64,000 nt of DNA from Nymphaea colorata (taxonomy: Eukaryota; Streptophyta; Magnoliopsida; Nymphaeales; Nymphaeaceae): NCBI RefSeq assembly GCF_008831285.2, contig NC_045138.2:14954571-15018570 (forward strand). Direction: 5' to 3'. Below, piece after piece: positions 1 to 64,000 of this stretch. The position numbers and the translations under genes were made by a program. The notes below the pieces were generated by a model. It searched no databases and was not told the origin of the DNA. It saw nothing but the letters and a program-made list of their open reading frames with translations. The number at the start of each line of letters is the position of its first letter. Position 1 is the first letter of the stretch.

Positions 1-380
1 AATCAGAAAGTACTCTCCCATTTATTTAACTCATGAAGTCATTGTTTACTTTATTCATTTGTATTTTTTTTTCGATTTTCTAGTATTATGAATGTTTTAA
101 GGGAATGGTATGAGCGATTTTGACAACATTGCTTGGGATTCGGTTGCCATTTCCACTGCTTTTCTTTGTAGCTAAAAGAAATAATAAAACTGAATGAAAT
201 CAACGTATCAGTTTTATGTGGTTGACCGTGACATCTATCGCTAAGAGGGTGTTTAATTTGGTGTGGTGTAACTCGCGAAGCGTGTTCAACATGTTCTTCG
301 CGCACAAAAGTGATGTGCCACTTATGTCCCTTGTTTGCGTTGATCAATGGGGACAATCTGTCTTTGCAAAATAGTCCAAT

Positions 381-498
381 GTCATAACTCTGTTATGCAG
401 GATTTTGGATTACTTTGAAAGAGAGATCCACACATTTATGTCATAACTCTGTTATGCAGGATTTTGGATTACTTTGAAAGAGAGATCCCCACATTTAC
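381..498. repeat. 59-bp tandem duplication, two units
   Basis: The segment beginning gtcataactctgttatgcag at 381 is repeated head to tail at 440. The copies differ at only a few bases, such as cacattta against cccacattta near the end, which indicates a recent local duplication. Confidence 0.9.
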
Positions 499-670
499 GT
501 CAAGCATTTCATTTATAGGTTTATTTGAATAAATATCGTTAGGCAAGACAAATTCATATCTATAACAAAGCTGGTTCACTGTAAGCTTTTTTTTTTTTTT
601 TTTTTTTTGAAAATTCCATACTATATGTGACGTAGAATGTAACAACATGTGGAGGAGATATATTATTATC

Positions 671-815
671 AGGTGCTGAGTCAGGGGGTGCAGGGCCCTG
701 GCCCTCCCTAAAAAAAATTACATATAAATTTTATTTATTTATCCTATATAAGAATTTTGAAAAAGATATTTGGACCCTGTCAAAATTTTGAAACTATAAT
801 TGGGTCTCTTTCATA
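671..815 (+). mobile_element. Decayed hAT-like MITE fragment
   Basis: The stretch matches the element in LHW intron 5 (7529 onward): a G/C-rich head with agggccctggccctccc, then acatataaatttta, cctatata and gaccctgtcaaaattttgaaact. The 5' terminal motif is damaged and no target-site duplication is visible. Confidence 0.55.
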
Positions 816-3800
816 AAAAAAAAAACTTATATGAATATGTGTTTGTTGTGAGCCACTATTATGTGGACTTTAGCACAGTGTAAAGAGCATTTTATGAGCC
901 AACTCAAGCTAAGCCGCAAAGTGCGTAGCTTGTCTTTGAAGCTCCCTATTGTGCATGCCGAGCCTTTAATGGGTACAGTAAAGCTGCAGTGACTGAACGC
1001 ATGGCTCGGACCCACTTGGAACCAAGCTTAAAGGCTGCAGAAACTGGATAGTTCGGACCCACTTGCAGCCAAGCTTGACCTAAGTGCCACTTGCTAGGCA
1101 AGTTGCTTGAACAGCTAAAAGTGTGGAACATTGTGAGTGGCCTTTTGAAGGACACCGCACTAGAGAAAAGTGCCAAAATTAACTAAGCATTTGATATGGA
1201 TGGGGCTCAGCCTATTGATTCTTAACCCATGAAGGATGATTAGGTATGGGTGTGTAAAAAGAATCCCACACCAAAAATTGGAATTGAATTGTTGATTTTG
1301 GATTCCGGATTTTGTAATTGAGTCGGACCAATCACATTCAGTTGCAGTTTAGATATGTGAGGATAATATCCGAATTGTTGCCTGAATTATAAGGCTCCTA
1401 GCTACATTTGATAGTCTCGGATCTCAGATTTGATGCCACCACAAATCGGATTTATATGAAACTTAGAACCAGAGATCTGCAGCTTGATCAACGTATCATA
1501 GATCTGAATCATAGATCAGTCAGGAAGCTTGTGCACATCACTTATTCAAACACGAGTAGAATACTGGAGATTATATTTAAAAAATGAGAATGTTTTTAGG
1601 TGTTTGATTAGTGGAGATAAATTGCCCGTAGAGAGTGTACCCAGACAAAAAGTCTTCAACAATCAATCACGCCCTAATTCTGAAATGGAAAAATATGCTG
1701 GTTTGAGTATATGCAAGAGTCTAGAAGGCCGTACAGTAGCCTGGGCCTACCAGACCCCGGGTGGGTCCCATTTACTTTTTCCATGCATGTGTAACAGGAA
1801 CTTTATAATATTAATGTACAAAAGGACTATAATTATCAAGTCACATGCCCCAATTTTTTTTATTTCATGTTTAATGGCAGCCTCCTTTCCCTTTTCTGTT
1901 TCTTTTTCCAATATCTACATGAGAAGCCCATATCTACCTTCTCAGCTATTTTTAAACATAAATGCACATTTTGTTTCTAAAATTATACAGTTAGCTTTTA
2001 ATTAAAAATGGTACTGAAACAGGCTTCAATCATTAATTTGAAGAAAAAAACCGAATAAATCATGTTATTTAATCTCGGTTCAACGTATATTTAATGCGGA
2101 TTCCAATTTAATTTTGAATACAACATTTCACCAGCATTAATGGAATCATATCAATTGATGGAATCATATCATTTGATTAAATAAGTTGCCTTCACAAGGG
2201 AAAGGCAGAAGAGAGCTTGATTGATTGAAAGATGTGACAACCAACTAGAATAGTCGAGTTAATAGTAACTGAGAGCTTACTATGGGGCGTTTGTTTGCCC
2301 CTGGATATCAGATCCCCTCCCATCTCAAGTCCTCTTTTTGTGGGTCCACTGTTTAAACAAACAGCGGATCTCCACATGAATGAAAAATGTGGATCTTAAA
2401 TTCACTTTTCCCCTTCGAAACCTATAATTTGAGGTCTGATAGGGAGAGGTCGGACCTCAAATCCATGAATCTAAGATCCCTAAGAGGGCGTTTTGATAGC
2501 ATCGAATTTGATGAGAGAAAAAAAATTCTTAAATCCGTTTTTTTCTCACTGAAAAGAAATAAAATAAAGATCTTAAATGAGGAATTTAGGTATGACTTAA
2601 GATCCTTAATTTGATTAACTATGGATCTTATCCTGAGTGGTTTGTCACAATTCCTAATTATTTTTCAAATTTGAGTACACCATGTACCATGCAAGGTCTT
2701 GCGGTAAGGGGGAACGCGGATTTCATGGGACATTATAACATGGTGTTTTATGAATTTGTCTCTTTTTAAGATGGATTTATGAAACATTTTACTATTGTTT
2801 CGAGTTACCTCTTCCTTTGGCTTTGCAGATCCTCAAGAAGACTGGACTACCCACTCATTCATTTGCTTGTCAATTAAAAGGTCTATTTTAATTTACTTGT
2901 GAAGACAAATCAATGATGCTGGATGTTGCAAGATGGCTAAAATTTAAAAATTTGTTGTTAAAAAACGGTTGGTTTACGGTGCAACAACAGTTTATGGTAG
3001 TTTTCACTGTCTAAGACTATTAGCATAATTGATTTTTACTTTGTTTTGAAGACCTAACAGGCCACTAGTCCCTACATTCCTTACATTTTATTAAGCCATA
3101 AAGACGAACATATCATATTAAACAAAACCATAAACAACTTCCAACTTCTTTTGTCAATAACCTAATCCCAGCTAAAGGCTTTAAAGCAGAAGTAGGAAAG
3201 TAGGAAAAGTAATAAACTAAAACTTCAGTCATCCCCCACCAGAGTTCGTTCAACACCTTCCATTTTAAAGAAAACTGAACCAAGAAAAGGCAGCCATTTC
3301 AAATCTAGTCTAGATCTTAATGCACCAATTCTTGTTTACGGGGTAGGTAGATCAATGGTGATAATATTATTCGATATCCGGTTCGATGCGGCTTCTTAAG
3401 AGAAATCAGACCCAATTAACAACCATACGAATTTCTCATGTTCGGGCCAAGGTACATATAAAAATTGAATTCACTTTTATAATTTGGCAATTTGTGCACT
3501 CTAATACACATTTTAACATTATGATCATTTCATGTTCGATTCGAATCGGATCGTGGGTATTTAGATGCTCAAGATCCGGACCCGATGAAGCATTTGGGTG
3601 CATTTGCTGAAAACTTCACATCTTTGTCGGAACCGTCATTATTAAAAATTGGACATTGGGGGAATCATGATCCACTGAAAATCTTTGCGCAATGAGATTT
3701 AAATATAGTGGGGAGCGAGCAATTACGCCTTTCTTTTCCCCCGCATTAATTATTTAAATAAGGGCCGAAGGTCTATTATCAGCGCCATTTCCACGATTCA

Positions 3801-4288
3801 TGGCCCCCACGAGATTCGATCCCCCGACCTAAAACATACAAGGAAAAAAAACCAACTTAACAAAAAAAAAAGACTGAAGATGTGAGGGGAGAGAGAGTAT
3901 TTTTTTGGACTAAATTGCCCCTACGGAGAGCATCCTCCTACTTTTCGACTGCCATGTGCGGGAGGGGTCTAGGGGTAATTTTGGGATGTGGCAGTCAGAA
4001 GAGCGAAATTTGGGAAAAGACAGGGGAATGTTGAGGGCAGTTTGGGGAATTGAGAGCGATAAATGGAGGCAAGAGTGACGACAGTGGGGAGGAGGGCACA
4101 CGCGAGCGTCTGTGTTGTTGCAGAGAGTGGTGTTTTTAGTTCTTCCCTCAGTTCGTCTGAATCGTCTCTGACCTGAAACCTTTGTTCCTCTTTTGCCCCC
4201 TTTCATTCTCTCCCTCTCTTTCTTTAGACTAGGGGAGGGGAAATGGCGATGACAATCATTGCTGTGTCCTTCCTGATAGCTTGAGGTC

Positions 4289-4600
4289 TCTCTGTCTCTG
4301 TCTCTCTCTCTCTCTAGTTGCAGTACGCCCACTTTCTTCCTCTTCTTCTTCTTCTCTCTACTGGAGAGGAATGGATTACCGGAACATGAAAGGGAGAAAT
4401 TTGGAGATGCTGAGGAGGAGGAGTGGAGGAGTGAGGACGAAGCAGGCAGGGAGGGGATCCTGCAGAGGAAGCTAGAAGGGGACGATCTTTTTTCCTCTCT
4501 TTGGTCTCTGATTTGTTTGTTCTATCTTAATCTTTTTTGGGTGGGAGTGTGAAGTTTTTTCCTGTAGTGGGAGTTTCTTTGGCTTCGGGGGATTCTGGAG
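4289..4600 (+). promoter_or_regulatory. CT-rich leader of the LHW gene with a possible upstream ORF
   Basis: A (CT)n tract at about 4289-4317 and a TTC-rich tract at about 4335-4360 precede the coding start, a common plant core-promoter or 5' UTR composition. An ATG at 4371 opens a 34-codon frame ending at 4475, 125 bases before the LHW start. It begins MDYRNMKGRN and is arginine-rich. I infer a candidate uORF; no transcription start can be seen from sequence alone. Confidence 0.45.
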
Positions 4601-7600
4601 ATGGGATCGCTGTTGAGGGAGGTGCTCAAGAGCATCTGTTCAGGGAATGGCTGGACGTATGCGGTATTCTGGAAGCCCAAGCAGCGAAATCCAATGTAAG
4701 CTTCCAGGCATTGTTCTCTATTCCGGCATGCTTCCTGTTTCTAGTGAGTCGTTCTTGGCATTTGTCGTTTTATTCTTGCTTGGTTCATTTGCTTGGATGT
4801 TGTTTCCTCTTTTCTTTGTCGGTGATTACCTCTTCAACTGATACAATACTGATGATTTTTCTTTACCCTGTGGCTTTCTCGTTCTGTTGTTCGGTTGTCA
4901 CTTTTCTGTATTTGATGTTTTTGGTTTTCCTCCAATGGTGATTGTGACTTTTTGTGGTGTCTCTTGATTTTGTGAAAATGGTTCTGAAGGAGATGGTGGT
5001 ATGGATCATATTGACCGAAAGACTTTACTTTTTTTGAATGGATTATTTATTTATTTATTTATTTCTGCATTAGTTCTTTTCTTGGTGTAATGGCGTGAAA
5101 AAGGTGGTCTTTTCCACCTACCCTTTCGCAATTTTTTTTTCCTTGAACCTTTTTTTATTGCTGTTTTCTGTACTTTTTTATGTCTTTGGGTTGGTGGTAG
5201 AGACTGTGGCGGCTAGGTGCTGTAGTATTGTTGTGACTTGTGGGCTTCCTGTTGGAAACTTTAGAAAATTATTATTTATTGAGTCCAAGATATTGGATTT
5301 ATGTCAGATTGGTTTGTCGTGTCTGCAATTTACATTTCCGATCTTGAGTTTTTTGATAACTAAGAATCCTAAACGGGAACTTTCTTGTTTGAAAATAAAA
5401 ATGCTTCTTCTTCTTAATCTTAATTGTGTTTCATATCTTCATCTTTTTTGACGAGTTTCCTATCTAATGCACTAATACTTCTTTTTGAAAATTACTTGTA
5501 AAATATCAGATGTTTTCTTCACTAGTTTTCTTTTTGGAGAGTGTGAATGTTACTATCCCAGGTGTTATGCATTCTTCCTAATGAAATTTCTGGTGCTGTA
5601 GGATTTTGGCGTGGGAAGAAGGACATTTTGAGCAGGGATTATATCCAGGGCAATTTGGTTCTGCAACAGGAAGCCGACCAGTGCTTTTGGGAGAATGGGA
5701 ATTGAGTCACCAAAGAAACAGTGAATCTAAGTCTTCTGGAAATGATCGGTTGGGTGTGCTTTTCTCAAAGATGAGGGACCAGGTTCATGTGATTGGGAAA
5801 GGGTATAACCTTTCAGTTCTTGTTGTTGTTATTCTAAGAAGTACCATGTTGTAGATTAAGTTGTTCTGGTCTATCTGTTCTCCTGTTCATGCTATCTCAG
5901 ATTCTTATTCAACTATTTTATGAAATTTCATTTGAAGAAGTATAATTTTGTTGTATGAATTATTTTGAAGTCCATTGATTCTTGGCAAGGTTGATGCAAA
6001 TCCCCAATTGGTTGTTCTGCATTAACCTTTGCTCCCTCAATCCCTTGTTAGTTGTTACCAATGCTTAAAAGCCATAGCTTTAGGAGCCTTACTTCATTTT
6101 ACTTTTCTAAGCCAGTTACTGGATTGAATGGACAAATGGCATGTAAACTTGTTCACTTCTCCAATACTTGCTAATATTGTGAAGGAAAAGAAAAATAATT
6201 CTTTTTTTTGTCATTTTTCCTTTTTTCTCCTAGTGTACTGCTTTGTTATAAAGGTACATAAAAAAATTGGTAGTTATTTTTGTTAAGCTTCAGTTCTTTC
6301 TAGCTTGATGCCATTTATGATTTATTATTTCTGTGGTAGACCTACCTACTTGTCTACCTGTTATTTTGATGTTTCATTATTTTTTGTACTATTTGTTCCA
6401 GAATTGTGGGCAAAGTTTTTCTCACGGGAACACACAGATGGGTCTTCCAAGACACTTGCATGGATGAAGGATATACCTCTGAGGCAGTTGTTTATGGAAC
6501 TAGTTTTGAGGTAACTTAGAAAAATTTTATCATCGTTTTGTTTGATATTGATATATGCTCCTGTGTTGATAGAAAATTAGGGCCTGTTACGGTGGTGGAG
6601 AAAATGGTTTGAGACAGGCTTTATGTCTCTTCCGTGCTCTCCCCATTCAAACATGGATGGGTTTCTCAGGACGTTCTTCACTAAAAAAAGTTGACTTTGT
6701 ATCCTTTTCCGTCTCACATTGGAGGCATCCAGCAACAGGAAAAAGGAGGAATTTTTACGTGACCCCTCTCCATTGAACTTGTGAACATGTCCGCAACTTG
6801 GTTACCTGAAATTCTTGTGCTCATTTGAAAAATCATTGGTAATGCAAATGATTTTAGTAAGATTACTGCTGCTGCTGTGTGCTAATACAGTGGTATCTTC
6901 AACACCTCCCTTGGAAATATGCATGTAACTGGGTTCGGATGATCACTCATCACGTTGAATTTTGATGGAATTAGAGAACTGCTATGATACTAATTTTATA
7001 TTTGGGAACCCTCTATTTTGTTAACCTTATCTTAGTGCGATGTTTGCCCTTCTTCATTGATTTGATATTTTTTTTAACCATGACCTTTAAGTCTTCATGC
7101 AGCTCTTATAATGGTTTGCAAATTGCAATGTTGGTAAAATCCTTTCTTGTCAAATAAAGTGAACCCTCTACAATGTTCTTGTTGATGCTTTAGTTGTTTA
7201 TATAATAGTAATAAGAGTAAAACCATAATTTTTGTAGTAATAGTCAAGCAGGAACTAATTGTAAGTTGGGCCGTTTTTCTTCTTGTCCTTCTTCACAGAA
7301 CTCTGCTGAATGGTACCATCAGTTTTCTGCAGGAATACAGGTGTGGAATTATTAATGCTTACATGTATATCGTACCTTACCTGATTTCTGTTGAGGATGA
7401 CAAAGCTTATCTTTTGACTTTTATTTTGCAGACGGTTGCCATTATTTCTGTATCATCACATGGTGTTCTTCAATGTGGTTCAGTTAAAAGGGTGAGTTAA
7501 ACTTTCTTTAACAATTTGACCTCATGGACAGGGGCGGAGTCAAGGGGTGCCCGGCAGGGCCCTGTCCCCACCTCAATTTCTTTTTTAAAAAAATTACATA

Positions 7601-10600
7601 TAAAGTTTTAAAATTTTCATTTATCCTATATAGCAATTTTGAAAAATGATATTTTGGTCCCTGTCAAAATTTTGAAACTGTAATTTGGCCCTCAGTCAAC
7701 TCATTTATCATAAGAGATAAACCTCTAAATAAGGTATCACACTTTTTACCAGAAAAACAGTTTTTCTTTTATGACCTGTCAAGAAGTAAAATTCTTTGAA
7801 AAGAGTGATCTATTATGATTCTTTTTCAATTCTAGCATTTCATTTAATTAGGAACTAGGCCGTGAAAGCATTTTTAAAATGCTTGAATCTACTTTATTAG
7901 GGAAGCTAGGCCTTCTTTCTGATGCATTTTGGACATATATAGATTCACCTGTTTACCAATTATAGGTGTCTGCTTTTTCACTATGGCATGCTTTTCCACT
8001 TTCTTTTTGCAGATTGGAGAAAGTATGGGCTTTGTCAATCTTGTGAGAAATATTTTTATGCAGTTTGGTGTCAATAGTGCTTCATCGCTAGAAATTATGC
8101 CCATGGTATCAGGGCAGAACATAAATCTGCCCAAGTTTTCTGATGTTTATGGTGATATTGGTTCAGCTGATATTTGTCATGTTAAAATGGAAGGACCTGA
8201 AACCTCTCTTAGTGAGATTCCTGGCAAACCTATCTGTCAGCCTGGTAGCTTCTTATCTAATGACCTCCAAACCTGTAGTTCTCTACTTGAAACCCTTGGT
8301 GGTGCCATCTGTTCTAATGCTTCTACAGTTCCCTCAGTTTCCTGCTCGGTTATTCCTTCTACAGAAGCTTTTGGGGATTTGTTTCAGCAGAAGGCTCTTC
8401 TACCAGTGAAGCCCAACTCGTTGCCTAAGGACCAATTGGAGTTTGCATTGACAGGAGGAACCACATCTGCCATTTTAGACCCTTCCATGCAATTAAACCA
8501 ACACATCTCACAAAGATCAGCCAAATCTTGTGGCAATGTAAATAAGTTGCAGCAACAGAGTGTGCCAAATAACATTCCCCTTCTGGACTGTACAGTCTTT
8601 CCAAAACATGAAATTGATGAAAACAAGATGCTTCTTCTACCTGACATTTCCTCTGGTTTAGTTTCTAACAGAAGTGATATAGTTAATTCTAGAACTGGTA
8701 TTAGTGAACCTATAAATTCAGATCCATCTGTTTCGTGGAAGTTAGTTCACACCCATCAGTCTCCTTTTCCGCAGAGTACTCGCATTCAGTATGCTGATTT
8801 AGCTTCTGTGCCCTTGTCTTCCGGTGATTCAAAAGAACTATGTGATTTCCAGATTAATTCTAGCCCGCCTGGAGTTCCTAGAACAAGCAGTAGTGTATCT
8901 GTTATTGATGGCCATCCTCTGGCGGTGAGCACTGTAATGCCTGCAAAAGTAGAGAACGATCTTTTTCAAGCCATTGGCCTTCCATATAATGGGTCCCGTC
9001 TGGATAAGCACTATCCTTGCCATGGAGCGCTTTCTAACCATGTGGCAAACTTTGTGCAAATTGGTTCATCGAATGATCTCATACCAAAGGTAAACTTGCA
9101 ACCTGCCAAAACTGATTTTGACGATAACTTGGTCACAGTAGCTGGAAGTGGGAACAGTCCTGAAAAGTTTGGGTGCTTAGGCGAGGTTAAATTGAACACA
9201 TCATCTGCAAGTTTGCAACTTCCTTCTGGCAACCATGTACTTGGTCAATTGCATTCGGATCTTAAGAACAATGAATGTCAGAGTGGATGCAGTAGTATTG
9301 ACTCACAGCTGAAACATGTTGAGAACACTTACACTAGACCTGACTTTTGTTCATGTACATCTGACTTGAATATTGCTTCTATTTTGAAGGCATTTGGTGA
9401 TGGCCATATTGACAATAGCAGTTTTTCTGAAAATAGATCTGAGAATCTTCTAGATGCTATAGTTTCCAGTGTTCGTTCCTACTCTGATCGAAGTTCCAAT
9501 CTTCATACATCTGGAAAGGCCGTGTCGACCACAATTGGCTCTTCACATACTGAAGCTACTCCATTTGAACTTTTGACTGTCTCGGAAAAAAAACATGAGG
9601 CTGCTTGTGTAGCTCAACATCTTTTGAACTCGGAAATGGTCATGCCAAATTGTTGTTCTCTGTCTGAGTGCAGTGTGAGCAGAACAGCAGAAGGCTCCCA
9701 AACAGATGGGGCCTCAAAATCTCAAGTCAGTATGAAGATGGAGAGCTCAAACTTGCAACATGATAACACCTTGTCCATGCACAGTGGCAGGGCAGAGGAA
9801 TCTGCAAAAGGGAAGCAGAAAAGGCCTAAGCCAGGAGAGAGCACAAGGCCAAGACCAAAAGATCGGCAGCAGATCCAGGATCGTGTTAAGGAGTTGCGGG
9901 AAATTGTACCTAATGGAGCCAAGGTACATTTGTTATAGCTTTCATTCACCAAGTTATTTTTTAGACAAACTGGCCTATGGCCTGGTGAAACTTGGATTAG
10001 ATTGTCTTTTGTATTTGCCAAGTCGCACTAGTTCATTTTACCTTTTAAGCTTAGCAACATTAAGCTCTATTTGTTTGCTAATTATTTTGGTTAAAGAGAG
10101 GCTCTAATTCTCTGACCGCCTTTTTGTTGTTATGGTATGGCAAGCTGGCCCTTCAGAGTCCTGGCCAAATTGCTTTAAGGCATCATGCACTGATTAACTA
10201 TTGTATCGCATTGTGCAACAGTGCAGCATTGATGCTTTGCTTGAGCGTACAATTAAACACATGCTTTTCCTACAAAGCGTGACCAAGCATGCAGACAAGT
10301 TAAAACAGACTGGGGAATCAAAGGTTGGCAGTTGATGTTTTTTGTTGCTCTGGCCCATTATTTTTTACTGGATTTCAGATTTCTTCTCTAAGGCTGAACA
10401 TCTATGTACATGCAGTTGATAAGCAAGGACGGTGGCTTGCTCTTAAAGGACAACTTTGAGGGTGGGGCTACATGGGCATTTGAAGTTGGCTCAAAATCCA
10501 TGGTATGCCCTATAATAGTTGAGGATCTAAATGTGCCCCGTCAAATGCTTGTGGAGGTAGCAATATTTGTACAGTTTTTTATCATATACATTTAGACTAG

Positions 10601-11577
10601 TGTTGTGTCGCTTATCCGTCATTTTGTTCAGATGCTTTGTGAAGAGCGAGGTTTCTTCCTGGAGATAGCAGACATGATTCGAGGAATGGGATTAACAATC
10701 CTCAAGGGTGTGATGGAAACCCGTGATGACAAGATTTGGGCACACTTTGCTGTTGAGGTAAAGATTGTCTAATCCAACTTTTTTATGTACCACCACCATA
10801 GGTAGGCAGCAGGTGGTGAGTGGGGAACATGAAGGGTGTCAAGTTGAATACACTGGATCAAGTTGAAACCCTTTCATTCTGTTTCCTGTGCTTTTCTTGT
10901 AAGGCTCAGTGGTCAGGGCACACCCTCATCAACCCCTCACAAGGAAAAAAAAAATCTTATTTATTGTAACCATTGGCCTGTGATTGTGTATGCACGTTCT
11001 ATTGTTCCACCTTTGTGATGTTCCTGTTGATTTGCAAAATGAAAGATCTCGGAGGAGCATTTGTTTCTTCTTTTCTAAGTTTTCGTTTATAAAGTCCTTT
11101 ATGTGGTTCTTCATGTAAAAATTTTACTTTTGCCATTTGGTCGAAAGTAGCATACACTTGTTTTTTCAGATGCCTGAGGTTGCTAATACAAATTGCAGTT
11201 GTTAATTAAACTTAATAATGCTATTATACGAGAAATAGATGTTGCATCTCTGTTTTCATGACATTGGAAAACTACTGTTACACTATGCTTTCTTCTAGAA
11301 AATGCTTTAGTGAGTAGGATCTGCTCTATTTGTATGTGGGTGGGCATGTTGCTTTTGTACGTTTTGCTGTCTGACTAGCCTCAACTAATCACTGTTCTTG
11401 GGTTGGCAGGCAAACAGAGATATTACGAGGATGGAGGTTTTTATGTCACTTGTTCATCTCCTGGAACAGATTTCCAACAGTAGACCACCCAAGACTATGA
11501 CTGGAGGGCTTCCAACATTTGATTCATACCATCGATCCTCGATACCTGCAGCTGGATCTATGGAAAGGTTGCAATGA
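4601..11577 (+). CDS. LHW: LHW-type atypical bHLH transcription factor
   Basis: Ten exons join in frame: 4601-4695, 5602-5802, 6402-6510, 7299-7340, 7432-7491, 8013-9923, 10222-10323, 10416-10556, 10632-10757, 11410-11577, giving 984 residues. The start is chosen because MGSLLREVLKSIC and WTYAVFWK match the conserved LHW-family N-terminus. Residues 1 to about 180 form the MYC_N-like domain, with VIGKGIVGKVF and EWYHQFSAGIQ. A long serine-rich middle follows, nearly all from exon 6. The bHLH lies at about 780-838 (RPRPKDRQQIQDRVKELRE, then CSIDALLERTIKHM). The basic region lacks the usual E-box contact residues, as in the family. The C-terminal part (LLLKDNFEGG, VCPIIVEDL, FFLEIADMIRGMGLTI) is the ACT-like dimerisation region. 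Arabidopsis LHW pairs with TMO5-type bHLHs in the nucleus to drive vascular cell divisions. The protein is longer than Arabidopsis LHW. The exact paralogue (LHW or a LHL) is not resolved. Confidence 0.92.
7529..7697 (+). mobile_element. hAT-like MITE, 3'-truncated, in LHW intron 5
   Basis: It begins with the hAT-type terminus CAGGGGCGGAGTCAAGG, followed by a GC-rich segment and an AT-rich body like those at 671 and 26100. The right terminus is missing, so no target duplication can be paired. It sits in the 521-base intron between exons 5 and 6 and disturbs no splice site. Confidence 0.65.
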
Positions 11578-13435
11578 ATAGTCAGGGTGCCTGGATACAC
11601 AAGTACTGAGAGTAGGGTATTGCTTTGTTTGCCTACTATGACCAGTATTCTGGTTCCAGTCCAGAGCATGCTACACAATATTGGAATATTAGGCCTGTGA
11701 TATTGGTAGACATGCCATCGACGGGTTGATCAAAGCTGTGATAGTTGGTTCTTAGGAGCAATCAGTGCGAAATATTTGAAAGCATTGGTAGGGTATGTTT
11801 TTTCTGAGAATCTTCTTTTTTTATCGGGGTGAGGATTGATGACGTGGGAACTAGATTGAAAGCTTGTGAAGGGAGAAGGGTGTAATTACGAGAGCTGATG
11901 CTGAAGTTGCAAAAAGGTAGGTCTTTAATAAGGTCAAATTTGTTCACATTTCCCCTTGTGACCATTATATTTAGTCCCATGAATTTGTCATTCTTAATAT
12001 TCTAACTCATATTTATTTTATATTTCCAAATTGCATTTTCATTCATTATCACTAAAAGGACCTTGACACTCAAATCTGATTAACTAATGTACAGATCTGA
12101 AAAATGAGAATCATTGAATATATCCAGAATAGCAAAATGGTCGATGCCAGAATAGCGTCTGCCATTTATTAGTCCCTAATCTTCTGTGCTTTTTGATGTT
12201 GGTCCTCTTATTTAGGTTCTACTAATATGTTAAAAATTAAGCATAGTGTATGGCTGGTCATGTTCAGATGACTACCGAAATGACCATCATAACTGAATAC
12301 AAAGTTCTTAACTTTGCCGAGTCCAAAGATTGCCTTCCTGTGGATGGTCCATCTTTTGCTGATAGTGAAAAGCCTATGATTTTTATGCAACGGTAGTGTG
12401 CATCTCTGTAAACCTGTATGTGGGTAACAACTTTGGTATGGTGGATTGCTTTCTTTCCATGATTGTGATCCTTTTAGGGCAACTGAAACCTTTTATCTTT
12501 ACTGTCACAAATTTGGAGTGCTCGGTGATATCAGACTCAGCTGTTGCCGCTTTGATAGCATAAAGCTCCAGCTAGTGCTGCTGACAGGCGCCACATGATG
12601 CAGGATCCCTTTTCTCAACATGGCATCAAATATTTATTTTTTCTAAATGAATTTTAACTGGCAAAATTCTTTTGACCCGCTCAAGAAATAAGCGAATAAC
12701 AAAGGACTGCACATCCTTTTCAGAGTATCAGTCAGGCGCTCAACTTTCCTTCTTGGACAACAGCTTTGCATTCATTCAAATTACGAACTTGTTTCCTAAA
12801 ACCAAAATAGGATTATTTTTCAAAACTAAAAAGTGAGAAGAAAAAAGGCTCGCCGTTGACCTTTGCGGTATGGCTGGGCTACGGCCATCTGTCTCTTGTG
12901 GAACTCTCAAAAATTGGAAAGAGCAGACGTAGAATGCCCACTGAAAGAAATGAGATAAATGGGTCTTTCCACCTGAAGATGCCGGAGGCATTGAAGACGC
13001 TGCCCATTTCTTATATGCTGCCAGAGATTGGTCTCAAGATTTAACAGTGGGATAAACATAGCAAAGCTGCAGCCTCGTTCTGGCGGGAAGAAATCCGTTG
13101 GAGAGGTAATGGAGAGCGGGAAAGTGAAGGAAAAGAAACAATCCGAAAGGGTAAGAATTCATGAAATTTAGTATTCGTTTCAGGGCAAGCGAGACGCTGG
13201 TCTGGTTCATCATATGATGTTGGTGCTGATGATTCTGACAACAAAGATGGCGGTGTTGGTAGTAATGTCGGAAGTTTCGCTGAGAAAAGAAGATGAAAGT
13301 TTTGATGGGGAGCGGTTGTTTGAGAATAAATGGAAAAGTTGAACGCCAGTTTGATATTTTCAAAAAATTGAGCGGTGATCCGTTTGCTCATTTCGGTGAG
13401 GAGCGGTCACTTTATATATATACAGGGCAACGTAT

Positions 13436-13470
<35 letters not shown>

Positions 13471-15401
13471 CACGTTGCCCTATTTCATGAACTTAGGTTA
13501 AAAAATAGCTCACAGCCTTTTGAATGTCTAGTTCACTTCCAGTTCTTAATTTCCTGTTCAAGAACCGTAGGATTTTCTGTTTCAGCCCCGAAAACAGACA
13601 TTCAGGCGCTTGAAAAGAAACAAAGGTCCCTGATTGAGCCCTTTACGAAAGTGAAAAAGAAAAGGCCAAGAATGAAAACTGCCCACTGCTAACGACAAAA
13701 TGGAAAAGACCAAAAAAAAGGTCTTTTCCATGGTTCCACCAAATCGGGTCCAGCATTGTGAAAGTCGCTTCTTGAATCAAATGGGTGTGGTTACGGATTC
13801 AGCAAATCAGCCGGTTCACCAATTCAGTCGACTCGATCGTAAATCATCAAAAATAAGAAAATTCTTTAAATATATCTAAAAATATTTAAAAAATTATATA
13901 TAGCACCCTTGAATCAGCACTAAATAGAACTGGTTTGCCACCAACTATCCCATCTGGATGATAATTGATGCAGTCTTTCGTAAGAGAAGTCCAATCCATG
14001 AATATTGAACTCTGAACACAATACCAGTGGCAAAGATAAACGGGGCCTGATGTGGGTCTCCAAAAAAATTTCATTGAAAGGACTCATAATACAAGTCAAA
14101 AAAATATAAGGATATCACATCAGATGTGGGCTTGTGACTCAAGTGCCCCTCGGCCAGCAAAACCTTACCTCCGTCACTACAACTAAATCTCCATTCATGT
14201 TACTTTTGCTTTTCGGCTGTGTCGCCACTCCTGAAAAAGGCTTCTTTTCCGCAAGAATGATATACCAAAGAACTTAAGTTTTTGTCACTCACCACTTCGC
14301 TAGCTTTTCTTTTATAGTTTTGTCTTTTGGTGGGTAGTTCTTGTCATCAAGCAACTTCTCTGTTTGAAATGAAGAAAACAATCCATTCAGCAGGAACCTG
14401 CGTTCACTCTACTTGTTTATTCACATAGTTCCAAAGCAAGCTTTTTCAAGTGGTACAAAAGGAATGGCTCACAACCTTTCATGCTTCTAACAATGTGGTG
14501 TGAAGTCGTCGACATGGCTTTGTGGAGACACTTTCATGATGTTTATTCTCTTCAGAAAAGCGGCCATCGATATCTAGACATGATCCCCCTAGAGAATCAT
14601 AAAGTAACTACAAATAGCTCTAGTTTGGATCGTGGTGATGATAGAAAAGATTTATACCACTTCAACAAACCCAAGAAAGAATAAGTTAGTTGCCTCTATA
14701 AATCATGAATAGTAAAAGCAAGCACAGTGATATTTCTTAGTGCTTTGGAATGATGAGAGAAGCCCCAAGTTTTCTGGATATGTCAAACTTGCTCATGCTT
14801 TATCATGCCAAGGCCACCAAAGAAGTTATGTACAATCGATTTGGTGGTAAGGCGAATTTATGCTTGGTAGTTGCTTTAAGCTAACTCACATGAATCGAGT
14901 TACCAGAAGAGCAATAAGGCTTTGCTTTCTACTGATTCATTCTTAAAGTGGCTTTGCTATTCAAAAGCAGGGGAAAAGAGGAGGAGACGAGCAATTTAAA
15001 TAGTTTGACGATCCTGTAGCTTCAATGGAAGAAAATTCCATACTCAAGCGGCTGCTCCTTTGAGACGATTGATAACATGTTCCGTGCTTTTTTCTCATCA
15101 CCATCTTCAGCAAAGAAAGGCGTTGAGGACTGCTGCTGGACTATTAATTTGTACCAAATTAAGCAACGGAATCGCCAATGGTCATTTTCATGAAGAGAGG
15201 AAAGGCCGAGCTAGCCCTCTAACGTCATCTTGCGTCAACCTTTGGGCAAGTGGGTAGGAGAGAAAAAACATGTTTCACAAGCTTCTTGTACATTATATAA
15301 CCATTTTTTCCTTCATGTCATTGATCGGGAATTAATTCCCGTTTGTGTTTTTCAAATTTCCGCAAGTTTCAGAATGTGGGCTTCGCTTTTGGTTGCCCAA
15401 G
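11578..15401. other. LHW 3' UTR and spacer
   Basis: The first few hundred bases after the LHW stop are probably 3' UTR. No further gene is supported. A (CA)n(TA)n run lies at about 13437-13471. Some frames look protein-like over 30-60 codons, for example minus strand 13886-14074 and plus strand around 13080-13290. None has a recognisable domain or an extended exon chain. Confidence 0.5.
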
Positions 15402-15518
15402 ATGGGGGATTTTGAGCTTGCAGCAGAGATTCTAGCAGCTCTGGTTCAGTCAGCTGGAAAGGCCGATCTTTCAAATGGGTCCGGTGATTGTTCATCTCAG
15501 CTTTCGAGGATTAGATAA
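15402..15518 (+). other. Short ORF, possible exon scrap, crossing the duplication edge
   Basis: A 38-codon frame starting MGDFELAAEILAALVQSAG and ending SRIR reads like protein, with a helical, alanine-rich start. I cannot assign a family and no partner exons are visible upstream. Its second half lies inside the duplicated segment that starts at 15466; the corresponding part at 38305 is instead joined to the LRAT first codons. It may be a gene remnant or chance. Confidence 0.25.
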
Positions 15519-15984
15519 GTGTCATGGTTTGATGGAGACGATGGCTGAAACGGTCTACATGGCACATGTTCTAGTTCTTCCATTACTCATACTCCCGGAG
15601 GTGAAGGCTAGTCTCTAGAGTTTGTTTATCAGGAAAGGCTATACGAGAGGTTAGGTGGGTGTAGAGAATCATTCCATTTAGAGAAAAGATATGGAAATCA
15701 GGAGAAACCATGACCAACCCATTTGGAACCCTAAATTCATTATCTTTTCCTTGTTAACCATTTTTGTTATTGATAATTAAACTGGTCGGCATGCACCAGA
15801 AGCTTGGATGAATAGAATAAAGATGTCATGACTCAGTTTCAAATGCTTCCAAAAGAATGGCCCCCTTTTGCTTGCTTTTCGTTTTTTCTTTTTTTATTTA
15901 ACAGAACAAGATGCCTAAGCATGTTCTTATTGATGAAACTACATGGTTAGAATCGTACCTCTCTTTCATGAGTTTGACAGGTAA

Positions 15985-17816
15985 CTATGACCCTTTAATT
16001 TCTACCACAACATGGGGACCTTGACTACCATAATCTGAATTAACATTAGCCAGGTGTTCAGATTTTGCTGTGGCATTGGCTGGCATATGGTTCTCGAAGG
16101 TGGCACGAACTGACAATTCTTCGACACTCGAGACGATAGCGTCGATTCGGCCCAAAACCTCTATGAGTATAGATGCCACATTTGCAAGAGGGAGTAGGTC
16201 CATTAGAGCTGGGCCTGTAACAGTGTCTCCATGTGCAGTACGAAAATTGGGATGAGCTTGAGGTAGCGACTTGAGGGCCGTATACAGTTCCATGACGGCA
16301 TCATTGGCAGAGTCGATCAGGGGCTCAATGGAGGACGGTCTGTTCATGCTGTCTATGTCCATTGAGAGCTGCCTCAAGACCATTGATGACAATGAGCTTA
16401 CCTTTAAGCATGGCTCCTTTAGTTGTTGACGAAGAGCTTTGGGTGCCTACATATGGAGAAAAACACTCATCCTCGCTATTTTCAGTTGTTACTATTCTTC
16501 TGCATATGTCACTTCAAAGAATATGCAGCAACAGGCACATGCCTCTTCCTCTCTTATTATTATAAATTTCAAAAGCGCAGATGACAGAGAGAGATTTTAC
16601 TTTATATTCTGAGTTGGTTGCTGCATTGAGTGCTTCAACACAGTAAGCACAAGCCCGAGTGGCTGTCCCGACCTTCAGGTATTGCTTCCATGGATGAAGA
16701 AACCTAAACCGCCCATGTGCAGGTTCCCATCTAGCAAGGTTTGCCTTGAAAAAACATGGGCATTCTTTAGTTAGATAAAAAGTTCATTCACTCCATAGAA
16801 AAAGCTCAAATAAATAGAAATAATGCGTTTCTCACCTAATGAGCCACACCTGCATGTATAGTTAACGGACAACATACACTTGCATACACATGCATGCACA
16901 CGCACACACATTGGCACACACAAAAGAGAGATACATCTATGCGGTGCTCGTTCTCGGATGATGGTGTACCATTAATTTAGTGATCTGTGATGAATTTTTC
17001 AAATTGAAAAAAAAAAACTACTTATAGTTGCAGGATGAGTAATGGATAACGTCCACCGGAAATCTAAACATTTGTATTGATGTATTTGGTTACTCACCAG
17101 CAATTCCTCTTTGGCCTTCGAATCAAGCACCGTTCTGTATCCTTGAAGACCAGGGGTATCTTTAGTTTTGAGTTCGTCCCCTTCTTCCTCTTCATTAAAG
17201 TACTCCTCGACACAACCTGAAATTCCACATTTCATACTTCAGAGCCTCATAGGTCTTCGATTGAAAATTGATTATAAAGCAGAGATAAAGATGAAAAAGC
17301 AAGTTCAGGCCTAAAGGTTTCTCGGTTTATAGTTTCTCCACCTGTCTGGGGCATAAATTTAAAATTTTTGAATTGAAAAACTTCCAGATTTTTTATCGTC
17401 TCAAATCGGCATAATATGGTAGAGGCCAGCTTACTCCTAGCAAGCTTGTCTGCCCAAGAAAGGTGCTCAGAAGTTGGCCACAGGAAAGTCATTATATAGA
17501 TTTTATATTTTTAGTTGGCATGCATGGTGAATATATTTCTCAATGCTTATGTTCTCAGACTCCATATAGAACTCCTGGAATCCGCATACTAAGAAAATAT
17601 GGCCACCACCATCAGGCACTTGGTTAATACAATTAGACAACTAATCAAATTTGCTGTAGGTAAAGCACTATCTCAGAAGGATGGATGAGAGCTACAATTT
17701 TGAGTTCACAACTTCTATTCTCAACCTTACTTTATGATGCATTTTCTTGCACTATCTACTTTAGTCGTGTACCCAAAAATGTTTTCATCATTCTTTATAC
17801 ATGTTTCATTTTTCTG

Positions 17817-17878
<62 letters not shown>

Positions 17879-17958
17879 TATGTATTTGTTAGAAAGAATA
17901 CATAGAGTAAGACAAGTTATTGATGCATGAGCCAATTTGGGAAGAGTGAATGGTCAAG

Positions 17959-17997
<39 letters not shown>

Positions 17998-19919
17998 TAG
18001 GTATGTATTTGTTAGAAAGAATACATAGAGTAAGACAAGTTATTGATGCATGAGCCAATTTGGGAAGAGTGAATGGTCAAGTTAAAAACTTGGAGGACAA
18101 AAACCAAGTCTCACAGGGCAAGAAATGAGTCTAAGCCCAAGCAATTCTCCTCATTGATTGATTGGCCTGGTTGGCGCAAGACTGGAATCAAATGAAATGG
18201 AATGAGTTTGCCAAACAAGTAAGAAAAAAAAAAAAGGAGAACTTAACCCAAAGAAGGACAGAAAATGGACCTTCCATTGAATCAGCAAGCGTCTGCAAGT
18301 TCTTGACAATTGAGTTGTGCAGATCTCCTCCTGCCCACACAGGACATATCACTATAGATACAATCAGGCACAGAGAGCCACCAACCGCTACAGTGGAGAC
18401 ACGTTCTTGTGCCAACTTGAATAGTTTCTCCTCTCGGTAGCTAGACACTGAGACCAGGCTGAATGTCAGCATGAAGATCAAGACTCCATAGTCATATTTA
18501 GCTTTAATCCCTGGAAAGAATCTTGAAAATGTAGACGCTGAAGCTGCACTCAGTTTGGTTAATATGTTCAATATTCAAACAGGTCAAGAGCAAAGAAAAT
18601 GTAAAGAAATTCAAAAGACCAAGTTTGTGATTTCTGCTAATTTTTCGTTCTGATTACCAAGTAGGAAGATGGAGGCACCAAGGATTATGGGTTCGCCTTT
18701 GTCCCCAGCAAGGCTGGCTATGTAATGGACGCCAAGACCCAGTGATCCAGCAACCAGAGTTCCAAATGCTCTGTTGAGACCTTTGCTCAAGGTTCCACCT
18801 TAGCCATTAAAAGAAGCTTGATATTAGCAATTTATATAAAAAAAAATCTTAAACAATATCAAAAAGTTTATGTAGTTCATTATAGAGGGTGTACATATGA
18901 TCTTAAAAGGAAATTAATAGTTCCATATTCCTAATATATTAACGCACTCTCATTTGGGCTCATGTGAAACGCACAAGACAAGGAGTTTTGACACATCACC
19001 AGCTTGATAAGAATTATAGCATCATCAAATGTAATTTAACACTGCAATCATATAGGGTAATGCTCAAAACCTTAATAACAAAAATTGCTACATTTTACAA
19101 CATCGCACACTGTTGGTGTATTTTCTTTTCCGAAAAATTCAACAGATGTGTCATCCTTACAATTATAAGGACATTGTGTTAGGCCCCAAAATTCTTACCA
19201 ATTCATTTTGGAAAATCCTTAAAGTTATTCTTCTAAGGCAGCAAGAAATAACGTAGACAAGGTTTTAGGTGACCTTCCATTTTTACTTTATGGTAGAGCA
19301 AAGGGAATCATGTTAAAAGCCCACGAATTTCGAAAAATAAATAAAAATTTATGCTGTTCTTTCAAGTTGAAATCAACTCGCTCATTTCATTAATAAAAGA
19401 AGAAAAACACTACCAATTTCAATCAAATCAATCTGGCTTAATTTCAATTTAAGAAGTAATGTGGAATGGTGAATGTTGACCATATTTCAAACAAAAAGTG
19501 TAGCCCATATAAAAAAACCGAAGAAATTTAAAGCTTATTTGTAAGATCAGAAACAAAAAATTTACTGTTAAACTAAACAACCACTACTTATTGACAGTGT
19601 TAATATCTGTTCTGGTTGTGGCAAATTAATGATCAAAGAATTGCAAGTATATATCTTAGCTACAAAAGCAGACTATTATGCAAGCAATTAAAGGTAATAG
19701 AAAACAAGCAGTAGGGACTCGCTTACCAACAGTATATTCAAAAACGACAGCTACTGTTATGACAGCCCACATGGCATTTCCTCCCATGCCTTCATAGAGA
19801 GGCCTCATGAAATAGAAGATCGTGACAATGGTGAGTGCGAGTCCCACCTTGAAGGCATGACAGATCCTTCTAGGATCGTCCCTACCCAATTTCAGCACCT
19901 TCTCCCATACAGTCTTCAT
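15985..19919 (-). CDS. ALMT: Aluminium-activated malate transporter, copy A (5' end damaged)
   Basis: Exons in transcript order: up to 19919-19727, 18798-18658, 18543-18271, 17216-17098, 16744-16601, 16446-15985. From the Met at 19919 the product is 443 residues. The membrane half holds several helices ([66 protein letters not shown]). The cytosolic half has the family WEP block ([16 protein letters not shown]). ALMTs are anion channels of the plasma membrane or tonoplast that pass malate and other anions. The likely original start is the ATG at 20045, but codon 17 of that frame is TGA (19995-19997) where copy B has GGA. Copy A can therefore make protein only from the internal Met at 19919, losing 42 residues before the first helix. 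It is either a slightly shortened gene or a young pseudogene. Confidence 0.82.
17822..18083. repeat. (TA)n runs within a 123-bp tandem duplication in an ALMT-A intron
   Basis: A (CA)(TA)n run to about 17876 is followed by an 83-bp segment starting aggtatgtatttgttag, then another (TA)n run, and the same segment again at 17999. Copy B has a single segment at 40978 with a hAT MITE beside it, so the doubling occurred in copy A after the duplication. Confidence 0.9.
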
Positions 19920-20046
19920 ACTTGTGCTAACTGTCGCTTTTGCGCTTGCAGCACCTCTAAAGATGCATGCAAAGATTCCAGCCTTTTGTTCCCCTCAAAC
20001 GCCCTTCAATGGAAATATTTCATTCATTGGCACACCCCAAACCATG

Positions 20047-20074
20047 GCTCTCTCTCTCTCTCTCTCTCTCTCTA
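20047..20074 (+). repeat. (CT)n microsatellite upstream of ALMT-A
   Basis: An uninterrupted CT run follows the ancestral ALMT start codon on the opposite strand, so it is a GA run in the ALMT leader. In copy B the matching place is interrupted (ctctctcgcttgctctct). Confidence 0.9.
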
Positions 20075-23000
20075 AAGGTTGTTTGGCTATCACCTAGGTG
20101 CCAAAGTGATATAAGAGACTGAATGTGCAGGTAGCCATTACTAGTAGCCATATATATACGTGTGTATGTGCATTCAAGGAATGGACATAGGAGAAAAGGT
20201 TGAGCGCTTTTGTGGATACTTTATGCTTTTGGCTTGTGTTCTTATGCACCGTACGGCTTGAAAACTGGTGTTTGCAGAAATTCAAGTCCTTTTAAGTGGG
20301 GATGACTCATCCAAAGTTTTTTGAGCAAGGAACTTTTTCCAGTACTTCTTGCGGTCCATCTAGGCCCTTCGTTGCCCAATTCTTCTGGTTCTTTCTGCTT
20401 TATGAATTTCTAGCTAGCTTTGTTGTTAATTCGGGAGATGTATTGTTCTTCAATATTACAGATACCAACCTGCATTTCTACTATTAAATCAGCTTGAGTC
20501 AGCCATTTTCAGATATATATTCTTCTTCTCTTGGCTTATTGCAGCATGAAACTGAATACTGTACACCAAAGCGATGATAAAATACAAGGATTGATTGAGA
20601 AATACATTCAGTTTCTAGTGTAGAAAAAGTACCCAGCTTTGACGTATTATATCATATATCCAAGCAAACTTGTATCTCAAACCTTACTGACATTAACTCA
20701 GCTGGAGAATTTGTGAAGGATGCTGCTGCATATGGATCTTGCGACCTAAGCTTTTTCATATTTAACTGCAGGCAGGAATACTTGTTTCAGAAACATGGAA
20801 AGTCAATTTTACGATCCAAAACCAATGTCCAATTGATTCAATTTTAGATGAGGTGCAGGACTAATATTCAAGAGATTCATGATCCATGCATTATTTATGA
20901 AGTTGGTCTAAGATAAAGAAAAATTGAGTTCCCATGAAGCTATACACTTATCAAATTCAGCATTACCTTCGTTAACGGCAAGCTCATCACCCTAACCAGG
21001 TTAGTCCATTTTTTGAGGTAATTTAGACAGCGCACCATATAGAAAATTGAAATCGACAGAATGACATGATCTTAAAGTGCCAAAAACGAGCCATTCTAAA
21101 AATGAGCCTGAAATAATTTTCTTGTTTCACCTTTGAAGATTAAAAGAAAAACATAGATGCTGACATGGTATGGGGTACTGAAGATGAGTTTGATATCAAT
21201 TTTCTTGAACTTTGAACATAAAGAGAAGGCACCAAGTAGACATTTTTTTCACATTTAGGTCACGAACATGAAACCAGGATCATGAAAAAATTACAAGAAG
21301 TTGCTGAATATTTAAGCAAATAACAAACCTTTTTAAAAGTTAGCAAATAGTCATTCAACTTTTAAGAGATGTTTCCAAAGAGCCGCCTGTAGGGAGAAGA
21401 AAATTATTTTTTGATATAAAATAAAATATACCTCCATAAACAACAATTCTTTACTTGCTGACAAAAGATAGTTTTGTCTTCAAGAAAGGTGTTTTTGTCT
21501 GTTTTATATAAAAAGTTAATATTTTTTTTTGTTGGTAAACGGGTCTTTGAGAATCTCCCTGTAAATTTTAAAAGTTGGGTGATACTTTGTTATTTGACCA
21601 ATGCCTCTTAAAGCAACCAAGATGAAACCATACTTTCAATCTTGGAGTACAGACAGTTCACAATAAGGCAGAAGCAATGGACGATGGACAAGGGACTAGT
21701 ACCAAGACATTTTCTTACTGGAATGCAACAATGAACAGAACAGGGGATAGCACAAATGGTCCTCATGGATCGACCAGTTTGAGGCATCTAAAAGACTCGA
21801 TGGTTTTTCTCATCCAGTCATCCTTTAGAAGTTAATTAAGTAAATTATTGTTTAAAGATCTGCATAGGAGACCTATTCCTGTTTTTCGTGTCGTTTTGGA
21901 ATTTGATTAATTAGTTGCATTTCCTAGAAGCATCCATTGTTATCCATCATTTTCCTTTTCTTTTTAGTCTCAATTCTTTTCCCATTGCTCCAACAGAAAG
22001 TGGCTACAGAAAATTTCCCAACTCTCCTCCTTCTTCATGGCTTGCAGCCTCTATTCCAAATCGCATATTCTTTTGTGATATATATATGTTCTTGACCAGA
22101 TAGGTATTGTAGTACCTTTATTACCTTTTGGTGGTGAGTATTGGGTTGTACTTCGCTTTCCATTTATTTCTCCCTCATGCTTTCCTACAAGCTTTCTTTA
22201 ATTGCTTCAATAGCTCCGACAGTTGGCATATAGAATTTGGGATGCCACTTAGTAGACTAGCCTGTATATCGAGATGTCTTCTCCTTTCTACCTCAACATT
22301 TTTAACTAAGCTAAAGGAACTAAATAAGCACCAACTTGACTAGAAGCCATTAGATCAACTTTCCAAGGTTGACATTCCCATGGCTTCATTCAAGTGGACT
22401 GGTGTAACATGCTTTTTCACCTTAGGCTAAACAGTTTAACTGCACTATAGGTGTATTCTTGTTGGCAGACACTGAGGTCAAAGTTGGATGAAAAAAAAAT
22501 AGAAGTTGACTCGGTTGGGTGGTAAGTTGGATCAGCCCCCAATAGGTTCTCCCAGGTGGCTGAGCTAGTGCTTAGATCTTATACATGGCATCTGCAAACT
22601 GTTAACAGATTTATGTTTCCTCCTCAAAATGGTGGTAGATGCAGTTTATTATTTTTTAAAATATTTAAAAAATGTTAAAAAGGACTTTTAAAACTACCGC
22701 CAACTTAGTGCCAACAGAAAAATTTATACTGAAAGAGTTTTTAGTAATCTTTGTCATTTCAAGTAGATCTAGAAGTTGGCAATATTCTAAACCATCCGAT
22801 TCCCTATTTATTCCCCTAAGGTATGGAGATAACCATCCCTCCTCTTCAAGACCCATGTTTTAAAAAAAATTAAAAAGAGATTGTTGTTGTTGCCATTTCT
22901 TTTTCTAATAGAAAGATTGATCACTAGTTATGATTACAAGCTAATTGGTGATTAGTTAACACAGGAGCATCAGACTAATGCAGAAGACGAGAAATTTTGG

Positions 23001-26000
23001 ATAATTCCATCATATACATTATTTGTCAAGCCATTCAGTTTGTCGTTGAATAATGACATGATCATTATATCTCTCTGAAACTTTAAACAGGTGTTGTCCA
23101 TAGTAATGCTACGATCCACTGTTTACAGAAGTGGCAGATTTTCTAGCATAGTCCTGCAAATGGAACAGAAAAGGTTATATCAAAAGGAACATTTGGATAG
23201 TTTTCTATTCACCACTAGATTAATCTAACTAGCTTGATATTCTCAGAGCATTAAGAGTAGTATTTTACTAAATATTTGTAAGTAATGATCCATTCTTCTG
23301 TTGTGCATTTATGAAGCATGATATTGGTGATGATACGTTCATAGTGATATCAATTGTGCCGGAAATTCTCTGGAAATTCTACTGCACTCGATGCAGATGG
23401 AAACCAAAGAACCTGTGAAGGAGAAGTTGTAGCTCATCTTCAGTAGTAACTCTCCTGTGAAAGATAATTTTCTTTCACCTTCTTGTTTCAAATTCTTAAG
23501 TGGATCTTTCTTGGCTCTGAAATTCTCAAAGTCTCCTAAAGCATGAAAGGAAATAACGATTTTGAATGGGATTGAGTACAAAAGAAGTTTATGATCGAAA
23601 GCAAAAGCAAATCCTGTTCTTTCTGCAAGTCTTTAGACCAAGTCCACTGGCAGTTGGATGGAGCACTTGTTGGAGATCTTTTCAGCAGTTTCTGTTCATA
23701 TTTTTTAATGGCCTTCAATGAAGATTATATTGGTCCAAGTCTCCTGCCCTCCAGTTTCGCTGGTACAAAATAATGACAGTAAACAGCTTCTGGTTGTGAG
23801 TTCCATACTGGCCTTCCTAAAAGTAAGAAGAGAATAGTTCTTGACCAAGAAACGACATCAAATCTTCAATTTCTAGGACTGGGTTATTCGCATCTTGAAG
23901 GATGAAGATTTTTATTCCAATATACCCCTACTTGGTTGTTAGACAACCAAAACTGTAAAGTTGGATGATGTTGGTCCAAATACTCATTTATTCCTCATCA
24001 GAATATAAAATAAATAAACAGCAACCATGTTTTTATAAGTGTTTAGATGATTGATGAACACTACATCAATCTTCTGAGCATGAAAAAACAGGTGAAGGGA
24101 ATTTTGGCATAAAATCTATATTCTGCTGCTTTATCAGTCCATCCTTTTAGATGCCTAGGTCTTTGGCATAAAGACAAGAAATCAAGTCTCCCCTTCAGTG
24201 CCTTTTGGACGGAGTGTAACAACAGCCACTGCCACTCTGCTTAACCACAACCATGCATAAAGAGGCTTTCTAGCCTATAGACATGCAAACTAAACAAAGG
24301 AATGTGGGTTGGAGGGTGATGAATGGTTGACAGTGGGTACCATTTGGTGAAAGCTTTTTATTTGATTGTGCTGCATCCACAAGTACTGTCTTCTGGTTAA
24401 TGGGATCCTGAGCCTTACTCCATTTTAAATTTGGTGAATGGTGCACATGTGATGCACACATTGAAGTCAGCCGTATTTTATTTCTTCTGCATCAGTTCTA
24501 ATGAGTGTCATCAACACGAAACAACCATATAAAGAAGTCGTACAAGTTGCAGCTGCTTTACCTTTGATTCTCGAGTTGAAGTGGTCTGTGTGCTTTGGCT
24601 GGTGCCCTGGAATCCATTTCAATTTCTGAAGGTCTCCATGCCTGCTGAGTGTCTTTGACACAAAAATATTGTTACAATCATTGGCAACCACCAGTTCCTT
24701 ACTGGCTGCTAAGTGACAAAAAACATGCATAGACATGCATATGCACACATGCATGCACAGGCGGTGGAGAATTAGGACAGGTGATACTTAGAACAGAAAG
24801 GCTCTTAGTCCTGCAACTGATGTGTTGCTGATTGCTAACGCGACCATATTGCTTGATACAAGGAAAAAAAAAAAAAAACGAAACCTCATTCTTTGAATCA
24901 TGTGCAGAGGAAAAAATGCTTCTTCATTTGCAACTTACCAACTACAAGAGATTGTCATGTTAAATATAAGGAAAAATATGAAGTAGCAAACAAGTAATGG
25001 GCCTTGGACCTTGATTAGTGTGGAGATGACAAGGGAACAGAGTATCTTAGCAGGCTTTTGATACCTTTGTGCAGCTGTTGAAGGGAATTCTTAAGTGAAG
25101 ACAGAGAAAAAGCTGTCTTGAGTACATGGTATTATATCACCAAGGATTTTGCTTTTATTGTTTGATTAAAGCATTTCATGAACATGGAACAACATGGAAC
25201 TGCCTTTCGTCACATGGTCAAAGCTAATGTACTCAGAGGAACCAGTGGTAGAGGCTTGTTATGGCCTGTCAGACTTAACCTGCTCTCCAACTATGTAAAG
25301 CTAATAGTACTTTGTCGTCAAGAAGGAAAACTGATTATAGGCATGTCAGCATGCAGCTAGAAAGGATGATTAACTCTTGGTTGCAGAAAGAAAAACTTAA
25401 GCATTTGGGCATATAGCATATCACAGAGTGCCCAACCTTTTTATTGAGAGAAATTCCTAAAGAATAAAAAAAATGTTAATTCTTGACATAAAATGGCACG
25501 GTACCTCTTGAAGACAAAACTACCTTGCGTCCGTCAAGGGAAGGAAGGGTAATGCCTTGGCAAGAGCATACTTTCGGTCATTTTAAATCAAAAATTGATA
25601 TTTTTTTTGTTAGAAAAGGGTAGACATAGTTTTGTAATTTTTTTCGATATTCTTTATATCTGGATGTATAACAGCATACAGAATCTGAAACAGTTAGCAA
25701 CTAGATGCCATCTTCTTGTTTCTCAGAACTGGCTAACAGATTTGAATTTGGGTTGAACATCTAATAAACCCAACAACCCAAAATCTCTATCAGATATGCG
25801 GATATGAGTTTAAATGTAGAGATTCATTTTAATGTTCTTTTATTACCTTTCAATACTTTAATTGATCTATTTTCGGTAACCAAAAAAAACATTTTTAAAG
25901 ACGAATAAACGCAAAAATCCTACATTCTCGTTTTCGATATTTGTAAAAAATTTCAAATTCGCATACTGAACCCAGTTGGATTCGCCTTCTCAGTGTATGG

Positions 26001-26099
26001 AGCATAGCTACTCAGCTCTGAAAGGGTTGATTTAAGGACCTAGGAATAATTTGACAAAGTTAAGATATTGAGGAACTCTTAAAGTTAAAAGCCCTACAT

Positions 26100-26258
26100 C
26101 AGGGGTGGAGCCAAGGGGAGGCCGGGAGAGGCCTGGCCTCACCTCATCTCAATTTTTTTTATTTTACATACAAAATTTAAAAAATATTATTTATCTTATA
26201 TAAAAGATTGAAAAAATTATAATTCGGCTTCAGTTAAAAATTCTTGACTCTACCCCTA
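26100..26258 (+). mobile_element. hAT-type MITE, 159 bp, with 8-bp target duplication
   Basis: The left terminus is CAGGGGTGGAGCCAAGG and the right end reads TTGACTCTACCCCTA, an imperfect inverted match. Flanking octamers are ccctacat (26092-26099) and ccctagat (26259-26266), one mismatch apart. An 8-bp duplication is the hAT superfamily signature. The element has no coding capacity and shares its AT-rich body with the copies at 671 and 7529. Confidence 0.82.
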
Positions 26259-27510
26259 CCCTAGATGAAGTGTTGCCTGCCATTCTACATTTCAAATTTG
26301 GTGGCAGGAAGAGTCTATATATACTTTGGGGAGGACGAGAGACGTCTGAATCGGAACTGGAAGAGCATAGAGGGAGCAAGTTACATTTTATGGCCCTTAA
26401 CAAGGGACTATGTGTTGCAGGATAAATTCAAAATGGCCCTACTAAGTTAACTGAAAGATCCTTCCCCGATAAAGGCAAAAGTAAAATTTACAAAATTATT
26501 AACAAGGGACTATGTGTTATAGTAAAATTTCACTGAAAGGTCAATTTCGTGAAATTCAGACTGATTTTTTTATATAAATTTTAAATGAAGACCACCTTAT
26601 GTGATTTTTTAATCTAGTCTCACACTTGTCATGAAAACTATATATGAAATGAAAGCCTGAAGTGGCTTTTCATGAATTTGAAAAAATAGAAAGCGTTACC
26701 AGCACCTTTTTTTAATATTTCCTTCTATAGCTAAACCACATTTTTATCCAAGTTTTTTAGCTTTTTAGGTTGAATAGAATTCACTCAAGATTTTATTGGC
26801 AGTTTCCGTAAAAGGTATGGTATATTTAAGAAAATTATGAAGAGTAGTCTCTCTTTTAAATTATAAGAAAAAAGTTCCTAAAATTGTGTTTTCTTCTTTA
26901 GTTTTTTCTAAAGGGAGTAGTTTTGTATTTTTTTGGGCCAATACGTATTACTATCCTTGGGCCGCCCTCGAACGCATAGTACAAGAGGCCTATACCGGTG
27001 ATTGTGTCACCGGTAAAACTTCCCAGCAGTGAGATGTCCCGCTGCCATGCTCACCGTTGGTCCGGCCCTCGGAACTGGCTACAGCAAGGGACCGCTGCCA
27101 GAAATATCCACACAAAGTGGGTTTTGTCGCCGGTAAACATACATATCGGAGAAAGAAATCACGGCTAAAACATTGTCTACCGGTGCAACAAATCTACATC
27201 TGTAGCCTGCTTTCATTTTATCAAAAAACAGAGACATAATAACAAAATAAGGTGCAATAAAATAAAATATAAATTAAAAATAACAGACAAACATCACAAG
27301 GCACAAACTAATTCAGCAAAAAAAGGTTATGGGCAGGGCTTTCAATTAATATTGGTGAATTTTCTTAGACATCACTCATCAATTATGGCTCTTCATGCAC
27401 CGGGTTCACCATGCTGGTCTCCTAGTTCAGGACTCAGCCCACTCGTCTTAAACCTTCACATAGTGCATATGACTTCTGCACATAAATGATCAAGACCCAC
27501 CTTAATTTAC

Positions 27511-27992
27511 CTCCACAAGTCCCACTTCTTCCATTGCTTCTGCAAACAGCATCTTCCATGGCAGAATCCACGAATAAACAATCACTTAATGAGTGTGAGA
27601 TGCTGAAAAGATCAATCCCATGATCATGCTTGTCATCACTCTTAAGTCTTAATTAGAAAGGCTACAGATACTTCAAGGTAGGTTTAATGTGAAATGAGAA
27701 AAAAGCAGCAGAACACTGACCTGCAGCGGAACCTGACATGAAGCTATCACTGCCAGGGGATGAAGGTTGAGTACAATGTGCAAGTGTTTGATACTGTCCT
27801 GCCTTGACTGCCATGTTCACTGCTAAACTTTCAATTTAGAAGGAGGGCAGGTCAACCATATTTGTGAGTCTGTAAATGCACAAACGAAATCTATATACAC
27901 TGAAGTACCTTCTCAGATCTCGTACGCTTATTTTTCTATCAAGAGAGCTTGGAACAAGTAGAAGTTCTTCTGGAACAGCTAATTGCAACACC
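27511..27992 (-). pseudogene. Coding-like exon fragments of an unrecognised gene
   Basis: Three minus-strand stretches look like exons bounded by splice signals. 27992-27909 reads VLQLAVPEELLLVPSS and onward. 27814-27721 reads MAVKAGQYQTLAHCTQ and onward. 27640-27511 reads SDDKHDHGIDLFSISHSL and onward. Their phases do not join cleanly and a stop lies between the first two. I infer a decayed or mis-joined gene and do not recognise the family. Confidence 0.3.
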
Positions 27993-29290
27993 CTAAAAGG
28001 ATGAGAGAGCAAAAAAACTTCAAGTGAAATTACAAACTAAGACAAAGAAAAAGTACCAACTTAACTTACGTTATAAACCCGTCATGAGCTCGCCAAGGAG
28101 CAACCATGTTTCCACTTCATGCATCAAACGTCTAATATATCTTGTAAAATTTTGAATTTTCTCAAACCCCTTTGATAGAGGTCGTATCTTTGTATGGGTG
28201 CATTTTCACATATGTGTATGATGTGTTTGTTGGGGAATTATACATATAATAATTAGTCCCTTAACCAACCCTTTTGAGTTCTGTAAGTTGTGCGCCTTCT
28301 GACGTTTCCTTGTAGATGCATGACACCAGCTAGAGGCTGTAACACAAAACTTGTTATTGTAATTTATATAATGAGCAATCAAAATGTAGGCTGAACTGCA
28401 TAAATAACAAATGCCAAAACACACAATAGACCAAAATCTGATAGAAAATGACAACAGAAATAAAAGAAAGCAGAGCTGACTTTTTCTTAACCTGTATTAA
28501 TCTTACACATACACGACTCCTAATCTAATTCTAGGGATACTTTGAAGAGGTCGAAGCTCCTCCTTTTTTGCTCTTGCTCCTCTGGTTTAAGATTCTTTCG
28601 GGACCTAAGTGAACTTATGATTATCCCCAACTTGAGATAGCGCTTGCCACAAATGGATTTCTTGGTTTTTATCGGCTTGACCAACTATGCTATACCATGT
28701 GAGCCTTACGACACATCAATAAACCCTAAAGCCAGATAAATACATGATATATGCTAGCAAATTAAATTACATTAGAATTTTTGGAGGAAGATGACCGATG
28801 GCCATAAGGCTGCTAGGGGTTATTTTTCTCCCTTGGTATACAATTGTACATGTAAAGAGTTACTAAAGTACATTATTTTAGGAAAATGAACTGGTTGTGG
28901 TACTCTCATGCAATGGAAAGAAATAAGGAGCTCTAAAATTAGTATCACCTCAATGTTGATTTGATTACAGTGAGCACAGCCTTTCCTTTTTTTTTTTTTT
29001 AAAAATAAAGGATCGGGTCTGGGTTCGCTATTTTCGGTTTTGATCAAGACATAATAGAATCCAACCCAAATCCAGTTCCCTTTCTTCTCTTGCCATTGGA
29101 TAATAAAAACTTATGCCAGTGCTTGTAAAGATCTCTACCTCCAATCTGGATCCCCCTAGATCTATAACAAACTCGGATCCGGAATTTGTTTCCAAACATT
29201 TTAGTCCGACAGGCCACAGCGGGTGTGTCATTAAAATCCCAGTGGGGAAAATTTGGCCCGTTTAGGGCACCACGCTGCTGCATCGCTGCC

Positions 29291-29995
29291 TTCTTGTTTG
29301 CAGGGTCCCTGTTCACCCCAGGGGACGACATCACCAGGTTCTCTCTCTCTCTCTCTCTCTTTTTCCTCCTGTGTTGTTCCATGGAGTATGTTTGCTCTCT
29401 GTTTGGAGTTCGACAGCGATCGGACTCACTAAATCGAATGTGGGCGCCATTTTTCTTTTGGTTTTTGCTTTGGGTACTGCAGATCCGTGGATATATGCCA
29501 TAGATCAGCCAGTGGGTTTTTCTTCTGCCCACTCGATTTCCCTTCTTCTTGTTCCATTTTCCCTCTTCTCCTTCCGCACCCCCTCTCTCGTTCCGTGCGT
29601 TTGATTGTTTCCCTTCGGAATGATACTTCTACATCATTCCAAAGTGTTAAGTATAATGTCGATGCGTGTATGCTATGCCTGCAATTAGTTGTGCCATTGT
29701 TTCATTTGTTTCTTTGTTGATCGATAGATTTCGGTGACGGTGAAGTTCTAGGGTTAGATCTCTTTATTCTTGTTTCTAGTTGACACATTGTCTTCAGAGT
29801 TGAGGACCATGTTTTTATTATATGTTCTTCTTTACTTGTTTTGTTGTTTCTTTGTCGGGCATGAAGACTTCGAGTTTTTTGGGTTGATTTAAGGTTTAGA
29901 GGAGGTGAATCCGTGAAGGTTCACTAGCGAATGGTTTTACGGAATTCCTTTGACCGTAATCATCTCTTTCTGCAGGTTTAATCAGTCAGGGTGTC
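29291..29995 (+). promoter_or_regulatory. Calnexin leader with a probable 5' UTR intron
   Basis: A CT-rich run at 29340-29361 and pyrimidine-rich DNA resemble a plant 5' UTR. A good acceptor (ctgcag) at about 29971-29976 lies 19 bases before the start codon. A donor-like caccag|gttctc lies near 29339, suggesting a leader intron of roughly 640 bases. The donor assignment is tentative. Confidence 0.45.
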
Positions 29996-32325
29996 ATGAT
30001 GGATCGCAAACGAATCTGCATTTTTTCCTTTGTGATTTTGCTGCTGATTCAATGTTTTTCCGTTAATGCTTCAGATGAGGTGAGTTTTTTTCCGAATCAT
30101 TTGATTTTTCTCTGTAGATTTTATAGATCCGATCTAGTCTTGGCTTCTGGTCGTTTTGTATTGATTCATCCTTTATTCTTTAGTTGTTCTATGAGTCGTT
30201 CGACGAAGCCTTTGAAGGTCGGTGGATTGTCACTGAGAAGGATGATTACACAGGTTGGTTTCACGACTTGTAAACGTCACGCTTCTGAATTTGTCTTATA
30301 TGTTTTTTTTTTTCATAGCTTATGCCGTTATCTGTCATCGTTTGATCTAGGTGTATGGAAGCATGCTAAGAGTGAGGGACATGATGATTACGGTCTTCTT
30401 GTGAGCGAAAAGGCAAAAAAATACGGCATAGTTAAGGAATTAGAAAATGCAGTAGAGTTCAAGGATGGAACCATTATTCTGCAATTTGAAACCAGGCTGC
30501 AGAATGGGCTGGAATGCGGAGGGGCTTACTTGAAATATCTTCGACCTCAGGATGCCGGATGGACACCCAAGCAGTTCGACAATGAATCGCCATACTCGAT
30601 TATGTTTGGACCAGATAAATGCGGTTCCACTAACAAGGTCCATTTCATTGTGAAGCACAAAAACCCTAAATCTGGCGAATATGTTGAGCACCACCTCAAG
30701 TATCCTCCATCAGTTCCTTACGACAAGCTCACTCACGTTTACACTGCTATCATCAAGCCAGATAATGAACTGAAGATCCTGGTTGATGGGGAGGAGAAGA
30801 AGAAGGCGAACTTTCTGTCGCAAGATGACTTTGAACCAGCTTTTGTGCCGCCTGCTACAATTCCTGATCCGGATGACAAGAAACCGGAGGATTGGGACGA
30901 GCGAGCCAAGATTCCAGACCCTAATGCTGTGAAGCCAGATGACTGGGATGAAGATGCACCGATGGAAATTGAAGATGAAGAGGCTGAAAAGCCTGAGAGT
31001 TGGTTGGATGATGAACCTGAGGAGATTGATGACCCAGAAGCTACGAAGCCGGAAGATTGGGATGATGAGGAGGATGGAGAGTGGGAGGCCCCAAAAATAG
31101 ATAATCCCAAGTGCTCAGAAGCTCCAGGCTGTGGGGAATGGAAGAGGCCCATGAAGAGGAACCCTGCTTACAAGGGCAAATGGCATGCCCCCATGGTTGA
31201 TAACCCCAACTACAAAGGCAACTGGAAGCCGCAACAAATTCCAAACCCTGACTTCTTTGAGCTTGAGAAACCCAACTTTGAGCCTCTTGTTGCAATTGGC
31301 ATTGAGATCTGGACAATGCAGGATGGGATCCTATTTGATAATATTCTGATTGCAAGTGATGAGAAAGTCGCGGAGACATACCGTGAGAAAACATGGAAGC
31401 CCAAATATGACGCCGAGAAAGAAAAGCAGAAGGCTGATGAAGAGGCTGCGGGTCTGCCAACAGGGCTTGCGGGCTTCCAGGTGACTACCGTCCTGCCAGA
31501 TTTTGATATTTCATGTTCTTTCGTGGTGCCTGTGCCTTGTGCTGATCTGGTTCTCGTTTTCTGCAGAAAAAAGTGTTCGATATCCTTTACAAGATAGCTG
31601 GCATACCATTCTTGGAAGCATATAAGCCCAAAATCATTGTGAGTATTCACATTACAATTCAAACATTATTACTTTCATAGTCTATATCGTGGTGACAAAT
31701 TTCTGATATTTACGGGGTGACAGCATGACAAGGCCATCAGGACCTTGCTCCTCACCCTCGACCTCATGGTCACGGGCTGCGTCAGTGGACTTGCCCATGT
31801 TGGAAGCAGTCGCTCTGCCTGCCTAGCAGGCCTGCTTCGGCACCACTAGGGCAGATCCCAAGTGCAGTTCTTGTGATGGGTGAAAGAAACATGAAGAATG
31901 ATCTTCATGTTGTAGCGAAATATTAACCTGAATGGTTGAAATGCAGGATGTCATTGAGAAAGGTGAAAAGCAACCTAATCTGACGATTGGAATATTGGTT
32001 TCTATTTTGGTGGTTATCATCACTCTCTTCCTTAGGGTTCTGTTTGGTGGGAATAAACCATCCGTAAGTTCTTCGTTCTTTTTCTGTTCAATTTTTTCTG
32101 TTGCATTTTAGTTTTAAAACTTTAATTAAGCTGCTCCATTTTGGTTCCTGCATTAAGTCAACAACGTGGTCCCTTTCTTCACAGGTGCCACCTCAAGCTG
32201 CACAGATAGAGAAGGATGATGGGCCCGGGGAGACAGATAATGGAGACAACATAGCTGAGAAGGATGAGAATGAGAAAGAAGATAACGCTGCTCCTCGACA
32301 GAGGAGATCCAGGAGAGAAACATAG
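29996..32325 (+). CDS. CNX: Calnexin, ER membrane lectin chaperone
   Basis: Six exons (29996-30079, 30184-30253, 30351-31480, 31567-31638, 31947-32063, 32185-32325) encode 537 residues, close to the usual plant length. Residues 1 to about 25 are a signal peptide ([19 protein letters not shown]). The lectin domain carries [22 protein letters not shown] and [14 protein letters not shown]. The P-domain (about 218-350) has the proline-rich repeats [28 protein letters not shown] and [18 protein letters not shown] single transmembrane helix lies at about 465-487 ([17 protein letters not shown]). The short acidic cytosolic tail ends RQRRSRRET, a basic ER-retention type. Calnexin binds monoglucosylated N-glycans on new glycoproteins in the ER. 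Two adjacent ATGs exist at 29996 and 29999; either gives the same protein bar one residue. Only one copy occurs here, inside the first duplication unit. Confidence 0.97.
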
Positions 32326-33380
32326 TTAAATTTGTCAGAGTTTTGAATTAGAGTAGTCTCACAGCTACATGCTGTGCTTTCTGTGAGTGACTGGGTAGAA
32401 GGGCATTGTAGTGTGGAAGCTATGAAACTGTTCTTAGTGTTCCTGGTCATTTTAGGAAAATCTCTAGTATCTTCAGGGCAGCATTGTCGCCTGTTCTAAC
32501 TTTTTATGTACTTTAAAAGTTTTTGAAAAGTCTTCCGTTTGTGGCTTGAATATGGTGCTTCTTGTTTCTCATTTTTTTGCCTCATTTGTAGCCTAAAATC
32601 TTTGAAGTGATTTGAGGACGCACTAGTCAAACTGTTGGAATTTTATGTGATCTTCTCACGTGAGCATTGTTGCAAATTTTGCGTGCAATTTAATTTGTTA
32701 CCCGTTACTGGCTGTCACTTGTTGAATTTGTACAAAATTCCTCACGCATTATCGTCGTCCTTTCAGAAGAATCAAGCTAAGCGATCAAATTAGGTTAGGC
32801 TTATAGGCCGATATTGTTTGAGCGTCTCTACTTCAATTTAACCATTATTTTCATGATCAAATATTTCGGTTGAGGATCATTGGACTTGCAGTTGGAAATG
32901 TTCTATTTCACGTACCAGCAGCATGTTTCTCTGCCTTGTGAGTGGTCTTCTTAAATGAGTTGATGCAACTTGAAGGGGGCAATATTCCTGACCAAGTAAA
33001 AAAAGTAACAATTTACAAAGATAAAAAAATTATGAAAAATTAAGGACCTGTTTGAATACACACTCAGCAAAAGTGACAAAATGCCCTTTTTAACTTGTTT
33101 GGGTGATTCACTACCCCTTCATGTAAAAGCCAACATGGAAAAGATTTTTTTTTTAAACTTATTAAAAAAGAACATATATTTTGAATATGTCATCTAAAGT
33201 CTAAAAAATGTATATTTTTTAATTAAAAAATCCTAATATATTTCCGCGCTTTCCTTTTTCTTCCCTGCGTGTGTTGATTTTTGTGCACTCAAAACACCTT
33301 GATACTCTTTAGTTCACAACCCTCAACGCCACCCAACTCGTCCTCGGCCCCCTCGACGGTGAGTGGGGAGGGCGGCGCCG
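32326..33380. other. Calnexin-HDA8 intergenic region
   Basis: This is calnexin 3' UTR followed by AT-rich spacer, ending in a short GC-rich leader directly before the HDA8 start. No separate gene is seen. Confidence 0.6.
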
Positions 33381-36300
33381 ATGGCTCCCGCAGAGGCGCC
33401 GCAGCAAGGAGACAACGAGATCGTCCACGTTTTCTGGGACGATCGGATGCTGGCCCATGACACCGGCATGGGCGTCTTCGACACGCTCTTCGATCCTGGG
33501 TTCTTGGAAGTGCTCGAGCCGCATCCGGAGAACGCCGATCGAGTGAGGAACATGGTCTCCATCCTCAAAAGGGGTCCCATCCACCGCTTCGTTTCATGGT
33601 ACGAGGGAAGACCTGCCCTCATACCTGAGTTACTTTCGTTCCACACCCCTGGTACTCTCTCCCTCTCCCCTCTTCACCCCTAATAGGAAAAGTATAATCG
33701 ATAACTGCCCATATTGAATGTTGTAATCCTGTAGCTTGTGATGGAACTCTGTCGTTTGGTGAATTTGATTTTTCAGTGTGGCAGTAGCTTTGGTCTTCTA
33801 AAAGTCAACCCTGATGGGAAATGGATGATTGCTCATGTTGATTTTATTTTTTTACCCTATATCTCGTGAAACTTTCTAATTTATAGTGTTGTTTTTTACT
33901 TGTGACAACTTTCCTACTAAGTTATGCACATGAGCACTCGTTTCTGAGAAATGTGCTTGATCAATCTGTACAATCATTATCTGGATCGTTGCTTATCTGC
34001 CTTTTCTTGATAGTGGTTACTCATGTGTATTAAGAACCATCTTTCTTTCTTGAGATAATTTTACATAGCTTAGACTTACAAGTGGCTTTCAGGCTACATT
34101 AAGGAGCTGCAGGATGCAGATGCAGCTGGTGGCAGGGAACTCTGTGCAGGCACGATGCTCAGACCTGGTTCATTTGATGCTGCACTTGTTGCTGCTGGAA
34201 CGACACTTTCAGCAATGCATCACATACTGGATGGACATGGAAAGATTGCATATGCATTAGTGCGTCCACCTGGTCATCATGCTCAGCCAACACAAGCTGA
34301 TGGCTATTGCTTTCTGAATAATGCGGGGCTTGCAATTAAGCTGGCTCTAAGTTCTGGTTGCAAACGCGTAGCAGTAGTGGACATTGACGTCCATTGTGGA
34401 AATGGAACTACAGAGGGGTTCTATAACTCGAATGACGTCCTCACCATATCCCTTCATATGAACCATGGGTCATGGGGACCATCCCATCCTCAAAGTGGTT
34501 CCATTGACGAATTAGGTGAAGGTAGGGGCTTGGGCTTTAACTTGAACATACCCTTGCCAAATGGAACCGGAGACAAGGGCTATGAGTATGCAATGATGGA
34601 ATTGGTTACTCCAGCTGTTACCAAATTTGATCCAGATATGGTAGTGATGGTTATTGGGCAAGATTCTAGCGCGGTAAGTCTAAAACCTTGTATCCTAAAT
34701 CACTTTAGTTCTTGAAATTTTTAGCTTTCCAATTCTAGAGCCCTTGTCCTCATGTAAAACACAGCTGGTGTATAATCTTGTGCACTAGTTTGCAACTTAC
34801 GATATAGCACTAGGGTAGTACATGCACGAACTAACACCATAAACGAGTTTTCATTCAGGGAGTTACGAATTACTTATACATTATGAGTATTTGAGATAAA
34901 TATCATTCTCCATTTGGACCTTTATCTTGAGGCAGACTATCATGTTACTGAAAATTAAAATACAAAAAAAGTTGGATGTCTCTAGGCCAAGATCATTTTA
35001 TATATTCACATGGGTACTTTAGGTGTGAAGCTTACTCCTAGGGATAGGTAAAGTTCAGTCATCTCTCTCGATTTACAAATTTAATGCCCATCCAGTTCTG
35101 ATGCCCTTAGTTGAAATCATTAATTATAGCAGCTTTTATGTGGAGACATATGATAATTCAGCATTTCTAGCTTCCAACATCAGAAGAGTCACAGAGTCCC
35201 AAAACGATATTGTTCTCACTGAAAGTGCGTTTACTTTTGGATTCTTGAACAATGCAGTGGGGATTAAGGACATTATCTTGACCTACTATACTACTTCTGC
35301 TTTTCTTTGTTATGGCAATAGTTTTGCCTTTTTACTACTATTTTTCTTTACCATCATTCTTTTAACTGCATCCCTATCACTTTTCCTGATTGTTACAAAT
35401 TTCAGCATCAGCTTCTATCTAGCTCTTGCTTCTGGCACTCAAGGATAACCCTTAGCATCCCTGTATTGGCTCGCATTAGTGTTTTGTCATCCTTATTCTG
35501 TTTTTTGTGAATTTTGTACCTCATAGGGTAGCTAAAAATGTTATTAATCAATAAAAGATGTAACTGACATTGTGGTGAACATCATACCTACTGGAAATTT
35601 TTAGTTGAAATCTAGAGATTATAGGTCGGGTAGTCTGTTTAATGCAATGATTTGAAGAGTAATCAAATTTGCACTGTTTAGGGCATGAAGGTAATTTGAA
35701 TTTGTGCAAGAGCGAAAAAGTAAAAAGCTGCTGCTTCTGGTTGTAGCTTCACACTGAGCTGCTTGATGGTAATGTTGATAGGTGGATCATGGATGAAAGC
35801 AAGCTTTATTAAGAGGTGAAATGACTGCAGGGTGAGGATATGCTGCTTTTGCAGTCATGACAGGAATTCCAGAATTGTCATAGAATGCTGCTGGCCGACA
35901 ATCTTGGCATCGGCTTTGAGATCATTACTTTTGCTTGGAGAATAATAGAGAGAATACAGCCTCGGATGAGGAGGATTGTTACTATGTCAGGAGGCGCAGA
36001 AAATGAAGTTTCTGGCTATGAAGAAGTTCAATGACTTGTAGCTCCCCTATCATTTCCTTGTCTGGTCATGAAGATCTTTTTTAAGGCCACGAGGTTCCTG
36101 TGACAACATTGTAAAAAGCTCAAGTAAATCTTTCATAATTTGCTGCGAGATCCCACCACTCCAGGTACTCAATCGGAAAATTGGGCCTTAAATGGGAACA
36201 TGCTTAGTTGTATTCTGCTATGCCACAGTGACAGAAGAATGACATAGTTTCAGACAATGAGGCTTGACACATATTACTACCCAAATGGGAGTAGCAGCTG

Positions 36301-36945
36301 TTTGACCAAAAAAGGATGAAGTTCGATGGTTTGATTGATACTAGACATTAAACACAGTAGTTCGATGCTGCTGGGACAGCCTGGGAGGTGATACAGAAGG
36401 CAAGGCAGCCATAATGATGGAAGGGTGACACAGTTTAAACAAATGACGTTTATCACAAATTGCGAACCAATTGAAAATGTCATCAATTTCACATCATCTT
36501 CTGTGCAACACATTCTACTCTGGAGTTTAAATTAATTACTCAAGAAGTTAGCTTTTCCTTGTCTTCTCAAAGAAAACATCAGTGCGCATGGTTGGTTTTA
36601 TGTAATTAACTTGCTTTTTGAATGGTGCAGTTTGATCCCAACGGTCGACAGTGCCTAACAATGGCCGGCTATAGGAGAATCGGTGAAATCCTGCGCGACC
36701 TGGCAAATGTGCACTCAAAGGGACGAATGTTGATTGTTCAGGAGGGAGGATACCACGTGACATACTCGGCCTACTGCGTCCATGCAACTCTAGAAGGCGT
36801 TCTTCATCTTCCAGTTCCTCTCCTTCCAGACCCTATTGCTTGTTACCCGGAGGACGAAGCCCTGCCCGTCAAGGTCATAGACTCCATCAAGGAATACTGG
36901 AAAAAGAATGTAGCTTTCCTGCAAGAAGAAGATAAGCCTATGTAA
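33381..36945 (+). CDS. HDA8: HDA8-type histone deacetylase (RPD3/HDA1 superfamily)
   Basis: Exons 33381-33651, 34093-34673 and 36631-36945 give 388 residues, against 377 for Arabidopsis HDA8. The start at 33381 has GC-rich context and is followed by the family opening VFWDDRMLAHDTGMGVFDT. Catalytic features are visible: RPPGHHAQPTQADGYCFLNN with the His pair at about 152-153; DIDVH with zinc ligands Asp189 and His191; GQDSSAFDPNG with Asp281; and EGGYHVTY with Tyr325 as the transition-state tyrosine. The position after His191 is Cys where class I enzymes have a second His and Arabidopsis HDA8 has Tyr. The enzyme removes acetyl groups from lysines; plant HDA8 substrates are poorly defined. Intron 2 is long (1957 bases) and holds no gene I can support. 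The gene follows calnexin on the same strand. Confidence 0.95.
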
Positions 36946-36981
36946 GAGAGAGAGAGAGAGAAAAAGAGAGAGGGAGAGAGC
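36946..36981 (+). repeat. (GA)n-rich tract at the start of the HDA8 3' UTR
   Basis: A GA run starts immediately after the TAA stop, with one AAA interruption. It is simple sequence with no coding effect. Confidence 0.85.
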
Positions 36982-37534
36982 GGAGTTGAAGGACTCAGGG
37001 CAATGTTTCTCTTGGTTCGCTGTTGTCAGAAGAACAAAATATTGTTTCGCTGTATATGAGAAAAATATTGATTGTGAATTTGTGTACTAGATGGGAGAGA
37101 GATTCTGAAAAAGGCTGAAGCTCCTCCCCTTTTGGCCCTTTGGGGCTTAGGGCTATGTGTTGTATGTGTTATATGGGAAAATGGACGAATATGTATATTA
37201 CTTCATATGGATGCCCATGTCTTTTGTTGCATAGACAATGAACAACAAAGAATGAAAATAAACGTTGAAAGGAAAAATACTAATCACCAAGGATCTTAAA
37301 TCCACAGATACTAAGTCTCCCTCCCTAACCCTAGTACCTCTGAGTCATGTTTTTTTTTACGTGTTGTGGATGAGAGTCCCTGTTTGTTTAAACAGTGGGT
37401 GGCATGAATTTAAGACCAGCGTCTGCTTTGAAATCTAAGGTTATCAAACACCACTTAATTGCATTTGAATCCTATGAAAATCCAAACCCCTGTTCGATAA
37501 AATCAAATTGTACATTAATTTAGGTTTGTGTTTG

Positions 37535-38304
37535 TTTTAACATGTAGCATAGATTTGAAATCTATGCTTTGAGATCTTCAAAACAGTGGCCTCGAATCTA
37601 AGATTGGAGGCTATTCCGCTATCAAGCACAACCTTAGTGTAATTATTCACATTTGGCTCTGCCCTCAAATTTGGAAGTAAGTCCACTGGAAACTCGATAA
37701 ACCGATCCATTGTTTTCAGAATAGATCATAAGTACAATTTCTTTTGACAGTTCTGATCCAATTTGATTTGATGAGTCAACTTCAATCTGGAGCAGACTTA
37801 TTTCGGATAAATTCTCGTATTCACATTTAGCTTGCGATTCAGTTCGCCAGCAATTTTTACAAGGAAAATATATGTTCATTGCCACTTTCGATCAGCTCAA
37901 TATATTTACGTCTTTCTAGACGCTTGTGTATCATCTCAGTATCTTGATTTGTTTATAGTGAACCTGGATTTTTAGGTTCGGGTCTGAATCATGCCATGAT
38001 GGTAACTTTTTCGGTTTTGATTAAGACATAATACTTAATAGAATCCAATCCAAATCCAGTCCTCTTTCTGAGTCCTGCTATTTTAAGTCGAGCGGATCCA
38101 GGAGCGTCCATTACGGATGGGTCGGTTCTGAACACGGTCCGATTCATCAGGTAGCCTACCTGAAGAAGGAAAAGGTAAAGCGGACCCCAGCAAGATCCCT
38201 CCTCTCTCTCTGTCTCTCTGTGCGTGGAAGCGAAGAGTTTTGGGTTGGGAAGGAGAGAAGTGAGGAAGAAGATGGGGGTTCTTTCCAACAGGATCGATCG
38301 GGAG
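37535..38304 (+). repeat. Duplicated LRAT-gene promoter and leader, unit-1 copy
   Basis: From ttttaacatgtagcatag to the 11th LRAT codon, this segment matches 51785-52566 with only scattered substitutions and two small length differences, such as a shorter CT run near 38206-38222. The match stops abruptly at 38304, where sequence homologous to 15466 (ALMT 3' flank) begins. Confidence 0.95.
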
Positions 38305-38397
38305 ATCTTTCAAATGGATCCCGCGATTGATCATCTCAGCTTTCGAGGGTTAGATAAGTGTCACGGTTTGATGGAGACGATGGCTGAAACGGTCTAA
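38272..38397 (+). pseudogene. Truncated LRAT gene fused to ALMT 3'-flank sequence
   Basis: The first 11 codons ([11 protein letters not shown]) equal those of the intact LRAT gene at 52534. Then the frame runs into unrelated DNA as IFQMDPAIDHLSF and stops after 41 codons at 38395-38397. The switch is at the duplication joint. All catalytic parts of the LRAT domain are lost. The complete upstream region is present, so transcription is plausible; a function for the peptide is not implied. Confidence 0.85.
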
Positions 38398-40702
38398 ATG
38401 CCACATGTTCTAGTTCTTCCATTACTCATACTCCCGGAGGTGAAAGGCTAGTCTCTAGAGTTTGTTTATCAGGAAAGGCTATACGAGAGGTTAGGTGGGT
38501 GTAGAGAATCATTCCATTTAGAGAAAAGATATCGAAATCAGGAGAAACCATGACCAACCCATTTGGAACCCTAAATTCATTATCTTTTCCTTGTTAACCA
38601 TTTTTGTTATTGATAATTAAACTGGTCGGCATGCACCAGAAGCTTGGATGAATAGAATAAAGATGTCATGACTCAGTTTCAAATGCTTCCAAAAGAATGG
38701 CCCCCTTTTGCTTGCTTTTCGTTTTTTCTTTTTTTATTTAACAGAACAAGATGCCTAAGCATGTTCTTATTTATGAAACTACATGGTTAGAATCATACCT
38801 CTCTTTCATGAGTTTGACAGGTAACTATGACCCTTTAATTTCTACCACAACATGGGGACCTTGTTTATCATAATCTGAATTAACATTAGCCAGGTGTTCA
38901 GATTTTGCTGTGGCATCGGCTGGCATATGGTTCTCGAAGGTGGCACGGACTGACAATTCTTCGACACTCGAGACGATAACGTCGATTCGGCTCAAAACCT
39001 CTATGAGTATAAAGGCCACAGTTGCAAGAGGGAGTAGGTCCATTAGAGCTGGGCCTGTAACAGTGTCTCCATGTGCAGTATGAAAATTGGGATGAGCTTG
39101 AGGCAGCGACTTGAGGGCCGTATACAGTTCCATGGCGGCATCATTGGCAGAGTCGATCAGGGGCTCAATGGAGGACGGTCTGTTCATGCTGTCTATGTCC
39201 ATTGAGAGCTGCTTCAAGACCATTGATGACAATGAGCTTACCTTTAAGCGTGGCACCTTTAGTTGTTGGCGAAGAGCTTTGGGTGCCTACATATGGAGAA
39301 AAACACTCATCCTGCCTATTTTCTGTTCTTATTGTTACTGCATGTCACTTTAAAGAATATGCAGCAACAGGCACATGCCTCTCCCTCTCTCTTACACACA
39401 TGGGACTGGTTTAGTTTATTACAAATTTCAAAAGCGGAGATGACAGAGAGAGACTTTACTTTGTGTTCTGACTTGGTTGCTGCATTGAGTGCTTCAACAC
39501 AGTAAGCACAAGCCCGAGTGGCTGCACTGACCTTCAGGGATTGCTTCCATGGATGAAGAAACCCAAACCGCCCATGTGCAGGTTCCCATCGAGCAAGGTT
39601 TGCCTTGAAAAAACATGGGCATTCTTTAGTTAGGTAAAGGGTTCATTCACTACATAGAAAAAGCTCAAATAAATAGAAATCATGCATTTCTCACCTAATC
39701 AGCCACACCTGCATGTATAGTTAGCGGGCAACATACACTTGCATACACACGCACACATATTGGCACACACAACAGAGAGATGTATCTATGGGTGCTCGTT
39801 CTGTGATGGTGTTGTACCATTGATTTAGTGATCTGTGATGAATTTTGAAATTGGAAAGAAACTACTTATAGATGCAGGATGAGTAATGGGTAACTTCCAC
39901 AGGAAAGCTAAACATTTTATATTGATGTATTTGGTTTCTCACCATCAATTCCTCTTTAGCCTTCGGATCAAGCACCGCTCTGTATCCTTGAAGACCAGAA
40001 GTATCCATAGTTTTGAGTTCGTCCCCTTTTTCCTCTTCATTAAAGTACTCCTCGACACAACCTGAAATTCCACATTTCATACTTCATAGCCTCACAAGCC
40101 TTCGATTGAAAATTGATTATAAAGTAGAGATAAAGATGAAAAAGTTAGTTCAGGTCTTCGATTGAAAATTGATTATAAAGTAGAGATAAAGATGAAAAAG
40201 TAAGTTCAGGCCTAAAGGTTTCTCGGTTTATAGTTTCTCCACCTGTCTGGGGCATAAATTTCAAATTTTTGAATCGAAAAACTTCCAGATTTTTTATCGT
40301 CCCAAATTGGCCTAACATGCCTGCCCAAGAAAGATGCTCAGATTTTGGCCACAGGAAAATCATAATATAGATTTTATATTTTTAGTTGGTATGCATGGTG
40401 ATTATATATCTCAATGCTTACGTTCTAAGACTCCATATATAACTCTTGGAATCTGCATACTAAGAAAATATGGCCACCACCATCAGACACTTGGTTAATA
40501 CAATTAGACAACTAACCAAAGTTGCCGTAGGTAAAGCAGTATCTCAGGAAGATGGATGAGAGCTACAATTTTGAGTTCACAACTTTCATTCTCAATCTTT
40601 CTTTATGATACATTTCTTGCACTATCTACTTAAATCGTGTACCGAAAAATGTTTTCATCATTCTTTATACATGTTTTATTTTTCTGCCTTTTCGTGTGTG
40701 TG

Positions 40703-40710
<8 letters not shown>

Positions 40711-40772
<62 letters not shown>
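40711..40772. repeat. (GT)n(TA)n microsatellite in ALMT-B intron
   Basis: A short gtgtgtgcgtgtgtg stretch leads into about 30 TA units. It is the homologue of the TA run in copy A, and the MITE at 40777 inserted at its edge. Confidence 0.9.
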
Positions 40773-40775
<3 letters not shown>

Positions 40776-40776
40776 G

Positions 40777-40971
40777 CAGGGGCGGAGGGAGGGGGGGCCG
40801 CCTGGGCCTTGGCCCGGGTGAGCGCATGATTTTTTTTTTTAATATTGAAAAAATCAAATTTTTTTAGTTTGGCCTAACCTGTCGCTCTTCTTCACCCGAC
40901 CTATCGCTCTTCTTTGCCAGACCTGCGAACTGTTTGACCTGTCCTTGAAAAAAATCTTGGATCCGCCCTTG
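40777..40971 (+). mobile_element. hAT-type MITE, 195 bp, with 8-bp target duplication
   Basis: The left end CAGGGGCGGA and right end TCCGCCCTTG form inverted termini. Flanking octamers are tatacagg (40769-40776) and tatatagg (40972-40979), one mismatch apart. It is absent from the homologous site in copy A, so insertion post-dates the duplication. No coding capacity. Confidence 0.85.
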
Positions 40972-43648
40972 TATATAGGTATGTATTTGTTAGAAAGAAT
41001 ACATAGAGTAAGATAAGTTACTGATGCATGAGCCATTTTGTGAAGAGTGAATGGTCAAGTTGAAAACTTGGAGGACAAAAAGTCTCACGGGGCAAAAAAT
41101 GAGTCTAAGCCCAAGCAATTCTCCTCATTGATTGATTGATTGGCCTGGTTGGCGCAAGACTGGAATCAAATGAAATGGAATGAGTTTGCCAAACAAGTAA
41201 GAGAAAAAAAAGGGGGAACTTAACCCAAAGGAGGAGAAAATACGGACCTTCCAAAGAATCAGCAAGTGTCTGCAAGTTGACATTGAGTTGTGCAGATCTC
41301 CTCCTGCCCACGCAGGACATATCACTATAGACACAATCAAACACAAAGAGCCACCAACCACTACAGTGGAGACAAGTTCCCACGCCAACTTGAATAGTTT
41401 CTCCTCTCGAGACCAGGCTCAATGTCAGAATGAAGATCAAGGCTCCATAGTCATATTTGACTTTAATTTCTGGAAAGAATCTTGAAGTAGACGCTGAAGC
41501 TGCACTCAGTCGGGTTGATATGTTCAATATTCAAACAAACAGGTCAAGAGCAAAGAAAATGTAAAGAAATTCAGAAGACCAAGTTTGTGATTTCTGCTAA
41601 CTTTTCGTTCTGATTACCAAGTAAGAAGATGGAGGCACCAAGGATTATGGGTTCATCTTTTTCCCAGCAAGGCTGGCTATGTAATGGACTCCAAGACCCA
41701 GTGATCCAGCAACTAGAGTTCCAAATGCTCTGCTAAGACCTTTGCTTAAAGTTCCACCTTAGCCATTAAAAGAAGCTAGATATTAGCAATTTCTATAAAA
41801 AAAAATCTTAAACAATATCTAAAAGAGTTTATGTAGTTCATTATAGAAGGTGTACAGATGATCTTAAAAGAAAAATTAATAGTTCCATATTCCTAATATA
41901 TTAACGCACTCCCATTTGAGCTCATGTGAAATGCACTAAGACAAGGAGTTTTGAAGAATTATAGCATCATCAAATGTAATTTAACGCTGCAATCATTGGG
42001 TAATGCTCAAAACCTTAATAACAAAAATTGCTACATTTTACAACATCGCACACTCTTGATGTATTTTCCTTTCCGAAAAATTGAACAGATGTGTTATCCT
42101 TACAATTATAAGGACATATGTGTTAGGCCCCAAAATTCTTATCAATTCATTTTGGAAAATCCTTAAAGTTATTCTTCTAAGGGAGCATGAAATTATACCA
42201 ACCCACGTAGACAAGGCTTTAGGTGACCTTCCATTTTTACTTTATGGCAGAGCAAAGGGAATCATGTTAAAAGCCTGCGAACTTCAAAAATTTTTTTTTT
42301 TTGTTGCTGTTCTTTGAAGTTGAAATCCCCTCGTTCATTTCATTAATAAAAGAAGAAAAACACTGCCAATTTCAATCAAATCAATCTAGCTTAATTTCAA
42401 TTTTGTTAACCATATTTTAAACAAAAAGCGTAGCCCATATATAAAAAAAACCGAGAAATTTAAAACTGATTTTTAAGATCAGAAACAAAATCATTAAAAG
42501 CTCTTATACTGTTAAACTAGACAACTACTACTACTTATTGACAGAGTTAATATCTGTTGTTGTTGCGCCAAATTAATGATCAAAGAATTACAAGTATATA
42601 TCTTAGCTACAAAAGCGAACCATTATGCAAGCAATTAAAGGTAATAAGAAAACAAGCAGTAGGGACTCGCTTACCAACAATATATTAAAAAACGACAGCT
42701 ACTGTTATGACAGCCCACATGGCATTTCCTTCCATGCCTTCATAGAGAGGCCTCATGAAATAGAAGATCGTGACAATGGTGAGTGCGCACCTTGAAGGCA
42801 TGACATATTGTTCGCATCATCAAAATTTTTGGTATTTTGGTTTTTGAAATACTCGAAAAAAATGAGTTTTGTTTTGAAAATGAAAGATAAAGGGACTCAC
42901 TTGTCGATACGAGAATCAACCGTTCATGGCGCTTTTACCTGGAGTAATCAATCCAAGGGTTAATATCTATCATTGATGCATTTCATTTTTGCTTAAACAT
43001 CTTTTCATTTTATATGCGGTGTAGTGATTGAGAAAATGTTGAAGATTTCACGTTTGAAGACTTTGAGAAGTTCTTTGTAAATATTAAGAAAATTTTGGAG
43101 GTCTATTTTTGAAGTTGCTTTAGTGTTCTCTTAAGACTTTAAGTAGGTTTGAGATTTTGTTCTAATTCGGTTACCACTTAGTTAGAGTTTTATCTTCTCT
43201 TCCTTAAGTTCTTTGGAGTGGTGCTTGTGATCATCAATGATGTTAAGTAAGTGTAATGCATGAATGCATTAATCGTAGGTGATTAAAACATTCCTACCAC
43301 AACATTCGTCTAAAATGCATTCATACCATATCATACCTTTAAGTTTTTTGTTTTGATTGAGGTTGTGGACCATCAAGCCATGAATTCAATGTTGAGACAT
43401 TACTTGCGTTTTGGTCTTAGTGAAGTCGTTAAATGAAAATAATATTGAAAGAAAAATATGTTCAAAGGAATGAACGATAGAGTCCTAATCAAAAGAGAAA
43501 GATGGAGAAAAAAAAAGAGAAAAATATTTTGAAGATCAATAAATTAGAGATTTTAAGGTGAGGAAGAGGTACATACTTTTGTATGCATACATGTATATAT
43601 GAATATGTGTATATATGTGTACACATAATGCGATCACCTTGCGTGATT

Positions 43649-44152
43649 GCAAAATGCGATCGCGCAAGTGCGTATCGCGCGGTGCAAAAAAAATCTTTTT
43701 ATTTTTTAAATTAAATGAAATTCCATAAAATATATAAAAAATGTTATTTATATAGAAAGCATAATATATTTTTTATTTAAAATGTAAAAAAGGTTTTTCA
43801 AGTAAAAACATAAAAATTCACTTTTTTTGTTTAATTTATCTAAAAGGCATATAAAATATTTTTTTTTGGTTATAAAAGGTTGGTTGACTCCATTTTAAGC
43901 GACTCCGAACTCGCTCCAAATCCGATTTTGGTTTAGTCGGACGTCGACTCATTCGAGCATGCAACTTGGGATCAAAAAATGTTTTCGCGTGAGAAATGAG
44001 TTCTTAAAGCAAAGGGAAGGTCCGTGCATGCGCGACGCTCAAATTTTGTCGTTTCAAACTTGATTCGAATTTTGGGTCTGAAATGCTCAATTTGGATCTG
44101 AAATTGGGTTTTGTGTTTTAATAAAAGAGCGTATTATTTAAAAAAAATTGAG
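43649..44152 (+). repeat. Direct repeat 1 within the 3-kb insertion
   Basis: Pairs with 45306-45798. Shared landmarks are atctttttatttttt, gcataatatatttttt, ggtttttcaagtaaaaac, the actccattttaagcgactc block and gggaaggtccgtgca. Confidence 0.8.
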
Positions 44153-45305
44153 GGTGATTACAGATGTCCCTCTTTGTTACGTGCTAGCCGTGCTTAGTGA
44201 CAAAGATAAGCGCATCAAATTTTTCAAACAAAATATGTGCAAAGTGATGTCTCAGGTTACTCCCCCTCACTTCAATTGGTTGTTTGAGCTTGAATTGCAA
44301 GTTTAACCCCTTACATGCATGAGTTTGTCAATATTGAATTCAGGTTTAACCCTTTGAAATGAGTTGCCTTGGCTAGCATTGTAGGTTTGACCCCTTACCT
44401 ACGTGGGTTGCCTTCATATTGCAGGTTTACCTATTACCTGCATGGGTGGGTTGCTTCGAAAAGCCCTTGGCCAAACGGCCAAGTTGCGCTTGCTCCATAA
44501 GGTTTTTTTGTCTAATGACAAGGTTAAACAAGACTATATTCAAGCAATGAAACAACATGAAAATGAAATATTACTTCACATTCTCATGCTCTCAATGCCC
44601 TTAACAATAGTTTTTTGACTTTAAAATAGAGATTTTAGGCTATCTTATATGAATGAAGAAATGAATAAGGGAGAAAATGAAGAAACCAAAATAATGCTAT
44701 ATTCAATAAAAGAGAGAATATAATTCAATCATGAAATGAGCTTATCTTTCTACGATCCCGGTGCACTCTTGTATAGCTTCTTCACTCAAGAATAGAGATT
44801 TGAAGACTATAGCCATAGAGAGAGGAAGAAGGAAAAAAAAAAAAAAGGAAAAAAGTGGAATGAGATTTGGGTTACATACTTCTAAATGAGAAAGGCTTAG
44901 AGGAAATGAGCACCTTAGCTTTGATTGATCCTAGGTCTCATTGAGTGAAGCTCTATGATGATGACAACGTAGCCTTCAAGAGATCTTCGTGCTAGTTATT
45001 ACTCAAGACGGAGGAAAATAGGGGTATTTATAGAGAGTTTTAGAGCCAAAACTCAAAATTTGAATTTTTTTTTAATTTCACAATATTTTTATCCGAATTT
45101 CAAAAAATTTTGAATTATTTTCAAAAAATAGGTTTTGACTAAATGGGATAGGCCATTAGCCCTGCAAACACCCTTTTGAGGTGTGGGCAGGGCTATTGCG
45201 GTTTTCGCAAGAAAAGAGGAGGGGCTTGCACTGTTGCAGGCCCCGGTCGGGCGCTGTCGTGCGCCAGGCGCAACAGCGCACCGTAGCATCGCTGGCAATC
45301 GCGTA

Positions 45306-45798
45306 ATGCAATCGCCCTGCGCGATTGCATGTCGTGCGGAGAAAAAAAATCTTTTTATTTTTTTTAAGTTAAATGAAATTCAATAAAATATATATAAAAA
45401 TTATTTATATAGGAAGCATAATATATTTTTTTATTTAAATTGTAAAAAAGGTTTTTCAAGTAAAAACATAAAAATTCATTTTTTTGTTTAATTTATCTAA
45501 AAGGCATATAAAACAATTTCTTTTTAGTTATAAAAGGGTGGTCGACTCCATTTTGAGCGACTCAGAACTCACTCTAAATCCGATTTTGGTTTAGTCGGTT
45601 GTCAACTTGTTCGAGCGTGAGACTTGGGTTTAGAAATTGACGTGAGAAATGACTTCTTAAAGTGAAGGGAAGGTCCGTGCACACGCGACACTCAAATTTT
45701 GTCGTTTCCAACTTGATTCGAATTTTAGGTCTGAAATGCTCATCTGAACTTGTGTTTTGTGTTTTGATAAAAAAGCGTATTATTTAGAAATATTTGGG
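45306..45798 (+). repeat. Direct repeat 2 within the 3-kb insertion
   Basis: Second copy of 43649-44152 in the same orientation, somewhat diverged. It ends immediately before ALMT homology resumes, as a 3' LTR would. Confidence 0.8.
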
Positions 45799-47327
45799 GA
45801 CACCTTCTCCCATACAGTCTTCATACTTGTGCTTACTGTCGTTTTTGTGCTTGCAGCACCTCGAAAGATGCATGCAAAGATTCCATCCTTTTGTTCCCCT
45901 CCAACGCCCTTCAATGGAAATATTTCATTCGTTTGCACACATCAAACCATGGCTCTCTCGCTTGCTCTCTCTCTAAAGGTTGTTTGGTTATCACCTAGGT
46001 GTCAAAGTGATATATGAGAATGATATGCTTTTGGCTTGTGTTCTTATGCACCGTACGGCTTCAAAACTGGTGTTTGCAGAAATTGAAGTCCCTTTAAGTG
46101 GGGATGACTCATCCAAAGTTTTTTGAACGAGGAACTTTTTCCAGTACTTCCCACGGTCCATCTAGGCCCTTCGTTTCCCAATTCTTCTGGTTCCTTCTGC
46201 TTTATGAATTTCTAGCTAGCTTTGTTGTTAATTCGGGAGCTGTATTGTTCTTCAAATATTACAGATACCAACCTGCATTTCTACTATTAAATCAGCTTGA
46301 GTCTGCCATTTTCAGATATATATTCTTCTTTTCTTGGCTTATTGCAGCAAGAAACTGAATACTGTACACCAAACTGATGATAAAATACAAGGATTGATTG
46401 AGAAATACATTCAGTTTTAAGTGTAGAAAAAGTACCCAGCTTTGACGGATTGTATCATATATCCAAGCAAAATTGTTTCTCAAACGTTACTGACCTTAAC
46501 TCAGCTGGAGAATTTGTAAAGGATGCTGCTGCATATGGATCTTGCGACCTAAACTTTTTCATATTTAACTGCAAGCAGGAATAGTCGATTCAAAAACATG
46601 GAAAGTCAATTTTATGATCCAAAACCAACGTCCAATTAATACAACTTTAGATCCAATTATGAGAGGTGCAGGACTAATATTCAAGTGATTCATGGTCTAT
46701 GCCTTATTTATGAAGTTGGTCTATGACCAAGAAAAATTGAGTTCCCATGAAGCTATATGCTTATCAAATTCAGCAGTACCTTCCTTATCTTAAACGGCAA
46801 GGTCATCACCCTAACCAGGTTAGTCCATTTTTTGAGGAAATTTAGACAGCGCACGATACTGAAAATTGAAATAGACAGAATGACATGATCTTATAGTCAC
46901 AAAAACAAGCCATACTAAAAATGAGCCTGAAATAATTTTCTTGTTTCACCTTTGAAGATTAAAAGAAAACATAGATGCTTACATGGTTTGGGGTACTGCA
47001 AATGAGTTTGATATCAATTTTCTTGAACTTTGGACATAAAGAGAAGGCACCAAGTAGGCATTTTTTTCACATTTAGGTCACGAACATGATACCAGGATCA
47101 TGAAAAAATTTCAAGAAGTTGCTGAACGTTTAAGCAAATAACAAACCTTTTTAAAAGTTAGCAAATAGTCATTCAACTTTTAAGAGATGTTTCCAAGGAG
47201 CCGCCCGTAGGGAGAAGAAAATTATTTTTTGATATAAAATAAAATATACCTCCATAAACAACAGTTCTTTACTTGCTGACAAAAGATAGTTTTGTCTTCA
47301 AGAAAGGTGCTTTAGTCAGTCTCATAT

Positions 47328-48350
47328 AGGTTTTGATGTGCACCACCACGTAAAAATGATTAGACTCAAATCACATTCAATTAAAATAAAAGATTTCAAG
47401 GACTCACATACAGAATGGTCTACACCAGTTAAGACAGTAACTCGTGGAGCTAATGGGGACTGCAACTTCACCCTCAACCAGCCTTGCAATTTTGAGTTTT
47501 ATCTTTTGCGTTTTAAACGCAAACTGACACCCATCTGCAAATGCCTAAAAGAATATACTTTTCCCTGTAATTTTTCCTCCTTTGCAAGTAGCGTTAAAAT
47601 TACGCGATATTTTTCTCTTTTGTTTTGTTTTTTTGTAAGAAAATCGTGACTTACTGGTCCACGCTCTTCTATTTATATCTTTTTCATCGCAGTTTGCGGC
47701 AACAATATTTCTGTCTACTTTGCAGCAGATCAACTTTCTTCCTTTTGAGGAAAAAATAGGACGGACGTAAACCGTCCAGTTTCTTCTTATTTAACTTAAT
47801 GTCTATCTAACTGGTGTAAGTGGAAGTCAGTAAGTGGAAGCGGACACCATAGTATTACTGACTTCCACTTAACACCAGTTAGACATTAAGTTAAATAAGA
47901 AGAAACTTGACGGTTTACGTCCGTCCTATTTTTTCCTCAAAAGGAAGAAAGTTGATCTGCTGCAAAGTAGACAGAAATATTGTTGCCGCAAACTGCGATG
48001 AAAAAGATATAAATAGAAGAGCGTGGACCAGTAAGTCACGATTTTCTTAAAAAAAAACAAAACAAAAGAGAAAAATATCGCGTAATTTTAACGCTACTTG
48101 CAAAGGAGGAAAAATTACAGGGAAAAGTATATTCTTTTAGGTATTTGCAGATGAGTGTCAGTTTGCGTTTAAAACGCAAAAGATAAAACTCAAAATTGCA
48201 AGGCTGGTTGAGGGTGAAGTTGCAGTGCCCCATTAGCTCCACGAGTTACTGTCTTAACTGGTGTAGACCATTCTGTATGTGAGTCCTTGACATCGGATGT
48301 GATTTGAGTCTAATCATTTTTATGTGGTGGTGCACATCAAACCTAACCTC
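47328..48350. repeat. Giant inverted repeat (hairpin), arms about 0.5 kb
   Basis: The left arm runs from ggttttgatgtgcaccacca to about 47840. The right arm from about 47862 to 48350 is its near-perfect reverse complement, around a short loop near 47842-47860. Visible arm differences are few, for example an extra aattaaaataaaagattt stretch in the left arm near 47380. Each arm contains a TATAAATA box (in agatataaatagaagagcg) facing outward toward the arm ends, and a palindrome ttttgcgttttaaacgcaaa. No coding sequence or target duplication is evident. It could be a foldback or MULE-like element or an inverted-duplication product. Confidence 0.9.
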
Positions 48351-48449
48351 CTACTGAAAAGAGAAGACGTCCAACAAATAGCTTTCTTTTTGCCAAAAAG
48401 AAGGCTATTTCTTGGTCGTATAACCCAGCCCCAACTAAAGAGAAATCTT

Positions 48450-48511
48450 TTGATTTAATAGTAGGAATGCAGGTTGGTATCTGTAAAATTTGAAGAACAA
48501 TACAGCTCCCG
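48450..48511 (-). repeat. Inverted scrap of the ALMT-B upstream region
   Basis: This is the reverse complement of about 46234-46294. It shares the gggagctgtattg variant of copy B rather than gggagatg of copy A, so it derives from copy B. Confidence 0.8.
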
Positions 48512-48953
48512 GCGTCATGAGCTTTCTTATTTTGAGGCTTGTCCGACGGTTAATCTTACTCTTTTTTTTTTTCTTTTTTCTCCAACAATGGAAATGAGAA
48601 AAAGAAGATTCAAAATAGAAAAATATTTGTTGGGGCTGTGTTAATGAGGTGTGCGAACTCTGCAAAGATTCAAAATGAGAAAAAGAAGATTCAAAATAGT
48701 CGTCATTCAGACTGGTTTGTTTTGAGGCCATGACTCTAAAAATAAGAAAAGGTGTGCAAAAAGAGAGCGACTTCTTCGACGTCTTCTGTTTTCAATACCT
48801 CAACCCCAACTCCGTTTCAGAATCTTTGTTGTTGGAAAAATATAAAAGACAGAAATGCCCATTAGCTCAAACAAACGAGTATAAAATTTACTTATTTATA
48901 TATATATTGTACTTCTTGAAAAATGAGAATTTCTATAACAGTGCCTTATAACC

Positions 48954-49110
48954 AGAAATTTCTGGTTTTGTCATTGTTTGTGGTCAAACTTAGTTTGACT
49001 TCTTGAACAAAGTTATGTGAGGATATAAAACAAGAAATTTCTGGTTTTGTCATTGTTTGTGGTCAAACTTAGTTTGACTTCTTGAACAAAGTTATGTGAG
49101 GATATAAGGA
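48954..49110. repeat. 79-bp tandem duplication, two units
   Basis: The unit beginning agaaatttctggttttgtc recurs 79 bases later almost unchanged. It includes the palindromic core agaaatttct. Confidence 0.9.
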
Positions 49111-49439
49111 TGTCAATATAATTGATCTGAGTAGTATATTTGATTGAAACATATCAAAAACTAGCTAGCTTTCTACAACACAACCCATGCATCAAGCTGG
49201 CGGACCGCTAGTGTCTGCCATTGATCTGATCCATCCATTCCAAGGACTTATGTCGATTTCGGCTGAAGCATGGTGCGAACTCTCACCCACATACTCACAC
49301 TCTCTCTTTTTATTACATAAATAACATGGATTCCTCCAGCTGTGAGAGGAATCCCTCTCACACATGCAACCCAATGTCTTTTTTTTTTTTAGTTTGGGCT
49401 TTGTTAATGAGGAGGATGAGAATCCAGTGCTTTATACAT

Positions 49440-49446
49440 ATATACA

Positions 49447-49516
<70 letters not shown>
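49440..49516. repeat. (CA)n(TA)n microsatellite
   Basis: A compound simple repeat of CA units followed by about 25 TA units. No gene nearby uses it. Confidence 0.95.
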
Positions 49517-49520
<4 letters not shown>

Positions 49521-50564
49521 TTACAGATTTTTCCAATCTAAGTTTAAACTTAAAATCTTCAGTCCTCAGCACACGACTCTATACAATATATATATACACT
49601 CATTTTCTCTTTTGGATTAGTGTACAAAGAAGGCAAATGTAAAACAAATTTAATAGCCCATGCTTGAGAAAATAAAAATAATAATAGTGCATCTATTAAT
49701 TCTCCAACCAGCCACTCTCCACAGCCACCCACCTCCAACTTCCAAAATAAAAACACAAAATAAGATTTATCTTGACTTTAAAAATAAAAAATAAAAAAAG
49801 AGAACAAGAATTTCTAATTTCTTCCAAAAAACTTCTATCTTTTCACTCAAAATTTTTAGACTAAAAGTAAGCAAAGGAACATCAATGCCTTAGCTTGCCT
49901 CCCTTGATAAAATCAAATAGAAGTGCTTCTTTTCTTCTATTTAGCTCAAGCAAACTACACTATAAACTAAAGTTGCCTCACAATTATGTGTGTTAAAATT
50001 AAAATATAGAAAATAATACCTTCTTTTTTTCCTTTTAGTTGGGTTCAAGAGTTCTAAAATTACTCTAGAAAGGATTGAAACCTTATTAAAATGTGGTTAA
50101 AATTTGATTAGTAAAAAACTGTGTGGTCTAGGATGTTTAAAAAGGAAAGGGTTAATGAAGCTATATGCTTTTCTGGTGTGAAGTGGTTTTTAAGTTCTTG
50201 AGTAGATATTCTTGAAGGTTGAGGCTTCTTAACTGAATGAGATTCCTTATTTTAGAGATTAAATCATGAGCTCTTTGGCTGTAACGAATCAACCTCATGA
50301 TTCTGTAGGTCTGTCATCATCTTTTTTAATGTCAAATTAATAAATGTTTGCTATATTATGGTCAGATTCTTCTGTTGTTTTAGAGAAGTTTACTTCTATG
50401 GCTGTGAATTTCTGTCAATGGATATGGATGATGCTACTTTGCTTATTACAGAGTTTCCTCCACTGATATTTGGCATCGAAACATGCAGTTTTCTATTTAA
50501 TTTTTAGTTATTGTGTTTTTAAAATTGGCTTACATGTACAATCTCTATGCATGTGCTATTTCAG

Positions 50565-51758
50565 CAAGAGAGGGAACTCTATGAATATTCACCTAGTAAC
50601 GGAAAAATCATACATGTGAAAAGTGGAGAGCTTCTTGACACAACAATAGGTCAAGGTCACCCCTCATGCGAAATGGATCTTTGTCATGTGCACCAATAAA
50701 AAGGTTTATGAAGGCATGGTAAACTACTTTATTTATCTTCAGATTTAGCTATGAAAATTTTTTGGTGTTCTCGTTCTTCTTGTGAACCACTTGACTTTAA
50801 AACATTGTAATTTGCCTTGTATTATTGAAGATGCTTTTCATGTATCTCCCAATAAGAGTAAGCCTCGTCTATAGCTAAAAGGGACGTTGGTAGCTGAAGG
50901 CAGTTGCCTATTGATCTTAATAGTCTGTGTCTCCTTTCACACGGATAACTTGTTTCCTTGGATATAGGAAGTCTGAAATTGACAATCTACTTAACCTAAT
51001 AATCTCAGTTTTCGATTAAAAATCTGATGTTTTCTATCCGCCTGTATCTAGAAAAAAAGGGGGGAATTTCATCACTCCAGCTTTCTTACTGATGGTGTCA
51101 CTCTAGCGGCAGGAAGGCTGGCAGCAGAAAATGGTGTGCTCAAGGTACTTACCGGGAAATCTCGAGAAACACTTCAACTTCAGTCAATGGTTGTACCGTT
51201 GTAGGTTTTTTTTAAGAGAATTGGACTATTTGATGCCAACAACTCTATCTTCTCTACGTTTCTTCACTTTCAAGATTTTATTGATGGGCATCCTCTGATT
51301 TTAGATATCCTGTAATAACTGATAAGTTTCATGGGGTGGTAGATTTTCCACGTTAGTTTTTTAGAGTTTATCGAACAAAACCCGCCACATGCTTGAACAT
51401 TAGCCTTCGCTTGATACACTGCACAATGTTTGACTGAGAGATCTTACAACCCCAGGTTTTTCTTGATGGGTGGAAAGAGAATCTGTTAGTTGTAATAAAC
51501 CAGAAGCACTATGTATCTTCCTATAAATAACTGATGGCTGGGTTAAGTTTTTCAACCAATGCATTTTTTTTTTTTGCAGTGGCTCACATTTATAAGTTAT
51601 GTTCGGTTTCCTTTTTCGTATTGTAACTAATGCTGAATATTTGACTTTTGTTTCAGAAAGTGTCGGCTTATAGCGGGCACTATCGTCCCACTGATGAGAA
51701 TCTTGACATCTTCTTGGCATTTCTTAGAGAGAACGGTGTGAGCCTGGTCGAAGTGGAG
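50565..51758 (+). pseudogene. IQM: IQM-family calmodulin-binding protein relic (3' half)
   Basis: Three exon-like blocks remain: 50565-50718, 51052-51144 and 51657-51758. They give ELYEYSPSNGKIIHVKSGELL, then KWIFVMCTNKKVYEGM, then KKRGEFHHSSFLTDG with AAGRLAAENGVLK, then SGHYRPTDENLDIFLAFLREN. These match the conserved C-terminal half of plant IQM proteins (KWIFV, HSSFLAGG, AAGRL, SGHYRPT). The first block changes frame just before AAATGG at 50671, so KWIFV is out of frame with its start. No N-terminal part with the IQ motif was found upstream. The last donor is followed within about 27 bases by the LRAT promoter copy, with no terminal exon. I infer a truncated pseudogene. Confidence 0.82.
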
Positions 51759-51784
51759 GTTTGTATTTCTCCTGAACATTATAC

Positions 51785-52566
51785 TTTTAACATGTAGCAT
51801 AGATTTGAAATCTATGCTTTGAGATCTTCAAAACAGTGGCCTCGAATCTAAGATTGGAGGCTATTCTGCTATCAAGCACAACCTTAGTGTAATTAATCAC
51901 ATTTGGCTCTGCACTCAAATTTGGAAGTGAGTCCACTGGAAACTCGATAAACCGATCCATTGTTTTCAGAATAGATCATAAGTACAATTTCTTTTGACAG
52001 TTCTGATCTAATTTGATTTGATGAGTCAACTTCAATCTGGAGCAGACTTATTTCAGATAAATTCTCGTATTCACATTTAGCATGCGATTCAGTTCGCCAG
52101 CAATTTTTACAAGGAATTTAAATATATGTTCATTGCCACTTTCGATCAGCTCAATATATTTACGTCTTTCTAGACGCTTGTGTATCATCTCAGTATCTTG
52201 ATTTGTTTATAGTGAACCTGGATTTTTAGGTTCGGGTCTGAATCATGCCATGATGGTAACTTTTTCGGTTTTGATTAAGACATAATACTTAATAGAATCC
52301 AATCCAAATCCAGTCCTCTTTGTGAGTCCTGCTATTTTAAGTCGAGCGGATCCAGGAGCGTCCATTACGGATGGGTCGGTTCTGAACACGGTCCGATTCA
52401 TCAGGTAGCCTACCTGAAGAAGGAAAAGGTAAAGCGGACCCCAGCAAGATCCCTCCTCTCTCTCTGTCTCTCTGTCTCTCTGTGCGTGGAAGCGAAGAGT
52501 TTTGGGTTGGGAAGGAGAGAAGTGAGGAAGAAGATGGGGGTTCTTTCGAACAGGATCGATCGGGAG
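51785..52566 (+). repeat. LRAT-gene promoter and leader, unit-2 (complete gene) copy
   Basis: Matches 37535-38304. It includes the natural upstream region of the intact LRAT gene, with a CT-rich leader at about 52455-52482 and the first 11 codons. It contains the block from ttcggttttgattaagac to ccaaatccagtcctc that also occurs, diverged, upstream of calnexin at 29034-29085. Confidence 0.93.
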
Positions 52567-54642
52567 GTCCTGAAGCCAGGCGACCACATCTACTCGTGGA
52601 GGAAGGCCTATGTTTATGCCCACCACGGTATCCCCCTCTCTCTTTTTTAATTACTTGGCCAGACTTTCGCCTTCCTTATTTTTGTTATGTTGTTGTTTTG
52701 GTATGATCGGAATGCTCTGGGAAAAAAGAGTGACGATACGTTCCAATTTTCGTTTCCTGTGAATTTTGGAATTTGGAGTATGACGGTTGGGATGCATAGT
52801 TTTGGAAGATACCTGGTTGTTCGTTGCAACTTTTCCTATTGGACCTTCTTGGTTTGAAGATTGGATTTTCCTGCAATTTTCAGGGGAGAAAATTCAAGCT
52901 CCTTTTGCTTTATAATTATAGGTTTTAGATGTAAATCTTTTTTGTTGCTGGTAAATGAAAAAATTGGATAACTTTAGACTCTTTTGTTGGTCTGGGGAAG
53001 CCTTTCTCAATTAAAAAGGTTTCTTAGAATTATTTGCTCAAATGAAGGGTGTTCTGCAGCAATAATTTGAAAACCTGAAATGTCGTTTGATGATAATTAC
53101 TAGTTTCTCTGTGATATGCGGAACTTGTGGAGAGATATTGGGGTCTACTGCTTTTTTGGTGGTTTCTTACTGAAGCATTTGTGTGTTGTTTAGATGTGGC
53201 TTGGTGAAATATCTATCTTTTCCGTGAGATCATAAGTTTCTTTTGCTTGGTCAAGTTAGTGTCCCTCTCATGACGAGAATAAGAAATTGTGTTGCATCGT
53301 GGGTGTTGATATTGCTAGGGCCGAGTAATTTTGTAAGCAATGCTTTTTGCATGGTCGTCTTATTTAGCTGAAGTTGGAGCAAATGTGAGAAAATTTATTG
53401 AATTGGTGCCATCAAAGAGGTGAATCTTCACTCACGATTTTTGTTTGAGTCTTTCTGATTCCTGCGATCAACGTTCTTTAGGCGTCAACTCTTTCAGGCT
53501 TTCTTCATGTTAGTCTGCAAGTAAAAGCAACACGAACAATTGAAGGACGATCTAGAAGTGGGAACAGCGATCTTGGAGCTAACCAGAGATTGAACTAGAA
53601 GCAAATCTATCGTTATCTGGCTGTCGGAAGATGGGCTTTTCGGGCATTGTTTGACGTCGTAATTGGTTGGCAATCTGTTTTGGCATTTTTTCTACGTTTC
53701 CAAGAAACCTTTTCCCATGTCTCATGTGTGTGTATACTTTGGTTACACATACCTTTATTTGCAATCCACACAATCTTTCGGAGACCAAATGTGAAATATA
53801 ATATTCTATTGGCATTTCTGTATTACCCTGAATGTCAGCTAATTCTGTTTTTTTTTTCTTTTTGTTACCTATTGATTGTTGATACAGAGAATTTTCCGTT
53901 TTTGTAGTTACTCTGCCTCTAACATAACACCACCACCAATTAAATTATGTGTAACTTTGGGCTTTTGATCTTTCACAAAACAGGGATCTACGTCGGCGAT
54001 GATAAAGTCATCCATTTCACTAGAGGTGAAGGCCAAGAGATGGGTACAGGAACTGTGCTCGATATTCTCCTTGTAAGCTCCAGCCTGAATCCAAGACATC
54101 CTCCTTGTCCCAACTGTGCCCAGCAACAGGGTAGTAATGGAGTGGCCTCTTCATGCCTCAGTTGCTTCTTGGCTGGTGGCTATCTTTATCGATTTGAGTA
54201 CTCTGTAAGCCCTGCTTTCTTCCTTGCTAAAGCAAGGGGAGGGACATGCACCTGCGCCGATGCAGATCCTGCTGAAACTGTGATCCACAGAGCCACCCAC
54301 TTGCTAGAGAATGGCTTTGGATGCTACAACATTTTCAAGAACAACTGTGAGGATTTTGCCATATACTGCAAGACAGGTCTGATATCTGCGGATGAGAGAA
54401 CTATCGGGCAGAGTGGTCAAGCAATGTCCTTTCTCGCTGCAGCCTTTTCATCACCACTGCGTCTTGCAACAAGCAATGTGTATGGGATGGCAGTAACGGC
54501 TATAGGAGTATACTGTGCGAGCCGATATGCGGCTGATGTTGGCATGAGAAGCGGTGTAATGAAAGTTTCTGTGGAGGATCTAACAGGAAGGCTTGGTGGT
54601 GTAAATGGCATGCTGTCAAGGGTGACTAGTGTTGCAGACTAG
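52534..54642 (+). CDS. LRAT/NC-domain (NlpC/P60-like) protein
   Basis: Two exons, 52534-52627 and 53984-54642, give 250 residues. The start is the first ATG after the CT-rich leader and gives the family opening [20 protein letters not shown]. The LRAT-type papain-like triad is visible: His31 in HHGIYVG, His42 in KVIHF, and Cys153 in [14 protein letters not shown] Cys-rich insert ([15 protein letters not shown]) lies between. The C-terminal third has alanine- and glycine-rich hydrophobic stretches ([20 protein letters not shown]). LRAT-fold proteins include acyltransferases and thiol hydrolases; plant members of this group have no established substrate. Intron 1 is 1356 bases with no gene seen. 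A truncated copy of its 5' end lies at 38272. Confidence 0.92.
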
Positions 54643-56368
54643 CAGAATCATCTCAAAATGCCTGCAACTTTGCCTGCCATTGTCCTCGTTTTGGCGTCAT
54701 TGAGTGCCTCTTCTTATTGTGCATGTACTTGCAAGGAGTGAACTCTCAAGTGTACGACTGATTTGTTTCTTTTAATTTACTTGGTTCAGGATAAACTCAA
54801 AATGTGCGACTTCTTTTTATATTTTCGAGGAATGACTTGAGCATGGGGCTGAGTTCATAAGTTTCAGAAGCTTTTGATGGTTGTAAGTTTTAATCAATAA
54901 TAACTTGCATTATTAAATTTTTAATATAAATGTGCTTTTAATGCAATTTTGCTAAAAAAAATACCAAAATTTTATAAAATGAATTTAAAGTACGAAGATT
55001 ACCAGATAGTTTCCGTAGATCGAGAAGAGCTGGAATAACTTCAAAATTACTGTTCTCCCAAAACAAATCAGAAGACATTTAAGAGTTCAAGGCCTGGTAT
55101 TGCTAGATATTTAAGAGTTATACACTATATTCACGCATAATGGGATTTTGTCGAGGGATGAAAAATGTCATAAAGGTCGTGTTTTTTGGCTGAAAAACTT
55201 AGGAAAACCTAAGTTAAGCCTTGGGTTGTCCGTAGCAAATAAAAAGTAGACTACGATTCACGAAAGGTACTTAATTTTAAAACGCTCAATTTTTTTTTTT
55301 TTTTTTTGGCTCAACGGTCTTTCGTTCAACGGTGCGTTAGAAGTGCAAAACACCACGATGATTGATGAGACGTAATATTTTTCAAAGTTATACCCTTTAG
55401 ATATTATATTTTCTTTAGAAAAAGTTAAAATGTTATGAGATACAACCTATTCCTTGCCTAGATTCTCTCAAAACAAAAAGAAAAGAAAAAAAGTTCTACA
55501 GTCAAACGCCCATCAACGTGCTTATAAAGAAGTGAATAATCTCTATAACAGACTAGGCACAAACTTTAATTCAGAAAAACAATATTTTAAACCATAATTT
55601 ATTTGAAAAAAGGTTCAGATTCATATTAAAGAAATTATGATTCTCGTTTCTCAGAAAAAGCGAAAAGGTATCAGCTTCTAGGTAGCTTCATGGAAGAATG
55701 AGCTTCAGATATTCTTTACATAAACTGTGGGCTCAGGCGGTTTCTACTTTCTCGTACTCATCTGGAAAAGAAAGTGGGAGAGAAAGAAAAACAGGAAATG
55801 GGAGCCAACTGATAAATTAGATATCCAACTTGTTTGGAAAAATTTACAACACCACACTCGATTTCTATTGTACTATAAAAACAGGCTCAGGTCTTAATTA
55901 TTCTCAAATCATAGGCCACTCAATACTCATGGGTCCAGGATGAGCTGTTTAAGAAGAAGGGACGACGAAGGAGGGGAAAGAAAAGAGAATATATAAGACA
56001 GGTTTAAAAAAAAAAAAATTAAGCTTTATATGAGACGACGAGTTCCTGTTCCTGTTCATCCATTCCAATGGGATGTATTACTTTCCTTCCCCTCAAACAA
56101 AAAAAAAATCGTATTTTGAATTGTTTAAAAGAAGAAAGAAGGATGATATGGAAAAAAAAGTATATGCCTTCTTGTATATGAGACTTCAGTCACGATTTCT
56201 CTTCTTTCTAATCGGAGATCACTTTTGCCTTTCTATCTTTTTGGCTAGCCTTGATTGGGACAGCGCAACTCTTAACTGGTGGACCAGCTTATTCCACCAT
56301 TGGCCAATGATCATGTTTCTATTTCTAATCCCTTGAATGTACTCCAAATTTGAATAAAACTTAGACAA
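54643..56368. other. Spacer downstream of the LRAT gene
   Basis: LRAT 3' UTR followed by AT-rich DNA with poly-A and poly-T runs. Open frames are short and unlike known proteins. Confidence 0.6.
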
Positions 56369-58070
56369 TATTTCTTAATGATCAAAAAATCTTTCAAACA
56401 TCGTCTTAATTTTGGCAGGAAAAAAATATCGCTGCTTCTTGATCTTAAGTTATTGCCACCGGTATCAATTACGTACACTATATTATATACGAAAAAAAGG
56501 AAAAAAAATCACAAGAAAAGAAATGTGTCGTTCTTAAACTGGGACCAACCATCTTGTGGCATCAATTCTGCACACGAAGGATCCCTACTGAGTAAAGCAG
56601 CTTTGCCCTCAGAACTATTCCCCAGATTGTCTTGTAAAGTAAGAACGAATAATTCTAAAGTAGCGAATGTATCCTTCCCCGCATTTAGAACAAACAAGAG
56701 CGAGAGTTTAAGCAAACACAAAATAGATTTATGTTTAGATTATTTTAAATTAATTGTTGGCCACAACTTTATTGTCAGAAACTTGGAAACTATTTTCCCT
56801 TTCAATAGAATTGTGGCTACCCTCAAAGAATGAGAATGAGATAGATAAAACAGCATGAGTTCAATATTGCAGTTTTGTCGATCTCTGTCCCGAGCTCTAA
56901 TCATGGTTAAGAACTTTTTAATATTCATTTAGGAAAAACTATAAAACTCCCAAGGCGGTACCTTTATCTTTTAAGGTACTGACTTATTCAGGGTCTGAGT
57001 AGATCTATAATACATCTTTCAACTTTGGTATTGGGTTTGTCTCTTTTTGCTGTCCAAAAAAGTAACACACCAAAGCTTGACAACAACTATAAGATTCGAA
57101 ACTCGGACCTCATCTTACCACTGGGACCACTGGGCTTTCGATATGCCCTTGAGCACAATGGTCATAGTTAAAATCAATTAGTAACAAACGTACTAGATGG
57201 TGCTGGTGTTGAATGCTTGCATTCAGATATTTCTTAATGATCAAAGAATCTTTCGAACATCGTCTTAATTTTAGCAGGCAAAAAAGATCACTGCTTCTTG
57301 ATCTCAAGTTATTGCCACCCAATGTGTGGCATCAGTTACACTATATTATATACGAAAAAAAGAAAAAAAAAATCACAAGAAAAGAAACGTGTCGTTCTTA
57401 AACTGGGGTCGACCATCTTGAGACATCAATTCTGCACACGAATGATCCCTACTAAGTCAAGCATCTTTGCCCTCAGAACTATTCCCCAAATTGTCTTGTA
57501 AAATAAGAACGAATAATTCTAAAGCAGCGAATGTATCCTTCCCCGTATTTAGAACAAAGAAGAGCGAGAGTTTAAGCAAACACAAAATAGATTTATGTTT
57601 TGATCATTTCAACTTAATGTTGGCCTCAACTTTATTGTCAGAAACTTGGAAACTATTTTCCCTTTCAATAGAATTGTGCAGCTACCCTCAAAGAATGAAA
57701 AATAAGAATGAGATAGATAAAACAGAATAATGCAAGAATTCAATATGGCAGTTTTGTCGATCTCTGTCCCAAGCTCTAATTATGGTTAAAAACTTTTTAA
57801 TATTCATTTAGAAAAAATTGTAAAGCTCCCAAGGACATACCCTTATGCTTTCAAGGTACTGACTTATTCCAGGGTCTGAGTGGATCTACAATACATCTTT
57901 CAACTCTGGTGTGGAAAAATAACACACCAAAGCTTGAAAGCGACTATAACATTCAAAACTCGGACCTCACCTTACCACTGGGCTTTCACTATGCCCTTGA
58001 GGACAATGGTCATAGTTAAAATTAATTAGTGACAAACTTACTAGATGGTGTTGAATGCTTGCATTCAGAC
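56369..58070. repeat. 860-bp tandem duplication, two units
   Basis: Unit 1 (56369-57228) and unit 2 (57229-58070) both start atttcttaatgatcaaa and run through shared landmarks such as cttgatct[t/c]aagttattgcc, tctgcacacgaa, gaacgaataattctaaag and cactgggctttc. They have diverged by scattered substitutions and small indels. No recognisable coding sequence; frames open in one unit are broken in the other. Confidence 0.92.
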
Positions 58071-60652
58071 ACCATTTCCTGCCCCTCTCTTATACCAAGT
58101 CGCGGCTCTGATGGAGGCCAAACACTACAAGGCCATCTAATCATGATAACATTATAGAGTTCTTCATACTCATATTCCTGAGATGCATGTTTCAAGAAAC
58201 ATACCATGTTATTGTTTTAAGAAGCGTTGTGCTATCATGTCTACCATTTGATTATTGAATACACAAACAACACCTGCAATTTTCTCATTTAATTGGGACA
58301 CAAGCATATGGTGTTAATTACTAGAACCACTTATTTTAGGAACATATTTGATATGTTCCAAGAAGATAATGCTTTTCTTGCCAAATGTCCTTTGACATTC
58401 AGGCCCCAGAACATAAAATCTACCTAAACATAGATATTCTCAATCTTAATGTGTCTCGAATGGTTGGTCGGCCACTTTCACCCTTAGCACATTGGACATG
58501 GCTGGTTTCAACTTTGAACAGGAAAGAATAGAAACTTGAGCTTTCTCTCTAGTTGATAACGAAGCTAGATTTTGTACGATCATGGTCGACCCCATAAGAG
58601 GGGAGCCAGCATTATATGAGTGAGTTTCGTTGATGCCTTCCACAGTTTGATCCAACATGGATCACGTTTTTGGCCTTCCATCTCTTCGGTTTTTATATAA
58701 GCTTCGATGAAGCAGTTTGTACAAGGCATCAGAATAAGTTGAGGAAAATGTTGGAGGATGGAGTCTGATTTATATTGAATAGGCTTCCCTAATTTCCAAG
58801 GGCTTTTATGTAATTTTGAATTTGCCTCAATCCCCATGTTAAGGAGGGGGAGGGTCAGGGTAGGGCTGCACAGGAGCCGAGTCGAGCCCGAGCTTGGATA
58901 GCTTTAACCCATTTAACTCCTTTAAGCATTAACTCGTTTAACATTAACTCATGTAAGCATTAACTCGTTTAACTCATGTAAGTGTTAACTAGTATAAACG
59001 TTTAATTCTGGTAGCTTGTGAAGCTGGCTTTGGCAATATTATACAAAGTACTTATTTGCGAGTTGAGTGGAGTATAAACGAGTCGAATTCCTGAAACACG
59101 AACTCTCGTTTATTGTTTCAAGTATTTTTTTCAGCTCAAACTCGGCTCCGTTATAAATTAGTCGAGCACGAGCAGAGTTTTTTATAACAAGTTGGAGTCG
59201 AGCCCAGTTGGCTTCGCTCATTGCGCAGCCCTAGGTGAGGGCAATTATTTTTCTTCTACTCTTGATCTTCTTGAGTTAATAAAAAGAAATCTGAAGGAGA
59301 ACTGTTTTCGAACCACATAAAAAAAATCTTGTGTATTCTTCTTTGTCTTCCTCGTCATTGTTCCTTCTAGTTTTGAGAGTGAGAAAAAGAGAAGTTGTTT
59401 AATCTCTCATACTGATCATAAGTCCTTTCTTGCAATTTTGTGTATAAATGAGATACCGATTGAGCAAAAGAATTTAACAACACGTAATGCATGATGTCAT
59501 GACTTATAAACTATATATGTCATCCCTACTTTCATTTGAAAACCGGGGCGAATGCACCCGCAAAATCACTAAATTCAAGGTCGGGCTTTGAAAAATTCAC
59601 ATACGCTCTTGATCAAATCGAATATAGAAGGACGGAGATCTTTTCCAGAAATTAGTTTTTCATTATCTTCTTGACAAAGATTCTGTAGAACAATATGCAA
59701 AATGAAATTGTCTGGGTTTGGTTAATTATACTTGGAATTCTGGTTCTCTGAATGCCAACTGGAGTCTGTTGGAATCGATTTGATCATTAATAGTTAGTTG
59801 CAGTGAATAACTTGGATTATACCAAAGTCCGATCAAGATGAATTTGGATTCTCAGAGAGAAAACACATGAACTTGATGTAAGTCTGGGTGGCAGGGCTGA
59901 GCCAGTCCTCACTTGCTTGACCTATAAAGGCCTGGCCAGCCCTTATGAGCGTGAACATGGTCCCAGGCCGAGCCATAGCCAAGTTTTCATGTCGAGACAA
60001 TATCTCTTCAACTACATGTCTAGTCCATTCTACAGGAATCAACTTTTCCCATTTTTCAAATTACACTTGTTCAGGCCTTATTTGGGTGCCCATAACTTGA
60101 GCCGACCTAACCCATTAGGTAGAAGGGCCGGGCTTCATATGCTTCATTCAAGTACTTTTTCATGTTAGCGACTTGACTTTTTCTGGGGTGGGTTCGAAGG
60201 CAGAACCAGATCTGCACTTGGTATAAAGCATGTTTCGACCAAAAGATCATGTTGGAATGTCACCGAGAGAAGTCCAGGTGGTATTAAGATGTAGGCACGC
60301 TTCACCCAAAGAGGACCTTACATTTGGTATCTAGATTTTGGTGCTCAAAGCCAAATACCAAAAGTGAACAACAAAGGCATCTGGTTTAAATTTTTGTCCT
60401 CCGTGATCTTCTTGTTCTAGCGCAGGTTGTGCCGGCAATTTCTCTTAGAAGAAAAGCCATCTTAAGTGGTTGAAAGAGTTCCTACTTCCTAGCCATTAAC
60501 AAAGGGGAACTACAAGAAAATTATGACCCTCATGCTGTTTATAAAAAGCCAGGTTTCAGGTGTGTCATCCAAACAAATAAAATTAAGTTTTCAAAACACA
60601 TTAAAAAGTTTTCATAAAACTGAGTTAGATTATGGTGTCATCCAAACGCCTC
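58071..60652. other. Spacer between repeats
   Basis: Apart from the hAT MITE at 58861, nothing recognisable is seen. Short open frames do not resemble known families. Confidence 0.55.
58861..59233. mobile_element. hAT-type MITE, 373 bp, with 8-bp target duplication
   Basis: Termini TAGGGCTGCACA and TGCGCAGCCCTA are inverted repeats. The flanks ggtcaggg (58853-58860) and ggtgaggg (59234-59241) differ at one base. The interior has repeated segments on the theme attaactcgtttaac and cgagtcgagc. No transposase is encoded. Confidence 0.9.
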
Positions 60653-60800
60653 CTTGTGGTGATGTAGCCACGTTGTGGCTGGAGTGGGCAATTGCCCACA
60701 TCAGACCATTAAATTTACATTATTTATATATAAAAACTTCATTAATTTTTATTTTCTTTAAGTACGAGTGCCTAAGTTTCTGACTCTGCCACTGTCCCTT
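60653..60800. mobile_element. Possible hAT-like MITE remnant
   Basis: The stretch starts gtggtgatgtagccacg, passes a GC-rich segment (ggctggagtgggcaattgcc) and an AT-rich body, and ends gactctgccactg. This has the same layout as the CAGGGGCGGA family, with its right end resembling an inverted version of the left. Target duplication is not clear. Confidence 0.45.
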
Positions 60801-61019
60801 ATAATTCAAAGTTATCACGCATCGAGTGCCCGGTCAATTCAGTGGGTTTAGATCGTCAGTGCACTTAATTCATTGCTCACACAGGCGGCCCTACCAAGAG
60901 AATGTATGTTCACATATACAAGGTTATAATTTTCCAAACAAAGTAAAAGCCTTGATAGCAAGGCAGACGAGACACAACCTACTGAGATGCATAAATGGTC
61001 TAAAATGACTATAACCCAG

Positions 61020-61606
61020 TACAAGAATCCACGTTTCAGTACTAAGCCACCAATCTTATTCTTGTTTCCTTGGGCCTCCTTCCCTTCTTGCTGCCCATTG
61101 GCGCTCATGGCTGTTGGCAGCTTGTTCATCATCTCCACTGCAAAAAAACAAACAAAAATAACAGTCAAGTCCATGTCAGTTTCCCTTCCCTCGATGCAAA
61201 ATTGAGATGAGAACAGAACAACCACATGACCCTTTTTTCTTGACAACTTCTTCAAATAAACGGTATCCATGATCAGGATATTGGCCATTGTGGTGGTAGA
61301 CGGGATAAACCTCCATGTCTGCTCTCCTGCTTCATCTTAAAGAGAGAAGCACTACATGGGGATGGTTGGTTAGGGAAAGGGACATGACATGACGATTTGA
61401 ACCGTGACAGATACAGACATGCACGTGGTAATGCAACAAACTGCTCGGGATCTAAAAAGACGTATGATTTGCTAAGGAAATGAGGACTCTAAGATCAGTA
61501 AGTAAAGCTGGTAGCTGAAAGGATTGGACATGAGCAATGAAAAACAGAACTTACTCTGAAGAACAGTATGGAATGACTGATCATGGGGAGCATGAGGTTC
61601 AGCCAT
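61020..61606 (-). CDS. Possible small multi-exon gene, unrecognised
   Basis: A minus-strand ATG at 61606 opens MAEPHAPHDQSFHTVLQ and meets a strong donor (agtaagt) after base 61555. A pyrimidine-rich acceptor precedes 61335, and another (ttttttgcag) precedes 61137. The middle block can read EVYPVYHHNGQYPDHGYRLF in one frame or WRFIPSTTMANILIMD in another. The last block reads MNKLPTAMSANGQQEGK or GDDEQAANSHERQWAARR. The right frame cannot be decided by eye and no family is recognised. It may be real, a pseudogene or chance. Confidence 0.3.
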
Positions 61607-61706
61607 GGCGAGCTCTTTCTTCTCAGGCTGTGGAGGAAGAAGAGAAGGTGTGCACAAGTTAATCACCTTAGCATATCGTTTTGTACAAGTCGGTCGTGGG
61701 ACCCTT

Positions 61707-61800
61707 TAGACCTGATTTCAGGAAAGCATGGAAAAAAGATAGGAGCCTTTAGACCTGGATTTCAGAAAAGCATGGAAAAAAGATGGGAGCCTTTAGAGCC
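61707..61800. repeat. About 47-bp tandem duplication, two units
   Basis: The phrase tttagacctg followed by ttcag, aaagcatggaaaaaagat and gggagcc occurs twice head to tail with a few differences. Confidence 0.85.
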
Positions 61801-62625
61801 TGACCACACTTCAGGCAGCAGTAGCGGTAATAACTGTTAAGAGTCTGTTACCTAGAAGCAAGGGAATCTTGTCCTATGTAAAAATTTCCTTTTCACAAAG
61901 ATCTAAACGTGAGATAATCGCTTTGAACCTGAAATTTTTCAGGTTTTCTTGAGATAATGTCGACAAGTTAGTGGCAGGTAAATGTAAAAAGAATATGTAA
62001 CTGTTCTAGATATATAGCATAAAAATGTGCAGCAAACTTTTCCATACTACAGCAGACAAAACAGATTACCGGATATCTATTTTGGTGCATTATTGATTTT
62101 TCTAAGGCAAGCACTAGTTTCGAAAAAGTGTGCCTCCAAGGTCCTATATTGACTGAAAAAATATCAACGTGAACTCGGGCTTAATTAGATAACTGGTTGG
62201 TTAACTTGATCAACAAAGTATTCATTAATCTAATTCTGAAGCAACTCTGCAGGGGGTAGTTCCCTATCTAATTAATGTAGCGCGTTTTTAACATGGTTTA
62301 TTTATCAATCTAATTGGCTTTAATCACATTAGAGGAATCCTAACTTTCAAATTTTGGCAACATTATGAGGTACCCTTCAAGGTTGTCCTAATAATCAAAC
62401 AAGTAACTTCTTCTATATATATATATATGAGAGATTCAAGATAATAGCACTATTATGGCGAAGATATTATCTTATTACTTTGCAACCTTAAATAGCATAA
62501 ATATGAGGCTGCACTGGAAAATTCTCCAGTCAAGGTTTGACATATCGAAGTCCGTTAAAGGCGAATAGGATCTTTGACAGCTTTCTACGCAAAAGGGATG
62601 GTAGAGAGTTGTCCTTTGCCCTGTT

Positions 62626-62626
62626 G

Positions 62627-62673
<47 letters not shown>

Positions 62674-62678
62674 TATAT
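62626..62678. repeat. (TA)n microsatellite
   Basis: About 26 TA units with one G interruption. Confidence 0.95.
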
Positions 62679-62851
62679 GACCCACACAATGCACAAGTGG
62701 TTGTTTGTTGGTTAGAGGACACAAAGTACATGTTTATTTCCTATAATAAGCTAAGCCCAGCCCATTGCTATTTTTCTGGTTGACGTCAAGCTTTACTCTC
62801 CACAAATGGGTGACCAAAATCCCAAATCTTGCCATGAGGTTGCACCTTTCA

Positions 62852-62854
<3 letters not shown>

Positions 62855-62920
<66 letters not shown>
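62855..62920. repeat. (TA)n microsatellite
   Basis: An uninterrupted TA run of about 33 units. Confidence 0.95.
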
Positions 62921-62922
<2 letters not shown>

Positions 62923-63810
62923 AGAATTTGCTTTCAAAGTCTCGTATGTTTTATGGTCATGGAACCTCAGATATTAAATGATTTACATATGAAAAGGCAA
63001 CCCAGTTCCGCCGTTGGTTCGGGAACTGGAGGGCCGGCCTCCCTTTCTCTAGGGCGACTATCGGCGGCGGTGGTGGAAACAGATGAAGAAAGGAAAAAAT
63101 AAAAAAATAAAATCTGAGATGAATGGCTTTAATTTGATGTATGATCTTGAATGGCGGTGCAATCATTCAATAAACGAGAGAGAGCTTCCCCAAAATATCA
63201 TAAATTCTTTAGCCATTTAACTGTAGCTAATTAATTTTACAGCGCGTTCCGTTGTTGGTGGTGTGATCGTTCGTCTGAGTTCGGTCAATTTAGTTGTTTT
63301 AATATTTAATGTGTCACAAAGTCAGGGTGGGATTTAAACTTTAGTTGGTTCCGCCCTTGGATGGGAGGATCTCTAATTCACAAGCCTGAAATTTGTAAAT
63401 TTCAGGTCCAATAGGAAAGGGTTTGATCTTGAATGCGATCTCGAATACACAATCGAAGCATTAGCAGGAAATTTCCTCCCGCGACTGATGGGTGCCGCCA
63501 CACGTAAGATGAAATCGGAGATATGATGAACACCGAAGAAGAGAAGAGAATCAAGAGACTTTTTGTCTCGCCCGTATGTACTCCATTCAAACAACACATT
63601 ATCCTCGATGAAAACCCACTAAAATGTGTGGGTTTTAACTTTTTTCCGTTTTCTTTCACACCTATGAAGTCCACCATAAGCCAAAGCCCACCGTAAAACA
63701 AGCAAACATACATATATAAATAAATAGGAAAATTGAATGGTTCCTTTAGTTTTTGATAGTCAATCAACTATTTAATCAAGACCCTCCAATCACACATGAT
63801 GGATGGTTAC

Positions 63811-63813
<3 letters not shown>

Positions 63814-63847
<34 letters not shown>
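63814..63847. repeat. (GA)n microsatellite
   Basis: An uninterrupted GA run of about 17 units. Confidence 0.95.
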
Positions 63848-63849
<2 letters not shown>

Positions 63850-64000
63850 TTTTGTCATTTAAAATTAATGTACACTTTTTTTTTAATCGGAAGACTTTTT
63901 GGATCCACGATTGGCAATGGACAAGAAGGAAAGGCAACGAATCCGGTGGACTCAATCATGCCGAAGATGGGAACATGTGGAATTCAAATTCATTTATGTT

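Follow-up and report, generated by a model that had tools for sequence, protein, structure and literature searches.

How did part of LRAT exon 1 come to abut the 3' flank of an ALMT gene, with the sequence on each side of the joint repeated nearby? A preliminary description of this stretch of Nymphaea colorata DNA (the window, 64,000 nt) proposed a head-to-tail duplication of about 22.8 kb, with 15466-38304 as unit 1 and unit 2 beginning at 38305. Two homologies were said to share the edge at 38304/38305, 38305 onward being equal to 15466 onward and 37535-38304 to 51785-52566. Self-BLAST of the whole window and a base-level view confirmed both homologies at the stated positions, and their common edge. 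The main features are:

15466-21510, minus strand: unit 1 ALMT block (ALMT-1, its 3' flank and 5' upstream sequence), homologous to 38305-47328
About 19994 to 15988, minus strand: ALMT-1 gene, coding pieces (Pfam PF11744 matches on three ORFs)
37535-38304, plus strand: truncated LRAT 5' copy (upstream sequence, 5' leader and first 33 coding bases), compared with 51785-52566
38304-38305: joint 1, LRAT exon 1 to ALMT 3' flank
38305-47326, minus strand: unit 2 ALMT block; its gene, ALMT-2, is broken by a frame shift and an exon 1 insertion
42809-45800: insertion in ALMT-2 exon 1, from self-BLAST, carrying two direct repeats
51784-51785: joint 2, gene piece to LRAT upstream sequence
51785-52566, plus strand: LRAT 5' end, the copy at the full gene, from self-BLAST and base-level view
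52534-54642, plus strand: LRAT-domain gene (PF04970, E 1.3e-21), coding from 52534

Two units and two joints

In the self-BLAST, 38304-40763 matches 15465-17885 (88.8% with gaps), 40972-42808 matches 17994-19865 (87.8%), 46024-47328 matches 20222-21510 (92.8%) and 51785-52569 matches 37535-38307 (97.2%), each with E = 0.0. A 223-bp block, 45801-46023, matches 19896-20122 (90.7%, E 5.8e-86). Chance likeness is ruled out by these E values. The window thus holds what a tandem duplication should leave: the copies lie next to each other, point the same way and meet at a new joint. Joint 1 reads ...CGGGAG/ATCTTTC; LRAT at 52566/52567 runs on as ...CGGGAG/GTCCTG, and the ALMT flank at 15465/15466 is ...AAGGCCG/ATCTTTC. 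The overlap is 1 bp (G), within the single base that had been allowed. The preliminary view that the joint points away from recombination between long repeats is also supported, since it is near-blunt and a long repeat was seen on neither side. No long repeats of the kind expected for NAHR were seen at the two unit ends, and comparison of 12500-15465 with 15466-64000 gave a single match of 22 bases (E 0.003).

The second copy is not colinear with the entire first. Of the 22839 bases in the proposed unit 1, 6578 fall within matched blocks; for unit 2 the figure is 6606 of 14262, and about 70% of the proposed 22.8-kb unit is not visible in unit 2. Thus the order, the edge and the local origin of the duplication held up, the simple event of a single age did not, and the full 22.8-kb size of the unit is inferred. 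The part found in unit 1 alone is its center:

21511-37534: 16-kb center with calnexin and histone deacetylase, without a copy found in unit 2
29960-31597, plus strand: calnexin-like reading frame (PF00262, E 4.5e-142)
34074-34715, plus strand: histone deacetylase reading frame, part of a gene (PF00850, E 1.8e-58)

Comparison of 21511-37534 with 47329-51784 gave no match above chance (best 38 bases, E 0.005). The calnexin-like frame has one 88% paralogue, at C2:33905244-33906875, and the best match of the histone deacetylase frame elsewhere is at most 54%. Dispersed repeats span 21510/21511: among 17 off-locus matches, 6 continue for 10 bases or more beyond that point. Because these repeats cross the site, unit 1 looks unbroken there, and unit 2 would be the one broken, at 47327. 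In place of the 16-kb center, unit 2 holds repeats, a palindromic element and part of a decayed gene that ends where the LRAT copy starts, at a second joint (51784/51785) absent from the preliminary description, with TTTT common to both sides:

47327-48345: palindrome with TA on both sides, 93.4% self-complementary (BLAST value)
48451-48511, minus strand: 61 bp copied from the ALMT upstream region, inverted
49022-50040: dispersed repeat with many partial copies (40 of 235 candidates scored, a lower bound)
50039-51784, plus strand: decayed gene piece, cut at 51784 in an apparent intron

The palindrome, which has one further, single-arm copy on C4, is probably a foldback-type element. The 61-bp inverted copy looks like a templated patch. 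It differs from ALMT-2 by 2 mismatches and from ALMT-1 by 3 and a gap; being slightly nearer ALMT-2, it gives a weak hint that the patching came after the duplication. The gene piece, presumably from an IQ-motif (IQM-type) calmodulin-binding protein gene, differs from C1:13671062-13672774 at 140 of 1688 positions (8.3%) and from C1:13690813-13692487 at 138 of 1669, with shorter matches on C10, C6, C14, C8, C12 and C13. An Rfam search at gathering thresholds returned 0 matches.

ALMT-2 looks to be of local origin, because the genome holds no other long close ALMT match. The genome-wide DNA search (30 of 30 candidates scored) found, besides a 0.74-kb piece on C3 (C3:1290507-1291246, 88%), only more distant ALMT-like matches. 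The C3 piece was rejected as the donor of ALMT-2: over 695 columns the two ALMT copies differ from each other at 47 positions and from the C3 piece at 52 and 63, so that it is nearly equidistant from both. In ALMT-1 the first possible Met is followed by an in-frame stop, which leaves the intactness of the gene uncertain.

Across the genome, most of the LRAT 5' sequence was matched nowhere but at 37535-38304 and 51785-52566; the second large exon of the full gene lies within 53944-54642. A repeat family crosses 37535. From its 17 matches we set aside the two window copies and C1:14983601 (another part of the query); all 14 of the remaining 14 were fetched, and 12 of these, judged by eye, have a left context found in neither unit, so that the family does not tell which LRAT flank is ancestral. 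LRAT paralogues occur at C13:5917949, on C10 and at C2:30283638; the one on C2 has an ALMT-like match 19 kb away (C2:30303253), and another ALMT-like match lies 0.44 Mb from the one on C13. Paralogues of LRAT, calnexin and the deacetylase were no decisive guide to the ancestral order: the order on C2 is unlike that in the window, and the copy of calnexin lies at C2:33.9 Mb.

Divergence of the ALMT and LRAT pairs

The preliminary description expected the divergence of both pairs to agree and took clearly different ages as grounds for abandoning the duplication. The ages do appear different. Non-coding positions of the ALMT pair differ at 254 of 3535 (7.2%), and 37535-38304 differs from 51785-52566 at 9 of 770 (1.2%, with 2 indels). 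At the ALMT rate of 7.2%, so few LRAT differences have P 3e-15, and at half that rate P 3e-5. Differences in the LRAT pair run 7/300, then 2/470 (p 0.03), but the whole 770 bp is low, with no old flank inside the pair. Decay of methylated C was rejected as the source of the clash, since transversions alone differ (150/5677 vs 5/770, p 0.0002).

The ALMT pair is itself uneven. Reading from joint 1, 8 of 101 columns differ, then 3/455, then 17/459 (the last exon), then about 7%. The second of these is the low-divergence tract:

15566-16020 (partner from 38405): low-divergence ALMT tract, 3/455 columns different, longest identical run 238

This was the best low-rate segment in the scan, and 0 of 1000 shuffles reached its scan value and 0 of 2000 its 238-bp identical run, although such shuffles presuppose a single rate along the ALMT pair. 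A near-identical tract with higher divergence on both sides is the pattern expected of gene conversion, and we infer that process here. A conserved 3' flank is another possible cause, although halving the rate still leaves 3/421 as too few (P 1.6e-4). Constraint may have kept divergence down in the adjoining exon 6 (17/459), which makes the far end of the tract soft. The 101 columns at joint 1 do not stand out from non-coding ALMT sequence (Fisher p 0.70) but do differ from the LRAT pair (p 0.00025); the joint thus looks old on its ALMT side.

The direct repeats within the ALMT-2 insertion (43662-44153 and 45319-45799) differ at 55 of 478 positions. This 11.5% exceeds the divergence of the ALMT pair. 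If the repeats are the ends of one element that inserted after the duplication, rates vary along the locus and all dating is rough.

Possible histories of the locus

The most likely history, in which we have a little more confidence than doubt, is an old end-joined head-to-tail duplication that was later gutted, patched and partly converted. The DNA reaching from the 3' flank of ALMT into exon 1 of LRAT would have been duplicated by end joining or template switching, as the order, the edge and the 1-bp overlap suggest. The spare LRAT 5' end would have remained in front of ALMT-2 as a stub of promoter and start codon, and ALMT-2 itself would have decayed, which its frame shift and insertion reflect. 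Unit 2 may then have lost its 16-kb middle, with the spare calnexin and deacetylase; the palindrome, repeats, inverted ALMT patch and gene piece fill the place, closed onto the LRAT upstream sequence with a 4-bp overlap. The contents of the middle and joint 2 are observed; the loss itself is deduced. Uneven divergence suggests that later gene conversion re-homogenized the two LRAT 5' ends and, in the ALMT pair, some 455 bp of 3' flank. Excerpts of PMC3924837 indicate that conversion makes duplications look younger and is commoner between closely placed paralogues. Conversion could have rejuvenated the LRAT pair too, and the clash between 7.2% and 1.2% can be reconciled in this way, with the ALMT tract as separate evidence of conversion, but as an added step: the LRAT pair shows much too little divergence to be as old as the ALMT pair, so conversion would have to span almost the whole 770 bp. 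It also counts against this history that no trace of the unit 1 middle was found in unit 2.

A patchwork insertion avoids this last difficulty, since unit 2 would never have had calnexin or deacetylase. Copied DNA, 13.5 kb in all (38305-51784: ALMT-2, palindrome, repeat and gene piece), would have gone into a staggered break in LRAT, and fill-in of the stagger would have left 0.77 kb of LRAT duplicated, one copy on each side. This accounts for both joints and the missing middle together; the interior is pieced together from segments that have relatives elsewhere, and the ALMT copy and gene piece are of similar divergence (7.2% and 8.3%). Gene-carrying filler DNA in synthesis-dependent break repair in plants is described in excerpts of PMC3445842. 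However, the main piece matches ALMT-1, just 17 kb off and in the same orientation, which is unlikely for random filler, and the genome-wide DNA search found no donor block elsewhere. In this history the age of the event would be that of the LRAT duplicates and, with ALMT-1 as template, should equal the ALMT age, which it does not. A target duplication of 0.77 kb also seems large. We regard this history as possible but unlikely.

Two separate events fit the divergence directly. An old local ALMT duplication would have been followed much later by LRAT 5' filler, copied into a break next to ALMT-2, which would at that time have been partly repaired with ALMT-1 as template. The LRAT pair (9/770) and the ALMT tract (3/421) indeed do not differ (Fisher p 0.56), with the non-coding ALMT body at 7.2%. 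However, the LRAT piece would start at the gene-piece end (51784/51785) by chance, unless a later deletion set that edge, and the bases next to joint 1 are old-like (8/101) rather than fresh. We consider this sequence of events improbable.

We think it very unlikely that two haplotypes were assembled end to end, with the LRAT pair as alleles. The 1.2% divergence does fall inside the range of allelic differences. The genome was assembled with Canu from PacBio reads, according to excerpts of PMC7015852. The window contains no N, nor do the 164 kb that include it, so joint 1 is not a scaffold gap. Overlap assembly seldom errs by a blunt join of unlike sequences, and 7% and a 3-kb insertion separate the ALMT copies.

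Finally, we give scarcely any credence to an antisense transcript, driven by the LRAT stub promoter through joint 1 into the ALMT-2 3' end, whose RNA could damp ALMT-1 through its near-identity (3/455) with the 3' flank of that gene. Selection on such a chimeric RNA gene, in place of conversion, would account for the likeness kept on the two sides of the joint amid decay elsewhere, but the first 101 bases past the joint are not conserved (8/101).

Meaning and comparison with known rearrangements

We propose no function for the locus beyond that of a duplication relic. The rearrangement is ordinary in kind, with a readable history, and otherwise plain plant genome turnover; among the titles listed by a literature search, none is about this locus. 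The locus shows how divergence alone can misdate tandem duplicates, as the homologies meeting at one joint are sixfold apart. In addition, a promoter and start codon left facing an ALMT pseudogene make a chimeric or antisense transcript something that can be searched for.

Like tandem duplications formed without NAHR, by end joining or template switching, the locus is head to tail, with a near-blunt 1-bp joint and no flanking long repeat seen. Unlike a simple case of this kind, its second unit is mostly missing and replaced, and the apparent ages are unequal. The direct duplications reported to be made by reversed ends of maize Ac (PMC3744419) are likewise tandem and without long homology, but transposon ends were not noticed at 15466, 38304 or 52566 in the base-level or BLAST views. 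Filler-DNA (SDSA) insertions in plants, as far as excerpts of PMC3445842 describe them, share the patchwork of fragments with relatives elsewhere, the joint microhomology and the intron-cut gene piece; the locus differs in adjoining a local duplication, and its 13.5-kb block and 0.77-kb flanking duplication would be large. Lastly, conversion between duplicates, in the excerpted account of PMC3924837, has the same near-identity tract amid more diverged stretches, whereas here it would also have to cover a truncated promoter stub whole.

Matched blocks and the two joints

Comparison of the window with itself shows that an ALMT block at 15465-21510 recurs at 38304-47328 as four colinear pieces, and that 51785-52569 is a second copy of 37535-38307 (97.2%). 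These matched blocks cover 6578 of the 22839 bases of the proposed first unit and 6606 of the 14262 bases of the second. The segments and joints discussed here are as follows.

15466-38304: unit 1, proposed to have been duplicated head to tail, with ALMT-1, calnexin, histone deacetylase and a 5' stub of LRAT
38305-52566: unit 2, the proposed second copy, with ALMT-2 (a broken copy) and the LRAT 5' end
38304/38305: joint 1, LRAT exon 1 against the ALMT 3' flank
47329-51784: the middle of unit 2
51784/51785: joint 2
37535-38304 and 51785-52566: the LRAT pair

The preliminary description had both homologies end at 38304/38305 with an overlap of at most one base, and a base-by-base view bears out the edges and shows an overlap of one base. 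The stub at joint 1 consists of LRAT upstream sequence, the leader and 33 coding bases, followed by ALMT-2 flank, and reading across it gives a predicted chimeric frame of 41 residues. At the other edge of the LRAT pair, a dispersed motif family starts in both copies (37535-37580 and 51785-51830), and its usual left context is absent from both.

The middle of unit 2 has contents of its own. Sequence comparison found no above-chance trace of the 16-kb middle of unit 1 in 47329-51784. Instead, this stretch holds a palindrome, an inverted ALMT patch of 61 bp, a dispersed repeat (40 of the 235 candidates for which were scored) and a decayed gene piece. The palindrome has TA at either side, and one more copy, with a single arm, lies on C4, another contig of the genome. 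The gene piece, which we take to be IQM-like, has two relatives 20 kb apart at C1:13.67-13.69 Mb and shorter matches on other contigs. It ends at 51784, within an apparent intron. The LRAT copy begins directly after it, at 51785, with TTTT common to both sides; thus, a second joint is present in unit 2. Of the 17 off-locus repeat matches at the 5' edge of the ALMT block, 6 extend at least 10 bases beyond 21510, which suggests that the sequence is intact here in unit 1 and that the altered copy is unit 2.

Divergence of the ALMT and LRAT pairs

The preliminary description expected the two pairs to agree in divergence, and named clearly different ages as grounds for refuting the head-to-tail duplication. 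They do not agree, and the data confirm the conflict of ages: outside the 3' flank, the ALMT pair has 254 differences in 3535 non-coding columns, versus 9 in 770 positions for the LRAT pair. The gap persists with transversions alone, and also when the rate is halved to allow for full constraint on one LRAT copy (P 3e-5).

Divergence is uneven along the ALMT pair. Adjoining joint 1, 8 of 101 positions differ, followed by 3 of 421 at 15567-15987, 17 of 459 in the last exon, and about 7% further on. The value beside joint 1 resembles that of the ALMT non-coding body (p 0.70) and is unlike that of the LRAT pair (p 0.00025), and on this basis we would place joint 1 at the older date. The best low-rate segment in a scan of the ALMT pair was 15566-16020 (3/455 differ). 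Its scan value was reached in none of 1000 shuffles, and a 238-bp identical run in none of 2000, in both cases with shuffles that assume a single rate. Gene conversion usually shows itself by such a fresh tract between older stretches. Converted regions appear younger than their true age, according to work on the subject (PMC3924837).

The gene piece differs from its two C1 relatives at 140 of 1688 and 138 of 1669 positions, and these differ from each other at 133 of 1628. Direct repeats within the ALMT-2 insertion differ at 55 of 478, which exceeds the ALMT pair and warns that rates may differ along the locus.

Setting, related loci and nearby duplications

Contig 1 (44.0 Mb), which contains the window, belongs to an assembly of 407.8 Mb in 783 contigs, and there are no N bases in the window or in the 100 kb around it. 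Pfam domains named in the window are LHW-type bHLH, ALMT, calreticulin/calnexin, histone deacetylase and LRAT. The Nymphaea colorata genome paper gives 409 Mb, 804 scaffolds and 14 pseudo-chromosomes, from PacBio reads and Canu (PMC7015852).

ALMT-1 has an in-frame stop soon after the first possible Met (19994-20093), where ALMT-2 is open. A 123-bp tandem pair (99%) at 17837-18084 starts in an AT run of ALMT-1; the tandem finder listed no such pair in ALMT-2. Elsewhere, a lone 0.74-kb ALMT piece (C3:1290507-1291246, locus L040) is at near-equal distance to ALMT-1 and ALMT-2. On C2, an LRAT-type gene (30283638-30284264) and an ALMT-like match (30303253-30304951) lie 19 kb apart, a hint that ALMT-LRAT linkage may be old.

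To the right of the window, C1:15039463-15050912 and C1:15061330-15072693 (loci L028-L031) form an 11.5-kb direct duplication with 98.5% identity; thus, a younger duplication is also present in the neighbourhood. Within the window, 56368-58069 is a tandem pair of about 0.86 kb (85% identity), and 60938-62553 has whole or partial copies at three more places up to 54 kb rightward (80-91% identity).

Possible histories of the locus

We consider a duplication of unit 1 followed by loss in unit 2 the most likely history, at about even odds. It explains the locality and orientation of the copies, at the cost of a loss of 16 kb plus two conversions. If a patchwork was inserted instead, with 0.77 kb of target sequence duplicated, no loss need be assumed. 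However, such an insertion gives no reason for its main piece to be the ALMT next door, in unchanged orientation, and it misfits the LRAT age if the template was ALMT-1; we give it perhaps half the weight. An old ALMT copy joined by a late LRAT filler agrees with the ages, but the filler must begin exactly where the gene piece ends, or else one extra deletion is needed, and we think this history improbable. An assembly fault seems very improbable. The rearrangement is genuine, precisely described and of a known kind.
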